64,000 bases of DNA, taken from contig JAURJT010000002.1 of the NCBI GenBank assembly GCA_030832095.1, forward strand, positions 1-64,000, in the 5' to 3' direction. A program made the position numbers and the translations under genes. Source of the DNA: Gammaproteobacteria bacterium. GTDB lineage: Bacteria; Pseudomonadota; Gammaproteobacteria; Burkholderiales; Burkholderiaceae_B. The stretch's first letter is position 1. Each line of letters begins with the position of its first letter. Positions 1 through 64,000 of the stretch are shown one piece after another. The notes under the pieces were generated by a model. That model was not told where the DNA came from. It did no database searches and saw only the letters and a list, made by a program, of their open reading frames with translations.

Positions 1-1
1 A

Positions 2-28
2 ATCGATGCGATTCGTAATTACAAGTAA
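2..28 (+). CDS. C-terminal tail of an upstream gene, probably the TRAP binding protein DctP (partial)
   Basis: The first codons of the window read IDAIRNYK followed by TAA. Periplasmic TRAP solute-binding proteins often end in a short basic helix of this kind, and the next two genes are the matching TRAP permeases, so this is most simply the end of the dctP gene whose body lies outside the window. Only eight residues are visible, so the identification rests on context. Confidence 0.4.
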   Translation: MDAIRNYK

Positions 29-62
29 TTGCAGCAAACTCGTAGCTGATTAAAAATAAATT

Positions 63-98
63 CAAGCGCGGCACACCAGTGGCGCGCTTGTTTTTTTT
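63..98 (+). terminator. Intrinsic terminator between the probable dctP and dctQ
   Basis: A perfect 8-bp stem (CAAGCGCG / CGCGCTTG) with a 12-nt loop is followed by eight T residues. It lies 34 nt after the upstream stop codon and 12 nt before the DctQ start. In this position it would let most transcripts end after the binding protein and only a fraction continue into the permease genes, which fits the excess of binding protein over membrane subunits typical of TRAP systems. Confidence 0.8.
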
Positions 99-109
99 AG
101 AAGAACAAG

Positions 110-604
110 ATGAAAAATATTCTGCTTGCTGTTGAAAGCGTCACGACTCGGTTCTCGTTGTTTATTGCCTGCCTGATGATGGCTATTGCGGCAACTCTGG
201 GTGTGTTTCAAGTCGTGATGCGGTTCATATTAGAAATCCCCGCTGAATGGACTGAAGTGTTGATTCGCTTTAGTTTGGTGTGGATGGTGTTTATGGGTAT
301 CCCTTATGCGTTTAGGGTGGGGGCAATGGTAAGCGTTGACGTGCTGTATCGAATGGTGGGCGCGCGTGGCAAGCGGTTTTTTGATTTTGTGACGAGCGTG
401 GCTGCGTTAACTCTTGTCGCCGTCATTATTTGGTGGGGATGGGATTACTCTAATCGTGGGCGAGTGCAGACCGTCATTGGTCTTGAATCCATTTCGATGT
501 TTTGGGCGTATGTAGCTTTGCCGGTCGGAGGGCTGTTCTGTGTACCGGCGATCCTTGCAAACTTCTTTGACCCACAACGTAATGAATTGGAGAATGCGCA
601 ATGA
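110..604 (+). CDS. TRAP transporter small permease subunit, DctQ family
   Basis: Small integral membrane subunit (164 aa) of a tripartite ATP-independent periplasmic transporter, which imports an organic acid with a sodium gradient. Four hydrophobic segments are visible at about residues 15-40, 50-68, 90-110 and 125-147, the layout of the DctQ family, and the length is normal. The segment with EIPAEWTEVLIRF matches the conserved E-W/E-R region between helices 1 and 2. It sits directly after a terminator and overlaps the large permease by 4 nt (ATGA), so the two are translationally coupled. The substrate cannot be read from the permease. Confidence 0.93.
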   Translation: MKNILLAVESVTTRFSLFIACLMMAIAATLGVFQVVMRFILEIPAEWTEVLIRFSLVWMVFMGIPYAFRVGAMVSVDVLYRMVGARGKRFFDFVTSVAALTLVAVIIWWGWDYSNRGRVQTVIGLESISMFWAYVALPVGGLFCVPAILANFFDPQRNELENAQ

Positions 605-1875
605 GCTTGACCATGCTAATTACGATGTTGCTGTGTTTTCTACTCACAGTCTCTGTGGCCGTCTCAATTGGCTTGGCCGCGATTCTGGGGATACAAATTG
701 GCAACGTCAATATGCTCGTCGCAGTCAAAGAGATGTTCAACTCGTTGAACAAATTTCCGTTGGCGGCGATTCCGTTTTTTATTCTGGCTGGCAACTTAAT
801 GGAGACGGGTGGCATCTCTCGTCGCCTAGTTGAGTTTGCCAAGAGTATTGTGGGTGGTGTGCAAGGTGGCTTGCCCATGACTTGCGTGCTGACCTGCATG
901 ATTTTTGCGGCCGTGTCAGGCTCAAGCGTGGCAACGACCTTTGCAATTGGCGCCATCTTGATCCCTGCACTGGTTAAACATGGCTACCCGCCTAATTACG
1001 CCGCAGCGCTGCAGGCAACCAGTGCAGAGCTTGGGGTGATTATCCCGCCTTCGATCCCAATGATTTTGTACGGTGTCGCTGCTGAAGTATCAATTGGCGA
1101 GTTGTTTATCGCTGGTTTTGGCCCTGGCATTTTTATCGGCGTCTCTTTGATGCTGTTTGTGCATATTTACTGCCGCTTTAAAGGTTGGGGCAAAAACGAC
1201 GGTGTGGGCCGTTTGACTTTCGGACGTGCCACCATCGAGGCGGCTTGGGCGCTGTTGATGCCAGTCATTATTTTAGGTGGCATCTACGGGGGCGTGTTTA
1301 CGCCAACAGAAGCGTCTGCGGTTGCCGTGTTCTACGCCTTGCTCGTGGGTATGGTGATGTATGGCGAAATCAAATTTCGCGATATCATGCCCATCCTTAA
1401 AAAGTCGGTTGTATCCAGCGCAGTGATTATGTTCATTATCGCGAACGCTGGCTTATTCGCCTTCTTACTAACACGTGCAGGCGTGCCCGATGCCATCGGT
1501 CGCTGGCTTGAAGCCGTCTTGCAATCACCTGCGATGTTCTTACTGGGTGTCAATGCAGCGCTGTTTATCATCGGGATGTTTATCGAGACCGGTGCCGCGA
1601 TTATCGTTCTGGCTCCGATCTTGGCACCCGTTGCGATGCACTTCGGTATCGACCCCGTGCACTTTGGTTTGGTGATGGTGGTGAACTTGGCGTTAGGCAT
1701 GATCACCCCACCTTTTGGCGTGAACCTGTTTGCCGCGTGTACGGTGGCCAAACTATCACTCGATCAAGTCATCAGCCGACTATGGCCGTTAGTGGCCGTG
1801 GTGCTGTGTTGCTTGATGGTGATCACCTACGTGCCCGTGCTGTCACTGGGCTTGAGGGATTTGGTTTATCGGTAA
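601..1875 (+). CDS. TRAP transporter large permease subunit, DctM family
   Basis: Large permease (424 aa) that forms the ion-coupled transport channel of the TRAP system. About twelve hydrophobic segments span the full length. Family motifs are visible: FFILAGNLMETGGISRRLV near the N-terminus, FAAVSGSSVATTFAIG in the first half, GVFTPTEASAVAVFYAL in the middle and GMITPPFGVNLFAAC near the C-terminus. The length is typical of DctM. The start codon overlaps the dctQ stop, giving an operon with DctQ and the binding protein upstream. A 10-bp perfect hairpin follows 14 nt after the stop. Confidence 0.95.
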   Translation: MSLTMLITMLLCFLLTVSVAVSIGLAAILGIQIGNVNMLVAVKEMFNSLNKFPLAAIPFFILAGNLMETGGISRRLVEFAKSIVGGVQGGLPMTCVLTCMIFAAVSGSSVATTFAIGAILIPALVKHGYPPNYAAALQATSAELGVIIPPSIPMILYGVAAEVSIGELFIAGFGPGIFIGVSLMLFVHIYCRFKGWGKNDGVGRLTFGRATIEAAWALLMPVIILGGIYGGVFTPTEASAVAVFYALLVGMVMYGEIKFRDIMPILKKSVVSSAVIMFIIANAGLFAFLLTRAGVPDAIGRWLEAVLQSPAMFLLGVNAALFIIGMFIETGAAIIVLAPILAPVAMHFGIDPVHFGLVMVVNLALGMITPPFGVNLFAACTVAKLSLDQVISRLWPLVAVVLCCLMVITYVPVLSLGLRDLVYR

Positions 1876-1889
1876 GGGGTGTGAGCTTG

Positions 1890-1917
1890 CCGCGCACTCT
1901 TTGAGTAGAGTGCGCGG
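1890..1917 (+). terminator. Strong hairpin after dctM, probable transcript end
   Basis: A perfect 10-bp GC-rich inverted repeat (CCGCGCACTC / GAGTGCGCGG) with an 8-nt loop starts 14 nt after the dctM stop. There is no T tract behind it, so it may act as a 3' end stabiliser or a bidirectional structure rather than a classic intrinsic terminator. Confidence 0.5.
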
Positions 1918-1942
1918 TTAGCGGATAATTCCCGTACGGTAA

Positions 1943-2104
1943 ATTAAATCGGTTGTTTGCCAAAATTTTACTAAACAAGTGCTGCGTGTGATTGATGCCT
2001 TGGGTGGCGAGCTTGCGATAAAAGGGCTGCCCGCGGCAATGACAGCCCCAACAGCACAAGGAAACGATCCTGGTTCTGTCAGTATTTGCCGTTTAGACTT
2101 CTGA
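1943..2104 (+). pseudogene. Decayed 3' fragment of a small HTH antitoxin-like regulator
   Basis: One frame stays open for 53 codons between stop codons and contains QVLRVIDALGGELAIKG, which resembles the C-terminal end of HigA/HipB-type HTH antitoxins (usually a leucine-rich helix, then 'ALG.EL.').  There is no start codon in frame and the HTH itself is missing, so this looks like the 3' remnant of a lost regulator. It lies between the TRAP operon and a complete hipBA-like pair, in keeping with turnover of such modules here. The call rests on a short similarity judged by eye. Confidence 0.35.
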
Positions 2105-2370
2105 AATTTGAGTCGTACGCCGGCTGCCCAGCCGGCTGATCGTCGGCAAAGAGGTCACTAGTTCGAAACCAAAGAGCCGCTAACCAGGTCGTACCAAGTA
2201 AATTTTCATTATTCATGCAAGCTTTAAGTATAAAAACGATCATAAATGCAAAATTTCGTTAATAAATTGATGTTTTTGTTAGAAAACGATAATTTTTATT
2301 CAGATTAAAGATATTTCTTTAATCGAGTACGGTTGGCTCGCTCTATGCGTGAGCATGGTTAAAGAAGAAT

Positions 2371-2417
2371 TTGACCTTCAGTATCATCTTTGTATATCTT
2401 TTAAGATCTATTATAAT
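2371..2417 (+). promoter_or_regulatory. Candidate promoters of the hipBA-like operon
   Basis: Two overlapping sigma-70-like promoters can be drawn. One uses TTGACC (2371-2376), 16 bp and TATATC (2393-2398). The other uses TTGTAT (2390-2395), 16 bp and a consensus TATAAT (2412-2417). The second -10 box lies between the arms of the palindromic operator described separately, so a bound repressor would block it. Confidence 0.5.
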
Positions 2418-2441
2418 AATTAAACTAACTAATAGATCTTA
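2402..2441. promoter_or_regulatory. Palindromic operator upstream of hipB
   Basis: Two perfect 12-bp inverted arms, TAAGATCTATTA (2402-2413) and TAATAGATCTTA (2430-2441), are separated by 16 bp. They end 13 nt before the chosen hipB start and enclose the TATAAT box. HipB-type antitoxins repress their own operon by binding palindromes at the promoter, so this is the expected place for an autoregulatory site. Binding itself is inferred. Confidence 0.65.
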
Positions 2442-2454
2442 CAAAATCTACAAT

Positions 2455-2763
2455 ATGATATTCGAACTTCTGAGCTTAGGCGAAATCGCTGCAGATATTG
2501 GCAAAAACATGCGTCTCGCGCGTGCTGCCCGCGGGTTGCGTCAAGAAGACTTGGCCGCGTCTAGCGGGGCAAGCCTGCAGGCAATCAAAAATCTTGAAGG
2601 TGGCGGCAAAGTCGAATTCATGACTTTTTTACGCGTTGCTAAAGCCCTGAACCTCGATAAAGACATCTGGTCAAGCTGTTTGCCTAAGCCCAAATCCTTG
2701 GATGAGTTGTCGCGCATCGAGTCGGCGCGTTCTGAGCAGACGCGTGTCAGGGTCGCGCGATGA
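2455..2763 (+). CDS. hipB: HipB-like HTH antitoxin/repressor
   Basis: Small DNA-binding protein (102 aa from the ATG at 2455) expected to neutralise the HipA kinase downstream and repress the operon. A Cro/C1-type helix-turn-helix is visible at about residues 15-68: NMRLARAARGLRQEDLA, then SGASLQAIKNLEGG as turn and recognition helix. A TTG-initiated extension back to 2371 is possible but would run through the promoter and operator palindrome, and its sequence is not HTH-like, so it is rejected. The stop overlaps the hipA start by 4 nt (ATGA). The C-terminal tail is rich in Arg and Ser, plausibly the part that contacts HipA. Confidence 0.8.
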   Translation: MIFELLSLGEIAADIGKNMRLARAARGLRQEDLAASSGASLQAIKNLEGGGKVEFMTFLRVAKALNLDKDIWSSCLPKPKSLDELSRIESARSEQTRVRVAR

Positions 2764-4049
2764 AAAAACCTCAACTAGATTTCACTAAACAACGCATTCA
2801 GATAGCCTTAGATTTTGGTGGTCTGACGCCACCACACATTCTTGGTGAATGTATGTGGGTTGTCAGCGAGCGACGCGCAGCCTTTGAATGGAGCAAGCAA
2901 GCTATCTCATCGGGGCTAAATGTCTCGCCTTTTAAGTTACCGCTTGCGCTCGGTGTGCACTTTGCTGAGTGGACCCCTTTTGATGGGCTTCACGGTTTGT
3001 TTTCTGATTCAATTCCGGATGGTTTTGGACTTAGGCTCATGAATAAGGGGTTGGCAAGTGCGGGCTATGCGCTCGGTGAGGTGAGCCCGTTACATAGGTT
3101 GGCGTGGGTGGGCTCTCGGGGCGTCGGGGCGCTAACTTACACGCCGATCATTGACGGTGGCTCTGCCCAAGACTTGATGGATATTTCTGTCGTGGCAATG
3201 CATGCCGCAAACGCGCAAGTCGAGGCCTTTGCAGAGATACCCCGATCAGTCATTAGAGCCGGCGGCTCGGCGTTGGGTGCACGCCCTAAATTTTGGGCAG
3301 CAATCAGCCCAGAGCGACAGCGCGTGATTCTTAGCGATGCCGCTAATACCTCCGAGGGGTTTGAGGCATGTCTACTAAAATTCGCCCCAGCAAAGGGTGA
3401 CGAATTCGAACCCTATTTTGAAGCGGCGTGTTTAAAACTTGCTGCTGAGCACGGGGTGAACGCTGCACGAGGCGAGTTACTGCTACACGCGAGCGGGGCG
3501 GCTTTAGCTGTGCACCGCTTTGACCGCGGGCCAGATGGCGCAAGGCTGCACACGCAAAGTGTCGCAGCGATGCTAGGCTTGGATTTTCGCAACGCTAATA
3601 TGGATTACACCGCGTTTGCTCAGTTGGTTAAACAATTGGCCGGTGAAGCTGAATTAGAAGTGCTCTATCGGCAGGTGTGTTTCAACGTGGCCATGTCTAT
3701 GCGCGATGATCACACCAAGAACTTTGCTTTTTGCATGAATAGTGCGGGCACTTGGCACCTGTCACCGGCCTTTGACTTGTGCCCCTCGGTAGGCCTCGGG
3801 TACACACAAGAGCACACCATGACGCTCAACGGTAAAGGCACCAACATATCTAGAGACGATTTGTTTACCTTTGCAGACTCGTTAGGGCTGAGCCAGCAAT
3901 TGGCAAGCGAGTGCTTGGATCAGGCACGCGCTGCTGCCTCAAAGTTTGAAAAAGAGGCGCTGTCTTTAGGCGCCCCAAAGTCACCTACCCAAACCTGGGT
4001 GAGTCGCTTTAAGCGGATAGATAAAGAGTTGGCGCAGGTGATGGTTTGA
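2760..4049 (+). CDS. hipA: HipA-like serine/threonine kinase toxin
   Basis: Protein kinase of the HipA family (429 aa, normal length). In characterised HipA toxins this fold phosphorylates glutamyl-tRNA synthetase and causes growth arrest and persistence; the target here is unknown. Visible features are an N-terminal HipA subdomain (LFSDSIPDGFGLRLM near residue 80, the usual 'SLPDGWG' region), the nucleotide-binding GGSALGARPKFW near residue 168, the catalytic MRDDHTKNFAF near residue 316 and the metal-binding LSPAFDLCPS near residue 340. All key acidic residues are present, so the kinase looks intact. It forms an operon with the HTH gene before it. Serine autophosphorylation sites cannot be assigned by eye. 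Confidence 0.9.
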   Translation: MKKPQLDFTKQRIQIALDFGGLTPPHILGECMWVVSERRAAFEWSKQAISSGLNVSPFKLPLALGVHFAEWTPFDGLHGLFSDSIPDGFGLRLMNKGLASAGYALGEVSPLHRLAWVGSRGVGALTYTPIIDGGSAQDLMDISVVAMHAANAQVEAFAEIPRSVIRAGGSALGARPKFWAAISPERQRVILSDAANTSEGFEACLLKFAPAKGDEFEPYFEAACLKLAAEHGVNAARGELLLHASGAALAVHRFDRGPDGARLHTQSVAAMLGLDFRNANMDYTAFAQLVKQLAGEAELEVLYRQVCFNVAMSMRDDHTKNFAFCMNSAGTWHLSPAFDLCPSVGLGYTQEHTMTLNGKGTNISRDDLFTFADSLGLSQQLASECLDQARAAASKFEKEALSLGAPKSPTQTWVSRFKRIDKELAQVMV

Positions 4050-4075
4050 TCCACCGCATGTAAAGCGAAATCTCG

Positions 4076-4294
4076 GTGAACATAATTACGTTACAAGCAG
4101 GCAAACGAGGCGGAAAGCTTTGCATACGAGGGCTTCGCATTACGGTCTATGACGTACTCGCATTACTTGCTGAGGGCGTTAGCTCGCAAGAGATTCTTGA
4201 AGATTTTCCAGAGCTTGAATTGACCGATATCTTGGCTGTTTTATCGTTTGCTGCCGACCGAGAGCGCAGAGTTCATGTGATCGCGGTTGAATGA
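4076..4294 (+). CDS. DUF433 family protein, antitoxin-like
   Basis: Short winged-helix-like protein (72 aa) of the DUF433 family, recognisable by GGKLCIRGLRITVYDVLALL followed by EGVSSQEILEDFPELELTDI. Family members are usually encoded beside a PIN-like DUF5615 protein and are taken to be VapB-like antitoxins. No such partner is seen; the next gene is an MNT nucleotidyltransferase. The start is GTG at 4076, 26 nt after hipA, with no strong ribosome-binding site, so it may be read as a tail of the hipBA transcript. The function is inferred from family context only. Confidence 0.8.
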   Translation: MNIITLQAGKRGGKLCIRGLRITVYDVLALLAEGVSSQEILEDFPELELTDILAVLSFAADRERRVHVIAVE

Positions 4295-4304
4295 TGAAGA
4301 TGAA

Positions 4305-4595
4305 ATGAAACCCTCAGAAGCCCTTGCAGCCCATCGAAAGCAAATCCGCGCGATCGTCTCTGCGCATCATGCCAGCAACGCACGGGTGTTTGGCTCTGTG
4401 GCTGCTGGCACTGACACTGAAACCAGTGATTTAGATATTTTAATTGACCCTATGCTAGAAATGACGTTGTTCGACATCGGGGCGATCCGTTTCAAGCTGA
4501 AACAACTGCTTGGTGTTTCGGTTGATGTCTTAACGCCAAGAGCCTTGCCTGAAAAGTGCAGGCAGTCGGTGATCGAAGCCGCTTTACCGATATGA
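4305..4595 (+). CDS. MNT-type nucleotidyltransferase antitoxin (MntA-like), orphan
   Basis: Minimal nucleotidyltransferase (96 aa from ATG 4305; a TTG at 4287 would add six residues and overlap the DUF433 gene). The catalytic signature is intact: VFGSVAAGTDTETSDLDILI contains the GS...S-D-x-D motif and SVDVL supplies the third acidic residue. In HEPN-MNT modules such proteins AMPylate and silence a HEPN toxin. Here no HEPN gene follows; the next gene is convergent. It is therefore an orphan antitoxin, or acts on the HEPN protein encoded 1.2 kb away, which already has its own MNT partner. Confidence 0.85.
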   Translation: MKPSEALAAHRKQIRAIVSAHHASNARVFGSVAAGTDTETSDLDILIDPMLEMTLFDIGAIRFKLKQLLGVSVDVLTPRALPEKCRQSVIEAALPI

Positions 4596-4602
4596 GCACA
4601 GG

Positions 4603-4800
4603 CTAAACAGCCTTGGCGCGTTCGATCGCCACAGGATAAGCACCGGTAACCTTCCCATCTAGCAGAACAACCTTGACCGCTGTGCCATCTGCCGCATAAC
4701 TAATGTGAGTGCACCAGCCTTGTGAAACTTCGCGATGGATTGGCTTATCAGACAGGCGGACAACAAGGATATCGTCCCCATCGTAGTATGTTGCTCGCAT
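4603..4800 (-). CDS. DUF2283 family protein
   Basis: Small protein (65 aa) of the DUF2283 family: it opens with MRATYYDGDDILVVRLSDKP, the family's usual 'YD...D.LYI.L' start, and continues with a two-strand DGTAVKVVLLDG segment. Family members are commonly paired with DUF4258 proteins and suspected to be antitoxins. A full-strength Shine-Dalgarno sequence (AAGGAGG) lies 5 nt before the ATG, which is stronger than for its neighbours. No DUF4258 partner is visible; the gene upstream on this strand is an unrelated truncated unknown. It converges on the MNT gene with 7 nt between the stops. Confidence 0.75.
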   Translation of the reverse strand: MRATYYDGDDILVVRLSDKPIHREVSQGWCTHISYAADGTAVKVVLLDGKVTGAYPVAIERAKAV

Positions 4801-4844
4801 GTTGACCTCCTTATGTTACTGAAAAATAAAGCGTCATTGCGACG

Positions 4845-5243
4845 CTAACTGCTCGAACTGGTTGCGTACTCATCGGGGCACTTTACAACGGCTGTAACTC
4901 TTAGTTTGCCAGCGCGTGTCACAACCGAGATACGAATGCGGTTTTCTTCGAAATAGTGCGAACGCATGTCGTCAAGCAGTTCTTCAGGGAAGCTACCGCG
5001 GCGTTCGCCAGTCGTATTGTCCAAGTCGCGCAAAATAAAGCTCAATTTGTCGTCGTCAATTTCACCGATTCTGCCGTCTAAGACACCAATCTCTTCTTGT
5101 TTAAGTAGACGGAGGCTGTTTGAGACTTTCGCTCTTGATTTTCGTGTGAGGGTGTAATGATTTCCGTTGAGCCAGTCACCACTGATCTCGACCGAAGTGA
5201 TAGCGCCATGGCAGGGTGGAGTCAAAGAAAGAGTTGCCCGCAA
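4845..5243 (-). CDS. Hypothetical protein, probably 5'-truncated
   Basis: I do not recognise this protein. From a TTG at 5243 it gives 132 aa, but the same frame stays open upstream to a stop at 5343-5345, reads like coding sequence (a segment VNFRSASTDDTLETGDD) and offers no ATG or GTG. This suggests that the natural N-terminus has been lost or that the start is atypical. The visible part is mixed alpha/beta, with a repeated style of beta strands (VLDGRIGEIDDDKLSFILRD) and a Ser-rich end. It lies 44 nt upstream of the DUF2283 gene on the same strand and may have been its partner. Confidence 0.5.
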   Translation of the reverse strand: MRATLSLTPPCHGAITSVEISGDWLNGNHYTLTRKSRAKVSNSLRLLKQEEIGVLDGRIGEIDDDKLSFILRDLDNTTGERRGSFPEELLDDMRSHYFEENRIRISVVTRAGKLRVTAVVKCPDEYATSSSS

Positions 5244-5465
5244 AATCGCTTCTGTCTTTGTATCATCCCCAGTTTCTAAAGTGTCATCTGTTGACGCCGA
5301 TCGAAAATTGACTTTAATGTTTGGATTTAAAGAGGCACACCATTAATAAATTTCGAGGCAAAAGAAATCGGTTGGCAACCAGACCTTGAGGCCTTAAAAT
5401 GTTTCAGTGATATCTTGTCTTTTGGGTAACAAAACTAGTTAATTTTCTCAACTGTAGAGTCATTC

Positions 5466-5816
5466 ATGCCTGTTGTAAGCATCGATCCAATAACTAGAGG
5501 CGCCGCCAACGCGTTTTGGGACAAGCTTGGTCTGCATTTTGAAGTTAGTCGAGCGTTTTTATTTGGTAGTCGGGCACGAAACACCCATACCGATGAGAGT
5601 GATGCCGATATTGCGATAGTCCTACGTGGTGTAGTTGGTAAATTTATTGAAACAAAGTTTGCCATGGATGATTTGGCTTACGAGGTGTTGTTGGATACTG
5701 GTATTCGAATTCAGCCTTTGCCGATTTGGCAGGAAGAGTGGGACCATCCCGAATTTTATTCAAATCCGCGTTTGATTCACAATATCAAAAAAGACGGGAT
5801 CCAACTTGACCGCTAA
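5466..5816 (+). CDS. MNT nucleotidyltransferase of an MNT-HEPN module
   Basis: Nucleotidyltransferase-fold protein (116 aa) with an intact signature: AFLFGSRARNTHTDESDADI contains GSR and the S-D-x-D pair, and a later acidic residue sits in LLDTGIRIQPLPIW. It differs from the MNT protein 1.2 kb upstream in length and sequence, so the two are not a recent duplication. Its stop overlaps the start of the HEPN gene by 11 nt, the tight coupling usual for antitoxin and toxin. In studied modules the MNT protein adds AMP to a HEPN tyrosine; that activity is inferred here. Confidence 0.85.
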   Translation: MPVVSIDPITRGAANAFWDKLGLHFEVSRAFLFGSRARNTHTDESDADIAIVLRGVVGKFIETKFAMDDLAYEVLLDTGIRIQPLPIWQEEWDHPEFYSNPRLIHNIKKDGIQLDR

Positions 5817-6189
5817 TGAGCTTTTTAACAAAGCTGCCACGGCGTTAAACTCAGCCCAACTGCTATTCCAATCAGGTGACTTTGACGGTGCGTGCAATCG
5901 TGCGTACTACGCAATGTTTGATGCAGCACGGGCGGCGCTGCTTGTTGCGGATGGTGATGACGGCGTTTTAGCAATCAAGACGCACAGTGGATTGATTTCA
6001 ACGTTTAGCCTTCGACTAGTCAAATCTGGCAAGGTCAGTCTTGAGTTAGGTAAGTCGTTCAATAAAGTAGAAGATCTTCGCTTGATTGCTGATTACAAGG
6101 GCGATCCGGTTGAGACGGAACAAGCGCAGTGGGCTGTAGCTCAAGCTAGAAGTTTTGTTGAGGCGCTAAGAGCATTATCAGCAATTTGA
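5806..6189 (+). CDS. HEPN domain protein (UPF0332-like), partner of the MNT gene
   Basis: All-helical HEPN protein (127 aa) starting at TTG 5806; no ATG lies near the N-terminus. The family hallmark FDGACNRAYYAMFDAARA is at about residues 25-42 and a second conserved part KTHSGLISTF at about 64-73. The canonical RX4-6H ribonuclease motif of toxic HEPN proteins is not obvious: the Arg before YYAMF is not followed by His at the right spacing. The protein could thus be a non-nucleolytic nucleotide-binding HEPN protein rather than an RNase. It is coupled to the MNT gene by overlap. It ends the accessory patch; the next gene converges. Confidence 0.8.
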   Translation: MTANELFNKAATALNSAQLLFQSGDFDGACNRAYYAMFDAARAALLVADGDDGVLAIKTHSGLISTFSLRLVKSGKVSLELGKSFNKVEDLRLIADYKGDPVETEQAQWAVAQARSFVEALRALSAI

Positions 6190-6233
6190 TCCGCAATGCT
6201 GGCGCTCGCCCAGCTAACTTACCAAATTCTTCG

Positions 6234-7388
6234 TCAAAATACCGCCCCACGCGCAGACACCGGCCATAACTCTTCGACCTTGCCATTACGCACAGCAACC
6301 AGCCAATCATGTAAGTTCACAGTTGGGTCGCAATGCCCAGGAATCAATCTGACTTTGTCGCCAACTTTAAGGGGTGGGGTGCCGGGTGTTGAGGTGATGG
6401 TGGTGTGTTCGTCTGAGATGCCTTTGACTGACCAGCCGGGCAAGGTCATGCGTGGCAAACCTGAATCCATTGCAAAACATTTCAAGCCGCCATCAAGCAC
6501 CGCGTGGGTGGGGCTGACGCTGATCACTGTGCACAGTGCATGTAAGACAGGCAGTAACTCGGGGGCCTCTTCGTCCGGCGAGTTCTTGTGATAATCGTTA
6601 TCCATCAACACGTACGAGCCGGGTTGCACTTCGGTGTACAGACCCGACTCGGCTTCAAGGGGATAGGTGCCGGTGCCGCCACCTGTGATGGCATTGACTT
6701 CATAGCCTGCGGCGTTAAGTGCGCTGACCATGTCTTTAACTTTATCGCAGGCTGACCGAATGGCTTGCAGGCGTTCTTCGGGTTTGCGCATGTGTTGTGC
6801 GGGGCCGTAGTAGGCTTGTAGGCCAGCAAACACTAACGAGGGTGAATAGGTGGCAATCACTTCGGCCAGTTCAATCGCCGCAGCGTTGGTTGTGACACCG
6901 CAGCGCGCGCCGCCTACGTCTTGTTCAATATAGACATCAATGGCAACGCGATGGCGTCTGGCTGCAGCGCCAATCTGATGCACTTGCACGATGTTATCCA
7001 CACATAAACCCATGTGAGCATGGGCGGCTAGGCGGGCCACGCGCTCAACCTTACGCACACCGACCACTTGGTTCGTGATCAGAATATTTTTGACGCCCAC
7101 TTCGATAAAGGCTTCAGCTTCGCTTGCCTTTTGCACGCAAATGCCAACTGCCCCAGCATGAATCTGGCGCAACGCGATATCAGGGCACTTGTGCGCCTTG
7201 GCATGCGAGCGCACCGCAATGCCGGCGGTTTGAATGACAGCGTGCACTTCAGCAAGGTTACGCTCAAACGCATCAAGTTCGATCAACAGAGCAGGGGTAT
7301 CGATTGCATCAACTGACGCACCAATCACCGCCGGTGCATCGTGCCAATTGCCCAAACCAGACTCAGAGATTGAAGGGTGATGCGTCAT
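6234..7388 (-). CDS. Fold-III PLP enzyme, D-threonine aldolase / 3-hydroxy-D-aspartate aldolase family
   Basis: PLP-dependent enzyme (384 aa) with an alanine-racemase-like barrel and C-terminal metal-binding domain (DSD1 family). Visible marks are IDTPALLIELDAFERN at the N-terminus, AVRSHAKAHKCPDIA with the PLP lysine (Lys64 or Lys67), IEQDVGGARCGV, ITGGGTGTYPLE for phosphate binding, and IPGHCDPTVNLHD near the C-terminus with the His and Cys that bind a divalent metal. Members split beta-hydroxy-D-amino acids into glycine and an aldehyde (D-threonine, or 3-hydroxy-D-aspartate in the BhcC branch). The general style resembles BhcC, but the rest of the bhc cluster is not here. Confidence 0.85.
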   Translation of the reverse strand: MTHHPSISESGLGNWHDAPAVIGASVDAIDTPALLIELDAFERNLAEVHAVIQTAGIAVRSHAKAHKCPDIALRQIHAGAVGICVQKASEAEAFIEVGVKNILITNQVVGVRKVERVARLAAHAHMGLCVDNIVQVHQIGAAARRHRVAIDVYIEQDVGGARCGVTTNAAAIELAEVIATYSPSLVFAGLQAYYGPAQHMRKPEERLQAIRSACDKVKDMVSALNAAGYEVNAITGGGTGTYPLEAESGLYTEVQPGSYVLMDNDYHKNSPDEEAPELLPVLHALCTVISVSPTHAVLDGGLKCFAMDSGLPRMTLPGWSVKGISDEHTTITSTPGTPPLKVGDKVRLIPGHCDPTVNLHDWLVAVRNGKVEELWPVSARGAVF

Positions 7389-7446
7389 AGTGGTTTCCTA
7401 AATCGTTTCGTGTATGTGTACTGGTATTTGTACACACTTGCTATCT

Positions 7447-7535
7447 ATTACACATTGAATACTTATTACACATTGAACACTTGTTACATATTTAGTGCTG
7501 ACTAAACCTTGAGAGCTGACTAAACACTAAGTGCT
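7447..7535. repeat. 18-bp period degenerate tandem repeat in an intergenic region
   Basis: On the minus strand the spacer between the phosphotransferase stop and the aldolase start is made of related 18-nt units. Two near-identical copies of ATTACACATTGAATACTT (plus strand) start at 7447 and 7465, a third weaker copy follows at 7483, and two copies of GCTGACTAAAC start at 7497 and 7515, again 18 nt apart. The region is AT-rich and non-coding. Confidence 0.7.
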
Positions 7536-7563
7536 GTTTTTACATTTATTCCTTAATACGCCA

Positions 7564-8661
7564 TCACCGCTTAAGACTAGCCTCATACCGCTGCGCATAC
7601 TTCCAGCCAATCTCCGCTAGCGGCTTCGCTTTACTACCGGTCTCAATCGCATCGGCAGCCGCGGCAGTACCGTCTTGCGCTCTACGCGCAATCCCCTGCA
7701 AAATCGCAGCGATTCTGAAGAGGTTATACGCGATGTAAAAATCCCAGTGCTCAATACCTTCAAACCCGGTGGCGGCACCATATTGTTTGATGTAGTCGGC
7801 TTCGCTGGGGATGCCTAAGGCTTTCAAGTCTAAACCGCCAATGCCGCGCCACAACGAGGCGGGGATATGCCAGCTCATGCAGTGATAAGCAAAATCAGCC
7901 ATGGGGTGGCCTAAGGTGGCAAGCTCCCAGTCAAGTAAACCAATCGCGCGTGGTTCGGTTGGGTGCAGTACTAAATTATCTAAACGATAGTCGCCATGCA
8001 CAATTGTGGTTTGGTCGCCTTCAGGGATATTGGCGGGCAACCACTCGATTAACGATTCAAGGGCGCTGATGTCTTCGCTGCGCGACTCTTGATATTGACG
8101 GCTCCAGCGGGCGATTTGGCGGCCAAAATAATTACCGGCGCGGCCAAAGGTTTCAAGACCGACTGCGTTGACATCGACTTTATGCAGGGCTGCCATCACA
8201 CGATTCATGTCGGTGTAAATGGCGCCACGCTCAGTAGGCGTAAAGCCTGGTAGTGACTGATCGACAATCACGCGGCCGTTTAAAAATTCCATCAAATAAA
8301 AAGGCGTGCCAACAATGTTTAAATCTTCGCTGTAGGCGTAAAGCTTTGGCACCGGCACGTCGCTGCCTTGCAAGGCTTGCATCACACGATATTCGCGATC
8401 GACCGCGTGGGCTGAGGGCATCAACACGCCTGGCGGTTTTTTGCGCAACACAAATTGTTGCGCACCACTGGTTAGTAAAAACGTTGGATTTGACTGACCG
8501 CCGGTTAAGGGTTTAACGGTGAGAGCAGGGCGCTCTAGAAAGCCCTGGCCGTGCATCCAGTCAGCTAGCACTGCTGAATCAAAGGGTGCAGCCGCAGCGA
8601 CATTAGACTTAGCGTCTAAAGCGCCCGCACTGTTCTTGTTTGATGAACCAGCCCCACTCAT
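7564..8661 (-). CDS. APH-fold phosphotransferase family protein (acyl-CoA dehydrogenase-associated)
   Basis: Kinase-like protein (365 aa) of the aminoglycoside phosphotransferase fold. The nucleotide-binding N-lobe has LTGGQSNPTFLL near residue 52, the catalytic loop is IVHGDYRLDNLVLHP near residue 222 with the expected His, Asp and Asn, and the metal-binding LLDWELATLGHPMADFAYH follows. This subfamily is found beside, or fused to, acyl-CoA dehydrogenases (ACAD10/11 and FadE36 type), where it is thought to phosphorylate a hydroxyacyl intermediate. That fits here: the dehydrogenase and an SDR precede it in one operon, with 4-nt overlaps. The exact substrate is unknown. Confidence 0.85.
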   Translation of the reverse strand: MSGAGSSNKNSAGALDAKSNVAAAAPFDSAVLADWMHGQGFLERPALTVKPLTGGQSNPTFLLTSGAQQFVLRKKPPGVLMPSAHAVDREYRVMQALQGSDVPVPKLYAYSEDLNIVGTPFYLMEFLNGRVIVDQSLPGFTPTERGAIYTDMNRVMAALHKVDVNAVGLETFGRAGNYFGRQIARWSRQYQESRSEDISALESLIEWLPANIPEGDQTTIVHGDYRLDNLVLHPTEPRAIGLLDWELATLGHPMADFAYHCMSWHIPASLWRGIGGLDLKALGIPSEADYIKQYGAATGFEGIEHWDFYIAYNLFRIAAILQGIARRAQDGTAAAADAIETGSKAKPLAEIGWKYAQRYEASLKR

Positions 8662-9434
8662 AACGAACTCACTGAGTGGCCCCAGTCAACCGTCACCGAC
8701 GTACCCGTCATGGCACGCCCAGCGTCAGAGGCCAGCAACAACACCGGGCCATCCATATCCGACAACTCAGAAAATCGGCGCGAGGGTACGCGGGCCATCA
8801 GTTTTTGCCCTTGTTCACTGAGTAAAAACTCACGATTCAAATCAGTAATCACATAGCCCGGTAGCAAGGCATTGACACGAATGCCGTACCGCGCAAATTC
8901 AAGCGCAAGTGATTTTGTAAATTGGATGACACCTGCTTTAGAAGCCGAGTACCCCACCACAGCACCTGCAACACGCGCGCCCAAAATCGACGAGATATTA
9001 ACAATGCTGCCTGGCTTTTTGAGCTTGACTAAACGTCGTGCGGCTTCTGTGTCAACCATCCAGCAACCTTTTAGATTGGTATCTAACACGCTATCCCAAT
9101 CTTCTTCGGTTTGCTCAAGCGCGGGCTTGGCAACGGTGGTGCCGGCATTGCTGATGATGATGTCTGCCACGCCTGCAACCGCTTCGATTTGATCAAAGCA
9201 GGCCTTGACGCGGGCTTGACTGGTGACATCTAACGACACGGCATCGGCCTTTGCACCAGCAGCCTGAAGCTCTGCAACAAGCGTTGCAAGCTTATCGGCA
9301 CGACGTGCCGCCACGATCACATGCGCACCGGCTTTTGCCATGGTGTGCGCAAGATGATGACCAATGCCACTTGAGGCACCCGTCACCAGTGCCACGCGGC
9401 CTTTCAAACTAAACATGTCTAACACTTGACTCAC
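8658..9434 (-). CDS. Short-chain dehydrogenase/reductase
   Basis: Classical SDR (258 aa) using NAD(P)H. The cofactor motif is VTGASSGIGHHLAHTMA near residue 18, followed by the ISNAG motif near residue 92; the catalytic Ser lies in SIVNISSILGA and the Tyr/Lys pair in GYSASKAGVIQFTKS. Basic residues after the second strand (AARRADKL) suggest NADP preference. Both ends overlap neighbours by 4 nt (acyl-CoA dehydrogenase before, APH-type kinase after), so the three enzymes probably act on one short or branched acyl or hydroxyacyl substrate. Confidence 0.92.
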   Translation of the reverse strand: MSQVLDMFSLKGRVALVTGASSGIGHHLAHTMAKAGAHVIVAARRADKLATLVAELQAAGAKADAVSLDVTSQARVKACFDQIEAVAGVADIIISNAGTTVAKPALEQTEEDWDSVLDTNLKGCWMVDTEAARRLVKLKKPGSIVNISSILGARVAGAVVGYSASKAGVIQFTKSLALEFARYGIRVNALLPGYVITDLNREFLLSEQGQKLMARVPSRRFSELSDMDGPVLLLASDAGRAMTGTSVTVDWGHSVSSL

Positions 9435-10603
9435 GCTGTTTTCCCCAAGCCGTCGATAATCTTGCGTGCCATGCTCCAGCGATGCACTTCGCTTGGGCCG
9501 TCATAAATTCTAAAGCCACGCATATCCATAAAGATGCGCATCACAATGGTTTCGCCTGTGACGCCTTGGCCACCTAAGATCTGAACGCAACGATCAATCA
9601 CACGCCACTCAGCCTCTGAGCAAGTCACCTTGGCGCGGCTCGATTCAAAGTTACCGTTATGACCTTGATCTAACAACCACGCGGTATGTGCAATGTGCAA
9701 GCGTGCTGTTTGCAAATCCATATCGTTATCGGCCAACATAAAACCGACGCCTTCGTGTTTGCCTAAGATACGGCCAAAGGCTTCGCGGGTGCGTGCGTAT
9801 TGCGTGGCAATATCGTGCGCACGACGCGCCTGGCCCAGCCAGCGCATGCAGTGCGTTAAGCGAGCGGGGGCTAAACGGATTTGCGCGTATTTAAAACCGC
9901 GCCCAATCTCGCCCAAGACATCAGTGGCGGGTACACGAACGTTTTCAAACTTCATGACACAGTGGCCGCCGGCAAAGCAGCTGTCCATCGCGTCCATTTG
10001 GCGAGTGATTGAAATCCCTTCGCGGCTCATGTCACTTAAAAACATCGTGGCCGAGCCGTCTTCCATTTTGGCCATGATGATGCAATAGGTCGCACCCTCG
10101 GCACCGGTGATAAACCACTTGTCGCCATTGATCACATAATCGTCACCGTCTTTAACGGCGGTGGTCATCATCATGCCAGGGTCAGCGCCTGCACCAGGTG
10201 CGGGCTCGGTCATGGCAAAGCACGAACGCGTCAAACCTTGAACCTGTGGGCGCAACCAACGCTCTTTTTGTGCTTCGGTCGCAACAATTTCCATCAAATG
10301 GATATTGCCTTCGTCGGGCGCGTGGATGTTCATGGCCGTGGGGCCAAGCGTCGAATAGCCGGCCTCTTCAAACACGATGGCTTTGTCGACGTGACTTAAA
10401 CCCAAACCACCCAGCTCAACCGAGGCGTGTGGGGTTAACAGACCCGCCGCACGGGCAAGCGCCACAAGCTCAGCGCGCAACTCTGGCGTTGGGCCATGCG
10501 CGGTAGCGCGTGGGTCATTTTCAAACGGAATGATTTTGTCGGCAATAAAACTGCGCGTGCGCTGCTGCAGGTCAAGCTGCGCCGGGGTCAGTGAAAAATC
10601 CAT
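9431..10603 (-). CDS. Acyl-CoA dehydrogenase
   Basis: FAD-dependent acyl-CoA dehydrogenase (390 aa, usual length) that introduces a double bond in an acyl-CoA and passes electrons to ETF. Domain order is normal: an N-terminal helical part, the beta-domain with CFAMTEPAPGAGADPGMM (FAD contact) and YVINGDKWFITGAE, and the C-terminal helical domain with ILGGQGVTGE and MRGFRIYDGPSEVHRW. It is the first gene of a three-gene minus-strand operon (dehydrogenase, SDR, APH-type kinase), an arrangement linked in other bacteria to breakdown of 4-hydroxy or unusual acyl chains. Confidence 0.93.
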   Translation of the reverse strand: MDFSLTPAQLDLQQRTRSFIADKIIPFENDPRATAHGPTPELRAELVALARAAGLLTPHASVELGGLGLSHVDKAIVFEEAGYSTLGPTAMNIHAPDEGNIHLMEIVATEAQKERWLRPQVQGLTRSCFAMTEPAPGAGADPGMMMTTAVKDGDDYVINGDKWFITGAEGATYCIIMAKMEDGSATMFLSDMSREGISITRQMDAMDSCFAGGHCVMKFENVRVPATDVLGEIGRGFKYAQIRLAPARLTHCMRWLGQARRAHDIATQYARTREAFGRILGKHEGVGFMLADNDMDLQTARLHIAHTAWLLDQGHNGNFESSRAKVTCSEAEWRVIDRCVQILGGQGVTGETIVMRIFMDMRGFRIYDGPSEVHRWSMARKIIDGLGKTA

Positions 10604-10693
10604 GAGGGGATGTCCTAGTCGCTAAATCGATGAAACCAACCGCTATTATCGCAATTTCAGCGAATCTTGCTTTGATTTTGCGCAAGGTAGTCT

Positions 10694-11872
10694 TTAACGC
10701 TGCTTTTTACTAAAAAGGAGGTTCAAGCTGACCACCAGCGCCAACAGACCAAAAATAATGAAGCCATACTGATAGCTTTCGGTGGCCATGATCACAAAGG
10801 CGAAGCCTGACGGGCAAACAATACCGCCGAGGTAGGTAAAAAACAGTGACGCCCCAGTGGTTGAGGCGATCATGCCTGGTGGCGATACCCGGGCCACCTC
10901 TGCCATGTAGACGCCGTTCCAGCCAATCGCAGAGGCTCCAAAGATGATCATCAACACAAGAATCATGCCGAAAGACCAAGACGGTGACAGGGTGCCGGTG
11001 ATCACTGACGAGACAGCCATGATCACGCCCAGTATGACCATCACCACGCGAGGCGATAAAAAGCGGTCTGCGACCCAGCCCCAGAACACGCGTGCGAATA
11101 CGCTTGCGAGTTGAGTCATGGCCAAAGCAAAACCGGCGGCTACAAACGAGATATTAATTTCGAGGGTGAGATAGGTGACCAGATAGCTAGTCAAAATCAT
11201 CTGCAAGCCGCAAAACACGAATGACACGATGGCAAGCTCGCGCAGATCGCGATTTAAGAACACCAGCTTGATAGGTTGCGTCACTTGTGACAACGAGAAG
11301 GGGCTTGAGGGGATGCGGTCGCTATCCAGTTCTTGACGAAAGGGTTCGGCGATCCAAACAAAAACCAGCAACAAGCCAGAGACTAAAAATAAAGTGATTT
11401 GCCAACCGGTGAGAAGCACCAGCACTGGGATCGCTAAGCCCGCGATAAAGCCCGCTAAGGGGTTGCCGGTTTGTCGAATCGAAAAGGTCAGACTGCGTCG
11501 CCCCGGCGAGGTGGTGCGCGCCAAGACATGCGAGCTTGCTGGCGAAATCGGCCCGTAGCCGATTCCCATAATGATGGCGCCCACGACTACCAGTGCAAGG
11601 TTGCCACACGCCACCAACGCCAAACCTAACGAACATAACGCCAACCCAAGCTGGCTGATGCGAATTGCGCCGTACCTGACAATAAAGTTGCCCGACACTA
11701 ACGCTGCGATCATCCCTGCTACGTACACAATCGAGATGAAATAGCCGATCCACTCAGGAGATACCGCCATCGTTTCGGCAGCCATCGGTGCCAAAATAGG
11801 GACTGCATTAAGCACGAGTGCCGAAACAACGGCGACGCTTAACATCATTGCAGAGGGGGCAAAGCTTTTCAT
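10694..11872 (-). CDS. MFS permease
   Basis: Major facilitator superfamily transporter (392 aa) with about twelve hydrophobic segments. The loop motif between helices 8 and 9 reads FARVFWGWVADRF, a form of the MFS 'G-x3-D-R/K' signature, and helix 5 contains RTTSPGRRSLTFSIRQTGNP with a proline-glycine break. It lies upstream of the acyl-CoA dehydrogenase operon on the same strand with a 90-bp gap, so it may supply or export that pathway's substrate; specificity cannot be read from the sequence. It is divergent from the double PPC gene. Confidence 0.88.
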   Translation of the reverse strand: MKSFAPSAMMLSVAVVSALVLNAVPILAPMAAETMAVSPEWIGYFISIVYVAGMIAALVSGNFIVRYGAIRISQLGLALCSLGLALVACGNLALVVVGAIIMGIGYGPISPASSHVLARTTSPGRRSLTFSIRQTGNPLAGFIAGLAIPVLVLLTGWQITLFLVSGLLLVFVWIAEPFRQELDSDRIPSSPFSLSQVTQPIKLVFLNRDLRELAIVSFVFCGLQMILTSYLVTYLTLEINISFVAAGFALAMTQLASVFARVFWGWVADRFLSPRVVMVILGVIMAVSSVITGTLSPSWSFGMILVLMIIFGASAIGWNGVYMAEVARVSPPGMIASTTGASLFFTYLGGIVCPSGFAFVIMATESYQYGFIIFGLLALVVSLNLLFSKKQR

Positions 11873-11996
11873 GTGTAACGATCAGACAGGCCGAGATCAG
11901 GCACTACCTTACCACGCTGATGGCGAGTTGGAATTTACGCGAGAATCCCCTATGATCAAACCCTTTATCGCTGCATAAAATCATAAGGCGAGTTCA

Positions 11997-12863
11997 ATGC
12001 GAAGTATTCAACATCCAGGCCAGCCAAGCCTACAACGCGTTGCGGCGCAGCAAGTTGAGCTTGAGCCTTTCGAGCTTGAACTACCCGGGCACATGAGCTT
12101 AATGCAAGCGGTGGCGCAGTCTATGCAAGGCATTGGGGCGCAATGCGCAACGTTTCGTATGCAAGGCGGGGGCTTCGAGCCGTTTTCGTATGTGATGCCG
12201 GCCTTAGCAAAAACGTCAGCCCATGCGGTGTATTTCAGCGATACCTACCCAGTTGAGGGTGCGGTGCGTCTTGAAACAGCTTCGGTGACGTTTGGTCAAC
12301 GCGACGGTAAGCCTTGGCTGCACAGCCATGCAATCTGGATCGAGGCGAGTGGACGCAGGCACTGTGGTCATTTGTTGCCTGATGATATTCAAGTGAATCA
12401 CCCGATTCAAGCTCAAGGCGTGGCAGTGCGCGGTGCGACGTTCACGGTTTGCCCCGATGGCGAAACCAATTTCACTTTGTTTGTGCCGCTAAAAAGTAGG
12501 GCGCGGGCAACGCAAACACCACGCAGCAAAGGTTACGCACTGCGCGTTGCACCCAATATTGACATTTGCACGGCTCTAGAAACCTTTTGCCGCGAGCGCG
12601 GCATCACCCACGCCAAGATTCAAGGCGGCGTAGGTAGCACGGTGGGTGCAGTGTTTGACGACGGGCGCGTGGTCGAGCCGTTCGTGACCGAACTGCTGAT
12701 ACGCAACGGTGACGTATTCACGAACGCAGCAGGTCAAACGCAAGCGCAGCTTGACGTGTCGATGGTGGATTACAAAGGAGGGGTGTCTGAAGGCCGGCTC
12801 GCACGAGGCCAAAACCCCGTGCTTGTGACCTTTGAGCTGGCACTTGAAGTGCTAAATGCTTAG
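11997..12863 (+). CDS. Tandem PPC/DUF296 domain protein
   Basis: Protein (288 aa) built of two PPC (DUF296, 'plants and prokaryotes conserved') domains. The second copy is clear: GYALRVAPNIDICTALETF, then HAKIQGGVGSTVGAVFDDG. The first, more diverged copy has ELPGHMSLMQAVAQSM, a glycine-rich turn and PWLHSHAIWIEASGRRHCGH with histidines placed like the domain's metal or ligand site. Single-domain bacterial members form trimers of unknown function. A good ribosome-binding site (AAGGCGAG) precedes the ATG. The stop overlaps the stop of the convergent outer-membrane gene by 4 nt. Confidence 0.8.
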   Translation: MRSIQHPGQPSLQRVAAQQVELEPFELELPGHMSLMQAVAQSMQGIGAQCATFRMQGGGFEPFSYVMPALAKTSAHAVYFSDTYPVEGAVRLETASVTFGQRDGKPWLHSHAIWIEASGRRHCGHLLPDDIQVNHPIQAQGVAVRGATFTVCPDGETNFTLFVPLKSRARATQTPRSKGYALRVAPNIDICTALETFCRERGITHAKIQGGVGSTVGAVFDDGRVVEPFVTELLIRNGDVFTNAAGQTQAQLDVSMVDYKGGVSEGRLARGQNPVLVTFELALEVLNA

Positions 12864-13639
12864 AACCTGATTGACAAGCCTGCGACTACGCCAAAGAGGG
12901 TTTGAGTTGTTGTGATGCCACCAGACTTTTGCCTGTTGTAGAGGTATTTCATTCCGATGGTAGCGGCACCCCATTCATAAGCATGGCCTATGCCAACCAT
13001 TTGTTGAGTGGTGACTTCTGTATTTTGCCCAAGACCACCGACGTCGCTATAAAACGGAATGAAGTAATCTGACTCGCCCAAACGTACACGGCCTTTTAAA
13101 CCAGCGATTGGCGTCGTACTGGTTGTGGCGATTGAGTTACTAGAACCATAGACGCTGTCATAGGCCTTCAGATCGGTTCTGGTCACAAGGTTCATGACAC
13201 GCACACCAGCCAAGCCGTCGAGGTAGGTGTCTTTCGTGTTGTGGATGGTGTAAGTTGCCGCGAACGTATAGATGCCTTGCTCGGCGAAGGTGTTCGAACT
13301 CAGCGCAGGTTTGCCCAATACCTCAGACTTTTGGCCGCTAACTTTTGAGTAAACCATATCCGCCATCACGCCTAAACGACCGTGATGCGCTTCGAGGGTC
13401 AGCATTGCCGCAAAATTCAGATTCGAGATGACATCTCTTGCATGGTAGTCGACCGAGGCAAGTTTTCTTTCACCGTAGGCCACGCTGCCCCCCACGTTAG
13501 TGACCCAGATGTAAGGTGTAACCGCGCCTCGCCATTCGTTGGTCACCTGTGGGATGGTACGAACGCCCTCAGCCGCCTGAGCAGGTAGAACGGCTAGCGA
13601 GCCGGCCAAAACGGTCAGAGCAGAGATAATTTTTTTCAT
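12860..13639 (-). CDS. Outer-membrane beta-barrel protein
   Basis: Secreted protein (259 aa) with a Sec signal peptide of about 22 residues ending in LPAQA|AEG. The mature part has alternating short beta strands and ends in GLSIRF, the terminal aromatic residue needed for BAM-dependent insertion. Segments such as NEWRGAVTPYIWVTNVGG and WGAATIGMKYLYNRQ resemble small OmpW/MipA-like barrels, but I cannot assign a family. Its 5' region is the tandem-repeat array that trails the SDR gene upstream, so transcription may depend on those repeats or read through from that gene. Confidence 0.75.
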   Translation of the reverse strand: MKKIISALTVLAGSLAVLPAQAAEGVRTIPQVTNEWRGAVTPYIWVTNVGGSVAYGERKLASVDYHARDVISNLNFAAMLTLEAHHGRLGVMADMVYSKVSGQKSEVLGKPALSSNTFAEQGIYTFAATYTIHNTKDTYLDGLAGVRVMNLVTRTDLKAYDSVYGSSNSIATTSTTPIAGLKGRVRLGESDYFIPFYSDVGGLGQNTEVTTQQMVGIGHAYEWGAATIGMKYLYNRQKSGGITTTQTLFGVVAGLSIRF

Positions 13640-13665
13640 TTGAAACTCTTTGATTATTTTTAATG

Positions 13666-13814
13666 ATCTAACGTTGTGACTTCGACAGCTATGACTTTGT
13701 CACTGTAAACATACCACTTCGACAGCTATGACTTTTTTCAATGTGGAACGTATCACTTTTACAGCTATGACTTTGTCACTGTGCAACATATAACTGCGAT
13801 ATGTACGACTTTGT
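13666..13814 (-). repeat. 38-bp tandem repeat of the SDR gene's 3' end
   Basis: Four units of 34-39 nt stand in direct order on the minus strand: 13776-13814, 13738-13775, 13700-13737 and 13666-13699. The first encodes the last codons of the SDR, and each of the first three closes with TGA. The shared core is AAAGTCATAGCTGT, then a variable middle and CAnTGA. Later units carry several stop codons in frame and are non-coding. The array fills the spacer between the SDR and the outer-membrane gene. Confidence 0.85.
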
Positions 13815-14612
13815 GTGAGGTCCGCCGTCTACCATCAAGGCCGCCCCGTTCACATACGACGCTCGGGGCGAGGCTAAAAACACGACCACGTTGGCGATGT
13901 CAGAAGGCACTCCCCACGTTTGCCCTTTCGGCACCGAGACAGTTTCAAGCTTGTCGCGGTTGGCAATAGCAGAATCCGCTTGCCATTGCCCACCAGAGGC
14001 TTGACTTTCCCATAGACGAAAGCGTTCTTCGGATTTGACCACACCTGGGATCACGCAGTTCACTCTGATGCCAAATTCTGCTAATTCTGTTGCTAAATCG
14101 ACAGAAAAACGCACTTCTGCGGCCTTTGCCGGGCCTGTACAGCTTGAGCCAGGCGGAAAATTACCCCGAGTGGCGGTGCGCCCAGAGATGTTGATAATGG
14201 ACGGAAAGCTTGATTGTTTGAGCAAAGGCAAGGCTCGTTGCGACACCCGAAACTGTGCAAAAAAGTTGATCGCCATGCCATCTTGCAGTTCGTCGTCAGT
14301 GACAGTGGCGAAGGGTTTATAGATGCCAGTGCCGGCGTTGTTCACCAAGATATCAAGTCGACCAAAGCGCGACTGAAGGTATGCAATCAGTTTGTCGATA
14401 TCCGCAAGCTTGGTCATATCTGCTTGCACGGCTTCAATTGTTCCGCCGTGAGTTGACGCATTTGAGGCAACCGCCTCATCGAGTTTGCTTTGACGGCGCC
14501 CGCAAATTACTACGTGCGCGCCTTCGTTGGCAAACGCTTGAGCGGTGGCCAGGCCAATGCCTTCACTGCCGCCGGTGACGCAAACGACTTGTCCTGCTAG
14601 ATCTAGATTCAT
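13776..14612 (-). CDS. Short-chain dehydrogenase/reductase
   Basis: Classical SDR (278 aa). The nucleotide-binding motif is VTGGSEGIGLATAQAFA near residue 12, the structural NNAG motif sits near residue 91, and the C-terminal AALMVDGGPHTKSYI is typical. The active site is unusual: where most SDRs have YxxxK the segment after INISGRTATRGN reads SSCTGPAKAAEVRFS, so the catalytic Tyr seems replaced by Cys/Thr while the Lys is kept. This may mean altered or lost dehydrogenase chemistry. It is followed in the same direction by its own duplicated 3' ends. It shares the strand with the Bug gene 7 nt upstream. Confidence 0.87.
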   Translation of the reverse strand: MNLDLAGQVVCVTGGSEGIGLATAQAFANEGAHVVICGRRQSKLDEAVASNASTHGGTIEAVQADMTKLADIDKLIAYLQSRFGRLDILVNNAGTGIYKPFATVTDDELQDGMAINFFAQFRVSQRALPLLKQSSFPSIINISGRTATRGNFPPGSSCTGPAKAAEVRFSVDLATELAEFGIRVNCVIPGVVKSEERFRLWESQASGGQWQADSAIANRDKLETVSVPKGQTWGVPSDIANVVVFLASPRASYVNGAALMVDGGPHTKSYISQLYVAQ

Positions 14613-14619
14613 GGTTGGC

Positions 14620-15612
14620 TTAATCGACCTTGATATTCAAGCGGCGAATGATTTCGCCGAAACGTTTGATTTCGCTTTGTGTGAAGGCAGCAAGTTGTTC
14701 AGGTGTTGAATATTGGTACTCGGCACCTTGAGTGATGATCCCCTTCTGAATCTCGGGGCGCGCCAACACGTTTTTGGCTGCTGCGTTCATCAGATCAATG
14801 GTCTCTTTTGGTGTACCTGCACGCGCAAACAAGGCAAACCACTGAGAAATTTCAATATCTTTAAAACCGGCCTCTGCAAAGGTTGGCACATCAGGCATTG
14901 TTGTTGAGCGTTTTGCACTAGCCACTGCAAGCACTTTGATTTTGCCTGATTGATATAGTGCCGAGGCTGAAGCGACACCCACAAATGAAAGTGCAATCTG
15001 CCCAGCGGCAACATCGCCGATGGCTGGCGCGTCGCCTTTGTAGGGCGCATGCACCATATCAATCCCCGACGCCGCCTTAAAAGCCTCGCCTGCTAAGTGA
15101 CCGGTCGAGCCTACACCGCTACTCGAAAATGCCAACTTACCCGGATTTTTTTTGCCGTAGGCAATTAACTCGGCAATGTTATTAATGCCGAGACGCGTAT
15201 CGACGGATAGCGTCAGGGGGACGAAGCCAACCATACTAATTGGCGCAAAGTCTTTCACCGCGTCGTAGGGCAACTTAGGGTAAAGGGTTGGATTTGTACC
15301 GTGCGTGGCGCTATTGCCAGTCAAGACGGTATAGCCATCGGGTGCAGATTTTGCAACAAAAGTGGCGCCGACAATACCGTTTGCGCCGGTTTTGTTTTCG
15401 GCAACGATCGTACCTTTCAGTTCAGTGGCCATGTGTTGCGCCATCAGGCGCGTCAGATAGTCGTTGGCACCACCCGCAGCAAAAGGCGAAATAAACTGAA
15501 TGGGCTTGTCCGGAAACGTGGCAACGGCCTGTGTCGCCGTGAGCGTCAAACCCAGTGCTAAGCCCGCGACAGCGGCAAATCTTTTAAATACATTGGTCTG
15601 GCGTTGGTTCAT
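14620..15612 (-). CDS. Bug-family tripartite tricarboxylate transporter binding protein
   Basis: Periplasmic binding protein (330 aa, normal length) of the Bug/TctC family, which is greatly expanded in Alcaligenaceae. A signal peptide of about 32 residues ends in TQAVA|TFPDKPI; the mature start FPDKPIQFISPFAAGGANDY carries the usual 'P.D.P...V.PF.AGG..D' mark, and AKSAPDGYTVLTG and GVGSTGHLAGEAFK follow. No TctA or TctB membrane genes are nearby, as is common for Bug genes, which may share permeases. It is transcribed with the SDR downstream. The ligand is probably a carboxylate. Confidence 0.93.
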   Translation of the reverse strand: MNQRQTNVFKRFAAVAGLALGLTLTATQAVATFPDKPIQFISPFAAGGANDYLTRLMAQHMATELKGTIVAENKTGANGIVGATFVAKSAPDGYTVLTGNSATHGTNPTLYPKLPYDAVKDFAPISMVGFVPLTLSVDTRLGINNIAELIAYGKKNPGKLAFSSSGVGSTGHLAGEAFKAASGIDMVHAPYKGDAPAIGDVAAGQIALSFVGVASASALYQSGKIKVLAVASAKRSTTMPDVPTFAEAGFKDIEISQWFALFARAGTPKETIDLMNAAAKNVLARPEIQKGIITQGAEYQYSTPEQLAAFTQSEIKRFGEIIRRLNIKVD

Positions 15613-15691
15613 CTTGGTCTCCGGTGCTGCGCCTGCTCAGTGGCCGATGCGCATTTGTTTTAGTGGTAACGGGTCAAGTGTAAGCACTTTT

Positions 15692-15721
15692 GCTTTAGTT
15701 CATGGTGTGCGCTTTAGTTCA
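15692..15721. repeat. Direct repeat of GCTTTAGTTCA in the divergent promoter region
   Basis: Two exact copies of GCTTTAGTTCA (15692-15702 and 15711-15721) lie 19 nt apart, about two helical turns, immediately beside the 9-bp palindrome. The arrangement suggests a second regulator site or an extended one; no direct evidence exists. Confidence 0.5.
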
Positions 15722-15723
15722 AT

Positions 15724-15744
15724 ATATTCCATAATATGGAATAT
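15724..15744. promoter_or_regulatory. Palindromic operator candidate between the Bug and hotdog genes
   Basis: Perfect 9-bp inverted arms ATATTCCAT and ATGGAATAT flank a 3-bp spacer. The site lies in the 231-bp region between two divergently transcribed genes, the Bug binding protein and the double hotdog protein. The TTCCAT...ATGGAA form resembles sites bound by IclR- and GntR-type regulators of aromatic and acid catabolism, but no regulator gene is in the neighbourhood. The regulator is therefore unassigned. Confidence 0.6.
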
Positions 15745-15843
15745 TTCATCAAGTATGATGCGTGGCTTAGGTGCGCCATCGCTTAGGATATCGATCGCGC
15801 TTGGCCTTTGGCGTTTTATCACGACTACCCTTGGATTAGCGAT

Positions 15844-16785
15844 ATGCAGCAAGTGTCAAACACCCATCCCATTCTTGAACGCGCCCGTATAGCCGTGGCG
15901 CTGAACCGCACGCCCGGTTATCACTTCTGTGGCAACTTCTTTAACCTGCTGTTTGACGACGTCGATAACCAGCATTCGATCGTGCATATGGACCCTGCCG
16001 TACAGTGCGCCGATCAAGATGGCCAACTTAGCATGACCGCCTTTGCCATGCTGGCCGATATGGGGTTAGCCACTGGCATTCGTTTTGGCTTAGAAAAAAC
16101 AACCCGCTTGGCGACGGTGTCGATCAGTTTGCAGCTTACCGGTGCGCCCAGATTAGGGCGTGCAACGGCCTCGAGCAAATCGCAGGGCTTTATTCAAGGC
16201 GCGAGCGCACAGCAAGGCTTAAGTCAAGCGCGTATTACCGCCGGTGGCGAGTTGGTGTGTATTGGGCATGGCGCTTTTATGATCTTGCCTGTACCCGGGG
16301 GCAAAGTTTTGGATCCGATTCCTTGGGTTGAAACCAAGCCACCCCAGAACCCATCCTTAGATTTGTCAACGCTGAGCGAAGACGAGGCCTGGGTGTTAAC
16401 GCGGGTTGAACAAGCCATCGAAAAAACCAAGCAAGACGGCGGAAACTTTGTCACGCATTTCTTGGGACTGTATCCGGTTGTACAAGAGACTGGTGCGCAC
16501 GTCGTCATCGAAAACGGTGCGCATATCGCCAATCGCGTCAAGCACGTGCAGGGTGGGATTGTGTTGGCGTTGGGCATGGAAACTGCCTCTGCGGCCTTGG
16601 GCGTTGACTGGATGCTGTCGGGTGTGACGGCAACCTATATCAGCCCCGGCGAAGGCGAAACGATTTCAGCGACGTCAACAATTGTGCACCGTGGGCGCAT
16701 GACCGTAGTGGTAAGCACCCAGGTCATCAACAGCACCGGGCGCAAGGCGCTCGAAGTGATTACGACCCACGCTCGCAGACCGTAG
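15844..16785 (+). CDS. Tandem hotdog-domain protein, PaaI/thioesterase-like
   Basis: Protein (313 aa from ATG 15844; a TTG 36 nt earlier is less likely) made of two hotdog-like halves. The first has CADQDGQLSMTAFAMLADMG, with the acidic residue and helix expected for the thioesterase family, and TRLATVSISLQLTGAPRLGR as the central strand. The second has GAHVVIENGAHIANRVKHVQGG, then an ALGVDWMLSGVTATYISPGEG strand. Such proteins hydrolyse or bind acyl-CoA thioesters; the substrate is unknown. It is divergent from the Bug gene across a palindromic site and is followed 48 nt later by a PLP enzyme in the same direction. Confidence 0.72.
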   Translation: MQQVSNTHPILERARIAVALNRTPGYHFCGNFFNLLFDDVDNQHSIVHMDPAVQCADQDGQLSMTAFAMLADMGLATGIRFGLEKTTRLATVSISLQLTGAPRLGRATASSKSQGFIQGASAQQGLSQARITAGGELVCIGHGAFMILPVPGGKVLDPIPWVETKPPQNPSLDLSTLSEDEAWVLTRVEQAIEKTKQDGGNFVTHFLGLYPVVQETGAHVVIENGAHIANRVKHVQGGIVLALGMETASAALGVDWMLSGVTATYISPGEGETISATSTIVHRGRMTVVVSTQVINSTGRKALEVITTHARRP

Positions 16786-16833
16786 TCGCATAATCTACCC
16801 TCCACAGATGCCACTTTTACTCACTGATCACTC

Positions 16834-17964
16834 ATGAAACTGACTGACCTCATCACCCCCGTCGCCCTTATCGATCTACCTCGCATGCAGCACAACATTG
16901 AGCGAATGCAAGCACAAGTCGCGAGTTTGGGTGCGACCTTCAGGCCCCACGTGAAGACGTCAAAATGTGTGCAGGCCACTGAGGCGCAAATTCAAGCCGG
17001 TGCGCAAGGTATCACGGTATCGACAATTAAAGAAGCTGAACAGTTTTTTGCCGCTGGGATTCGGGATATTTTGTATGCGGTGGGCTTGGCGCCTAGTAAA
17101 CTCGCAGCGGCAGCGGCTCTGATAGGCAAGGGCTGTGATCTTAAAGTGTTGACCGATAGCGTGCAATCAGCACAGGCAATGGCAGCCTTTGCCAAAGCGC
17201 AGGGGCTCAATTTCAAGGTACTGATCGAAATCGATACCGATGATCATCGTTCGGGGATCAAGCCCGAGTCAGCAGCACTATTAGCGGTGGCGCAGGCCCT
17301 TGAGTCACCAGCCTGCGAGATTGTTGGAGTGATGACGCACGCGGGCTCAAGTTACGACTTAAATACGCCCGAGGCACTGATTGCCATGGCAGAACAAGAG
17401 CGCGCGGGCTGCGTGCGCGCAGCTGAACGATTGCGCCAAGCTGGGTTTGCTTGCCCGATTGTGAGTATCGGATCAACCCCCACGGCCTTGTCAGCAAAAA
17501 ACCTTGAAGGTGTGACCGAGGTGCGGGCGGGCGTGTATGTCTTTTTCGATTTAGTGATGCATAACATCGGCGTGTGTACAAAAAACGAAATTGCACTCAG
17601 CGTGTTAACCAGTGTGATTGGTCATCAAGAAGAAAAAGGTTGGGCCATTGTTGACGCGGGTTGGATGGCTATGAGTCGCGACCGTGGCACACAAAAGCAA
17701 ACGACTGATTTTGGTTATGGACAAGTCTGCGAACTTGATGGGAAGGTGCTTGAGGGTTACACCATTAGCGGTGCTAATCAAGAGCACGGAATTGTTTCGC
17801 GTGCTGGACAGCCCGATTTAGAGATCGCCAAGCGCTTTCCGATTGGTACGCAATTTAGGATTTTGCCGAATCACGCTTGCGCCACGGGTGCACAGTTTCC
17901 TGAGTATCAAGCGCTTGACGCCCAAGGCACCGTTCAAACCTGGAGCCGCTTTTACGGCTGGTAG
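16834..17964 (+). CDS. Fold-III PLP enzyme, DSD1 family (D-serine dehydratase / D-threonine aldolase-like)
   Basis: PLP enzyme (376 aa) with an alanine-racemase-like N-terminal barrel and a C-terminal DSD1 metal-binding domain. Marks are TPVALIDLPRMQHNIERM, TFRPHVKTSKC with the PLP lysine (Lys41), VLIEIDTDDHRSGI, VSIGSTPTALS for phosphate binding, and ILPNHACATGAQF near the end with the metal-binding His and Cys. It is clearly distinct from the related enzyme at 6.2-7.4 kb, which has HCDPT in this place. The likely substrates are beta-hydroxy-D-amino acids. It probably shares a transcript with the hotdog protein. Confidence 0.85.
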   Translation: MKLTDLITPVALIDLPRMQHNIERMQAQVASLGATFRPHVKTSKCVQATEAQIQAGAQGITVSTIKEAEQFFAAGIRDILYAVGLAPSKLAAAAALIGKGCDLKVLTDSVQSAQAMAAFAKAQGLNFKVLIEIDTDDHRSGIKPESAALLAVAQALESPACEIVGVMTHAGSSYDLNTPEALIAMAEQERAGCVRAAERLRQAGFACPIVSIGSTPTALSAKNLEGVTEVRAGVYVFFDLVMHNIGVCTKNEIALSVLTSVIGHQEEKGWAIVDAGWMAMSRDRGTQKQTTDFGYGQVCELDGKVLEGYTISGANQEHGIVSRAGQPDLEIAKRFPIGTQFRILPNHACATGAQFPEYQALDAQGTVQTWSRFYGW

Positions 17965-18029
17965 AACACAATAGCGAAACCGGCTGCATTTAGCCATCGC
18001 GATTGCTACGAATTGATGCCTGTTTAAGA

Positions 18030-18064
18030 GCAGTGCACACTGCGTTCTTGTTTAAATCAACAAG
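18030..18064 (+). promoter_or_regulatory. Two small hairpins in the 5' region of the pilus operon
   Basis: GCAGTG / CACTGC with a 2-nt loop (18030-18043) is followed by CTTGTT / AACAAG with a 6-nt loop (18047-18064). The second ends directly before the ribosome-binding site AGAGGTG of the first pilus gene and could hide or expose it. A GTTTAA element flanks the first hairpin on both sides. The role is inferred from position only. Confidence 0.4.
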
Positions 18065-18073
18065 AGGTGCAGT

Positions 18074-18478
18074 GTGTCTGTTCAGTCTTCAAACCAATCA
18101 GTCAAGTTATCTTTGCAAGGCCTTGCACAGCAATCCACGCGCGGCCTAGCACCGCTTTCTAACCGTGTCCTAGCGCGCAAATCCATGCGCGACACGGCGC
18201 CGCGTCGCTTCGGCCAAAGCCTGTGGCGGCAGGCCGGTCAAGGCATGACCGAATACATCATTATCGTCGCCTTAGTCGCGGTCGCTGCAATTGCGGTGTA
18301 TCAATATCTTGGGCAAGTGCTGCGGGCCCAAACTGCGGCGGTCGCAAAAGAGCTCGCTGGTGAGGATGGCACTCAGCAGTCGCGCGCGGCACAGTCTGCC
18401 GCAGAATCGGCAGCCACCCAAGCCGCTGCAAAGTCTTTAAAGGATTTCACTGGTCATGCAGAGGGCTCGGCTCGATGA
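18074..18478 (+). CDS. Flp/Tad-type pilin-like protein with long leader
   Basis: Type IVb pilin-like protein (134 aa from GTG 18074). The prepilin site and hydrophobic helix are clear: GQG|MTEYIIIVALVAVAAIAV, with the conserved Glu at position +3 after the cleavage site that Flp pilins need. Two features are odd. The leader is 57 residues instead of the usual 10-25, and it consists of 8-residue repeats. The mature part carries an Ala-rich tail of about 50 residues, making it longer than usual Flp subunits. A start at ATG 18185 would give a normal 20-residue leader but has no ribosome-binding site. It overlaps the next gene by 4 nt. Confidence 0.8.
   Translation: MSVQSSNQSVKLSLQGLAQQSTRGLAPLSNRVLARKSMRDTAPRRFGQSLWRQAGQGMTEYIIIVALVAVAAIAVYQYLGQVLRAQTAAVAKELAGEDGTQQSRAAQSAAESAATQAAAKSLKDFTGHAEGSAR
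18116..18211 (+). repeat. 24-bp degenerate tandem repeat in the pilin leader
   Basis: Four 24-nt units start at 18116, 18140, 18164 and 18188. They encode QGLAQQST, RGLAPLSN, RVLARKSM and RDTAPRRF. The units are in frame and diverged, so they are old. They make up most of the unusual leader extension of the pilin. Confidence 0.65.
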
Positions 18479-19947
18479 GCAGGTGGCTCCTTAGTTTGCT
18501 GAGTACGTCTGCAACGGTGCAACGTCAACAAGTGATGCCGCTGCAAGCGCTTAGCCAAGCTGGTCAGGTTCTGCCTTTGGGATTAATAGTGTGCGCCATA
18601 GTACTGATCGCTTGGGTGCTGTCCCTGAACTTAGGTCGGTTGGTACACAACAAAGCCTCGCTCTTACGGGCGACAGACGCTGCGGTTTACTCGGCTGCTG
18701 TTGCGCAGGCACGCGCTTTGAATCTTCATGCGTACTTAAACCGCGCTCAGCTCGCCCAGCAAATTGCCATGGCGCATTTAATTACGATGGCCTCGGCTCA
18801 ACGCTATCGAGCAACCCTTGCGCGTCAAGCCAGTCGTTTTAACCCCCCAGCAAGCCTGATCGGAATGCTATTTGGCCCGCAATATGCAGCGGCATATCTT
18901 GCAGCGAAGGCAGGAGGCCTGGGCGATCAAGTGGCCTTGGCGCAGCTGTCTGAAGCCTTTCGTCTTCATGATGATGTGATTCATCGAGTAATTGAGCGGG
19001 TTCGAGGCGAGCAATTGAAACGTCTCAGCAACCAAAGACAACAAGTGCTCAATGAGGTGTTGGTGCAAAACGTTGGGGCCAGTGGTTCGAGTATGGTCGG
19101 CAAAACGCTGGCTGAACTCGGGCTCAAAGCAGGTATCACGGTTGATGATTTGCCGGGCTTTATCTCGCGTTTTTCAAGCGCACAGCCCAACTGGCAGGCA
19201 CTTTTAAAGCGTGTGTCAAAACAATATGGCTTTTTAAACGATCGTCATCACACAACCCGCAATGTTTGGGCAGTGAATCTTCGGTGCCCGCACAAACGCC
19301 ATGAGCTACGACGCAAAGGCTCGACACGGCTTGAGGCAAACGGTACCTGGTCGGTACAAGACCATCAATCGTTTCATGCCTTGCGTTACAACCGAGTGAT
19401 CGGTTGCTATCAGCGTGAATACCCAATGGGTTGGGCTCTGGTCAACAGTGCGCCAAGCTCTCGTGCCCAACCAGACGGGCAACGCGCGACTCACACTGAG
19501 CCGCAAAACTTTGCCAAAGAATCGTTTTGGCGTTGGGTCAGTCAACAGCCCAATGGCGGCTGGAATATTTTTTCAGGGGGTGATAATCACCTGGCTCGCC
19601 GATTGGCCTATGCGAGCGAAATTCGCTGGTCGACCCAAGGTATGCCTAGCTTTACTGCACTGACCTCAAAGCATAAAGAGTCGATCAGACTGGCAATCGC
19701 AGTCACACAACAAAGCCCCTTGATTCATGTGGGTGATGCGACCGAAGAGCAGCGCTTCGGTGGCCGGTTCACCCTGAGCTCGTCTGAGCGCGCACACGGG
19801 CTGCGCGCAGAGGCTGCTGCTCAGACTTACTTTGCCCCCCCGCGTGCGAGCGGCAATGTAATCATCGCACCCAACCTTTTTCAACCGTTCTGGCGCGCAC
19901 GCTTGATTGACATCGCTGAGACAAAACAGCGAGGTACGCCAAAATGA
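18475..19947 (+). CDS. TadG-like pilus assembly protein
   Basis: Protein of 490 aa with a single hydrophobic segment near the N-terminus (QVLPLGLIVCAIVLIAWVLS, about residues 31-50), followed by NLGRLVHNKASLLRATDAAV, the typical start of the TadG/TadE-like group in which a pseudopilin-like helix anchors a large periplasmic part. No von Willebrand domain, found in longer TadG proteins, is visible. TadG-type minor proteins are needed for Flp pilus biogenesis. Both ends overlap neighbours by 4 nt. The periplasmic part is basic and has no motif I recognise. Confidence 0.72.
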   Translation: MSRWLLSLLSTSATVQRQQVMPLQALSQAGQVLPLGLIVCAIVLIAWVLSLNLGRLVHNKASLLRATDAAVYSAAVAQARALNLHAYLNRAQLAQQIAMAHLITMASAQRYRATLARQASRFNPPASLIGMLFGPQYAAAYLAAKAGGLGDQVALAQLSEAFRLHDDVIHRVIERVRGEQLKRLSNQRQQVLNEVLVQNVGASGSSMVGKTLAELGLKAGITVDDLPGFISRFSSAQPNWQALLKRVSKQYGFLNDRHHTTRNVWAVNLRCPHKRHELRRKGSTRLEANGTWSVQDHQSFHALRYNRVIGCYQREYPMGWALVNSAPSSRAQPDGQRATHTEPQNFAKESFWRWVSQQPNGGWNIFSGGDNHLARRLAYASEIRWSTQGMPSFTALTSKHKESIRLAIAVTQQSPLIHVGDATEEQRFGGRFTLSSSERAHGLRAEAAAQTYFAPPRASGNVIIAPNLFQPFWRARLIDIAETKQRGTPK

Positions 19948-20678
19948 GTGCACGATTGACGCAGTCTCAGGCTCAGGGTCAGGCGACCGTTGAGGCGTTG
20001 CTGATAATTGTCTTTGGGTTTTTGCTGGTGTTGGGAATACATCACATCGGTCAGCTCCGTTCGCACACACTTCACTTGATTGGTGAAAGTCATTTCTTAT
20101 CGTTTGTACCTAACCGGATACCCGATGCTCTGGATTCGTCGAGTGCATCATCAACAGTCAGTCTTGAGACGCTCGCAAAGCCTCACTCAAATGACGAGCC
20201 GTTGCAATACCGCTACGCCACCGTGCGCTTGGGTGATTCAGCTTATAGTGCGACGCAGCTCGAGCTTGAAAATCAACTCGGCTTTGATTCAGCAACGCTG
20301 TTGCGGGCAAGCGCTCAGTCTGCCCCTTCGCTACGAAGCAAGTTGCCAGCACTTGGTCTGACCGCGAAAGTGGGGCTCACGCGCCACAGTTTTTTGTTGT
20401 CTGGTTACGGTCAGGCAGACTCAACCCTGGCAGCACAAGCGAAAATAGCCGGTTCGGATGCGCTTTGGCAAAAAAGCTTTTCGCGTTCAAGTGAGCTAGT
20501 CAATCACAGTGTCGCAACCTTACAGAGCATTGATCAGGCTTGGGGTCGAGCCTCGCTGACCACGTCCTGGTTAGTGCCGTGGGCTAACGAGGGTTTTGAG
20601 TCTAAGTCTTCGGGGCAACCGTTGACGCTACCGCGCACGCATGCTGTCTTTACAACTCTTGGCAGTGCATTGAAATGA
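19944..20678 (+). CDS. TadE-like pseudopilin
   Basis: Protein of 244 aa with a prepilin-like N-terminus: SQAQGQATVEALLIIVFGFL, where the GQATVE stretch is the usual TadE cleavage region and Glu+5 is kept. TadE proteins are cleaved by the same peptidase as the Flp pilin and act as minor pseudopilins. It is longer than common TadE (about 150-200 aa), with a soluble C-terminal part rich in Ser and Gln. The ATGA overlaps on both sides show it is part of one translationally coupled operon. Confidence 0.72.
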   Translation: MSARLTQSQAQGQATVEALLIIVFGFLLVLGIHHIGQLRSHTLHLIGESHFLSFVPNRIPDALDSSSASSTVSLETLAKPHSNDEPLQYRYATVRLGDSAYSATQLELENQLGFDSATLLRASAQSAPSLRSKLPALGLTAKVGLTRHSFLLSGYGQADSTLAAQAKIAGSDALWQKSFSRSSELVNHSVATLQSIDQAWGRASLTTSWLVPWANEGFESKSSGQPLTLPRTHAVFTTLGSALK

Positions 20679-21400
20679 ATCATCACACGATTTTTTTCGG
20701 CTTGGGACGACTACCACGCTTTGCTTTGCGTATCTTGGGTCTAGTCAGTGTTGTCAGCTTGTTATCCGCTAGCCTTTCACCCGTTCAAGCAAATGTTTCA
20801 TTAAAATCTCTTGCGCTACCCCAAGCGGTGACTCGCTCGGTCATTATTGATAACAGTGAATGGCAAGGGGTAAGTATTGAGCTTGAACATTTAAGTAGCT
20901 CTGCAACACTTGAGGCCACGCTCGAGCAACTGGCGATGTTTTTGCCTGGGCTGACACCTGTGTGGTCCGAACAAGGCGTGGCACAAGCGCATTGGATTGA
21001 CACCAAGGCCTCGTACGCCTTGTTTCTTTGGGCAACTCAAACACAAACGACCGAAGGTTTATTGTCAGGGCTTACGCTCGGCCGACCTCAGGGCGTGGTG
21101 CACAAGACCTTGCCGGTGCAGTTTGCGGCAATTGATTGGCTCCCAAAGCAAGCCCAACAACTGTTTCGTTTGACTGACAACTCGGGCGCTCAAGCTATTG
21201 CACTGTCAAGTTTTACGCTTGCAACAACGTCTTCGCAACTCGCCGATCACCTCAAAGCCTACGGCCAACGCAACGGATGGGTGCGTTTGCCTGACGAGCT
21301 GACATTCTTTCGCGACGCAAGGCGCTTGTCGTTTCAGGTTGTGACTGATAGAGGTCACACCACGGTTTTAGTTTACGAAACCTCGCGAGAGGCCCCATGA
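20675..21400 (+). CDS. Unknown periplasmic protein of the Tad locus
   Basis: I do not recognise this family. The 241-aa protein has a long signal peptide (basic start, hydrophobic LRILGLVSVVSLLSASL, cleavage likely after SPVQA). The mature part is mixed alpha/beta without cysteine or obvious catalytic motif. It sits between TadE and RcpC with 4-nt overlaps at both ends, which makes a role in pilus assembly or in the secretin complex likely. In other Tad loci this place can hold RcpB- or TadD-like accessory proteins; no TPR repeat (TadD) is seen here. Confidence 0.6.
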   Translation: MNHHTIFFGLGRLPRFALRILGLVSVVSLLSASLSPVQANVSLKSLALPQAVTRSVIIDNSEWQGVSIELEHLSSSATLEATLEQLAMFLPGLTPVWSEQGVAQAHWIDTKASYALFLWATQTQTTEGLLSGLTLGRPQGVVHKTLPVQFAAIDWLPKQAQQLFRLTDNSGAQAIALSSFTLATTSSQLADHLKAYGQRNGWVRLPDELTFFRDARRLSFQVVTDRGHTTVLVYETSREAP

Positions 21401-22263
21401 ATATCACCTCTGCAAAGCGAAATGGATTGTTGATTGCTGTTTCAGTTGGTCTTGGGTGCTTGTCTGCCTGGGCAATTGAACAACATCTTTCAGCGAAAGA
21501 AATCGAGTTTCAAGAGCAGACTCGTATTGAGAAGGTGGTTCGGATTGTTGCGGCTCGAGATTTGCCACGAGGGACACGAGTGACCTTAAAAGACTTTGCA
21601 AAAGACGAGTTTCCGGCAAAGTGGATCGGTACCGATGCAATCGCACTGAGCGAAGTACAGCTTGTACAAGGCAAGCAACTCAATAGCGACTTAAAGGCAG
21701 GGCAGTTGCTTATGCACGTGCATCTCATCGAGCCTGCTCAACCGGCGCTAGCGTCCAGGCTGAGTCCCGACAAACGCGCGGTCACGATTCCGGTTGACCT
21801 GATGAGCTCAATGTCGGGCTTGTTGCAACCCGGCGACCGTGTCGATTTATTTGTGTCGTTTGACTACAAAGGGCAGCGCACGACCGCCTCGTTGTTACAT
21901 GGGGTTGAAGTGCTGGCGACGGGTCAGCAGACGAAGATGACAGGTGAGCACAACGCAGCAACCGAGTTGCGGTATTCAACCGTGACGTTAGCGGCTTCGC
22001 AGACTGAGGCAAAAAAACTTGTAGCTGCGCGCCAAGGCGGCACGATTACGGCTGTGCTGAGTCATGAAGCGGCAGACCCTCTAATGCGGGGTCATCAAAT
22101 GACTGCTGCTCAATTGCCTGAATTATTAGGGCTTGAATCCGCTCAGCCGCAAGCGTCAGTTGAAATCATCTATGGTGATCGTTTGGCGAAAGACTCACTC
22201 TTAGTCAATTCGGCGGATTGGTCAGACTTGGCTGACACGGCACCGCCCAAAGGGACACCATGA
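21397..22263 (+). CDS. cpaB: Flp pilus assembly protein RcpC/CpaB
   Basis: Periplasmic assembly protein (288 aa) anchored by an N-terminal hydrophobic segment (NGLLIAVSVGLGCLSAWAI). The SAF domain follows at about residues 45-105: VRIVAARDLPRGTRVTLKDF, then a LKAGQLLMHVHL strand. The RcpC/CpaB C-terminal domain contains ALASRLSPDKRAVTIPVDLM and the LLQPGDRVDLFVSFDY signature. These proteins are thought to act with the secretin at the outer membrane. The secretin gene follows with a 4-nt overlap, the standard order in Tad loci. Confidence 0.93.
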   Translation: MNITSAKRNGLLIAVSVGLGCLSAWAIEQHLSAKEIEFQEQTRIEKVVRIVAARDLPRGTRVTLKDFAKDEFPAKWIGTDAIALSEVQLVQGKQLNSDLKAGQLLMHVHLIEPAQPALASRLSPDKRAVTIPVDLMSSMSGLLQPGDRVDLFVSFDYKGQRTTASLLHGVEVLATGQQTKMTGEHNAATELRYSTVTLAASQTEAKKLVAARQGGTITAVLSHEAADPLMRGHQMTAAQLPELLGLESAQPQASVEIIYGDRLAKDSLLVNSADWSDLADTAPPKGTP

Positions 22264-23708
22264 GCGGCTGCAACGTTTTTTTGCGAACAACTAGGTTCGT
22301 GCTTGTAGGGATGACCGCGTTAACAATCGTCTGGTGTGACGCGACCTTTGGCGCTGAGAAGCCCATTCGCGTAGACCTTGAAACTGGAGCCTCCACGGTT
22401 CTTAAGCTCAAAGGGGTCACGCGCATTGCCGTTGGTAACAGTCAAATCGTCCAGGTGACAACCGTGAACCCTCGTGAGGTGTTGATATTTGGCAAAACGC
22501 GTGGTTCTACGACGGTTGATATTTGGGTGTCTCATAAAAAACGGCACACCTATCGTATTTTTGTTGCGCCCGAAGGGTTGAGCAGGATCCAAGAAGAGAT
22601 CTCGCGCTTACTGAAAAATATCCCGCAAGCACACAGCAGAATTGCTGGCGATAAATTGGTCATTGAAGGTGAAGACTTGAACGATGCCGATCAGTTGCGT
22701 ATCGCAACGCTCGCCAAGCGTTATCCCGAGGTCATTGACTTTACCAGTCAGCTTGGCTGGGACAAAATGATTTTGTTAGATGTGCAAGTGCTAGAGTTGC
22801 CAAGTTCACGCATGCACGAGTTGGGGGTACGTTGGGATCCAACTTCGCAGGGCGGCGTTCAAACAGGCTTGGCGTGGGAGAGTGGTTCAACCGCGCTGAT
22901 GCAGCGCCCGGGTGAGGCGGGAATGGCAGTACCATTTCCGTTACCGCAAGCTGCTGGCTATTTAGGGCTTAATGCTTTGTTATCTGCCCGGCTGGCCGCC
23001 TTGTCAAAGTCTGGCGAAGCCGTCGTGCTGGCACAACCTCAATTGCTTGCACGGAGCGGCTCGACTGCTAGCTTTTTAGCCGGCGGCGAAGTGCCCTATG
23101 CCTCGGTCGATAAAGACGGAAAATCCACCACGACCTTTAAGAAATATGGTGTGTCGTTAAACATTACCCCACATGCCGATCGTAATGCCGCGATTCGGTC
23201 GCGGATTGAAATTGAAGTCAGCTCAGTCGACACCACGATTACTGTGCCGGGCGGGCCCGCACTAAAAATTCGAAAAGCGTCAACAGAGTTCAATGTGCGT
23301 TCAGGGCAGACGCTGGTATTGGGTGGCTTTATTTCGCGTGAGCGTGCTCGAGATCAAGATGGATTGCCAGGCCTATCAGGGATTCCGATATTGGGCGGCT
23401 TGTTTGGGGTGAAGCGTGAACAAGAGCGTCATACCGAGTTAGCAATTTTTGTGACGCCGATGATTGTTGATCCTCGAGATCCAAGCCATGCAGCCCGGGT
23501 GGCTAACGCACAGGGCGTTTTGCAAGAGTCTTTTCCGGCTGCCCCAACACTCAATACACCGCTCAACAACTTTGAACCGCTCGAGTTGACTGCGCCACGT
23601 CAAGCGTTTGAGGCCTTAGGCCAATGGGAGCCAGACTCGGACAAGGTTCAACACCTGTCCAATTCGTTATCTCAGTGGGAAGACACGCCCGTCTTCGCTC
23701 ATCACTAG
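22260..23708 (+). CDS. cpaC: Tad secretin RcpA/CpaC
   Basis: Outer-membrane secretin (482 aa) that forms the Flp pilus pore. After a signal peptide comes the pilus-secretin N-terminal domain (IRVDLETGASTVLKLKGVTR, then VLIFGKTRGSTTVDIWV), a BON-like segment (LVIEGEDLNDADQLRIATLA), and the secretin domain from about residue 240 with QPQLLARSGSTASFLAGGEV, FNVRSGQTLVLGGFISRERA and LPGLSGIPILGGLFGVKREQ, all family hallmarks. The C-terminal tail of about 70 residues after the secretin core lacks a known domain. Confidence 0.95.
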   Translation: MSGCNVFLRTTRFVLVGMTALTIVWCDATFGAEKPIRVDLETGASTVLKLKGVTRIAVGNSQIVQVTTVNPREVLIFGKTRGSTTVDIWVSHKKRHTYRIFVAPEGLSRIQEEISRLLKNIPQAHSRIAGDKLVIEGEDLNDADQLRIATLAKRYPEVIDFTSQLGWDKMILLDVQVLELPSSRMHELGVRWDPTSQGGVQTGLAWESGSTALMQRPGEAGMAVPFPLPQAAGYLGLNALLSARLAALSKSGEAVVLAQPQLLARSGSTASFLAGGEVPYASVDKDGKSTTTFKKYGVSLNITPHADRNAAIRSRIEIEVSSVDTTITVPGGPALKIRKASTEFNVRSGQTLVLGGFISRERARDQDGLPGLSGIPILGGLFGVKREQERHTELAIFVTPMIVDPRDPSHAARVANAQGVLQESFPAAPTLNTPLNNFEPLELTAPRQAFEALGQWEPDSDKVQHLSNSLSQWEDTPVFAHH

Positions 23709-23742
23709 TCATTTTTGTTGCACTGTTAGTAAAGGATTTGAA

Positions 23743-25650
23743 TTGATTGAACTTGATTTGTTTTTTGAAGATGGTACACGCAGGCACGGGCGTTTTGAGA
23801 TCCCTTTGGTGATGGGCCGCGCGCCAGATTGCGGTATTCAAGTCTCGCACTGGCGTGTTGCGCGGCAACATTTACGGATCTCGCGCGCTGAAGATGGCTA
23901 TCACGTCGATGATCTTGGTTCAATTTTAGGTACGCGCGTAAACGGCAATCGTATCACCCGGTACGGACCACTTAAAAAGTCTGACGAAATTGTGGTGGGT
24001 CCGTGCTTGCTGCGACTGGCTTCTCAGGCAGCGCACGCGGCGGCGATCAAAAGCGTTTGCAGTGAGGGCACCCCGGCAGAATTCGGCAGGCTTCAATTGC
24101 AATCAGAGCCAAGGTCGATAGACAACCCCAAGCGTCGGGTGCATTCAGAAGCGAGAGCAGTGGGCCTAGACAGGTCGCAGTTGCCATCAGAGCCGAGATC
24201 GATTGCAGTCGGCAAGCTGCAGTTACAGTCAGAGCAGAACTTGTTGGCGGCTGAGCCGAGTTCTTTTGTGTTTGAGAAAGGTGTCGTTGCCTTAACCGCC
24301 CGAACGACAACGGCTGACACCAAAGAGGTGCCGCTGGGCGCTCAAAGGTTGCTTGACGAGTTCAAGTTACCTGAACCGAACGCATCGCTGTCCTTAGAGT
24401 CAGTGGATCTGGCGCAGCAAGAACTTCGCCAAGAGCTTCGTGCAGGCTTAATTCAGGCGTTTGATTTGCGGCGTAACGACGTTGGCGCACTATCTGAAGG
24501 CGCATTGAAGGCGCACGCGTTGACGTGCGTGGGTGAGTTGCTAGATAAACGACGGTTGCCGCTCAGTGAAGTGCAGCGCAGCAAAATTCTCAAACTCGTT
24601 GTCGATGAAGCAATTGGACTAGGCGTGATTGAAGAGTTGCTTGAGGATACGTCAGTCACTGAAATCATGGTCAATCGTTTTGACGAAATCTACGTTGAAG
24701 CAGGTGGGCGAATCTCGAAACAGCTGCTTCAATTTAGTAGTGAACAAGCGGTACGAAGTGTGATTGAACGTATTGTTTTCCCGCTGGGCCGCCGAATTGA
24801 TGAAGCCTCGCCGATGGTTGACGCCCGGTTGCCCAACGGGTCACGTCTAAACGCAGTGTTGCCCCCTGTCTCTGTCAAAGGCGCGAGCTTTACCATCAGA
24901 AAGTTTCCGCAAAAGCGACTGCAAATGCAAGATTTGGTTGCCCTACAAGCCTTGCCTGCGCCGCTCGCCGAGTTTTTACGCCTGTGCGTTGAGCGGCGCT
25001 TAAATATTCTCGTATCAGGCGGCACGGGTTCAGGCAAAACCACCTTGCTCAATGTGTTAGCTGGGTTTGTTGATCCCGCACAACGCATTGTGACGATCGA
25101 AGATTGTGCCGAACTGTTGATCGCTCATCCACATGTTGTGACGCTTGAAGCAAGGCAAGCAAATTCTGAAGGGCTGGGCGCAGTCACGATTCGTGACTTA
25201 GTCAAAAATGCTTTACGGATGCGCCCCGACCGTATTGTGATTGGTGAAGTGCGCAGCGCAGAAGCGATTGATATGTTGGCTGCCATGAATACCGGGCATG
25301 ATGGCTCAATCACCACTTTGCATGCGAATAGCCCGCGCGATGCTCTATCGCGACTCGAGACGATGGTGCTAAGTGGGAATGCGGGTTTGCCACTGCAGGC
25401 GATACGCGAGCAAATCGGTTCGGCACTGAAGTTGATTGTGCAGCAGACTAGATTGCCAAATGGCCGAAGGGTCATTACGGGGGTCGCCGAAGTCTCCGGG
25501 ATAGAGTCTGGCACCATTCAAACTCAACAATTAGTTAAGTTTGATGTCGGCCGTCAACGTTTAACCGGCGCAGGCTTGCGCCCCTCGGTCTTCGCTGACG
25601 CCCGAGTGCAAACTGAGTCGGCGATGATGAATTGGTTTTTACAGCTATGA
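23743..25650 (+). CDS. tadA: FHA-TadA/CpaF fusion: pilus assembly ATPase with N-terminal forkhead-associated domain
   Basis: Cytoplasmic secretion ATPase (635 aa) that powers Flp pilus assembly. The C-terminal half is a complete CpaF/TadA: VTEIMVNRFDEIYVEAGG, Walker A LVSGGTGSGKTTLLNVL near residue 428, the acidic VTIEDCAEL box, RPDRIVIGEVRSAEAIDML and the GSITTLHANSPRDALSRLE histidine box. Unusually, residues 1-90 form an FHA domain (VMGRAPDCGIQVSHWRVARQ, then DLGSILGTRVNGNRI), a phosphothreonine-binding module. A repetitive linker of about 60 residues joins the parts. The start is TTG with AAAGGA before it. The fusion suggests control by a Ser/Thr kinase; none is in the window. Confidence 0.93.
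   Translation: MIELDLFFEDGTRRHGRFEIPLVMGRAPDCGIQVSHWRVARQHLRISRAEDGYHVDDLGSILGTRVNGNRITRYGPLKKSDEIVVGPCLLRLASQAAHAAAIKSVCSEGTPAEFGRLQLQSEPRSIDNPKRRVHSEARAVGLDRSQLPSEPRSIAVGKLQLQSEQNLLAAEPSSFVFEKGVVALTARTTTADTKEVPLGAQRLLDEFKLPEPNASLSLESVDLAQQELRQELRAGLIQAFDLRRNDVGALSEGALKAHALTCVGELLDKRRLPLSEVQRSKILKLVVDEAIGLGVIEELLEDTSVTEIMVNRFDEIYVEAGGRISKQLLQFSSEQAVRSVIERIVFPLGRRIDEASPMVDARLPNGSRLNAVLPPVSVKGASFTIRKFPQKRLQMQDLVALQALPAPLAEFLRLCVERRLNILVSGGTGSGKTTLLNVLAGFVDPAQRIVTIEDCAELLIAHPHVVTLEARQANSEGLGAVTIRDLVKNALRMRPDRIVIGEVRSAEAIDMLAAMNTGHDGSITTLHANSPRDALSRLETMVLSGNAGLPLQAIREQIGSALKLIVQQTRLPNGRRVITGVAEVSGIESGTIQTQQLVKFDVGRQRLTGAGLRPSVFADARVQTESAMMNWFLQL
24088..24255 (+). repeat. 39-45 bp tandem repeat in the FHA-TadA linker
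   Basis: Four in-frame units start at 24088, 24133, 24172 and 24214 (45, 39, 42 and about 42 nt). The two best preserved encode RLQLQSEPRSI and SQLPSEPRSI, the last KLQLQSEQNLL. They form the flexible linker between the FHA domain and the ATPase. Confidence 0.7.
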
Positions 25651-26492
25651 GTACGTTGGCGTTGGTGTGCGCGTGCTTATCAATTGCAATGGCAGCATGG
25701 CTTGGGCAGTGCCTTTTTTTTCGGGCATCGCAACACTACCGTAAGCAAATCACTGAGCACGCACGTGAAGAACTGTCTGATTTGTTTGTCTTTATCGACA
25801 CGACATACCTTTGGCCTACGCTTGTCTGCGTGGCGGTGGGGGCCAGTTTGCTGTTGTGGTGGGTGACGCAAAGCGTCTTGTTTGCGGTATGTGTGGGTGG
25901 TGTGAGCTTTGTATTGCCCCGTATCGTTCTGAGTCGTGCTGTTCGCAAGCGTCAGCGACGTTTTGACCTGCAATTGCCAGAGCTTCTGTCGTCGTTGTCA
26001 GGTGCTTTGCGCGCAGGGGCAGGTTTGTCGGTAGCGTTAAAGCACATTGTGCAAGACGCAAGCCCTCCGCTCTCGCAAGAATTTGGGCTTGTTTTGCGCG
26101 AGCAAAGAATGGGGGTTGAATTGACTCAGGCCCTGAATAATCTTTACCAGCGTATGCCTTCCGAAAGTGTTGAACTAGTCTCAACCATGCTGATTGTAGG
26201 CACACGCTCTGGCGCCTCTTTGGCGGATTTGCTTGACCGTCTCTGCACCAACCTGCGGGCACGCCAGCATCTTGAAAGAAAAGTCGAAGTTATGACGACT
26301 CAAGGAAAGATGCAAGCCTGGGTGATGGGTGCACTGCCAGTTGTGCTATTGCTAGTGTTAAGCCAAATTGACCCATTGTCGGTGCATTTGTTACACAGTA
26401 CTTCGGTGGGGCAGGCCGTGCTGGCGACAGTATTCGCTCTTGAATGCCTTGGGGTCTACTTCTTGCGCCGTATTCTGGCCATTCATGTCTAG
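25647..26492 (+). CDS. tadB: Flp pilus inner-membrane platform protein TadB
   Basis: Integral membrane protein (281 aa) of the GspF/TadB family. The start is placed at ATG 25647, which overlaps the ATPase stop by 4 nt like the other genes of the operon; a TTG 15 nt earlier is possible. Hydrophobic segments are at about residues 1-20, 48-90, 230-250 and 262-281, and the cytoplasmic T2SSF domain contains LQLPELLSSLSGALRAGAGL and LVSTMLIVGTRSGASLADLL, family hallmarks. It forms the platform that couples the ATPase to pilin extraction, together with TadC. Confidence 0.92.
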   Translation: MSTLALVCACLSIAMAAWLGQCLFFRASQHYRKQITEHAREELSDLFVFIDTTYLWPTLVCVAVGASLLLWWVTQSVLFAVCVGGVSFVLPRIVLSRAVRKRQRRFDLQLPELLSSLSGALRAGAGLSVALKHIVQDASPPLSQEFGLVLREQRMGVELTQALNNLYQRMPSESVELVSTMLIVGTRSGASLADLLDRLCTNLRARQHLERKVEVMTTQGKMQAWVMGALPVVLLLVLSQIDPLSVHLLHSTSVGQAVLATVFALECLGVYFLRRILAIHV

Positions 26493-27402
26493 CTTGATGG
26501 TTTGGCTCGCGTTGCTCTCGGGCGCATTGGCCATTGCATCGGCCTTGTTCGTTGGTGGTCGGGCTTTGTTGGCTAATCTTGGTCAAATTCGTCGTGCTGG
26601 CTTTCACGCGGTCATCAAGGCGTGGCTAAAAGTTGGAATCCTTCGACCAATGTTGACGCAGCTCGGGCGCTGGCTGTTGCCTTTCATTACCTGGAATCAA
26701 CGGCATACGCTGACTCAATTGCTTTTACGTAGTGCGTCAACCGACTTAGATTATGCCCAAATGTTTGCAGCGCGTGTGTTGCTAACGTTGCTCGGGTTCG
26801 TCATCTATTTGTACGCTGTTGGGTTGAGTGCGATACAGGAGCGAGCGATGCGCGCTGAACTCTTGGTCGATATATTGTTGAGTGCGTGCTTGGCGGCATT
26901 CTTTTGGTGGTTGCCAATCATGTGGCTAAAGCAACGTTATCGGCAGAGGCTGATCGCCATCGAACGCGCCTTACCCTTTTTTTTGGATATAGTCGGGCTT
27001 GGCTTAGGCTCGGGGCACAACTTGCAGGCCTCGCTACAGTTGGGCTGCAATCATCTTAGCGATGGCGCGCTAAAGACCGAATGGCTTCAGACCTTAGGTG
27101 ATATTCGAACTGGAATGGCGCGCAGCGAAGCGCTCAGGCAAATGAGCATGCGCATTGAGTTAGTCGCCTTGCGGCAACTGCTCTCGGCGTTGATTCAGGG
27201 CGAGGCGCTAGGTCAGGGGATGGGGCAGATTGTAGAAGTCTATGGCACTCAGCAGCGCGCACAACGTTTGATGAACGCTGAAAAACTGGCGTTACAAGCA
27301 CCGGTCAAAATGCTGTTTCCGTTAGCGTTGTTTATTTTTCCGTGTACGTTTTTAGTGCTGGGGTTTCCGGTCGTGGTTCAACTTTTTGGCCTGCAGCCGT
27401 AA
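26485..27402 (+). CDS. tadC: Flp pilus inner-membrane platform protein TadC
   Basis: Second GspF-family membrane protein (305 aa from ATG 26485, which overlaps tadB by 8 nt; the reading frame upstream of this is the shadow of tadB). Hydrophobic segments at about residues 3-25, 85-105, 118-145 and 275-300 flank a T2SSF domain with AIERALPFFLDIVGLGLGSG and LLSALIQGEALGQGMGQIVE. The typical C-terminal 'KLxxPLxLFIFPxxFLVL' is seen as VKMLFPLALFIFPCTFLVLG. It is the last assembly gene of the operon; no tadD, tadZ/cpaE or prepilin peptidase gene is present. Confidence 0.92.
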   Translation: MSSLMVWLALLSGALAIASALFVGGRALLANLGQIRRAGFHAVIKAWLKVGILRPMLTQLGRWLLPFITWNQRHTLTQLLLRSASTDLDYAQMFAARVLLTLLGFVIYLYAVGLSAIQERAMRAELLVDILLSACLAAFFWWLPIMWLKQRYRQRLIAIERALPFFLDIVGLGLGSGHNLQASLQLGCNHLSDGALKTEWLQTLGDIRTGMARSEALRQMSMRIELVALRQLLSALIQGEALGQGMGQIVEVYGTQQRAQRLMNAEKLALQAPVKMLFPLALFIFPCTFLVLGFPVVVQLFGLQP

Positions 27403-27464
27403 CGAGACGATCTGTGAGAACCCAAAGTTGGATCAAAAAGAATGATGACAGGATCAAGGGCTGA

Positions 27465-27833
27465 ATGAAATGCTTTGACTTGAATCGTGATCTGACCCAG
27501 CCGCCCGAGTGCGAGCTGACTTTGGTGCGAGCCGACACGATGTTTACACGCCTGCTCGGTCTGCTAGGTAAACGTGCGATGGCGCCTGGTCAGGCGCTTT
27601 TGCTCAAGCCGTGCTTTGCCGTACATACCGTCGGTATGCGATTTTCGCTTGGTGTCTTTTTTATCGACAAAAAAGGTGTCGTGGTCAAGACGATTGCGCG
27701 GCTAAAGCCCAATCGCGTTGCGGTGTGCTGGCGGGCGACAGCGGTGGTTGAAACAGCCGCGTTTGCAAATGAACAAACAGAAGCGCTATCTCTCGCTGTT
27801 ATGCGGGCGATTGCTCAGACTCAGTTGTCATAA
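27465..27833 (+). CDS. DUF192 family protein
   Basis: Small protein (122 aa) of the DUF192 family, recognised by FTRLLGLLGKRAMAPGQALL, LKPCFAVHTVGMRFSLGVFF and DKKGVVVKTI. Homologues often carry a signal peptide; this one does not, so it is probably cytoplasmic. In Burkholderiales such genes are frequently found at the end of Tad loci, and this one follows tadC by 62 nt in the same direction. Its function is unknown. The 3' end overlaps the convergent BPSS1780-type gene by 35 nt, so transcripts of the two genes are antisense at their ends. Confidence 0.87.
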   Translation: MKCFDLNRDLTQPPECELTLVRADTMFTRLLGLLGKRAMAPGQALLLKPCFAVHTVGMRFSLGVFFIDKKGVVVKTIARLKPNRVAVCWRATAVVETAAFANEQTEALSLAVMRAIAQTQLS

Positions 27834-28581
27834 ACACTGACGCATAGCTGGGATAGAAGCTGCAGTACAAAACGGCGCCGCCGACAATATTGATCGGCAC
27901 TTGCACAGTGGCTGCAATCGTTTTTGAAAGGCCTATCCACACTAAGATGGTTAAGGCACTATCGATTGCCAAAAATACGGCTAGCCAGCAGAGCCCGTAA
28001 ACCAAAAAGACCCATTTGTTACGCCAACAGGCGATGCCGCTAAAAAATAGAGCTCTAAAGATGCTGATCTGATGCCATGCCACAAGCACTGGTGCGTACC
28101 AAAAAATGGCAGCCATTAGCATGTAGAACACAGCAAAAATAATCATTGGCGTGCGAACGGCATCGAGCAAGGGCATTAGGTTGTTGGCGTCGGTCATAGC
28201 CTTAAGGGCCTCTGAGACTTCAGCGGCAAAGGGGACGAACGCCAGCAGGCCCAACAATAAGCAGATCACTAAGTACAGGGCGCCCATCCCGACGAGTCGC
28301 TTGAACACGCCACTTGGTTTGAGCGGCTCAAGCCACATATTGAGTAACATTTTGTGCCCTTGGGCGGCGTGACGTCCGGCGGACAAGGTCACGACGGTGA
28401 CGGCTGGCATGAGGATGACAAACAGTATTGGACCGATCGGTGGTGTGATGCTTGCAACCATGAGCAGCAAACTGATGAACATTGCCCAAGAGAAAAAGGC
28501 AAGCGGCTGGGTACGAAATAAAGTCCAGCCGTCGCTGACCCAGCGCCAGCCCGATAAGGCATTAAGAGCAAGAGCTTGCAT
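27799..28581 (-). CDS. BPSS1780 family membrane protein
   Basis: Polytopic inner-membrane protein (260 aa) with about six hydrophobic segments. The start LNALSGWRWVSDGWTLFRTQ followed by a first helix is characteristic of a family known from Burkholderia as BPSS1780 and widespread in betaproteobacteria. The function is unknown. It shares a single base with the preceding thrB gene (stop and start overlap), the gene order known from related genomes, so the two are co-transcribed. Confidence 0.82.
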   Translation of the reverse strand: MQALALNALSGWRWVSDGWTLFRTQPLAFFSWAMFISLLLMVASITPPIGPILFVILMPAVTVVTLSAGRHAAQGHKMLLNMWLEPLKPSGVFKRLVGMGALYLVICLLLGLLAFVPFAAEVSEALKAMTDANNLMPLLDAVRTPMIIFAVFYMLMAAIFWYAPVLVAWHQISIFRALFFSGIACWRNKWVFLVYGLCWLAVFLAIDSALTILVWIGLSKTIAATVQVPINIVGGAVLYCSFYPSYASVFMTTESEQSPA

Positions 28582-29558
28582 CAGTCTTCCTTTGGTAAAT
28601 CGGGGATCAGACCGACAGTTCTTTGTTGAAGGACACGTTCAAAATGGGTGGGGTCGTGCGGTTTAAGTGTTTGAGCAGAGCGAGGCAAATAAAAATCGTA
28701 TAGGCGTGATATCCAAAAACGCAGTGCTGCCGCACGTAATATCGCAGGCCAAAGGCGACGCTCAGCCGCAGTGAAGGGCCGCAGGCTGGCGTAAGCACTT
28801 AACCATGCAGTGGCGTATGCGGGTTTAACGATGCCCGTGGCCAAATCAATACACCAGTCATTGACGCAGACGGCGACGTCAAACAGCCATGTGTCACAGC
28901 CAGCAAAATAAAAATCAATCAATCCGCCCATTTGAGGCTCGGTTTGAGTGCCTGCAAATAAAACGTTGTCTCTGAAAAGATCGCAATGCGCGGGCCCAAA
29001 GGGCAAGGATTTGTAATCTGGCGTTAACGCCATGGCACGCTGCTCTGCCAAGGTGTTGGATAACAATTCAGCAAGGCTAGGGGTGAGGTAAGGGAGGACC
29101 ACTGGAGCGGTTTGCTCCCACCAAGCGAGGCCACGCAGGTTAGGTTGGCGCAGCTTGAAGTCTTTGGCGGCCAGGTGGGCCTGTGCCAGTGTTTGGCCAG
29201 CGAGCGCGCAATGTGCAAGCGAGGGTGCTGGCTCGTGGCCACCGGGCAGACGATTGACGATCGCTGCGGGTTTTTTTAACAAGGTCGACAGTCGTGCGCC
29301 GTCTAGGCGAGTTTGTGGTTGCGGCACGGGCACACCACGCTGCGCTAAATGATGCATCAGTTCGATATAGAAGGGCAGTTGCTCGGCTGTGAGCACTTCA
29401 AAGATGGTTAAAACGTACTCGCCTTGTGTCGTCGTGAGAAAAAAATTGCTGTTTTCGATGCCGGCCGCAATCCCACGCAGCGCGACAAACTCACCTAAGG
29501 CATATTGCCTCAGTAGCGCGCGCGCGTCAGCGTCACCGACAATCGTAAAAACAGCCAT
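28581..29558 (-). CDS. thrB: Homoserine kinase, APH-fold type
   Basis: Homoserine kinase (325 aa) phosphorylates homoserine for threonine synthesis. It belongs to the proteobacterial type with an aminoglycoside-phosphotransferase fold, not the GHMP type. Visible parts are the N-terminal [20 protein letters not shown], the YVLTIFE strand, the catalytic loop [19 protein letters not shown] and the metal-binding [20 protein letters not shown]. Length and motifs are complete. threonine synthase is not adjacent; the downstream partner is the BPSS1780 protein. Confidence 0.92.
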
Positions 29559-29906
29559 AAAGCATCACACAGGGTTAGGTCTTGCAAGTTCAGTTGCGTC
29601 AGCAAAGGGCAAGGCGCAAAGTCAGAGCTCGAAGTTTAGCAAGAAGTGTAGAAACCCTCTCAGATCGAGGCAAGCAGTCGGGTCGCAGAGTGCGTAAAAA
29701 GACTCTCTTGGGCGATCGTAAGCGTAAAATCGCCGCTTTCTGGTCAAAACTATCAGAACCCTGAGTCGCTGCGATTGACACGGGAGGGGTCGGTAGTCGT
29801 ACCCTAGTCGTATCTTTTGCCAATGAACAGTGTTCTTTTAGAAGCTTGCCTCAGTCGTCTTTGAAGCGTTGTCACAAGGTCGTGAAACAGGTGTTTTTCA
29901 TTCGAT
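29559..29906. other. Divergent spacer between thrB and dusA without visible gene
   Basis: This 348-bp stretch separates two divergently transcribed genes, so both promoters must lie here, but no clear -35/-10 pair stands out. Small repeats are visible (TAGTCGTA twice near 29795, a 6-bp GGCGAT / ATCGCC inverted repeat near 29710). Short open frames of up to 60 codons exist on both strands, but they are Arg-rich, have no ribosome-binding site and resemble no family I know. Confidence 0.6.
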
Positions 29907-30929
29907 ATGCATAATTTGACCGCAGCTCAGGCGCTTGCGACTTCAAGTGCCAGCGACCACTGGCGCTTGTGCGTCGCCCCCATGATCGACGTGACAGATC
30001 GTCATTGTCGTTTTTTTCATCGTTTGCTCGCGCCTCGGGCACGGTTGTACACAGAGATGATTACGACGGGCGCGTTGTTGCACGGTGATGCGCAACGACA
30101 TCTCGATTTCAATGAGCAAGAACATCCCGTTGCCTTGCAGCTTGGTGGCAGCGAACCAGAGGCCTTAGTGGCCAGCGCAAAGCTTGGCGCACAATGGGGC
30201 TACGACGAGATCAATTTGAATTGTGGTTGCCCCTCTGAACGGGTTCAGAAAGGTGCGTTTGGCGCGTGTTTGATGGCCGAACCTTTCTTGGTGGCTGACT
30301 GTATCAAAGCCATGCAAGACGCGGTCGGTGTGCCCGTGACGGTTAAGCATCGTCTGGGGTTGGATAAAAATGAATCGTACGACTTTGTGCGTGATTTTGT
30401 GGGTGCCATTTACGATACTGGGTGCCGAGTTTTTATTATTCATGCCCGTAACGCTGTGCTCAAGGGCTTGTCGCCGAAAGATAACCGCGAGGTTCCGCCT
30501 CTGAGATACGACGAGGCGGCAAGGCTGAAGCAGGATTTTCCGGATGCGGTGATGGTGTTAAACGGCGGGCTCACAACCTTAGCTGATTGTGAAGCCGTAT
30601 TGCCACGATTTGATGGTGTGATGTTGGGGCGCTCGCCGTGGCACGATCCCTCGGTGTTGGCGCGGCTGTCACAGGCTTGGTGGCCGCAGTTAGCGGTCAA
30701 GACTGAAGCAGAAGTCATCGAGGCGTTAGTGGATTATGCAGGACAACAAATCTTAGCTAAGGTGCCCTTGCGCATTGTCGTGCGGCCGCTACTAGGTTTA
30801 TTTAATGGCCGCTCAAATTCGCGTCTCTGGCGACGGATGTTGTCAGATTCGAAGCTATTGAGGCAGGATGACCCAGAATTGATTCGCTTAGCGTGGCAGC
30901 AGGTTGGAGGCGTGGCGGCTCGTCTTTAA
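29907..30929 (+). CDS. dusA: tRNA-dihydrouridine synthase A
   Basis: FMN-dependent enzyme (340 aa) that reduces uridines 20 and 20a in the tRNA D-loop. The TIM barrel shows VAPMIDVTDRHCRFFHRLL, TEMITTGALLHGD, the active-site loop NLNCGCPSERVQKGAFGACL with the catalytic Cys, VTVKHRLGLD and IIHARNAVLKGLSPK. The DusA-specific 'KGLSPKENREIPPL' region is present as KGLSPKDNREVPPL, which separates it from DusB and DusC. The gene is single and followed by 174 bp without a gene, then convergent CBS and YihY genes. Confidence 0.95.
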   Translation: MHNLTAAQALATSSASDHWRLCVAPMIDVTDRHCRFFHRLLAPRARLYTEMITTGALLHGDAQRHLDFNEQEHPVALQLGGSEPEALVASAKLGAQWGYDEINLNCGCPSERVQKGAFGACLMAEPFLVADCIKAMQDAVGVPVTVKHRLGLDKNESYDFVRDFVGAIYDTGCRVFIIHARNAVLKGLSPKDNREVPPLRYDEAARLKQDFPDAVMVLNGGLTTLADCEAVLPRFDGVMLGRSPWHDPSVLARLSQAWWPQLAVKTEAEVIEALVDYAGQQILAKVPLRIVVRPLLGLFNGRSNSRLWRRMLSDSKLLRQDDPELIRLAWQQVGGVAARL

Positions 30930-31103
30930 GCCACAAAAAAACGTTTGTCACGCAAAGGTGGCTCTGATGTTTGCTCACGTTCAGGAGCATCGCTGGGGCA
31001 TGTATCGTGTTTGAACGCGTTGAGTTTAAAGCGAGAGCCCAGAAACACGCAGGTGAGGCTGCGTACAAACTCGTCATATGAGAGGCTACAGACTGACGCC
31101 TTT

Positions 31104-31565
31104 CTAGCTGTTTTTAGCAGGCTCTTTATCAGCGGGCCAGTCGCGAATGTAGGCCTTGAGCATCGAGTTTTCGAACTTTTGTGCCGCCGCAATGGCTTGA
31201 GCCATGTCATAAAATGAGATGACACCCAACAACATTTCACCATCCATGACAGGCACGTAGCGCGAGTGATGCTCGAGCATCAGCCGCTGTACCTCTGTGG
31301 CCAAGGTGTCTGGGCTCACGCTGACTGGGTTTTGCTCCATGATCGCACCGATGACCACATCGCCAATCTTTGCGTGATGCTCGCTTAAATAACGAATGAT
31401 TTCACGAAACGTGAGCATGCCAACGAGCTGACCACTCTGCATGATCACCAACGAGCCAATATCATGCGCACTCATTGTTTTAAGGGCCTGAGTGACTAAG
31501 GTTTCGGGCGTGGCGGTGAAAAGGGTGTTGCCTTTTACCTTTAGAACTTCGCTAACTTTAAGCAT
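31104..31565 (-). CDS. Tandem CBS domain protein
   Basis: Small protein (153 aa) made of two CBS domains, which usually sense adenine nucleotides. The first runs from about residue 8 to 60 (TPETLVTQALKTMSAHDIGS, then a GMLTFREIIRYL end), the second from about 75 to 130 (VSPDTLATEVQRLMLEHHSR, ending GVISFYDMAQAIA). Stand-alone proteins of this type are common in betaproteobacteria and have no assigned role. The start lies 8 nt inside the end of the yihY gene, so the two are coupled. Confidence 0.9.
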   Translation of the reverse strand: MLKVSEVLKVKGNTLFTATPETLVTQALKTMSAHDIGSLVIMQSGQLVGMLTFREIIRYLSEHHAKIGDVVIGAIMEQNPVSVSPDTLATEVQRLMLEHHSRYVPVMDGEMLLGVISFYDMAQAIAAAQKFENSMLKAYIRDWPADKEPAKNS

Positions 31566-32871
31566 GTTTGTCTCCTGCGTCGCTGCTCACTATTCTGGAT
31601 TGTAGTGGGTGAGTCACGGAGCTGTCATGGTGCTCTAAAACCTCAGCAAGAGTGGGGTCAACTTGCTGCGTGATGAGTTGGCTAAGCGCCCGGGCGAGAA
31701 AGGGCTGCTCGGAGAGCTTGATTGAAGAGCGATCTAGTGCAAGCTGATCGACTAAGGGACCAAGTGTTGTGCGTTCGGGGTCGCACGCCAGCAACAAGCG
31801 TTCATTTTTTGCGCCAGGTGCGATGGCAACTAAACCCATTGCAGTTAAGCACTGTAGGCGTTCTTCAAGAACATTGAGCGGAAGGCGCAAACGCTTGATG
31901 AGTTCGGTGTTACTGCATCCTGGTGGTATGTTGCCGCGGGCTTCACTGAGGACTTTCAGCACGGATAGCGCGTCCATCAAGGCTGCACCTGGCCTGACTT
32001 TAGGATCGAGTCGCCCGAGTCGCAATAACGGCAGATTGGCAGCGACTAAGGCACCAATCAAGATGCCAAGCCAGCACAGATAGACCCAGATCAAAAAAAC
32101 AGGTAACGCGGCAAAGGCTCCATAAATCATGGTGTAGGTCGAGAAGCTTGAAACGTAGTAGGCAAAACCGACCTTCATGGTCTCTAGAATGAGCGCTGAG
32201 ATCACGCCGCCCACCAACGCATCGCCCCGATTGACACGGGTATTTGGCACCACAATAAACAAGGCGGCAAAGGCGAGTGCACCCAAAAGCAAGGGCAATA
32301 GCTTCAGCGCGATTGCCAGAAAAATTGGAGCGTTTGCGAGCAAGCCTTGAGATTCACGGGTCAAAACAGCAGTTGCGTAAAGGCTGGCGCCCGTTAATAC
32401 AGGACCAAGAGTGATGACCGCCCAATAGACCAGTGCGCGGTGCGTGACGCGACGCTGCCGCTCGACTTGCCAAATGGTGTTGAGTGCCGATTCAACAGAC
32501 ATAATCAAAAACACAACGGTTAGCACTAAGAACCCACCGCCAATCGCCGTCAAGCGCGAGGCTTTCGCTGCAAACTCATTGAGGTAAGTCATGATCGTGT
32601 CTGACAACGTGGGCGGCATCAGACTGTTGGTCATAAAGGCTTGAAGCGAGACACTGAACTCAGTAAATAGCGGAAACGCAGTGAAGAGCGAAAGCACCAC
32701 GGCTAAGAGCGGCACGATCGAGAGCACAGTTGTAAAGGTCAGGCTCGCAGCGAGTTGTACGGCCTTGGCCTGCGTGGCGCGTTGCAGAGCCAGTCTAAGG
32801 ATTTGAGTCGCAGCACCAAAATATGGCGTCACGTCTTTATGTGCAAAATGTTGTTTTGCATGGGCTTGCAT
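31558..32871 (-). CDS. YihY/BrkB family inner-membrane protein with C-terminal extension
   Basis: Polytopic membrane protein (437 aa from the ATG at 32871, which has GGAG before it; a longer frame would run into the divergent gene). The family core has about six helices, with QLAASLTFTTVLSIVPLLAV, LNTIWQVERQRRVTHRALVY and FLIWVYLCWLGILIGALVAA as hallmarks. It was once named Rbn/RNase BN, which is wrong. About 130 residues follow the core and look like a winged helix (NTELIKRLRLPLNVLEERLQ, then LTAMGLVAIA), the form usual in betaproteobacteria. The function is uncertain. Confidence 0.88.
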   Translation of the reverse strand: MQAHAKQHFAHKDVTPYFGAATQILRLALQRATQAKAVQLAASLTFTTVLSIVPLLAVVLSLFTAFPLFTEFSVSLQAFMTNSLMPPTLSDTIMTYLNEFAAKASRLTAIGGGFLVLTVVFLIMSVESALNTIWQVERQRRVTHRALVYWAVITLGPVLTGASLYATAVLTRESQGLLANAPIFLAIALKLLPLLLGALAFAALFIVVPNTRVNRGDALVGGVISALILETMKVGFAYYVSSFSTYTMIYGAFAALPVFLIWVYLCWLGILIGALVAANLPLLRLGRLDPKVRPGAALMDALSVLKVLSEARGNIPPGCSNTELIKRLRLPLNVLEERLQCLTAMGLVAIAPGAKNERLLLACDPERTTLGPLVDQLALDRSSIKLSEQPFLARALSQLITQQVDPTLAEVLEHHDSSVTHPLQSRIVSSDAGDKHA

Positions 32872-32966
32872 GCGAATTCTCCGTCTGCAGGCGATAATAG
32901 CAGCGTCACCCCCTGTCGGGCGTTTCAGTACTAAATTCTTTGCCTCACCTGAACGCAGCACACAAG

Positions 32967-33464
32967 ATGTCCGAGATTAACCATTCATCGCAGTCACCAG
33001 TTACCTTAAATGTTGCGCTGCAGCGTAGCGCGACGTTGAGCTTATTCGGGCTCTTTTTTCTATGTTTGCTCTGGGAGATCTGGCTGGCGCCCCTCAAACC
33101 AGGTGGCACCTTATTGTTTTTAAAAGCGCTTCCACTGGCCTTTGCGATGCGTGGGGTCTTGCGCGGCAGCCTGTATACGATCCAGTGGGCGTCTATGTTG
33201 GTGTTGCTGTACCTGATGGAGGGCGTGGTGCGGGTAATGTCTGATCCGCCTGGCCCCTCAATTATGTTGGCCTGGATCGAAATCGTCTTGGCGACCATAT
33301 TCTTTTTTAGTTCGATCTTTTATGTTCGACCAGCGAAACGCGTGGCCAAAGCTTTGCAAAAGGCAGAAAAGTTAAATCAACAGACTGAAAAGTTAAACCA
33401 ACAGACTGAAAAGCTAAATCAACAGGCAGAAAAGTTAAATCAAAAGACTGAAAACCTCAACTAG
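32967..33464 (+). CDS. DUF2069 membrane protein with heptad-repeat tail
   Basis: Membrane protein (165 aa from ATG 32967; a TTG at 32940 gives nine more residues) of the DUF2069 family, with hydrophobic segments at about residues 27-45, 50-70, 72-95 and 100-122 (WEIWLAPLKPGGTLLFLKAL is the family mark). The core ends near residue 130. The rest is unlike other family members: four and a half 7-residue repeats of the form EKLNQQT, a perfect heptad that should form a coiled coil, perhaps for oligomerisation. It is divergent from yihY across about 95 bp. Confidence 0.82.
   Translation: MSEINHSSQSPVTLNVALQRSATLSLFGLFFLCLLWEIWLAPLKPGGTLLFLKALPLAFAMRGVLRGSLYTIQWASMLVLLYLMEGVVRVMSDPPGPSIMLAWIEIVLATIFFFSSIFYVRPAKRVAKALQKAEKLNQQTEKLNQQTEKLNQQAEKLNQKTENLN
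33366..33464 (+). repeat. 21-bp tandem repeat at the 3' end of the DUF2069 gene
   Basis: Units of 21 nt start at 33366, 33387, 33408, 33429 and (truncated) 33450. The consensus codes for EKLNQQT. Copies differ by one to three bases, so this is the youngest-looking array in the window. The last unit contains the stop codon. Confidence 0.9.
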
Positions 33465-33555
33465 TGATTGACCCTTCGTATATGGGGTCAATGCAAGTTC
33501 AGCCGATGTAACAAGCCAAAATAGTGCTAATCGCAGCTCAAACAATATCCCTCTC

Positions 33556-35193
33556 ATGACTTCATCTTCTTGTTTTGAACCCCTCGTTAAAGCAAACACG
33601 TTTGCAAGCTTACCCTCAGATTTTTATACACGCTTGCCTACGACACCGCTCACGGCGCCTCGCTTGGTGCATGCCAACGGTGAGGTTGCTGCATTGTTGG
33701 GGTTGCCCCCTCAAGCGCTTGCTACGCAAGAGTTTCTTGATGTGGTCGGCGGCACCACGCCAATGCCGGGTGGCGACACCATGGCGGCTGTGTATAGCGG
33801 ACACCAGTTTGGGGTATGGGCCGGTCAGTTAGGCGACGGGCGTGCCCACTTGTTGGGTGAGATCCAAGGGCCAGATGGCAGTTTTGAAGTGCAACTGAAG
33901 GGCGCCGGCATGACACCCTACTCACGTATGGGCGATGGGCGGGCGGTCTTGCGTTCTTCGGTGCGAGAGTATTTAGCGAGCCACGCGATGCGTGGGCTTG
34001 GCATCCCGACCACGCAGGCGCTATCGCTTGTGTCTGCACGTAATCCTGTCAGACGCGAAACCCTTGAAACGGCGGCGGTCGTGGCGCGAGTGGCACCAAG
34101 CTTTATCCGGTTTGGTTCGTTTGAGCACTGGGCTGCGCGCAGGCGACCCGACTTGCTGCGCACCCTGGCCGATTACGTGATCGACCGGTTTTACCCTGAG
34201 TGCCGCGAGGCGAGTCACTCTAGTACTGCGGGGCATACCAGAATTCTAGGTGATACGAGCACTGTAGGTGATACCAGTACTGTAGGTGAGATGAGCACCA
34301 CAGGTGATACCACCACGGCCAAAGACTACGAGCCTTACGTGCAATTGCTGCGTGCAGTCGTGCGGCGCACCGCAACCCTCATGGCAAGTTGGCAGGTTGT
34401 GGGCTTTTGTCATGGCGTGATGAACACAGACAACATGTCGATTTTGGGGCTCACCCTTGACTACGGCCCGTATGGTTTTATGGATGGCTTTGATGCCAAG
34501 CATATTTGTAATCACACCGACAGCGGCGGTCGCTACGCCTGGCATGCTCAACCCGCGGTGGCGCACTGGAATCTCTATCAACTCGCGAATAGCCTGCACG
34601 AAATCGTGCCCGAGACCGAGCCTCTGAAGGCGGCGCTTGATGAATATGAGGCTTGTTTTCTAGGCGCGATGCAAACTCGAATGAGTCAGAAGTTAGGTTT
34701 AAGCGCCTGGCAATCGGGTGATGAAACGTTGATCGATGACCTTTGGAGTCTGATGCAAGCTAGCCATGCTGACTTTACGCTGACCTTCAGGCAGCTGGCT
34801 TACGCGCCAGGGCTGACGCAAGCGTCGCAAGAGCAAATTGAGCACGATTTGGGCGGCACGGTGAACGCCAACCTGCTGCCTTTTGTGGATTTGTTTGTGG
34901 ATCGCGCGGGCGCGCAAGCTTGGCTTAGCCGCTACAGCGCTCGACTGGGCTCGGACCCCACCCAACATTGGCAAGAGCGTGTTGCTGGCATGCTGGCGGT
35001 GAACCCACTGTATGTGCTACGTAATCACATTGCACAGCAGGCGATTGAAGCAGCCGAGAAGGGCGACTTTAGCGAAGTGCAGCGCCAAATGCAGCTTTTG
35101 AGCGACCCGTTTCACGCTCGGGCGGGCCAAGAAGCATATGCTGCTGCGCCACCAGCTGGGGCACCACATTTAGAGGTCAGTTGCTCTTCTTGA
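33556..35193 (+). CDS. selO: SelO (YdiU) protein adenylyltransferase
   Basis: Pseudokinase-fold enzyme (545 aa) that transfers AMP to protein hydroxyls. The family core is complete: YSGHQFGVWAGQLGDGRAHL, QLKGAGMTPYSRMGDGRAVL, the ligand-binding GVMNTDNMSILGLTLDYGPY, and the C-terminal Cys in LEVSCSS, in the position where eukaryotic members have selenocysteine. It is longer than the usual roughly 490 aa because of a 36-residue low-complexity insert of 6-residue repeats (GDTSTV type) between FYPECREA and DYEPYVQLLR. The 3' end with the Cys motif is duplicated downstream. Confidence 0.95.
   Translation: MTSSSCFEPLVKANTFASLPSDFYTRLPTTPLTAPRLVHANGEVAALLGLPPQALATQEFLDVVGGTTPMPGGDTMAAVYSGHQFGVWAGQLGDGRAHLLGEIQGPDGSFEVQLKGAGMTPYSRMGDGRAVLRSSVREYLASHAMRGLGIPTTQALSLVSARNPVRRETLETAAVVARVAPSFIRFGSFEHWAARRRPDLLRTLADYVIDRFYPECREASHSSTAGHTRILGDTSTVGDTSTVGEMSTTGDTTTAKDYEPYVQLLRAVVRRTATLMASWQVVGFCHGVMNTDNMSILGLTLDYGPYGFMDGFDAKHICNHTDSGGRYAWHAQPAVAHWNLYQLANSLHEIVPETEPLKAALDEYEACFLGAMQTRMSQKLGLSAWQSGDETLIDDLWSLMQASHADFTLTFRQLAYAPGLTQASQEQIEHDLGGTVNANLLPFVDLFVDRAGAQAWLSRYSARLGSDPTQHWQERVAGMLAVNPLYVLRNHIAQQAIEAAEKGDFSEVQRQMQLLSDPFHARAGQEAYAAAPPAGAPHLEVSCSS
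34213..34320 (+). repeat. 18-bp in-frame tandem repeat inside selO
   Basis: Six 18-nt units begin at 34213, 34231, 34249, 34267, 34285 and 34303. They encode SHSSTA, GHTRIL, GDTSTV, GDTSTV, GEMSTT and GDTTTA. The array explains the extra length of this SelO and lies in a surface loop position by alignment with the family. Confidence 0.85.
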
Positions 35194-35354
35194 GGCGCGG
35201 ACGTGTGCAAGTGGCTATAGCCGTTGCGCCTACCTCAGACAATCTGCATTTAGAGGTGAGTTGCTTTTCAAGAGGCAGTGACGTGGGCAAAGGGGTCCAA
35301 GCCGCTGCGCTTCTCGAAGAGACATCGCCTTTAGAGGTCAATTGCGCTGAGTGA
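35170..35354 (+). repeat. 80-81 bp tandem repeat of the selO 3' end
   Basis: Units start at 35170 (inside selO), 35250 and 35331 (partial), each opening with TTAGAGGT, then (C/G)A(G/A)TTGC. The first encodes the final LEVSCSS and stop. The second and third read LEVSCFS and LEVNCAE in a frame shifted by -1 relative to selO, which is open from 35190 to a TGA at 35352-35354. Confidence 0.85.
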
Positions 35355-35443
35355 TGCAATAATGTGCTTTTGAAGGTTGCTATGCCATCTTTTAAAGGGC
35401 AAACGTGACCTGACTCTGTTCATTTTTTCGGTACTTGTCGCCT

Positions 35444-36502
35444 ATGTCTGGTAATACGCTCGGTACGCTATTTTGTGTGACTAATTTTGGTGAGTCACAT
35501 GGCCCCGCAATCGGCTGTGTGGTCGATGGGTGCCCTCCTGGCCTGGCGCTTTGCGAACAAGATATTCAAGTTGAACTTGATCGTCGTCGCCCCGGCACCT
35601 CGCGCCACGTGACGCAGCGCCAAGAGGCAGACCAAGTTGAGATTTTGTCTGGGGTCTATGAGGGCAAAACCACCGGTACACCGATTGCGTTGTTGATTCG
35701 TAACGTTGATGCACGTAGTAAAGACTACAGCGCCATTGCCGATACGTTTAGGCCTGGGCATGCTGATTTCACCTATTTCAATAAGTACGGCGCGCGCGAC
35801 CCGCGTGGCGGTGGCCGTTCGTCGGCCCGGTTAACGGCTCCCACAGTGGCTGCCGGAGCAATCGCAAAAAAATGGCTGTCTGAGCACGCTGGGATCAAGG
35901 TGCGGGGGTATATGAGTCAGTTAGGCCCGATAGTGATGCCTTTTGTCAGTTGGGATTACGTTTCGAGTAATCCGTTTTATGCCGCCAATGACACCAGCAC
36001 GCCTGAACTCGAGGCCTATATGGATCAGTTACGCCGCGATGGGGATTCTGTGGGCGCTCGGATCGAAGTCGTGGCCGAAGGCTTGCCCGCTGGTTGGGGC
36101 GAGCCCATCTATGACCGGCTAGACGCAGACATTGCCTACGCGATGATGGGTTTAAATGCCGTTAAAGGCGTTGAGATTGGCGCTGGCTTCAAAAGTGTTG
36201 AGCAGCGCGGCTCTGAGCACGGCGACGAGATTACGCCCGAGGGCTTTTTGACGAACAACGCCGGCGGTGTGTTGGGTGGAATCTCGACGGGTCAGCCGAT
36301 CACGGTGAGCCTGGCGATTAAGCCAACCTCAAGTATTCGGACCGAGCGCCGCTCAATTGACCGGGCCGGCAACCCTGTGATGGTGCAAACCCTAGGTCGC
36401 CACGACCCGTGCGTGGGGATTCGGGCGACACCGATCGCCGAAGCCTTGCTAGCCTTGATTTTGATCGATCATGCTTTGCGCCATCGCGCGCAGTGCGGGT
36501 AA
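35444..36502 (+). CDS. aroC: Chorismate synthase
   Basis: Last enzyme of the shikimate pathway (352 aa): it converts EPSP to chorismate with reduced FMN. The start is ATG 35444; a TTG 9 nt earlier is less likely. Family marks are [19 protein letters not shown], the [14 protein letters not shown] segment, [31 protein letters not shown] and, near the end, [16 protein letters not shown]. All are intact and the length is normal. It is preceded by the selO repeat array and followed by the leucine genes after 130 bp. Confidence 0.96.
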
Positions 36503-36553
36503 GACTAAAAATGGCTTCGGTCTGGGTCTGTTAGTTGCCCGGTCGGGGCTAAG

Positions 36554-36588
36554 TTAACAGCTATGGCTTAGGTTCCCTATGGCATAAT
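36554..36588 (+). promoter_or_regulatory. Possible promoter of the leuCDB operon
   Basis: In the 130-bp gap between aroC and leuC, TTAACA (36554-36559) could serve as -35 box with TATGGC (36578-36583, 18-bp spacer) or the better CATAAT (36583-36588, 23-bp spacer) as -10. Neither pairing is ideal. No leader peptide with leucine codons and no attenuator hairpin is visible. Confidence 0.3.
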
Positions 36589-36632
36589 CAAGGGCTACCC
36601 TTTTACAACGTGTGTTTGGCAGATCCAACGTC

Positions 36633-38042
36633 ATGAAAAAAACTCTATACGACAAACTTTGGGACGCCCATGTGGTTCACCAAGAACCAGATGGCACCGC
36701 AATTTTGTACATCGACCGTCACTTGTTGCACGAGGTCACAAGCCCACAGGCTTTTGAGGGCCTTGACTTGGCCGGTCGCCCGCTTTGGCGTCTGAATGCT
36801 AATTTGGCGGTGGCAGATCACAACGTGCCCACGGTGGCGCGTGATCGGGCGCAAGGGATCACTGACCCGATATCAAAATTACAAGTCGATACGCTTGACG
36901 CCAACTGCGCCAAACATAACGTGATCGAATTTCGCATGAACGATTTGCGTCAAGGTATTGTTCACGTGATCGGCCCTGAGCAAGGTGCAACGTTACCCGG
37001 CATGACTGTGGTGTGCGGCGACTCGCATACCAGTACACATGGTGCGTTTGGTGCCTTGGCCTTTGGTATCGGCACCTCAGAAGTCGAGCATGTCATGGCT
37101 ACGCAAACGCTGCAAGCCAAGAAAAACAAAAACATGTTGGTGCGTGTTGAGGGTACCTTGCCGATTGGCTGTACTGCAAAAGACGTGATCCTGTATGTGA
37201 TTGGTCAAATTGGTACCGCCGGTGGCACAGGTCACGCGATTGAATTTGCAGGCAGCACGATTCGCGGCTTGTCGATGGAAGGCCGCATGACCTTGTGCAA
37301 CATGGCGATTGAAGCCGGTGCACGTTCGGGCATGGTGGCAGTTGACCAAAAAACGATTGATTACTGTGCGGGTCGTCCGTTCTCGCCTAGCGGCGCGCTG
37401 TGGGATGCTGCGGTTGCCTACTGGAAAACCTTGCATACCGACGAAGGCGCCTTTTTTGATCGAGTCGTTGAGATAGATGCTCGCCAAATTGTGCCTCAAG
37501 TGACTTGGGGCACGTCACCAGAAATGGTATTACCCGTCACTGGGCGTGTGCCCGATCCTGATCGCGAAAAAGATGACATGCGCCGCGAAGGTATGGAGCG
37601 TGCGTTGGTCTACATGGGTTTGAAGCCCAACACACTGATTGAAGATATCAAGATCGATCGCGTGTTTATCGGATCTTGCACCAACTCGCGTATTGAAGAT
37701 TTGCGCGCGGCTGCAGTCGTTGCGCGCGGTCGTAAGGTCGCCAGCAATGTGCGTCAGGCGCTTGTGGTGGCTGGCTCGGGCCTAGTCAAAGCACAAGCCG
37801 AGCGCGAAGGCTTAGACAAGATTTTTATCGAGGCAGGTTTTGAATGGCGTGAGCCAGGCTGCTCAATGTGCTTGGCCATGAATGCCGATCGCATTGAACC
37901 CGGCGAGCGTTGCGCCTCGACTTCAAACCGAAATTTTGAAGGTCGCCAAGGGCAGGGTGGTCGCACCCATCTCGTGAGTCCGGCCATGGCAGCAGCTGCC
38001 GCCGTGTCGGGTCATTTTGTTGACGTACGTAACCTCCGGTAA
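36633..38042 (+). CDS. leuC: 3-isopropylmalate dehydratase large subunit
   Basis: Aconitase-family enzyme of leucine synthesis (469 aa from ATG 36633; a GTG-initiated version is 7 residues longer). It isomerises 2- to 3-isopropylmalate with LeuD. The [4Fe-4S] ligands are visible as Cys in [13 protein letters not shown] and the pair in [46 protein letters not shown] and [16 protein letters not shown] complete the family pattern. leuD starts 5 nt after the stop. Confidence 0.96.
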
Positions 38043-38047
38043 ATATC

Positions 38048-38704
38048 ATGGATTCATTCATCACGCATCAAGGTTTGGTTGCTCCGCTCGATCGCGAAAA
38101 CGTCGATACAGATCTGATCATTCCAAAGCAGTTTCTGAAGTCAATCAAGCGCACTGGCTTTGGCCCAAACTTGTTTGACGAGATCCGTTATCTGGATCAT
38201 GGTGAGCCTGGGATGGACAACTCCAAGCGCCCGTTGAACCCAGAATTTATTTTGAACCACTCACGCTATCAGGGTGCTTCAATTTTGTTGGGTCGTAAAA
38301 ACTTTGGCTGCGGTTCAAGCCGCGAGCATGCCCCCTGGGCGCTGGCGCAATACGGTTTTCGCGCAGTGATTGCCCCATCATTTGCCGACATCTTTTTTAA
38401 CAATAGCTACAAGACAGGCTTCTTGCCAATCGTGTTGTCTGAGTTGCAAATCTCGCGCCTGTTTGACGAGGTGCGTGGCTTTGTGGGCTACAAGCTAACA
38501 ATCGATCTTGAAAAACAAGTCGTGATTGCACCCGACGGTCGTGCGATGGATTTTGATATCACTGCGCATCGCAAATATTGCATGATCAATGGCTTAGATG
38601 AAATTGGTTTGACTCTGCGTCAGGCCGATAAGATTCGAACCTTTGAGGCCGAGCGGCTCGCCCGCCATCCTTGGTTAGATGTTCAACCAATCGGTGCACG
38701 TTAA
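38048..38704 (+). CDS. leuD: 3-isopropylmalate dehydratase small subunit
   Basis: Swivel-domain partner of LeuC (218 aa, normal for betaproteobacteria). Marks are [20 protein letters not shown] at the N-terminus, [19 protein letters not shown] for substrate binding and [17 protein letters not shown]. It follows leuC closely and is separated from leuB by a short spacer with a hairpin. Confidence 0.96.
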
Positions 38705-38718
38705 TTAATTTAGACGTT

Positions 38719-38736
38719 GGGCCGGTTTACCGGCCC
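38719..38736 (+). terminator. Hairpin between leuD and leuB
   Basis: A perfect 7-bp GC-only stem (GGGCCGG / CCGGCCC) with a TTTA loop, followed by ATTACTTTT, lies 14 nt after leuD. It could attenuate transcription into leuB or protect the leuCD message from 3' decay. Since leuB has no other obvious promoter, complete termination is unlikely. Confidence 0.5.
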
Positions 38737-38758
38737 ATTACTTTTGGATCAAAGCAAC

Positions 38759-39835
38759 ATGACAAAGAAAATTGCAGTCTTGCCAGGTGATGGGATTGGC
38801 TCCGAAATTATGGAACAAGCGGTTCGCGTCTTGGGCGCGTTGAAATTACCCCTTGAAATCACGCATGCCCCTGTAGGCGGCACCGCCTACGACCTACACG
38901 GTCATCCGTTGCCACCCGCCACCTTGAAACTCGCACAAGAATCAAACGCGGTGTTGTTTGGCGCTGTGGGCGACTGGAAATACGACAAACTGCCTCGCGA
39001 GCATCGCCCCGAGCAGGCGATTTTGGGGCTGCGTAAGGCGCTCGGTTTGTTCGCGAACTTTCGCCCAGCGATTTTGTATCCTGAGTTAGCCAACGCGTCA
39101 TCTTTAAAGCCCGAAATCGTCTCTGGCCTAGATATTTTGATTTTGCGTGAGCTGACCGGCGATATTTATTTTGGTTCACCCCGTGGCGTGCGCGTGGCCC
39201 CTGACGGCCCATTTGCCGGTGCGCGTGAAGGCTTTGACACGATGCGTTATGCCGAACCTGAAATTCGCCGCATTGCACATTTGGGTTTTCAGGCAGCGCT
39301 GAAGCGTCAACGTCGCTTGTGCAGCGTTGACAAGGCCAACGTGCTTGAAACCTCGCAACTCTGGCGCGATATCGTGACCGAGATCGGCAAAGAGTATCCG
39401 GATATTGCGTTGTCGCACATGTATGTTGACAACGCTGCAATGCAGTTGGTGCGCGCGCCGCGTGACTTTGACGTGATTGTGACGGGCAATCTGTTTGGTG
39501 ACATTCTGTCTGATGAGGCGTCGATGCTGACGGGTTCAATCGGCATGCTGCCCTCCGCCTCGCTCAACGCCTCGGGTCAGGGCTTGTATGAACCGAGCCA
39601 TGGCTCGGCCCCTGACATTGCCGGTAAAGGCGTTGCAAACCCTTTGGCTACGATCTTGTCTGCAGCGATGATGTTGCGCTACTCGCTTGATCAAGCCGCG
39701 CAGGCTGATCGTATCGAGCAAGCTGTTCGTCGTGTGCTTCAGCAAGGGTTACGCACCGCCGATATTTATGAGCCAGGCACAACTAAAGTTGGCACTGTAG
39801 CGATGGGCGATGCTGTTTTGAAGGCTTTAGGCTAA
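38759..39835 (+). CDS. leuB: 3-isopropylmalate dehydrogenase
   Basis: NAD-dependent dehydrogenase (358 aa from ATG 38759; the open frame upstream is spacer). It oxidises and decarboxylates 3-isopropylmalate. [36 protein letters not shown], the substrate arginines in [36 protein letters not shown] and [20 protein letters not shown] are the standard marks. A 7-bp inverted repeat (GAAGGCT / AGCCTTC, 39820-39854) spans the stop codon. Confidence 0.96.
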
Positions 39836-39958
39836 TCGGGTGACTTTAGCCTTCGCTCGACAGGGCGGGCTAGGCAGGCGAGTCATCTGGATGTTTGACC
39901 AGAGCCACTCGCAGGCGGCGTAAGCGAGTCTAAGGTGGCGTAATAACCTTGGTGTTAA

Positions 39959-39988
39959 CATAGACCCTAAGTGCATAGACTCTAAGTG
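39959..39988. repeat. 15-bp tandem duplication between leuB and asd
   Basis: CATAGACCCTAAGTG (39959-39973) is followed directly by CATAGACTCTAAGTG (39974-39988), one mismatch. Just upstream two diverged copies of a GGCGGCGTAA element are seen near 39915 and 39935. The 185-bp spacer holds no gene. Confidence 0.75.
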
Positions 39989-40020
39989 CACGTATTTAAA
40001 TGATTTTTTGGTTTTTAACG

Positions 40021-41148
40021 ATGAAACAGTCTGTTGGGTTAGTGGGTTGGCGTGGGATGGTGGGCTCTGTGCTCATGCAACGCATGCGCGACGAGGGTGA
40101 TTTTGCCTTGATCGACCCGGTCTTTTTTTCAACAAGCAATGCGGGTGGTCGTGCGCCTGAGTGGGCCGGTGCCACCGCCTTGCAAAATGCCTTCGACATC
40201 GACGCCTTAAAAAAACTTCCAATTATCCTGACCGCGCAGGGCGGCGACTATACCAGCGAGGTCTATCCCAAACTGCGCGCAGCGGGTTGGACGGGTACTT
40301 GGATTGATGCTGCAAGCACGCTGCGCATGAAAGATGACGCCATCATCGTGCTCGATCCCGTGAATCGCCCAGTGATTGACGCGGCGCTCAAGCGTGGCGT
40401 CCGAAATTTTATTGGTGGTAATTGCACCGTTAGTTGCATGCTGATGGGCTTGGCCGGTTTGTTTAATCAAGGTTTGGTGCAGTGGATGACCAGCATGACT
40501 TACCAAGCTGCCTCTGGCGGGGGCGCGCAGCACATGCGTGAATTGCTCACGCAGTTTGGTTTGCTTAATGTGTCGGTCAAAGCCCAGCTCGATGACCCCG
40601 CTTCAGCGATTCTTGACATTGACCGCAGCGTGCTGGCTTTACAGCAAAGTGGCAAGTTACCGACTGAGCACTTTGGGATTCCTTTAGCAGGTAACCTGAT
40701 CCCTTGGATTGATAAAGATTTGGGCAACGGGATGTCGCGCGAAGAATGGAAAGGCGAGGCTGAAACCAACAAGATTTTGGGTCGTGGTGAAGGTTTTGGC
40801 TCAACCCCGATTCCGATTGATGGTTTGTGCGTTCGTATTGGCGCGATGCGCTGCCATAGCCAAGCGCTCACGATTAAGCTCACTCGAGATGTGCCCATTG
40901 ACGAAATTACTGATATTGTCAAAAACGGTACGGCTTGGGCTAAGGTCGTGGCGAACACTAAAGACGCTACGCTAGAAGGATTGTCACCCGTTGCAGTCAC
41001 GGGTACGCTTGATATTCCCGTTGGACGTATGCGCAAGCTATCAATGGGCCCTGAGTATCTGGGTGCCTTTACAGTTGGTGATCAACTGTTGTGGGGTGCG
41101 GCCGAACCCTTGCGCAGAATGTTGCGTATTTCGTTGGGCGAACTTTAA
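40021..41148 (+). CDS. asd: Aspartate-semialdehyde dehydrogenase
   Basis: NADP-dependent enzyme (375 aa from ATG 40021) that makes aspartate semialdehyde for lysine, threonine and methionine synthesis. The cofactor motif is [18 protein letters not shown], the active-site Cys lies in [19 protein letters not shown], and [19 protein letters not shown] and [17 protein letters not shown] follow. This is the proteobacterial type (about 370 aa). fimV follows after 17 nt. Confidence 0.96.
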
Positions 41149-41165
41149 GTCAATGGAGTGTTGTG

Positions 41166-42686
41166 ATGCGCGATGAACTGAACGTTGTCTGCCGAAAGTC
41201 GCTGCAGTTTGGTGCAACGCTTGGCTTAACACTTGCCGTTTGTACACAAGCCTTTGCGTTAAAAGCCGGGCACGGTGGGGTGGATTCAATGCCTGGTGCA
41301 CCTTTGAAGGTGTCGATTCCGTTACTCGAGGTTCTTGCCGCTGACGTTTCTTCCTTGCGGGTCAAGGTGGCCGCGGCTGAGGCTTGGGCCAAATCCGGGT
41401 TGACTCCGCCAGTGAGTCTTGACTCGATGACGGTATCAATCGAGGCGGGGTTCGTAAAAGATTCACGCATGTTGGTGCTTCGTTCAAATCAACTCTCAGA
41501 CAAACCGATCATTGATGTATTGCTTGAAGTGTCTTCTTCTAGCGGTTCGACACAAATTCAATCTAGCTTTCTTGTCTTGACGCGTGCCAACGAAGGCGCG
41601 TCTGCTGGGACAGTGCTCGTGAAAGCCGGTGATACGCTCTCTGGAATCGCGCTCGCGAATCCGGTGGCCGGAGCAGATTTGTATCAGATGCTTTGGGCGC
41701 TGTATCAAGCCAATCCGCAAGCATTTTTCTCGAAGAACATGAATATGCTCAAGGCGGGCGTGACGCTCAAATTGCCTGATGCGCAAACTGTTCGCGCCAT
41801 CGATCCAAAACTGGCACGCGATATGTATCAAGCGCACTTGAGAGCGTTTAAAGCACTTGGTGGTACTGCGAATGACGGGAACACAATGTCTCGTGCCGCG
41901 CCGCCAGTTGTTCCGCCGCCCAGTGGGGCGCAAACGAGCTCGGTGACCACTGCTAGCGCAGCACCAACTCCGACGGCGACTGACCGCGTGTTGTTGACGT
42001 CCTCGAGCACGGCAGAGCAACGCGAAGATGCTCGAGTGTCTGCAGCCAAAGAGATCGCTGAGATTCAAGCTCGTGTGGATAGTTTGCAAGAAAACGTCAA
42101 ACAACTGAAAGACGCGTTGAGTCGAACACCAGATGGGAACACCTCTAACTCGGCGAACGCTAACGGGTCGTCCAGAGCCGTGGGTACCCCTGGCGCTACC
42201 GGCGCACCTGGCGCAACAGGTACTGCAGGCAATGCAGGTACGACAGGTGCAGCAGGTGCAGCAGGTGCAGCAGGTGCAGCAGGTAATGCAGGTACAGCAG
42301 GTAATGCAGGTACGACTGGGAGTGCGGATGCATCCAGTGCAAGCACGGCTGCAGCGGGCGCGACGTCTGCGAGCCCACCGCCGGTGAAGACTGTGACCGG
42401 AGCCCTTAGCCAATTTTGGTCAAGCTTTATCTCAAGCACTCTTGGGCTGATGACGGCCGCTTTGGCAATCGGTGGTTTACTTGCGGCGTGGCTGTTGCGC
42501 CGGGCGGGAGCGCGACGTGAAGTCGACGAGGTTGAGGGCGACGAGGTGTCTGAACCGCTCAATCCGTTAATGCGAACTGCACTAGATCAAAAACTCCAAG
42601 GGATTGATCTCAATCTTGATCAAACAAAGGTAACTGATAAAAAAGAGCCGTCTATTACGCAGCCTAACGCAAGCCCAAAGGCTTGA
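41166..42686 (+). CDS. fimV: FimV-like protein with LysM domain and collagen-like segment
   Basis: Inner-membrane peptidoglycan-binding protein (506 aa from ATG 41166, GGAG in front). Order: signal peptide (cleaved near QAFA|LKAG), FimV N-terminal domain (VLRSNQLSDKPIIDVLLEVS), LysM (VLVKAGDTLSGIALANPVAG), a coiled coil (EIQARVDSLQENVKQLKDAL), a Gly-X-Y repeat stretch, one membrane helix (LGLMTAALAIGGLLAAWLL) and a short acidic cytoplasmic tail. FimV homologues organise type IV pili at the pole. The large TPR-containing cytoplasmic domain of longer family members is missing. Its place between asd and truA is conserved in the order. Confidence 0.88.
   Translation: MRDELNVVCRKSLQFGATLGLTLAVCTQAFALKAGHGGVDSMPGAPLKVSIPLLEVLAADVSSLRVKVAAAEAWAKSGLTPPVSLDSMTVSIEAGFVKDSRMLVLRSNQLSDKPIIDVLLEVSSSSGSTQIQSSFLVLTRANEGASAGTVLVKAGDTLSGIALANPVAGADLYQMLWALYQANPQAFFSKNMNMLKAGVTLKLPDAQTVRAIDPKLARDMYQAHLRAFKALGGTANDGNTMSRAAPPVVPPPSGAQTSSVTTASAAPTPTATDRVLLTSSSTAEQREDARVSAAKEIAEIQARVDSLQENVKQLKDALSRTPDGNTSNSANANGSSRAVGTPGATGAPGATGTAGNAGTTGAAGAAGAAGAAGNAGTAGNAGTTGSADASSASTAAAGATSASPPPVKTVTGALSQFWSSFISSTLGLMTAALAIGGLLAAWLLRRAGARREVDEVEGDEVSEPLNPLMRTALDQKLQGIDLNLDQTKVTDKKEPSITQPNASPKA
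42183..42320 (+). repeat. 9-bp repeats coding a collagen-like Gly-X-Y segment in fimV
   Basis: Fifteen consecutive Gly-X-Y triplets (GTP, GAT, GAP, GAT, GTA, GNA, GTT, four GAA, GNA, GTA, GNA, GTT) are encoded by nearly identical 9-nt units such as GCAGCAGGT. The repeat is unstable by nature and probably varies in copy number between strains. Confidence 0.9.
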
Positions 42687-42711
42687 GCTTAGTTAATTGT
42701 TATCTGTATCA

Positions 42712-43509
42712 ATGCCACGCTTAGCGCTTGGGATCTCGTATGATGGGCGCCCGTGGCAAGGTTGGCAAAAGCAACCAAACGGGCAGACTGTCCAAGATGC
42801 GCTAGAGCGCGCCTTGGCGGCGTTTGCCACCGTTCCTGTGCAGACCACCTGCGCAGGGCGAACTGATACCGCAGTCCATGCGCTAGGTCAGGTGGTGCAT
42901 TTTGATTGTGAAATCCATCGCACCGAAGAGTCTTGGGTGCGAGGGGTGAATGCGCACCTTCCTGAGTCGATCTCAGTGCAATGGGCGCAATCTGTCAATG
43001 ATACTTTTCATGCAAGATTTTCAGCCACTGCGCGGGCCTATACCTATGTGCTGTTAAATAGCCGTGTGCGTCAGCCCCTTTGGGCAGGCAGAGCGGGTTG
43101 GGTATTTCAACCACTTGATGTGTTGTCAATGACTCAAGCGGCGCAGTCTTTGTTGGGTGAGCACGACTTCAGCAGTTTTCGCTCATCGCAGTGTCAAGCT
43201 AAGTCACCCGTGCGCACGATTTCTGAGCTTAATGTCGTGCAAAAAGGGAGCCTCATTCTTGTGTCGTTGCGCGGCAATGCTTTTCTGCATCATATGGTGC
43301 GCAATATTATCGGTGCCTTGGTGCAAATTGGGCAGGGTAGAGAGCCAGTTCAATATATGGCTGACTTGTTAATACTGAAAGACCGAACCAAAGGTGCGCC
43401 AACGTTTTCTCCTAATGGTTTATATCTGACAGAGGTGTCATATCCAGCTGGTACCTTGGCCCAACCGCAGGGCTTAGGTTTCGGCCTCGACCATATTGTT
43501 CGAGGATGA
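42712..43509 (+). CDS. truA: tRNA pseudouridine synthase A
   Basis: Enzyme (265 aa from ATG 42712) that makes pseudouridine at positions 38-40 of the tRNA anticodon arm. The catalytic Asp lies in [38 protein letters not shown] at the N-terminus and [19 protein letters not shown] near the C-terminus are family marks. The last codons ([11 protein letters not shown], stop) are the first unit of a tandem repeat that fills the spacer to trpF. Confidence 0.95.
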
Positions 43510-43650
43510 GGGCCAGCGCCTTCTCGGCACTTTGGTTTCCGCCTACAAAATCTCGTTCTAAGATAAGGCCCAGTGCGTTCTCGATGCCTTAGGTTTGGGT
43601 TTCCAAAATCTCGGTCTAGAATGAGAGTCTGCTTTTTCTCGATATCTCTT
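43466..43650 (+). repeat. 57-58 bp tandem repeat of the truA 3' end
   Basis: Units start at 43466, 43523, 43580 and 43638 (partial). Shared parts are CTCGATGCCTTAGGTTT-like openings, AAAATCTCG in the middle and a stop-like GATGAG / GATAAG / AATGAG in the same place. The first unit is the truA 3' end; the rest is non-coding spacer that reaches the trpF start. Confidence 0.85.
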
Positions 43651-43654
43651 TGTG

Positions 43655-44326
43655 ATGACAACAGACCTCTCTTTTGCACGCACGCGTATCAAAATCTGCG
43701 GCTTGACGCGCGCTCAAGATGTGCGTGCCTGCGCCCAAAGTGGCGCCGACGCTTTGGGCTTTGTTTTTTATCCGCCAAGCAAGCGCTTTGTGAGTGCAGT
43801 GCACGCTGCAGAGCTGTGTACAGACTTGCCGGCGTTTATCAGTACCGTCGCGCTGTTTGTGAATCCCGATCCGCAGGCGGTTAAAGACGTCATTCACACC
43901 CTGCGCCCAAGCCTGTTGCAGTTTCACGGCGACGAAGACCCCGGCTTTTGTGCATTATTTGGCGTGCCCTACCTGAAGGCCTTCAGAGTCGGTGGACCCG
44001 GCTTAGACACTGCAGCGAATGTGGCAAAAACCTGTCAGGCGTTTTCGCAGGCTGCTGGCTGGTTGTTTGATAGCTACACTCCGGCTTTTGGCGGCAGTGG
44101 GCAAGGCTTTGATCACGCCTTATTGTCAGCGGTCTCGAATGCCCAAGGCGCTGCACGACCCATGATTTTGTCTGGTGGTTTGAACGCTCAAAACGCTCTT
44201 GTCGCCGTACAAGGCTTGAGGCCTTGGGCCGTTGATGTCAGCAGCGGTGTCGAAGAGAGCCCCGGCGTGAAGTCCGCTCAAAAGATTGACGAGTTCGTTC
44301 AAGCAATTCATCTAGCGAGTGCCTAG
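43655..44326 (+). CDS. trpF: Phosphoribosylanthranilate isomerase
   Basis: TIM-barrel enzyme of tryptophan synthesis (223 aa from ATG 43655; an in-frame GTG precedes it directly). Marks are TRIKICGLTRAQDVRACAQS, GADALGFVFYPPSKRFV, LLQFHGDEDPGFC, FDSYTPAFGGSGQGFDHALL and MILSGGLNAQNA with VDVSSGVEESPGVKS near the end. In relatives trpB and trpA follow; here a tRNA gene follows, so the trp genes are split in this genome. Confidence 0.95.
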   Translation: MTTDLSFARTRIKICGLTRAQDVRACAQSGADALGFVFYPPSKRFVSAVHAAELCTDLPAFISTVALFVNPDPQAVKDVIHTLRPSLLQFHGDEDPGFCALFGVPYLKAFRVGGPGLDTAANVAKTCQAFSQAAGWLFDSYTPAFGGSGQGFDHALLSAVSNAQGAARPMILSGGLNAQNALVAVQGLRPWAVDVSSGVEESPGVKSAQKIDEFVQAIHLASA

Positions 44327-44334
44327 CGACGACT

Positions 44335-44364
44335 TTGACAGCAGGCATCTAAAACCGATACAAT
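44335..44364 (+). promoter_or_regulatory. Promoter of tRNA-Val
   Basis: A consensus -35 box TTGACA (44335-44340) and a near-consensus -10 box TACAAT (44359-44364) are spaced by 18 bp. The tRNA begins 13 nt after the -10 box. This is the strongest promoter match in the window. Confidence 0.85.
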
Positions 44365-44376
44365 AGCGGTCTTTAC

Positions 44377-44453
44377 AGGCGGTTAGCTCAGCTGGTTAGA
44401 GCGCCACGTTGACATCGTGGAGGTCGTTGGTTCGATTCCAATACCGCCTACCA
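44377..44453 (+). tRNA. tRNA-Val (anticodon GAC)
   Basis: A complete cloverleaf of 77 nt with encoded CCA: acceptor AGGCGGT / ACCGCCT, D-arm GCTC...GAGC, anticodon stem CCACG / CGTGG with loop TTGACAT (anticodon GAC, reading GUC and GUU), and T-arm GTTGG TTCGATT CCAAT. A strong promoter precedes it. Confidence 0.96.
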
Positions 44454-44514
44454 ATTATCAAGCTTTACCCTACAACGGCGGGTGAGCAATATTCGGTTAA
44501 GCAGCAGTACCCAC

Positions 44515-44537
44515 GCCTCGCATTTGGGGCTTTTTTT
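44515..44537 (+). terminator. Intrinsic terminator after tRNA-Val
   Basis: A 5-bp stem (GCCTC / GGGGC, one G-T pair) with a 6-nt loop is followed by seven T residues, about 60 nt after the tRNA. The stem is short, so the strength is uncertain. Confidence 0.6.
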
Positions 44538-44608
44538 ACGCCCAGAAAATTGAGTGTTCTCGGTAAGTGACGATCTATTGCCTATTAACAAATAAGGAAG
44601 TTGCGCTC

Positions 44609-44812
44609 ATGGCAAAAAAAGAAGAGATTGATCCAGACACATTGGCTTTGATTCAATGGTGTACCGAGGTAGAGGGATTTTTAGTCGCAGCGGGCGCGAC
44701 TTTGCGCGAAGCGCAGGGCTACATCGAAGAGCAGGCCGAGTGGTTTACAGACCAGTTTTACGAGGGGTTAACCCCCCAAGAAGCTGCCAAGGCATCGCTG
44801 AACGAGCCGTAA
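44609..44812 (+). CDS. Small conserved-type hypothetical protein
   Basis: Acidic protein of 67 aa from ATG 44609, with AAGGA in front. No family is recognised. It is predicted helical: DPDTLALIQWCTEVEGFLVA, then LREAQGYIEEQAEWFTDQFY, without signal peptide or membrane segment. It lies between tRNA-Val and thrS. A good ribosome-binding site and normal codon use support it as a real gene. Confidence 0.65.
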   Translation: MAKKEEIDPDTLALIQWCTEVEGFLVAAGATLREAQGYIEEQAEWFTDQFYEGLTPQEAAKASLNEP

Positions 44813-44975
44813 GCACTTGTAATGCTAAAATCTTAGTTGTTTTTAACTAGATTTTGCATGTGATTTGATAGGGACTGCGCGGCAGGCTTGCTCGCCTAAA
44901 CGTTGGCAAAAACCACTTGTTCAAGCATCCCGCTCTCAAACATGTCAGTTCTGCTCGAGTGAACGACACCTCATC

Positions 44976-46925
44976 ATGATCGCAATTACATTGCCAGACG
45001 GCTCTCAACGCCAATTTCCGGGTCCAGTTACAGTGGCCGATGTGGCGCAATCGATTGGCGCGGGGCTTGCTCGCGCTGCCTTGGGCGGGCGTGTCACGCG
45101 GGGTGAGCAATCCCAGCTGGTGGATACTAGCCATCTCATCGAAGAAGATTCGCAACTCGCCTTAATTACCGGTAAAGATCCCGAGGGTCTTGAGCTGATT
45201 CGCCACTCGACGGCACATTTGTTAGCCTATGCGGTCAAAGCCTTGTTTCCTGATGCTCAGGTCACGATTGGCCCGGTGATTGAAAACGGGTTTTTCTACG
45301 ACTTTTCATACAAGCGGCCCTTTACCCTTGAAGATCTTGCAGCCATTGAAAAGAAAATGGCTGAGCTGGTTAAAAAAGACGAGCCCTTGACGCGCGAAGA
45401 GTGGAAGCGTGATGATGCGGTTGCTTACTTTAAGGGCATTGGTGAGCATTACAAGGCCGAAATCATCGGCGCGATCCCAGGCAACGAGACGATTAGCCTC
45501 TACCGCGAGGGCGACTTTATCGACCTCTGTCGCGGCCCGCACGTGCCCAATACCGGCAAACTTAAAGTTTTTAAGCTGATGAAGTTGGCTGGCGCCTACT
45601 GGCGCGGCGATAGCAACAACGAAATGCTTCAGCGTATTTACGGCACGGCTTGGGCTAATAAAGACGACCAAGACGCTCACTTGCACATGCTCGAAGAGGC
45701 CGAGCGTCGCGATCATCGCAAAATTGGTCGCGAACTTGATCTGTTTCATTTTCAAGAAGAAGGCCCAGGCCTGATTTTTTGGCACCCGAAGGGTTGGGCA
45801 ATCTGGCAGCAAGTTGAGCAATACATGCGTAACGTGTATCGCGATAACGGCTACCAAGAGGTCAAAGCTCCGCAGATCCTTGATCTTTCGCTCTGGAAAA
45901 AAACCGGGCACTGGGATAACTATCGTGAAAACATGTTCACGACTGAATCAGAAAATCGTACCTACGGGTTGAAACCCATGAATTGCCCCGGGCACGTGCA
46001 AATTTTTAATTCAAGCCTGCATTCGTATCGTGATTTGCCCCTGCGCTACGGCGAGTTTGGCCAGTGCCACCGTAATGAACCCTCGGGCTCGTTGCACGGC
46101 ATGATGCGTGTGCGTGGCTTTACGCAAGACGACGGTCATATCTTTTGTACCGAGGCGCAAATGCAAGACGAGTGCGCAAATTACACAGCGCTCTTGCAAA
46201 AGGTGTACGCAGATTTTGGTTTTACCGAGATTTTGTACAAAGTGGCTACGCGCCCCGAAAAACGCATTGGCAGCGACGAAGTTTGGGATAAAGCCGAAAA
46301 CGCCTTAATGGAAAGCTTGCGGCGCACGGGTTGTGATTTTGAAGTGTCGCCTGGCGAAGGTGCGTTTTATGGCCCCAAAGTTGAATATACCTTAAAAGAT
46401 GCGATTGGTCGCCACTGGCAGTGCGGCACGATTCAGGTTGATTTTTCGATGCCTCAACGTCTGGGCGCTGAGTTTGTTGACGCTCAAGATCAACGGGTTG
46501 CGCCGGTCATGCTGCATCGTGCTATTTTGGGCTCGCTTGAGCGCTTTATCGGCATGTTGATCGAAAATCATGCGGGCGCTTTGCCGGCTTGGCTAGCGCC
46601 GGTGCAAGCGGTTGTTTGCTGTATTTCTGAATCCACTGCTGAATATGCAACAGAAATCACACAAAGCCTGAAAAAACAAGGCTTTAGAGTAGAATCTGAT
46701 TGCCGAGGTGAGAAGATCACCTATAAAATTCGTGAACATAGTATGCAGAAAGTCCCCTATATCCTGGTGGTTGGTGAAAAAGAGCGTCAGGCAGGGGCTG
46801 TGGCTGTGCGTAGTCGGGGTGGTCTGGATCTGGGTGTCATGCCCTTTGAGCAGTTCACCTCTTTGCTGAACGAAGATGTGGCCTTACGCCGCAATTCTGG
46901 TTTGCCTGCACCGCAGGCTGCCTAA
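44976..46925 (+). CDS. thrS: Threonine-tRNA ligase
   Basis: Class II aminoacyl-tRNA synthetase (649 aa from ATG 44976; the frame upstream is spacer). Domains: N-terminal TGS ([20 protein letters not shown]), editing domain with [14 protein letters not shown] and the zinc or editing residues in [19 protein letters not shown], catalytic core with [15 protein letters not shown] (motif with zinc Cys), [20 protein letters not shown] (motif 2), [15 protein letters not shown] (motif 3), and an anticodon-binding C-terminus. The length is normal. infC follows after 18 nt. Confidence 0.97.
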
Positions 46926-46943
46926 CCCTCAGGAGTCGTCAAC

Positions 46944-47489
46944 ATCGCAACAGAAAAACCCCATCGCATTAACGGTGACATCCGCGTTCCCGACGTGCGT
47001 TTACTAGGAATCGAAGGCGAGCAGTTAGGTATTGTTAATACACTAGAAGCTGTTCGTATGGCTGAAGAAGCAGGCGTAGATTTAGTTGAAATCGCCCCAA
47101 ATGCTGAACCGCCAGTTTGCCGGTTAATGGATTACGGCAAGTTCAAATACCAAGAACAAAAACGTTTGGCCGAAGCCCGCGCTAAGCAAAAAATTATTCA
47201 AGTCAAAGAGGTTAAGTTTAGGCCCGCCACCGACGAAGGTGACTATCAGGTCAAACTGCGTAACCTTAAGCGCTTTCTCGAAGAAGGCGATAAGGCCAAA
47301 GTGACGTTGCGTTTTCGTGGCCGTGAAATGGCTCACCAAGAACTTGGTATGCGAGTCCTTGAACGCGTGCGCGACGATCTGACTGACATGGCTTCAGTTG
47401 AAGCGATGCCTAAGCTTGAAGGCCGTCAGATGGTGATGGTGTTGTCGCCCCGCAAGAAAACCCCTGCGGGTAAAGCAGAAGCAGCTTGA
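46944..47489 (+). CDS. infC: Translation initiation factor IF-3 (AUC start codon)
   Basis: IF-3 (181 aa) binds the 30S subunit and proofreads start codons. The conserved N-terminus ([20 protein letters not shown]) begins directly after an ATC codon at 46944, with AGGAG 9 nt upstream and no ATG, GTG or TTG in this position. infC genes classically start with rare AUU or AUC codons, which IF-3 itself discriminates against, giving feedback control. The rest is standard: [31 protein letters not shown] and [16 protein letters not shown]. Gene finders may place the start at GTG 46995, which would remove conserved residues. Confidence 0.93.
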
Positions 47490-48481
47490 TGATGCATGTA
47501 CTGTTTGTCATTGATCCACTGCCAGCACTAAAAGCCTACAAAGACAGCTCAGTGGCCATGATGCGAGCGCTTGTCGCTCGCGGTCATCGCTTAAGTTTCG
47601 TCTTGCAGGGGGGCTTGTTTATTCAAGCTGGGCAAGTGTTTGCGCATGCCACGCCGATTAGTCTTGTACCCAACGCAGACTTGCATGGCCATGCTTGGTG
47701 GCACGAAGAGTCAATTGCAAAGGATGTCGCGCTGCAAGAATTTTCGGCCGTGCTGATGCGCAAAGATCCGCCCTTTGACATGGAGTATGTCTACGCCACG
47801 CATATGCTTGAGTATGCAGAGGCGCAGGGCGCTCGGGTCTTTAACAGCGGTGCTGCGATACGCAATCATCCTGAAAAGCTTGCGATCACTGAGTTTGCAA
47901 AATTCACGACGCCAACTTTAGTGACGCGCGACATGAATCGTTTAAAAGCGTTTCACATCGAACATCACGACGTGATTGTCAAACCCCTGGATGGCATGGG
48001 TGGGACAGGGGTGTTTCGTTTAGCGCCTCACGAAACCAACTTGAATGCCATTCTTGAGGCGTTGACTCATGATGGCACGCGGACGATCATGGCGCAACGC
48101 TATATCCCTGAGATCAAACAGGGAGATAAGCGTATTTTGCTGATTGGTGGCGAACCTGTGCCGTTTTGTTTGGCTCGCATACCACTTGCAGGTGAAACGC
48201 GCGGCAACTTAGCTGCCGGTGGGCGTGGGGTGGCACAACCCCTGACTGAACGCGATTGGGAAATCGCGCGCGAAATCGCGCCTCAGTTGGTGACCCGAGG
48301 TTTGCTCTTGGTGGGGTTAGATGTCATTGGTGAGTATGTCACTGAAATCAACGTCACCAGTCCAACCTGCTTCGTCGAAATCACCGAGCAAACCGGCTTT
48401 AACGTTGCTGAGTTTTTTGTGCTTGCACTAGAGCGCGCAGTGGCCTTGCCGCCACCTTCTAAAATTTCAGTCGTGGTTTAG
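47489..48481 (+). CDS. gshB: Glutathione synthetase
   Basis: ATP-grasp enzyme (330 aa) that joins gamma-glutamylcysteine and glycine. Marks are VLFVIDPLPALKAYKDSSVA at the N-terminus, NSGAAIRNHPEKLAITEFA, the ATP-grasp IVKPLDGMGGTGVFRL and GDKRILLIGGEPVPFCLARI, and EINVTSPTCFVEITEQTGFN at the end. The start ATG shares its first base with the TGA stop of infC (TGATG), an unusual coupling between a translation-factor gene and a thiol-metabolism gene. gshA is not in the window. Confidence 0.95.
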   Translation: MMHVLFVIDPLPALKAYKDSSVAMMRALVARGHRLSFVLQGGLFIQAGQVFAHATPISLVPNADLHGHAWWHEESIAKDVALQEFSAVLMRKDPPFDMEYVYATHMLEYAEAQGARVFNSGAAIRNHPEKLAITEFAKFTTPTLVTRDMNRLKAFHIEHHDVIVKPLDGMGGTGVFRLAPHETNLNAILEALTHDGTRTIMAQRYIPEIKQGDKRILLIGGEPVPFCLARIPLAGETRGNLAAGGRGVAQPLTERDWEIAREIAPQLVTRGLLLVGLDVIGEYVTEINVTSPTCFVEITEQTGFNVAEFFVLALERAVALPPPSKISVVV

Positions 48482-48512
48482 CGTTGTACGTACTACGAGT
48501 TAGGTATTTCAG

Positions 48513-48908
48513 ATGATTGCTATTGTGGTTGTCGCCCACGTCCCCTTAGCCTCGGCTCTCGTGGCTTGTGCGAGACATGTTTTGGGTCATGAGCCCGAGG
48601 TCGAGGTTGCGGACATTTTGCCCAACGAGTGCGCCTCAGACTGCGCGCCTAATCTCGCCCAACAACTGATTGCGGCTGATCAGGGTGAGGGCGTCTTGGT
48701 GCTGACAGATCTTCCGGGCGCTACCCCATCGAATATTGCAGTGCAAGCCAGCCACTTAGTGCAAGCGGCGGGGGTGCCGTGCTGTGTGTTGGGTGGCGTG
48801 AACGCCTCGATGTTGCTACGCGCCATTAATTATCGACAAGGTAGCCTTGAAGATGTGGCAACAAGTGCACTTGCGGGTGCCACACATGCGCTGTTGCGTG
48901 TAGACTAA
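48513..48908 (+). CDS. PTS EIIA component, mannose family
   Basis: Phosphocarrier domain (131 aa) of the mannose-type EIIA family. The phosphorylated His is His9 in MIAIVVVAHVPLASAL, and the second conserved stretch is LVLTDLPGATPSNIAVQASH. It comes directly before HPr and enzyme I, and no EIIB, EIIC or EIID gene is present. In Burkholderiales this trio forms a regulatory phosphorelay without sugar transport. It starts 31 nt after gshB. Confidence 0.9.
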   Translation: MIAIVVVAHVPLASALVACARHVLGHEPEVEVADILPNECASDCAPNLAQQLIAADQGEGVLVLTDLPGATPSNIAVQASHLVQAAGVPCCVLGGVNASMLLRAINYRQGSLEDVATSALAGATHALLRVD

Positions 48909-48947
48909 AGCATCAAGCTAAACAGTTTTATTTAAGCAAAGTGTCTT

Positions 48948-49217
48948 ATGCCTCAGTTAGAGATCGTCGTATCCAACAAGCTTGGTCTGCATGCGCGTGC
49001 AGCAGCCAAACTCACTCAACTCGCGGGTCAGTTTAGCGGCGAGATTTTTATTTCCAAAGGGGCACAGCGCGTCAACGCAAAAAGCATCATGGGCGTGATG
49101 ATGTTGGCAGCCGGTATTGGTAGCACAGTCAAGCTTGAGGCTTCGGGCGGCGACGCCGAGCAGGCCTTGACTGCGCTGCAGGCACTCTTTGATGACAAAT
49201 TCGGTGAAGGTCAATAG
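48948..49217 (+). CDS. ptsH: Phosphocarrier protein HPr
   Basis: HPr (89 aa) passes phosphate from enzyme I to EIIA. The active-site His lies in NKLGLHARAAAKLTQLA (His15) and the regulatory serine region reads VNAKSIMGVMMLAAG (Ser46 context). The presence of the Ser46 region is typical of proteobacteria that also have HPr kinase. The gene sits between EIIA and enzyme I and overlaps the latter by up to 26 nt. Confidence 0.95.
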   Translation: MPQLEIVVSNKLGLHARAAAKLTQLAGQFSGEIFISKGAQRVNAKSIMGVMMLAAGIGSTVKLEASGGDAEQALTALQALFDDKFGEGQ

Positions 49218-50964
49218 CTCAACACCAGCTGCTCAACTGGGCAGCCCAATGCTATGCCTATACGGGCAGGGCGTCGCGCGCGGCTATGCAATTGGGCGCG
49301 TAGTGGTGTTAGGGGCCACCGCGCTTGAGGTGTCGCACTATCGAATTTCGACCGCACAGATCCCCTCTGAAAAAAATCGCTTAACGAGCGCTTTAAATAC
49401 CACGCAGCAAGAAATGAACGACATGGCTGCGAACTTGCCCGACGATGCACCGCGTGAGTTAGCCGCGTTGCTCAGTGTGCACAGCATGTTGTTAAGCGAT
49501 CCGTTGCTGGCCGATCAAGCGCTCGCCTTAATTCAAGACAAACATTACAACGCTGAATGGGCGTTAACGACCCAAGGGCAGATTTTAGGCGAGCAGTTTG
49601 CGGCGATTGAAGACGAGTATCTGCGTGAGCGTGGCTCTGATGTTCGGCAAGTGATCGAGCGGGTGTTGCAGGTGCTGTCTGGTTCAAAACAGACTCTCGA
49701 GCTCAACCACGATATTGATGTAGACGATCACCTCATTGTTGTAGCGCACGATATTTCACCGGCCGACATGATTCGCTTGCGTGGTGCGCGCTTTGCCGGC
49801 TTCGCGACTGACCTAGGAGGGGCAACGTCGCACACTGCGATTGTCGCCCGTAGCCTAGGGGTGCCAGCCGTAGTGGCTTTAGGGCATATACGTGCTCTTG
49901 TGTCAGACGGTGATTGGGTGGTGGTAGACGGTGCCAATGGCGCAGTGCTGGTGAACCCTTCGCGTCAGGCGCTTGAGCAGTATCGACGCCTGCAGCAACT
50001 CTATATCGATGAACGCGCTGAACTGTCCTTATTAAAAGATGTTCCTGCTGAAACTCTCGATGGTATTCAGATTTCGTTAGAAGCCAATATTGAATTGCCC
50101 GACGAAGCCGAGTTAGCGTTAGCAAATGGTGCCTCTGGGATTGGGCTTTTTCGCAGTGAATTCTTATTTATTGGCCGCAATGATTTGCCAACTGAAGAAG
50201 AACAATATCAGGCGTACTTGAGCGTGGTGACAACCATGCAACATCGCCCTGTGACGATTCGCACGCTAGACATTGGTGCAGATAAGACCCTGGATGGCGA
50301 AGCAACCGTGGCAACCAACCCGGCTTTGGGCTTGCGTGCAATACGCTATTGCCTGGCGCATCCTGAACTATTTGCCACACAGTTGCGTGCGATATTGCGC
50401 GCCTCTGCGCATGGCACTGTGCGAATCTTGATTCCGATGGTCGCACATATGCACGAGGTGCTTGCGACCAAAGCAGCGATTGCTGCTGCAAAGCGTGAGC
50501 TTGACGAACGAGGTCAAGCCTACGACCATGGTATTTTAGTGGGCGCAATGGTTGAAGTGCCTGCAACTGCGATTGCCATCGAGCCGTTTGCTGAGGCACT
50601 TGATTTTCTGTCGATTGGTACCAACGATTTGATTCAATACACGTTGGCGATTGACCGCGCTGACAATGAAGTGGCAGCCTTGTACGACCCGCTGCATCCT
50701 GCGGTATTGCGCTTAATTGCCAATACGATCAATGCTGGCGAACGTGTCGGTAAGCCTGTGGCAGTTTGTGGCGAAATGGCCGGTGACTCTCACTTAACAC
50801 GCCTGTTATTGGGGCTCGGCTTAACCAATTTTTCGATGCAGGCGCAGCAGCTGCTTGATGTGAAGCGTGAGATTCGGCATGCCCATTCAAACGCCTTGCG
50901 TTTGAAGGTTGCTAATTCGCTGAATCGCGCGATTGAGATCGACCCAGCAACGTTGTATCACTAG
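49192..50964 (+). CDS. ptsI: PTS enzyme I (PEP-protein phosphotransferase)
   Basis: Enzyme I (590 aa from ATG 49192) takes phosphate from PEP and gives it to HPr. Marks are LYGQGVARGYAIGRVVVLG at the N-terminus, the phospho-His loop GGATSHTAIVARSLGVPAVV, GIGLFRSEFLFIGR, RTLDIGADKTL, and FLSIGTNDLIQYTLAIDRAD with a later AVCGEMAGD. The start is uncertain: ATG 49192 lies inside ptsH, GTG 49204 and ATG 49249 are alternatives, and none has a good ribosome-binding site. Coupled translation with ptsH is likely. The first conserved residues begin at about 49255. Confidence 0.94.
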   Translation: MTNSVKVNSSTPAAQLGSPMLCLYGQGVARGYAIGRVVVLGATALEVSHYRISTAQIPSEKNRLTSALNTTQQEMNDMAANLPDDAPRELAALLSVHSMLLSDPLLADQALALIQDKHYNAEWALTTQGQILGEQFAAIEDEYLRERGSDVRQVIERVLQVLSGSKQTLELNHDIDVDDHLIVVAHDISPADMIRLRGARFAGFATDLGGATSHTAIVARSLGVPAVVALGHIRALVSDGDWVVVDGANGAVLVNPSRQALEQYRRLQQLYIDERAELSLLKDVPAETLDGIQISLEANIELPDEAELALANGASGIGLFRSEFLFIGRNDLPTEEEQYQAYLSVVTTMQHRPVTIRTLDIGADKTLDGEATVATNPALGLRAIRYCLAHPELFATQLRAILRASAHGTVRILIPMVAHMHEVLATKAAIAAAKRELDERGQAYDHGILVGAMVEVPATAIAIEPFAEALDFLSIGTNDLIQYTLAIDRADNEVAALYDPLHPAVLRLIANTINAGERVGKPVAVCGEMAGDSHLTRLLLGLGLTNFSMQAQQLLDVKREIRHAHSNALRLKVANSLNRAIEIDPATLYH

Positions 50965-51095
50965 CGTGTTACGGCGACGTTAAATCGCCTGTTAGATCGT
51001 TCAATGTGGTCGCTCTGTATCGCTTGTGCAAGAACTCACTGGCTTTGCGGCCGGTAGTAAAATTCAGTTTCGATATTGTTTTTCCTGAGAACACC

Positions 51096-51356
51096 ATGAT
51101 TCCAAAAAATGCCTGGTTTGAAGAGTTTCAAAAAAATGTCTCTGACCTGATTGCGCGCAGTCCCGCCGCGGATATCGAGCGCAACGTCAAAGCGTTTATG
51201 GGGCAAGCGTTTAACAAGATGGATCTCATCACGCGCGAAGAGTTCGATATCCAGGTCGATATGCTTAAGCGCGTGCAAGAGCGTGCAGCCGCGCTAGAAG
51301 AACAAGTGCAACAACTTGAACAACGCATGACCTTGCTTGAAAGCGGTCGTCCTTAA
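51096..51356 (+). CDS. ubiK: Ubiquinone biosynthesis accessory factor UbiK
   Basis: Small membrane-associated helical protein (86 aa from ATG 51096, after an upstream frame without family match) of the UbiK/BMFP family. It has FEEFQKNVSDLIARSPAADI, NVKAFMGQAFNKMDLITREE and a C-terminal coiled coil (LKRVQERAAALEEQVQQLEQ). UbiK supports the late steps of ubiquinone synthesis with UbiJ. The position before comM is common in betaproteobacteria, supporting the call. Confidence 0.9.
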   Translation: MIPKNAWFEEFQKNVSDLIARSPAADIERNVKAFMGQAFNKMDLITREEFDIQVDMLKRVQERAAALEEQVQQLEQRMTLLESGRP

Positions 51357-51471
51357 GGTTCGATAGCAATTCGGCTTTGCTTGGATTGTTCAACACGCGC
51401 TAGATAAAATAATCCACCGGTAGGCAACGGCTTTTTATCAGGCCATACTTTCGGCTTTTGCTGAGAGATCT

Positions 51472-53016
51472 ATGGCCTTAGCTGTCATCATGAGCCGTTC
51501 ATTGTTTGGAATGGACGCCCCACCTGTTCGCGTTGAAACACATCTGAGTAGTGGTTTACCCAGCTTCACGATGGTCGGGTTGGCCGATGCTGAGGTGCGC
51601 GAAAGTCGCGAGCGCGTGAGGGCCGCACTGTTGAGTAGCGGTTATGAGTTTCCGGCCGGGCGACTGACGGTCAATTTATCACCCGCTGATTTGCCTAAAG
51701 AGTCAGGGCGCTTTGATCTGCCAATCGCGTTGGGGGTGTTGCTGGTGTCGGGGCAAATCGAACTGCCCGAGTTGACTCGACGTGCAAGCAACAATCCCTG
51801 CGTGGCTGTGCTATCGTCGTTGGTTGTGGCCGGCGAGCTCTCGTTAACCGGAATGCTTGCACCCATCAATGGTGCGATTGCAATTGCTCTGGCGGTTGCG
51901 CGCAGTCAAGCGCAAGCGAGCTTGTTGTTGCCCTACGTGAATGCGCAGCAGGCGGCGCGTGTGCCAGGCTTGCAAGTCCTTGGTGCGCACAGTCTCGCTG
52001 AGGTGGTTGAGCATCTGACGGGGCGCAAATTTCTTGAGTTTTTAACGCCAAGCTTGTTGCCAAGTTCATCACAGGCGATGCCGTGCTTATCAGACGTGCG
52101 GGGGCAGTTGATGGCCCGCCGGGCGCTTGAAGTCGCTGCCGCAGGCGGGCATAGCCTGCTATTTTCGGGTACCCCCGGAGTTGGCAAAACCATGTTGGCA
52201 AAGCGCTTAGTTGGAATTTTGCCAGCACTCACACCTGCTGAATCTTTAGAGGTGGCGTCTGTCGCTGCCTTTGCAGGAATTCGCGAGCATGTGTGGGGGC
52301 AGCGACCGTTTCGTGCACCCCACCATTCGGCCTCGATGGCGGCGATGCTTGGCGGAGGTTCAACACCACGCGCCGGTGAGGTGACGCTGGCACACCGAGG
52401 CGTGTTGTTTTTAGATGAGTTTCCTGAATTTGAACGTCGCGTGCGTGAAGGCTTGCGTGAACCACTAGAAAGTCTGTCAGTGACGATTGCTCGGGCTAAG
52501 CTCAAAGTCGATTTTCCGGCCGACTTTCAGTTGCTTGCGGCAATGAACCCATGCCCCTGCGGCTGGTATGGTCATACACAAGGGCGCTGCAAGTGCAGGG
52601 TAGAGCAGATTTTGGCGTATCAGCAGCGCCTGTCAGGCCCCGTGATCGACCGAATAGATCTGTTTGTGACTCTAACTGTTAGCGATGCGCATTGGCTTGA
52701 GTTGGCGCCGGGCGAGTCGTCTGAGACTGTGCGTCAACGGGTTGAGGCGGTTAGGAAGCCACAGTTGCAACGGCAAAGTACTGTCAATGCACGTTTATCT
52801 GATAAAAACCTCGAAAGTTGCTGCGTGATGACCGCGGCGGCGGCCAAACTCTTGGCTAGCACCATTAAAATGCAGCACTTATCAGCCCGTTCGATACAGC
52901 GGGTGCGGCGCGTCGCACGCACTTGTGCCGACCTGTCAGGTGCGCCTCAGATCGATGTCCCCCATCTTGCCGAGGCTTTTCAATATCGACCGGTGTTTTC
53001 GGCTGGGCTACGCTAG
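51472..53016 (+). CDS. comM: ComM/YifB family AAA+ ATPase
   Basis: Hexameric helicase of the Mg-chelatase-like group (514 aa) that promotes branch migration in natural transformation. The N-terminal Lon-protease-like domain (SSGLPSFTMVGLADAEVRES) is followed by the AAA+ core: Walker A FSGTPGVGKTMLAKRLVGIL near residue 230, RPFRAPHHSASMAAMLGG, Walker B RGVLFLDEFPEF and a zinc-like Cys cluster (AAMNPCPCGWYGHTQGRCKC). The length is normal. Its presence suggests that the organism can take up DNA, though no other competence gene is seen here apart from pilus-related ones. Confidence 0.94.
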   Translation: MALAVIMSRSLFGMDAPPVRVETHLSSGLPSFTMVGLADAEVRESRERVRAALLSSGYEFPAGRLTVNLSPADLPKESGRFDLPIALGVLLVSGQIELPELTRRASNNPCVAVLSSLVVAGELSLTGMLAPINGAIAIALAVARSQAQASLLLPYVNAQQAARVPGLQVLGAHSLAEVVEHLTGRKFLEFLTPSLLPSSSQAMPCLSDVRGQLMARRALEVAAAGGHSLLFSGTPGVGKTMLAKRLVGILPALTPAESLEVASVAAFAGIREHVWGQRPFRAPHHSASMAAMLGGGSTPRAGEVTLAHRGVLFLDEFPEFERRVREGLREPLESLSVTIARAKLKVDFPADFQLLAAMNPCPCGWYGHTQGRCKCRVEQILAYQQRLSGPVIDRIDLFVTLTVSDAHWLELAPGESSETVRQRVEAVRKPQLQRQSTVNARLSDKNLESCCVMTAAAAKLLASTIKMQHLSARSIQRVRRVARTCADLSGAPQIDVPHLAEAFQYRPVFSAGLR

Positions 53017-53059
53017 GTTGGGTTTTTGACCTAACCGTGCAAATTGTCAGAATTTGTCA

Positions 53060-53065
53060 TATAAT
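53060..53065 (+). promoter_or_regulatory. Consensus -10 box upstream of rpmI
   Basis: TATAAT lies in the 198-bp spacer between comM and rpmI, about 150 nt before the rpmI start. The -35 is weak: TTGTCA at 53044 is too close (10 bp) and TTGACC at 53026 too far (28 bp). An own promoter is expected because rpmI-rplT are separated here from infC. The long leader could also hold the L20 binding site used for autoregulation; I see no clear structure. Confidence 0.35.
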
Positions 53066-53214
53066 CAAAGGCTTTCCTGCAAAACCTGCAGCGAAAACGA
53101 AGTGATAAGTGGATCTTGGGTTAACAAGACTGGCGGTCGATTGGCGCATCAACAGGCAAATCGAGCAACATGCCAGGCACCTACAGAGCACAATTTTAAG
53201 TAACAGGAAATCAA

Positions 53215-53412
53215 ATGCCTAAGATGAAAACCAAGAAAAGTGCTGCAAAGCGCTTTCAGGTTCGCGGCAGCGGATCGATCAAGCGGGGTCAAGCGTTTAA
53301 GCGCCACATCCTGACCAAAAAAACCACTAAGACCAAGCGCCAGTTGCGCGGGTCGGCAGCGGTCGACAAATCCAACGTGGCTTCAGTTAAAGCCATGATG
53401 CCTTTCGCTTAA
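53215..53412 (+). CDS. rpmI: Ribosomal protein L35
   Basis: Basic 65-aa protein of the 50S subunit. The sequence [20 protein letters not shown] at the start and [20 protein letters not shown] near the end are typical for proteobacterial L35. ACAGGAAATCAA precedes the ATG as ribosome-binding site. rplT follows after 12 nt. Confidence 0.97.
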
Positions 53413-53424
53413 CGGAGATAAAAC

Positions 53425-53784
53425 ATGCCTCGCGTCAAACGTGGTGTAACGGCCAGAGCCCGTCACAAAAAAGTTATCGCCAAAGCTAAAGGTTACCGGG
53501 GTCGCCGCGGTAATGTGTTTCGTATTGCCAAGCAAGCAGTTATGCGTGCTGGTCAGTACGCTTATCGCGATCGTCGCAACAAAAAGCGTACGTTTCGTGC
53601 GCTCTGGATCGCCCGTATCAACGCAGCAGTGCGTGAACACGGCACGACCTACAGCGTGTTCATTGCTGGCCTGAAAAAAGCTTCAATCGAGCTTGACCGC
53701 AAAGTACTGGCCGACATGGCCGTACATGACAAAGCTGGTTTTGCTGCCGTATTGAATCAGGCAAAAACAGCGTTGGCTGCGTAA
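53425..53784 (+). CDS. rplT: Ribosomal protein L20
   Basis: 50S protein of 119 aa needed early in assembly; in many bacteria it represses rpmI-rplT by binding the leader. [40 protein letters not shown] and [20 protein letters not shown] match the family along its length. AACGGAGATAAAAC provides the ribosome-binding site. An inverted repeat lies 22 nt after the stop. Confidence 0.97.
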
Positions 53785-53805
53785 GCACTGATAGTTGTAT
53801 CTGTG

Positions 53806-53835
53806 AACGGGGCCATTGGGCTCCGTTTGCATTTT
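53806..53835 (+). terminator. Hairpin between rplT and pheS (terminator or attenuator)
   Basis: A 9-bp stem (AACGGGGCC / GGCTCCGTT, one G-T pair) with a 4-nt loop is followed by TGCATTTT. It stands 22 nt after rplT and 30 nt before pheS. The weak T run makes it a partial terminator at best, so pheS may be read through or controlled here. No phenylalanine-rich leader peptide is visible. Confidence 0.45.
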
Positions 53836-53864
53836 AAAGATGTGATTTCGCGAAGGTTGTAAGG

Positions 53865-54887
53865 ATGACTGATATGAGCGATGACCTGATTGAACAGGCC
53901 CGTGTGCAATTTGCGCAAGCGACGGATGCGGCTTCGCTCGAAAACGCGAAGGCGCGTTTCTTAGGTAAACAAGGTTCGCTGACCGAGTTGATGAAGGGCC
54001 TGGGCAAACTTGACCCAGACGCCAAGCGCACCGAAGGCGCGCGTATCAACATCATCAAACAACAAATTGAGGCCTTGCTTAACGCACGGCGCGCCGCCTT
54101 GGCTCAGGCTGAACTCGATCAACGGTTGGCAGCAGAAACTATTGACGTGACTTTGCCTGGGCGTGGCCGTGGGAAGGGTGGTATTCATCCGGTGATTAAA
54201 ACTTGGCAGCGTGTTGAAGCGATCTTTAGGTCGATTGGTTTTGAAGTGGCCGATGGCCCCGAAATTGAAAACGACTGGACAAACTTCACGGCGCTCAACA
54301 ACCCCGAAAACCATCCGGCTCGTTCGATGCAAGATACGTTTTATGTGGATATGAACGATGCGAACGGCTTACCGTTGTTACTGCGCACGCACACTAGCCC
54401 AATGCAGGTTCGCTATGCGCGCATGAACAAGCCACCCATTAAAGTGATTGCGCCAGGTCGTACCTACCGTGTGGATAGCGATGCGACTCACTCACCAATG
54501 TTTCATCAGGTTGAAGGCCTGTGGATTGACGAAAATATTTCGTTCGCAGATTTAAAAGGTGTGTACACAAACTTTTTGCGCTGTTTCTTTGAAACAGAGA
54601 ATCTTGAGTTGCGTTTCAGGCCGTCGTTTTTTCCGTTCACTGAGCCTTCTGCCGAGATCGATATGATGTTTACGTCGGGCCCCAATAAAGGGCGCTGGCT
54701 TGAGATCTCGGGCTCCGGGCAAGTCCATCCTGACGTGATTCGAAACTTCGGGCTTGATCCCGAACGTTATATTGGGTTTGCGTTTGGCTCTGGTCTTGAG
54801 CGCTTGACGATGTTGCGTTACGGCGTGAACGATTTGCGGCAGTTCTTTGAAGGCGATCTGCGCTTTTTACGCCAGTTCAACGATTAA
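53865..54887 (+). CDS. pheS: Phenylalanine-tRNA ligase alpha subunit
   Basis: Catalytic subunit (340 aa) of the class II alpha2beta2 enzyme. An N-terminal coiled coil is followed by [20 protein letters not shown], motif 1 around [20 protein letters not shown], motif 2 [20 protein letters not shown] and motif 3 [38 protein letters not shown] carries substrate contacts. It is followed by pheT after 24 nt. Confidence 0.97.
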
Positions 54888-54911
54888 TCTTTTAGGCCGA
54901 TACGGTTACTT

Positions 54912-57323
54912 ATGCAATTTTCAGAGTCTTGGCTGCGCAGCCTAGTGAATCCGCCGCTCACCACCGATGAGTTGTCGCACCGGTTAACCATGGCGGGTCT
55001 TGAAGTCGAAGAGACGTCGTTAGTGGCACCTGCCTTTTCGGGTGTGGTGGTGGCGTTGATTCAAAGTGCCGAGCCGCATCCTAATGCCGACAAGTTGCGT
55101 GTATGCATGGTCGACGTCGGCGGTGCTGAAGCTTTGCAGATCGTGTGTGGCGCGCCGAATGCGGCCGCTGGCTTGAAGGTGCCCTTGGCGACTGTGGGTG
55201 CGGTGCTGCCTGGCGACATGAAAATTGGCGTGGCCAAGATGCGTGGTGTTGAGTCTTTTGGGATGTTGTGTTCAGCAAAAGAGCTGGGCTTGTCTCAAGA
55301 GCACGCGGGCTTGTTGGTGTTGCCCGGTGACGCTAAGGTTGGCGCGAGTGTGCGCGAAGTTTTGGATCTTGACGATACGTTGTTCACGCTTAAGCTCACA
55401 CCGAATCGGGCAGATTGTTTATCGATTTTAGGGGTTGCCCGAGAAGTGGCTGCCTTAACCGGTGCAGCACTGACCCTTCCTCACACCGCGGCAATCAAAC
55501 CTGCGCTCACCGAGGTGATTCCTGTTACGGTGCAAGCGCCAGATCTTTGCGGGCGTTTCGCCGGTCGGGTTGTACGTGGTGTAAACGCGCGTGCTCAAAC
55601 GCCAGACTGGATGGTTGAACGTTTGAAACGGGCAGGGCAGCGCTCTGTCACCGCCTTAGTTGATATCTCTAATTACGTGATGTTGTTGCTGGGCCGGCCA
55701 ACCCATGTTTTTGACTTGGATCGTATGCCCAAGCCCGCGATCGAAGTGCGGTGGGCGCGTGCCGGTGAAACCTTAACCTTGTTAAATGATCAAATGATCA
55801 CTCTTGATCCCACAATGGGTGTGATCACTAGTGCAGACGTACCAGAGAGTTTGGCCGGGATTATGGGCGGTGCCTCAACGGCAGTCTCGCTTGATACGAC
55901 CAACATTTATGTTGAGGCCGCTTTTTGGTGGCCTGAGTCGATCGCAGGCCGCGCGCGCAAGTTAAAGCTCAATTCAGAGGCTAGCCATCGTTTTGAGCGG
56001 GGCGTTGATTTTGAACATATCCCTGAACATCTTGATCTGATTACCCAGCTGATTTTAGATATCTGCGGAGGGCAGGCTGGCCCAATCGATGATCAGCACA
56101 TCAAGCTACCAAAACGTGAACCAGTCACCATGCGCCTATCGCGCTGCCATCGTGTGCTGGGCGTGAAGGTTAAACAAGACGATGTGTCGCAAACGTTTAC
56201 CCGTTTGGGATTTGAATTTACAGTGCAGGGCGACCATTTTGTGGTGTCGCCACCTTCGTATCGTTTTGACATTCAGATCGAAGAAGACTTGATCGAAGAG
56301 GTCGCTCGAATCATTGGCTTTGAAAGTATCCCAGCCGTGCCACCGATCGCAGCGGCTCGCATGAGCATGACGCCCGAGACGACTCGCTCTGCGCATACTG
56401 TGCGGCACGAGGTTGCGGCACTTGATTACCAAGAGGTCATTAATTTCTCGTTTGTTGAACAAGCCTGGGAGACCGACATGCTTGGGCACGCGGACCCGAT
56501 CCAGTTGCTCAATCCGATTGCAAGCCAATTAGCTGTTATGCGTTCGTCGCTGTTGCCTGGTCTGGTGGCTAACATTTGCTACAACGCGAACCGCAAGCAA
56601 TCGCGAGTGCGTGTGTTTGAGCTTGGGCGGGTGTTTAAACGTGCAAACGCGATGGCAGATGGCGCGCTGACTGTAGCGGGCGTAGATCAACCACAGTACT
56701 TAGCAGCAGCGGCCTGGGGCCCTGTGACTGAAGATCAATGGGGTCAAAAGAGCCGAGCGGTTGATTTTTTTGATGTCAAGCGCGACCTCGAAGTGCTGTT
56801 TAGCGCGCACGCTCAGCAATTACGGTTTGTGCCTGCTCAGCATGCCTTGCTGCATCCAGGGCGCAGTGCCCGTGTCGAACTTGGCCAAGTTGCGATTGGT
56901 TGGCTTGGTGAACTGCACCCCCGCTGGGTGCAGCAACAAGAGCTTGCATCAGCACCAGTGCTGTTTGAGGTGTCTCTTGAATCTTTAGCCGCTCTGCCAA
57001 TGCCGAGTTTGCACGAGTTGTCGCGCCAACCCATGGTGCAGCGCGATTTGGCGATTTGGGTCTCTGCTGACAAAGCAGTACAAGCGTTGCTCGACACCAT
57101 TGATCAGACGATCGGGGCGGATCCGGCGCTTGCTGTGGTGCAGCATGTCGGTTTGTTTGACTTGTGGCGCGACCCAGCAAAGGTTGATTCTAATGAAAAG
57201 AGTCTTGCATTTCGAGTCTCGTTGCAAGACACTGGTAGTACGCTTGATGAGGCACAAGTCGATATGTGTATGACCAAGATACGTGCTGCACTTGAAAGTG
57301 CCCATCAAGCCCGTTCACGTTAA
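54912..57323 (+). CDS. pheT: Phenylalanine-tRNA ligase beta subunit
   Basis: Non-catalytic and editing subunit (803 aa, normal). The domain order is complete: N-terminal with tRNA-binding EMAP-like fold (AEPHPNADKLRVCMVDVGGA), B3/B4 editing domain (LTPNRADCLSILGVAREVAA), B5 (VTMRLSRCHRVLGVKV, LGFEFTVQGDHFVVSPPSYR), a class II-like core, and a C-terminal FDX-ACB domain (LSRQPMVQRDLAIWVSADKA). ihfA follows after 23 nt, the conserved order of this operon. Confidence 0.97.
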   Translation: MQFSESWLRSLVNPPLTTDELSHRLTMAGLEVEETSLVAPAFSGVVVALIQSAEPHPNADKLRVCMVDVGGAEALQIVCGAPNAAAGLKVPLATVGAVLPGDMKIGVAKMRGVESFGMLCSAKELGLSQEHAGLLVLPGDAKVGASVREVLDLDDTLFTLKLTPNRADCLSILGVAREVAALTGAALTLPHTAAIKPALTEVIPVTVQAPDLCGRFAGRVVRGVNARAQTPDWMVERLKRAGQRSVTALVDISNYVMLLLGRPTHVFDLDRMPKPAIEVRWARAGETLTLLNDQMITLDPTMGVITSADVPESLAGIMGGASTAVSLDTTNIYVEAAFWWPESIAGRARKLKLNSEASHRFERGVDFEHIPEHLDLITQLILDICGGQAGPIDDQHIKLPKREPVTMRLSRCHRVLGVKVKQDDVSQTFTRLGFEFTVQGDHFVVSPPSYRFDIQIEEDLIEEVARIIGFESIPAVPPIAAARMSMTPETTRSAHTVRHEVAALDYQEVINFSFVEQAWETDMLGHADPIQLLNPIASQLAVMRSSLLPGLVANICYNANRKQSRVRVFELGRVFKRANAMADGALTVAGVDQPQYLAAAAWGPVTEDQWGQKSRAVDFFDVKRDLEVLFSAHAQQLRFVPAQHALLHPGRSARVELGQVAIGWLGELHPRWVQQQELASAPVLFEVSLESLAALPMPSLHELSRQPMVQRDLAIWVSADKAVQALLDTIDQTIGADPALAVVQHVGLFDLWRDPAKVDSNEKSLAFRVSLQDTGSTLDEAQVDMCMTKIRAALESAHQARSR

Positions 57324-57346
57324 ACCAGAATGTCGGAAATTAAAAA

Positions 57347-57682
57347 ATGACATATGAACATTCTTTAGCAGAATCACGCACTCTAACCAAGGCCGAGTTA
57401 GCCGAGATGCTGTTTGACCGCGTGGGGTTGAATAAGCGCGAGGCCAAGGATATTGTGGATACATTTTTCGAAGAAATTCGTGATGCGTTGGCACGGGGTG
57501 AGCCGGTCAAGCTCTCGGGCTTTGGAAATTTTCAAGTACGAAACAAGCCACCGCGCCCTGGGCGCAACCCTAAAACGGGTGAAACCATTCCTATTGCAGC
57601 GCGTCGGGTGGTGACGTTTCATGCAAGCCAAAAATTAAAAGGTGCAGTCGAACACACCGAAGTGCCGCAATCTGATGTATAA
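57347..57682 (+). CDS. ihfA: Integration host factor alpha subunit
   Basis: DNA-bending protein (111 aa) that pairs with Ihf[21 protein letters not shown] at the N-terminus, [20 protein letters not shown] with the intercalating Pro, and [20 protein letters not shown] identify the alpha subunit. It is slightly longer than in E. coli at both ends, as in other betaproteobacteria. The position after pheT is conserved. Confidence 0.96.
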
Positions 57683-57825
57683 AACAAAACGTTAAGTTGT
57701 CTTTGTGCAAAGCGGAGGCTCGCGCTGCACAACTAGAGCCCTTATCCAATTTATGTGCTTTGAGTCGGCAGGTTCGTTGTTAGATTATGTAGACTCTTTT
57801 GCCCATCACGTTTTTACGCCGACAA

Positions 57826-58239
57826 ATGATCCTTTCAGATACGCCCATCGTTTTGCCGCCGATACCCGCGAAACGCTATTTCACGATCGGTGAAGTCAGC
57901 GACCTCTGCGGTGTCAAGCCTCACGTACTGCGCTATTGGGAACAAGAATTTACTCAATTAAAGCCAGTAAAACGTCGTGGTAACCGCCGCTATTATCAAC
58001 ACCATGAAGTCTTGTTGATTCGCAAGATTCGCGAGTTGTTGTATGAACAAGGGTTCACGATCAGTGGCGCGCGAAATCGCCTAAGTGAGGGGCGCGAACT
58101 TCCTCAAGATCCAGACGCAGCTGTGCGGTTGACGGCGGCCGAACTGCATGCTTTGCGCACCGAATTGCGCAGCATCCAAGAGTTGCTCACTCAAGCCGCT
58201 AGCTCCGCAACGCAGACTGGTCAGCTTAGCCTGAGATAG
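57826..58239 (+). CDS. MerR family transcriptional regulator
   Basis: Regulator of 137 aa (ATG 57826; an upstream ATG is less likely by family alignment). The winged helix is clear: [40 protein letters not shown] and [20 protein letters not shown]. There are no cysteines for metal binding in the C-terminal part, which is a short dimerisation helix. This MerR gene after ihfA is a standard neighbour in proteobacteria, often listed as a MlrA/YcgE-like protein; its target is unknown. Confidence 0.93.
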
Positions 58240-58259
58240 GGCGTTAGCTCTGCTATACT
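58231..58259 (+). promoter_or_regulatory. Promoter of tRNA-Pro
   Basis: TATACT (58254-58259) is a good -10 box 10 nt before the tRNA. A weak -35 box CTGAGA lies 17 bp upstream, at the very end of the merR gene. Confidence 0.5.
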
Positions 58260-58267
58260 TACGTTCT

Positions 58268-58346
<79 letters not shown>

Positions 58347-58354
58347 GATATATC

Positions 58355-58388
58355 AAAGGGTTAGCTTTCACAAGAGGCTAACCCTTTT
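58355..58388 (+). terminator. Intrinsic terminator after tRNA-Pro
   Basis: A perfect 11-bp stem (AAAGGGTTAGC / GCTAACCCTTT) with an 11-nt loop starts 9 nt after the tRNA. Its T-rich 3' arm and the A-rich 5' arm could let it work in both directions, serving also the convergent DUF4239 gene. Confidence 0.85.
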
Positions 58389-58480
58389 CGTTTGGGTCTG
58401 TGAATCGTCTCTCTGGTTACCGTTCGTCTGGCAATGATTTCCAAAATCAACTTAGTCATTGAAAGCTAGGGGTCCAAAAA

Positions 58481-59254
58481 CTATTGAATCAGAAGATAGG
58501 CTTTATTGGATATTGAAATCACCCCAATATATGGGCTACTGAATGTTAAAGTAATCAGGCTAATTGGAGTAAGAACTGTGGCGGTTGCAATGAACATCGC
58601 CACGACTAAAGACTTTGGTTTTGCTACGTGAATAAATGCAACTGTGAGTAGAAGAATGACAGCGAGGAATAAAATCCCGCTTAACCGTAATGGGTGAATA
58701 TCAAACGATGTATAAGCCAAACGGATACTGCGAGCGTTATTTACGGTCTGAAAGGCATTCATTAGCACCTTCGATTCCGCATTATTGTTCAACTGATTAG
58801 CAGCCTTGAATAAATCAGAACGCATAACAATAAATTTTTCTACCGTTTTTGAGGCGTCTTTTCTGTCTGACGTTAGTGTTTGCCACTCTTCTTCAATAAT
58901 AGATTTTGCGTACATTCGAGTGGCATTGGCTAGATTGTTATCTTTTAGCTCCGGAAGCGTACTGGCAAGGCTAATGATCTGAATGAGTCCCTGACTTTCA
59001 GCCTTGATGGCTTGTGATGCGACGTTGTAGTTTTCCCAAATCGAGGTGCCCATCAAGGCACTGAGTAAGGAAAACAATACCGCTGGCAAGCCAAAGAAAG
59101 GAGCCACAACTCCCTCATACTGCAGCATCAATGGCCGAGTTTTTGGTGATAAAAAAATGCGAGTAATGATCACCGCAATTGCGATAAATACAAAAATAAT
59201 GAACAGGACTAACTCGATTTCGTCGTCAGCATTTATGTTTAGCATTTTGGCCAC
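58481..59254 (-). CDS. DUF4239-type (bestrophin-like) membrane protein
   Basis: Membrane protein of 257 aa with four hydrophobic segments: two at about residues 14-35 and 48-68, and two near the C-terminus at about 192-212 and 217-240. The middle is a soluble helical part (IWENYNVASQAIKAESQGLI). This 2+2 layout matches DUF4239 proteins, sometimes called bestrophin-like. AT-rich codons (many Asn, Lys, Ile) differ from the flanking genes and hint at acquisition. The function is unknown. No ribosome-binding site of strength is seen before the ATG. Confidence 0.65.
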   Translation of the reverse strand: MAKMLNINADDEIELVLFIIFVFIAIAVIITRIFLSPKTRPLMLQYEGVVAPFFGLPAVLFSLLSALMGTSIWENYNVASQAIKAESQGLIQIISLASTLPELKDNNLANATRMYAKSIIEEEWQTLTSDRKDASKTVEKFIVMRSDLFKAANQLNNNAESKVLMNAFQTVNNARSIRLAYTSFDIHPLRLSGILFLAVILLLTVAFIHVAKPKSLVVAMFIATATVLTPISLITLTFSSPYIGVISISNKAYLLIQ

Positions 59255-59613
59255 ACCGTTGAATTGCTTTGGTAATTCTCGCCGATTGACATAAGCGTAC
59301 CATCAATGCCCCACTATTTCGTAAAGTTGTTGATGCCGTTAGAAGTACACGTTTGGCTGTAAGCGATCCATAAACCCTAGGCCTATTGCCAACCCTGATA
59401 GGCAAGATGAATAGTTTAATGGCCGCCGTTAACGGGCACACATTGAATCCTGCTGAGTGACTGTCCACAACTCACCCTGAGTGGCGATATCAATTGACTG
59501 AAAGCTGCGAACAGACCTCGGTCACAGCTGGCAAAGATCTTTGCACAACGGTACTAGACTTATCCAAAAGAAAATGTGATGATCGAAAAGTGTCACAAAC
59601 ATGGAGACGCAAC
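59255..59613. other. Gene-free stretch between the DUF4239 and ligase genes
   Basis: These 359 bp separate two divergent genes. An 80-codon open frame on the minus strand (59226-59468) has no ribosome-binding site and no family resemblance. An in-frame extension of the ligase back to 59494 has unrelated sequence with many Cys and Lys. No clear promoter, hairpin or repeat is seen. Confidence 0.55.
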
Positions 59614-61323
59614 ATGACCGAAGTGAAAAATCAGGCAGTGCAGCCTTCGTATGACCATGGTGCTAGCAGCACGCGCTTGATTGGTGACACGATTGGACAA
59701 GCCTTTGATAAAACGGTCATGACGTATGCGACGCAAGACGCTTTGGTTGTGGTCGACCAGGGTATTCGGTGGACTTGGCAAGAGCTAGGTGCCCGCGTGC
59801 GGGCCTTGGCCGCTGGTTTTCTCGCACTAGGACTCGAGCCTGGCGATCGTGTGGGTATCTGGGCACCCAACTGCTCAGAGTGGGTCCTGACGCAATTTGC
59901 AACGGCTAAGGTGGGGCTCATTCTGGTTAACATCAATCCGGCCTATCGTCGTGCTGAGTTGGCGTATGCGTTGAACAAGGTCGGTTGCAAGGCACTGGTT
60001 TTAGCGCCAGCGTTGAAATCCACGGATTACTTGGCAATCTTGACTGACTTGGCGCCTGAGCTTTCGAGCGCCAAGCCTGGCATGTTGCGGTCTCGTGCAT
60101 TGCCAGAGCTTAAACACGTGATTCGCTTGGGTACGCCGCAAACCCCAGGCATGTTCAATTTTGATGATATCAGTGCGCTGGCGCAGCCCGACGACGCCAT
60201 GCGTGTCGAGACCTTGGGCGCATTGCTGCAATTTGACGATATCATCAATATCCAGTTCACCTCTGGGACGACGGGTCAGCCCAAAGGTGCCTGCCTTACC
60301 CACCAAAATATTCTCAATAACGGCTATTTTGTTGCTGAAGCCATCAAACTGACCGACAAAGACAGGCTGTGTATTCCGGTGCCGCTGTATCACTGCTTTG
60401 GGATGGTGATGGGAAATTTGGGATGTCTGACACACGGTGCCACCATGGTGTACCCGAGTGCGGCCTTTGATCCACTGGCTGTGCTGAAAGCGGTGCAAGA
60501 GGAGAAGTGTACCGCTCTGTACGGAGTCCCCACCATGTTTATCGCCGAGCTTGAGCACCCAGACTTTGCCAAGTTTGACTTGCGTAGTTTACGCACGGGC
60601 ATCATGGCCGGCTCGCCCTGCCCAGTCGAGGTCATGAAACGAGTGCAAGCCGAAATGAACATGAATGAGGTCACCATTGCCTACGGCATGACCGAAACCT
60701 CACCAGTATCCCTGCAGAGCGCCACAGACGATCCGTTAGAGCGCCGGGTCTCGACGGTCGGCCGGGTGCAGCCACATGTCGAAATCAAGGTCGTCGATAC
60801 CGACGGACGCGTGGTGCCTCGCGGTGTCACGGGCGAGCTTTGCACGCGTGGCTACTCTGTCATGCTGGGTTATTGGAACGACGAAGAAAAAACCCGTGAG
60901 GCCGTTGACGCTGCAGGCTGGATGCACACGGGCGACTTGGCTGTGATGGACGAGCAAGGCTATGTCAATATCGTTGGACGTTTAAAGGACATGGTGATTC
61001 GCGGTGGCGAGAATATCTACCCGCGTGAAATTGAAGAATTTTTATACAGTCACCCGCATATTCAAGACGTACAAGTGATCGGTGTACCTGACGAAAAATA
61101 TGGCGAAGAGCTCTGTGCCTGGGTGAAATTACGCGAGGGCCAGGTCATCACGGCAGACGAGGTGCGAGCCTTTTGCAAAGGTCAGATCGCTCATTACAAG
61201 GTGCCCCGTCACATTCGTTTTGTAGACGAGTTTCCGATGACAATCACCGGAAAAATACAGAAGTACATCATGCGCCAACAAACCATAGAAGCTCTTGCGC
61301 TGACCGAACAGAAAACTGCTTAA
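59614..61323 (+). CDS. AMP-binding acyl-CoA synthetase (FadD-like)
   Basis: Acid-CoA ligase (569 aa from ATG 59614, GGAGACGCAAC in front) of the ANL superfamily. The P-loop is [20 protein letters not shown], followed by GTPxxF-like [13 protein letters not shown], the adenine-binding [14 protein letters not shown], the hinge [20 protein letters not shown] with [20 protein letters not shown], and the catalytic Lys in [15 protein letters not shown]. The pattern fits medium- or short-chain acyl-CoA ligases often annotated as AMP-binding proteins of fatty-acid degradation. It stands alone, so the chain length specificity is open. Confidence 0.92.
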
Positions 61324-61411
61324 AAAAGGTTGCGTGGCGAAACGATTGCTGAGTGTTCAAAATAGGGATGAGGTACTATATTTTTTTCATAAAAATAAGG
61401 TGCTTTAGCTG

Positions 61412-61987
61412 ATGTCGTCCGTCGCTAAAATTTGGAACCACATGAGACATTTTTTAATTATTTGCATCGCACTTATGCTGACCGGTTGCGCAACAAAAGA
61501 ATATCTCAATGCGCAAACTGAGTGCTCACCCGCTGCGTTTCAACGATATCCCGTTAACAGCGTACAAATGTATGTTCAACGCACAAGATCCGTTCAGGTG
61601 GCAACGGGTGCTGAAGAGTGCGAGAGCCGTACAGAGGGCAATCGAACCTACACCCGCTGTAAGCCTGAGATGAGAACGAGGTCAGTGCCGTATCAATCAT
61701 TAGAAATGGTGGATACGAACGCTCAGGCGCGCAACGCTTACTTACAAAATTGTACTGCACGGCTCTGTGTAAAACGTTTTGGTAATCCGGCGTGTGAAAC
61801 TGCGCAAACTTCGCCGGCAAGCCCGGTAGTCGCGAATCCTGCCACAAACGCCGTCGTTACGAATCCTGCAGCAAACGCGGTCACTACGAAAACCCCAAAA
61901 TCCCCGAAAAGCGCTGGTACGGCGCCTGGCACTAAACCTGTGCCTAAGTCACGTGATACTTCAGCAGACGACGATGACGATGATTGA
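61412..61987 (+). CDS. Predicted lipoprotein with repetitive, acidic tail
   Basis: Protein of 191 aa with a lipoprotein signal: RHFLIICIALMLTGC with the lipobox L-T-G-C, cysteine at residue 26 (or 16 if ATG 61442 is the start). The mature part has six or more cysteines in its first 100 residues (for example EECESRT and YTRCKPEM), suggesting disulfides. The tail holds a 9-residue repeat (NPATNAVVT, NPAANAVTT) and ends in seven Asp within the last eight residues. I recognise no family. It is probably an outer-membrane lipoprotein. Confidence 0.68.
   Translation: MSSVAKIWNHMRHFLIICIALMLTGCATKEYLNAQTECSPAAFQRYPVNSVQMYVQRTRSVQVATGAEECESRTEGNRTYTRCKPEMRTRSVPYQSLEMVDTNAQARNAYLQNCTARLCVKRFGNPACETAQTSPASPVVANPATNAVVTNPAANAVTTKTPKSPKSAGTAPGTKPVPKSRDTSADDDDDD
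61826..61895 (+). repeat. 27-bp tandem repeat in the lipoprotein tail
   Basis: Units start at 61826, 61853 and 61880 (partial), sharing ACGAATCCTGCnnnAAACGC-type sequence and coding VVANPATNA, VVTNPAANA and VTTK. It lies in the 3' third of the gene. Confidence 0.8.
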
Positions 61988-62112
61988 GGGGAGGTTTGTT
62001 TGGGTCAATTAACCCTGCCTCTGCACAGCGACCGTAGCCCTTTAAGTGAAGGGAGCCTTTGAAAGCTTATGTTATGTTGGTTCTTTGGTTAAGTGCTGTG
62101 CTGCTAAGTACT

Positions 62113-63900
62113 CTAAGGAAAATTCTTTCGTTGCGACTCAAAGGCGGTTAGGGGAGGAAACGCTTCGGGGTCGGTTTGGACATCAATCAAAAAAGGGCTA
62201 AAGGCGTACTCAGGACGTGAGGACTCTTCGATTGCGGCTTTGAGTTCAGTGAGTGTTGTGACCTTGACGCCTGCGCAGCCGCAGGCTCGTGCGATCGCAA
62301 CGTGATCGAGAGGCCCAAAATGACAAACACTAGTGTGCGTGCCAAAGCGACTATGCTCGGCGTTGATTTGAAACCCTAGTACACCGTTGTTTAAGACCAC
62401 GATCGTCACACCAACGCCATGTCGCTTGGCCGTCTCCATCTCGGCCCAACAATGAGCAAAGCCACCATCTCCGGTTAAGCAGATGACTCGTTTTGCAGGT
62501 GCGGCAATTTTTGCGCCAATTGCCATCGGAAATCCCCAACCGAGACCGGCGATGCCACGCGGCGTTAGCACACGCATCCCAGCGGTGACAGACTTGATAT
62601 ATTGAACTAACCAGATCGAGGAATAGCTTGCATCAGCGACCCAGGCGATCGGGCCCTTAATGGTGTCTAGCGTACGCACCACTAGTTCAGGGTGTAGGTG
62701 CCCCTCAATTGAATCGGCCTCGGTATTGCGCTCGAGTTCGTGAGCTTGATGGGCTTTTTGAATGAGCTCGCGTAGCGCGTTTGTTCGCACGGTCAAATCA
62801 ATGGCTTGTGTCTCACAATAACGCTTGAGCGAGGCTGTCAGTGCGGTGAGGGTCTCTCGTGCATCGCCCAGTAATCGTACGGCTGGATAGTTGCGCCCTA
62901 GCTCTTCAGGGTCAATATCGATTTGTGCGAACGTTGCCGACGTTGGAAAAAGTGTCCAACCTGCGGTGCCATTTTCATTGGTTCGAGTGCCGATAAAAAT
63001 AATCAGATCGGCGTTGTTTATGTACTCTTTGAAAAATTTTGTTGGAGCCCGCGTACCCATGGTGTTCCCAATCACTCCAATTGAAAGGGGGTGAGTTTCG
63101 TCGATCAGTCCTTTTCCCATATTGGTGGTGGCAACAGGGATACCCGCCACGTGTTGAAGTGCGGCGAGTGCTTGTGCCGCATCTGAATGATGAGCGCCGC
63201 CGCCTGCAACCATCAATGGTTGTCGGGCGCTTGCGATCATCAGCGCGAGTTTGTCAATCAGCGGGGCTGGTGCAAGTGATCGATCAGCAGGGTAAGCACC
63301 AAAAGCATCGCTGTAATTTTGTGGCTGTACCACAAATGGTGTTGAGGCCTCGGTCAAGATATCTGGGGCAATCAACAAGACGACTGGGCCGGGTCGCCCG
63401 CTTGTAGCGATCTGAATTGCACGCTCGACATACTCACCGGCTCGGCTCGCTAGGTTGATTCTTTTTACCCATTTCGCGCAACTAGAAAACAGCGTCTCAT
63501 GATCGAATTCTTGGAAGGCATTTTTGTCGGCGGTGGCGCGTGGTACCTCTTGGACAATCGCCAGAATCGGCACCGAAGCTTTGGTCGCTTCGGCGAGCCC
63601 CGCGACTAACAGAGCTGCGGCAGGGCCATTTTGTGCTGTGATGACAGAGATTTTTCGGCTTTGTCTTGCGGCGCCATCGGCCATCGCGATCCCGGCGTTT
63701 TCAGTTCTGTAGCCGATTTGTCGGATCCCGGCTTTTTCAGCGGCGAGAAACAAGGCAGTGGGGCAGCTTTGACCGTAAATCTCTGTCACACCCGCGGCAA
63801 CGAGTACGTCGACGATGGCGTGAGCCGCACGGTAGCCGTCAAGATTTTGTCTTTCCCAAGTTCCCTTGGGTGAAGAACTTGAGGTGCTCTTGTTTTGCAT
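62113..63900 (-). CDS. ThDP-dependent enzyme of the acetolactate synthase family
   Basis: Thiamine-diphosphate enzyme (595 aa from the ATG at 63900). The N-terminal PYR domain has the catalytic Glu in GYRTENAGIAMADGAAR and a regular helix with VTEIYGQSCPTALFLAAE; the central domain follows; the PP domain has ICLTGDGGFAHCWAEMETAK and VVLNNGVLGFQ, which bind ThDP and Mg. The Q-S-C-P segment replaces the 'G-x-P-G' found in true acetolactate synthases, so it is more likely a decarboxylase or carboligase of secondary metabolism than IlvB. No ilvN lies nearby. It follows another minus-strand gene by 23 nt and probably shares its transcript. Confidence 0.87.
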   Translation of the reverse strand: MQNKSTSSSSPKGTWERQNLDGYRAAHAIVDVLVAAGVTEIYGQSCPTALFLAAEKAGIRQIGYRTENAGIAMADGAARQSRKISVITAQNGPAAALLVAGLAEATKASVPILAIVQEVPRATADKNAFQEFDHETLFSSCAKWVKRINLASRAGEYVERAIQIATSGRPGPVVLLIAPDILTEASTPFVVQPQNYSDAFGAYPADRSLAPAPLIDKLALMIASARQPLMVAGGGAHHSDAAQALAALQHVAGIPVATTNMGKGLIDETHPLSIGVIGNTMGTRAPTKFFKEYINNADLIIFIGTRTNENGTAGWTLFPTSATFAQIDIDPEELGRNYPAVRLLGDARETLTALTASLKRYCETQAIDLTVRTNALRELIQKAHQAHELERNTEADSIEGHLHPELVVRTLDTIKGPIAWVADASYSSIWLVQYIKSVTAGMRVLTPRGIAGLGWGFPMAIGAKIAAPAKRVICLTGDGGFAHCWAEMETAKRHGVGVTIVVLNNGVLGFQINAEHSRFGTHTSVCHFGPLDHVAIARACGCAGVKVTTLTELKAAIEESSRPEYAFSPFLIDVQTDPEAFPPLTAFESQRKNFP

Positions 63901-63923
63901 GTCAGTTTTCGCGAGGATGCAAT

Positions 63924-64000
63924 TTACTTGTGGTAATCGACGTTGCCTGGCCAAGGTTCTTCTGAGATATCAAAGACCATCCCTTCAAAGCCGCGAAATT
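63924..64000 (-). CDS. C-terminal end of an unidentified gene (partial)
   Basis: The minus-strand frame is open from the window edge to a TAA at 63924-63926 and reads FRGFEGMVFDISEEPWPGNV, then DYHK. The composition is coding-like, and the spacing of 23 nt to the ThDP enzyme suggests an operon. I do not recognise the family from 24 residues. Confidence 0.6.
   Translation of the reverse strand, partial: FRGFEGMVFDISEEPWPGNVDYHK

Follow-up and report, generated by a model that had tools for sequence, protein, structure and literature searches.

The window, by which we mean the entire 64,000-nucleotide stretch that was analysed, contains three genes whose 3' ends lie within imperfect head-to-tail repeats that continue into the spacer behind them, namely a gene of the SDR family, selO and truA (Table 1). 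Arrays were found by TRF, by a repeat search and by an offset self-match detector, the last with a threshold of 20 for array densities and of 16 for stop-codon ends. At score 20 the detector returned 43 arrays in 763 kb and 0 in one dinucleotide shuffle of that sequence.

Table 1 Genes and tandem arrays of the window.
Feature	Position	Strand	Evidence and remarks
18-bp spacer array	7431-7553		TRF and detector; ends roughly 10 bp away from the stop codon of gene 7564-8661 (minus strand)
38-bp gene-tail array	13679-13814	-	TRF period 38, 3.6 copies, score 158; SDR tail into spacer, towards gene 12860-13639
SDR-family gene	13776-14612	-	ORF; Pfam adh_short_C2, E 2.3e-48; 3' end is unit 1 of the 38-bp array
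84-bp imperfect repeat (multiple of three)	24087-24233	+	Detector; inside gene 23743-25650
21-bp in-frame array	33357-33454	+	TRF, detector, Pfam; 3' end of DUF2069 gene 33066-33464
selO	33556-35193	+	Pfam SelO, E 1.2e-133; 80-bp unit derives from its C-terminal coding tail
18-bp in-frame array inside selO	34210-34316	+	TRF and detector
80/81-bp gene-tail array, three units	35167-35371	+	Repeat search, detector, relatives
aroC (chorismate synthase)	35435-36502	+	Pfam Chorismate_synt, E 6e-131; downstream neighbour, anchor for comparison
9-bp in-frame array inside FimV-like gene	42192-42312	+	TRF, detector, Pfam
truA	42697-43509	+	Pfam PseudoU_synth_1, E 6.8e-44; the 57-bp unit derives from this gene
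57/58-bp gene-tail array, three units	43473-43645	+	Detector span 43473-43583; third unit by eye
trpF	43652-44326	+	Pfam PRAI, E 9.6e-40; downstream neighbour, anchor for comparison
27-bp array	61818-61890		TRF and detector; spacer by gene calls, yet inside the 191-aa ORF 61412-61987 without Pfam match

As the earlier note had described, the 3' end of the SDR gene, stop codon included, is repeated into the spacer, and the array recognised by TRF overlaps the minus-strand gene tail as its first unit. The array sequence has one match within the genome, and among the relatives the array was seen only in G006 (L161), as judged by eye, and by the detector on ten of the loci compared. The selO tail with its stop is likewise repeated downstream: the repeat search gave three 44-nt copies at 35167, 35247 and 35328, the later two matching the first at 82% and 61%, and the detector scored 28 at offset 80, while TRF with a minimum score of 30 missed the array. 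The truA array was also missed by TRF and yielded only 17-nt cores in the repeat search; the repetition of the truA tail into the spacer is confirmed by a detector score of 26 at offset 57 and by relatives with one and two units. Counted by eye in six members of the clade, and thus between species, the truA unit is present three times in the window, twice in G018 and G036, and once in G009, G042 and G017.

It is clear from these relatives that the arrays at selO and truA originate from the gene tails. The ancestral downstream sequence follows directly upon the gene end in one-unit relatives and stands behind the last repeat in the clade of the window, and the extra units are therefore copied gene tails. 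At selO the end of the last unit carries the ancestral TGATGCAATAATG, comprising the stop codon and downstream sequence, and in the one-unit relatives taken as the ancestral state (G005, G037, G033 and G008) the selO stop codon is separated from the aroC start by 69-70 nt. The selO array recurs with diverged units in five genomes (G000, which is the genome of the window, G036, G018, G042 and L032, a record matching G009). At another stop codon a 17-bp unit is present in five copies, and the orthologous spacer in G005 measures 12 nt. Comparison with sister genomes at the three loci of the window did not trace the arrays to unrelated insertions.

Eight further arrays had been reported for the window, and six of these (at 7.4, 24.1, 33.4, 34.2, 42.2 and 61.8 kb) pass detector score 20. 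The other two fall below it: the array at 40.0 kb is a 15-bp unit present twice (TRF score 57, detector 15), and the one at 18.1 kb is weak (detector 13 at 18121-18203; no TRF row). Four of the eight, those at 24.1, 33.4, 34.2 and 42.2 kb, lie inside genes.

The pattern is not confined to the three loci but is found elsewhere in the genome and also in relatives. In 1127 kb sampled from the 3.87 Mb genome G000 we found 63 arrays, 41 of them outside gene interiors, 19 containing a stop codon and 6 a start codon. At score 20 the density of arrays outside gene interiors per Mb of spacer was 305 in G000, 655 in the clade member G042 (382 kb sampled) and 0 in the congener G013 (376 kb), with control densities of 99 in G024, 63 in G021 and 46 in 79 named-record loci. 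At score 16 arrays were present at 21 of 623 stop ends in G000 and 12 of 213 in G042; the corresponding counts were 2/50 in G005, G037 and G033 together, 0/198 in G013, 2/108 in G024, 0/125 in G021 and 1/417 at the named loci. There is thus an excess in two members of the clade, the shares of G000 and G042 differing from the named loci (p 2e-4 and 2e-5, respectively) and from the congener G013 (p 0.004 and 5e-4). Thin samples of 15-53 kb each from G005, G037, G033, G006, G018 and G004 contained 0, 1, 0, 0, 2 and 0 arrays outside genes, G006 and G018 being clade members sampled over 19 kb each.

Units outside genes measure 11-114 bp, and median array identity is 0.83 at stop codons and 0.87 in spacers. 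All units inside genes are divisible by three in length (34/34), against 30 of the 75 others, which shows that duplications are filtered for reading frame. Per Mb of coding sequence the arrays inside genes number approximately 22 in G000 and 36 in G042, compared with 15 in G013 and 35 at the named loci. As G000 and G042 show no surplus of arrays within genes, better survival outside genes could stand in for a raised rate of duplication.

The named-record loci have spacer arrays of their own, at the density given above, G000 does not differ significantly at stop ends from G024, a member of another family (p 0.56), and a survey, in the part available to us, reports that close direct repeats are often over-represented in the intergenic regions of prokaryotes (PMC4060949). 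All this would fit ordinary minisatellites forming at an ordinary rate, in a window that was noticed by chance. We consider this quite improbable in view of the stop-end shares of G000 and G042 and of what the G000 sample still contains when the window is removed, namely 36 arrays beyond gene interiors, of which 16 include a stop codon. Assembly could be blamed, as G000 is in 94 contigs and several genomes of the genus are drafts of hundreds of contigs, but an artefact is practically negligible as an explanation for a selO array that recurs with diverged units in five genomes. Some integrative elements duplicate gene 3' ends, and the arrays might have been left behind by a mobile or site-specific element that did so when it inserted. 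Cross-matches between array sequences (E 1e-3) were found only for orthologous or adjacent arrays, however, the units being otherwise unrelated; unit sizes span 11 to 114 bp, and in the printed stop arrays of G000 the copies are contiguous, with no insert between the duplicated ends. Inverted repeats were absent from two of the three window regions, and the third contained two weak pairs. The earlier view that this is not a dispersed mobile repeat such as REP or MITE is upheld, and an element of any such kind is extremely unlikely.

Retention of the repeats by selection, as backup stop codons or for 3' RNA structure, had also been put forward. A stop-like triplet is indeed kept in most units of the SDR, selO and truA loci (8 of 9, read by eye), and over the 30 arrays at stop codons in G000 and G042 the stop is kept in 35 of 55 later copies, which is near the expected 28.6 (sd 3.5). 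A backup stop must be in phase, yet 10 of these 30 arrays have units divisible by three, the share expected by chance, and the spare-stop reading is therefore set aside. Nor are array ends more structured than control ends (mean z -0.33 for 25 array ends versus -0.92 for 100 controls, p 0.12), and intrinsic-terminator-like ends are fewer (1/25 versus 16/100). Neither form of selection is borne out, and we regard both as very improbable. A duplication process aimed at gene ends, for instance through R-loops or breaks at the points where transcription or translation ends, has more in its favour. Under uniform placement, which ignores selection in promoter spacers and would thereby inflate the apparent stop excess, 26 arrays across stop codons were observed against 11.1 expected, and 6 across start codons against 12.1 (chi-square over four classes, p 4e-6; stop versus start, p 1e-4). 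Among units of at least 30 bp with identity of at least 0.85 there are 8 stop and 10 spacer arrays (p 0.009, the reference share not being size-matched). Against such targeting, young arrays (identity of at least 0.9) show no stop excess, with 3 across stops where 3.1 are expected and 14 in spacers, whereas among older arrays 23 were observed against 8.6. Numbers are small in this contrast, which gives a Fisher p of 0.043 at identity 0.9 and 0.10 at 0.88, and it is not significant for units of at least 30 bp (p 0.26 to 0.73), which leaves some room for targeting; on balance we hold it to be rather unlikely. Of the shared process duplicating DNA around gene ends that the earlier note had proposed, the genome-wide recurrence and the surplus at stops stand, and the targeting finds no echo in the few young arrays.

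The reading we favour, at a probability of roughly 0.6, is a lineage-level excess of short tandem duplications wherever they are tolerated, with gene tails caught passively. In this Burkholderiales lineage, short head-to-tail duplications with units of about 10-115 bp would form, or be retained, with unusual frequency away from gene interiors. Only in-frame units occur inside genes, and duplications spanning a start are rarer than uniform placement predicts; those in spacers or across stops would be tolerated, since the stop codon of the first copy still terminates the gene. The later copies of a captured tail would become spacer DNA and push the ancestral downstream sequence away, and the array would then vary in copy number like any minisatellite while decaying. 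The surplus of gene-tail arrays among the older ones may reflect slow divergence of a first copy that is in part coding sequence, and the stop excess would then be made by this slow divergence. We infer a raised rate of duplication rather than better survival of its products. That the clade harbours a natural, long-lived and sequence-independent tandem-duplication mutator, maintained across speciation and building intergenic DNA partly from gene tails with a preference for gene ends, seems unlikely to us.

The edges of eight two-copy arrays (identity of at least 0.90) were inspected for homology. Six showed extra matches of 0, 0, 1, 2, 5 and 14 nt and two ended 6-7 nt short, and the 0-2 nt in four of the eight faintly suggest that long homology is not always needed. 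A repair defect had been offered as a cause. The MutS, RecJ and XseA models all match in G000 and G042 as well as in G013, which is free of spacer arrays, and loss of any of the three is thereby rejected as a needed cause. Over the 32 draft genomes of the genus, MutS is without match in 2, RecJ in 6 and XseA in 2; four of the six drafts without a RecJ match belong to the clade (G036, G009, G018 and G017), and for these four the rejection of RecJ loss is weaker. The ExoI model found no match in any of the 32 genus genomes (control matches in 1/14) and therefore cannot mark the clade, and RecB is above the cut-off in at least 4 of the 32, G000 and G013 not being among the matches listed. End-joining fill-in of paired nicks, described for plants in work cited in the available part of PMC6954433, was rejected as a candidate, as the Ku model is without match in the 32 genus genomes, its control matching in 1 of 14 known genomes. 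With an impaired type IA topoisomerase as a further candidate cause, the TopA model was compared with 9 genomes of the genus, among them G013, and matched once per genome, below the cut-off; the match in G000 is nearest to topoisomerase III. Five array-bearing genomes differ from four others at 17 sites of this topoisomerase, and at all 17 G005 has the residue of the array-bearers.

The gene-tail arrays are best read as a variant of known tandem repeats, for which bacterial minisatellites, Borg repeats and an E. coli topA mutator provide the closest parallels. As in minisatellites, the units stand head to tail (11-114 bp outside genes) and copy number at truA differs between relatives, which are species rather than strains. 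REP or palindromic units also lie just behind genes, but the arrays of the clade lack a dispersed sequence, and the inverted repeats at the three loci are as scarce as stated above. The MIRUs of mycobacteria form one dispersed family, whereas each array of the clade has a unit peculiar to it that stems from the DNA next to it. Bacterial VNTRs and minisatellites, MIRUs included, resemble the arrays in having intergenic units of 40-100 bp and variable copy number, according to the part of PMC2734929 available. Borg tandem repeats, as presented in the accessible part of PMC9879509, are perfect, A-enriched, of three or more units and found in archaeal extrachromosomal elements, whereas the arrays of the clade are diverged, often of two units and located in a bacterial genome; both share the rule that units inside reading frames are divisible by three and that the others mostly are not. 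The E. coli topA R168C mutator (PMC6954433, in part) produces de novo head-to-tail duplications independently of existing repeats, as may also hold in the clade, but it is a laboratory point mutant with units of 2-19 bp in galK, and units in the clade reach 114 bp. The available portions of the open-licence literature, including PMC2884548, PMC4060949, PMC6954433, PMC9879509 and PMC2734929, did not describe gene-tail arrays in any bacterium.

According to the accessible part of PMC6954433, the way in which unique DNA first gives rise to tandem repeats is unknown. In the clade 3-6% of the gene ends that face a spacer are caught in duplications, against none found over 376 kb of a congener, and the two offer a natural comparison for locating the cause. 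For annotation the arrays carry a warning, as similarity behind a gene end may represent a decayed copy of the gene rather than a regulatory element. For the genomes themselves, the capture of gene tails by tandem duplication would provide a simple way for spacers to lengthen and for gene ends to move.

The window belongs to contig 73 of a draft genome, G000 (3.87 Mb, 94 contigs), which we compared with 31 other genomes of the same genus. Protein matches assign it to the Burkholderiales: in a search with SelO, the best named matches after one same-genus record came from Achromobacter sp. and Pusillimonas sp. Genes were called as hexamer-scored open reading frames, and arrays were detected by comparing each sequence, without gaps, with an offset copy of itself (+1/-1, units of 9-150 bp, score at least 20 unless stated); dinucleotide shuffles, one per sample, gave no array at score 20. 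The tails of the SDR gene, selO and truA are indeed tandemly repeated, as the earlier note had described, the first by Tandem Repeats Finder and the other two by direct comparison; these two are more diverged than the SDR array and are absent from the Tandem Repeats Finder output. That note names eight more arrays, of which six reach score 20; the repeat at 40.0 kb is short, with two copies, and the array at 18.1 kb is weak.

Arrays in the window and in other sequence records (L-numbers)
Feature	Record	Coordinates	Unit
SDR gene tail	window	13679-13814	38 bp
selO gene tail	window	35167-35371	80/81 bp
truA gene tail	window	43473-43645	57/58 bp
In-frame array in selO	window	34210-34316	18 bp
Array in FimV-like gene (41091-42686)	window	42192-42312	9 bp
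Duplicated tail of another gene	L217	16453-16611	78 bp
Convergent gene pair, one array across both stops	L211	15293-15381	
Convergent gene pair, one array across both stops	L230	4194-4271	
Convergent gene pair, one array across both stops	L235	8714-8786	

The pattern recurs beyond the window. Of the 63 arrays in a G000 sample of 1127 kb (the window and 60 stretches), 22 are intragenic and 18 lie in spacers; 17 contain a stop, four a start and two both. Nine of the 63 belong to the window, and 16 of the 19 that contain a stop come from elsewhere in the sample. Units of 40, 48 and 74 bp, for instance, each consist of a gene tail plus one to seven of the next bases, copied once at 90-100% identity. 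In 382 kb of the congener G042, from stretches that include contigs picked for matching the window, one of them bearing selO and truA, the count is 46 (12 intragenic, 21 in spacers, nine with a stop, two with a start and two with both). Counting arrays less than 90% inside genes, the density per Mb of spacer is 305 in G000 and 655 in G042, against 99 in G024 (another family), 63 in G021 and, for a set of 79 named loci drawn from Burkholderiales and other classes, 46; the congener G013 has no array outside genes in 376 kb, and five in genes. This excess of G000 and G042 is absent inside genes, where arrays per Mb of coding DNA number about 22 in G000, 36 in G042, 15 in G013 and 35 in the named loci.

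Gene ends were compared at score 16, with spacers of at least 20 bp, regions of at least 100 bp and genes cut at stretch ends excluded. An array crosses the stop at 21/623 ends in G000, 12/213 in G042, 2/50 in G005, G037 and G033 together, 0/198 in G013, 2/108 in G024, 0/125 in G021 and 1/417 in the named loci, and crosses the start at 6/696 in G000 and 4/240 in G042; the remaining five sets have no array across a start. Since the stop-end share of G000 does not differ significantly from that of G024 (p 0.56) or of the small set of G005, G037 and G033 (p 0.69), the trait may extend beyond the closest relatives. The duplicated tail in L217 belongs to a gene that we read as SDR-like; its stop codon now lies nine bases inside copy two, which suggests that the gene end has moved. 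In the three convergent pairs the unit is about as long as the spacer.

At selO the origin can be read from single-unit congeners. In G005, G037, G033 and G008 the distance from the selO stop codon to the start of the downstream gene aroC is 69-70 nt, and the spacer starts TGATGCAATAATG (stop included). The distance is 252-282 nt in G000, G036, G018, G042 and the record L032, and in all five the final repeat unit closes with the ancestral downstream sequence, so the additional units are copies of the selO gene tail. At this tail G006 carries a repeat of its own, built of 67-bp units. L032 is titled Candidatus Methylopumilus; its SelO is 90% identical to that of the window, and the title looks wrong. 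In the G005 draft, the selO-aroC region and the truA region occur on both contig C10 and contig C49, and the two contigs score equally at selO, which suggests that this draft combines two near-identical strains.

The truA tail, with units counted by eye, has one unit in G009, G042 and G017 (36 nt from stop to next start), two in G018 and G036 (94-98 nt) and three in the window (151 nt); detector offsets are 57, 58 and 62 bp in the window, G018 and G036, respectively. G006 has a 119-nt spacer lacking the window's truA unit. A five-gene tree makes G009 and G018 sisters (support 100) and places G000 with G036 (87), and set against the unit numbers these groupings mean that the truA unit either has been both gained and lost or has arisen repeatedly. 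Only the window and G006 have the SDR array: it is absent from G017, which has the same neighbour gene, and from G008, G037, G033 and G005, and G009, G036 and G042 carry a different region, also devoid of an array, downstream of the SDR gene.

Is the duplication process aimed at gene ends? Among the 75 arrays outside gene interiors in G000 and G042, 39 are spacer, 26 stop, six start and four both, where uniform placement, which takes no account of selection in promoter spacers, expects 49.8, 11.1, 12.1 and 1.9. The overall stop enrichment resembles targeting, but it is missing among arrays of at least 0.9 identity (three stop and 14 spacer; 3.1 stop expected) and resides in the older ones (23 against 8.6). 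Without any targeting, the first copy of a stop array, being partly coding, would change slowly and the pair would stay recognisable, which may be one cause of the old-array excess. Targeting nevertheless stays a live rival, because the contrast between young and old arrays is marginal overall, with p 0.043 for an identity limit of 0.9 and 0.10 for one of 0.88, and loses significance for units of at least 30 bp.

As to what makes the copies, the extra match at the edges of eight two-copy arrays of at least 0.90 identity is 0-2 nt in four and 5 and 14 nt in two, and the remaining two end 6-7 nt short, so that in this small sample long homology may not always be required. Models of Ku and ExoI found no match in the 32 genus genomes; MutS and XseA had matches in 30 genomes each and RecJ in 26, and G000, G042 and G013 were matched by every one of the three models. 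Of the six drafts lacking a RecJ match, four (G036, G009, G018, G017) belong to the window's clade, as do G000, G042 and G006, in which RecJ is matched. A topoisomerase is one possible cause. For E. coli topA R168C, de novo tandem duplications independent of repeats are reported (PMC6954433). The TopA model gave a single match below cut-off in each of nine genus genomes, G013 included, and exceeded the cut-off only in G021 among 11 genomes searched. The matched proteins (L318, L319, L321-L327) have about 890-965 residues by our choice of start; that of G000 is nearest to topoisomerase III, with a tail rich in lysine and alanine, and 17 sites divide five array-bearing genomes from four others, G005 falling on the array-bearing side.

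The benefits that the earlier note had proposed, spare stops or 3' structure, find no support. To act as a backup, a stop has to lie in the readthrough frame; unit length is a multiple of three in 10 of 30 stop arrays, the share expected by chance. The stop triplet is retained in 35 of 55 later copies (28.6 expected, sd 3.5), at most a slight excess. Compared with 100 control ends, the 25 array ends show if anything less structure (p 0.12) and look like terminators less often (1/25 against 16/100). Units divisible by three make up 34/34 inside genes and 30/75 outside, a frame filtering that matches the prediction of purifying selection on reading frames. The in-frame array in selO corresponds to a segment of about 25-40 residues missing from many congeners, in which the SelO alignment breaks between about residues 217-226 and 253-261; SelO of G009, G018 and G002 aligns throughout, this segment included. 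In the FimV-like gene, the array falls on residues 362-411, which resemble collagen (Pfam Collagen).

The mycobacterial MIRU-VNTR loci are one dispersed family, and in this they differ from the gene-tail arrays. In size and place those loci are similar (PMC2734929). Borg elements share the many private units, the frame filtering and regions beginning in the end of an open reading frame, but their units are perfect and extrachromosomal (PMC9879509). In the literature searched, no bacterial gene-tail arrays were found described.
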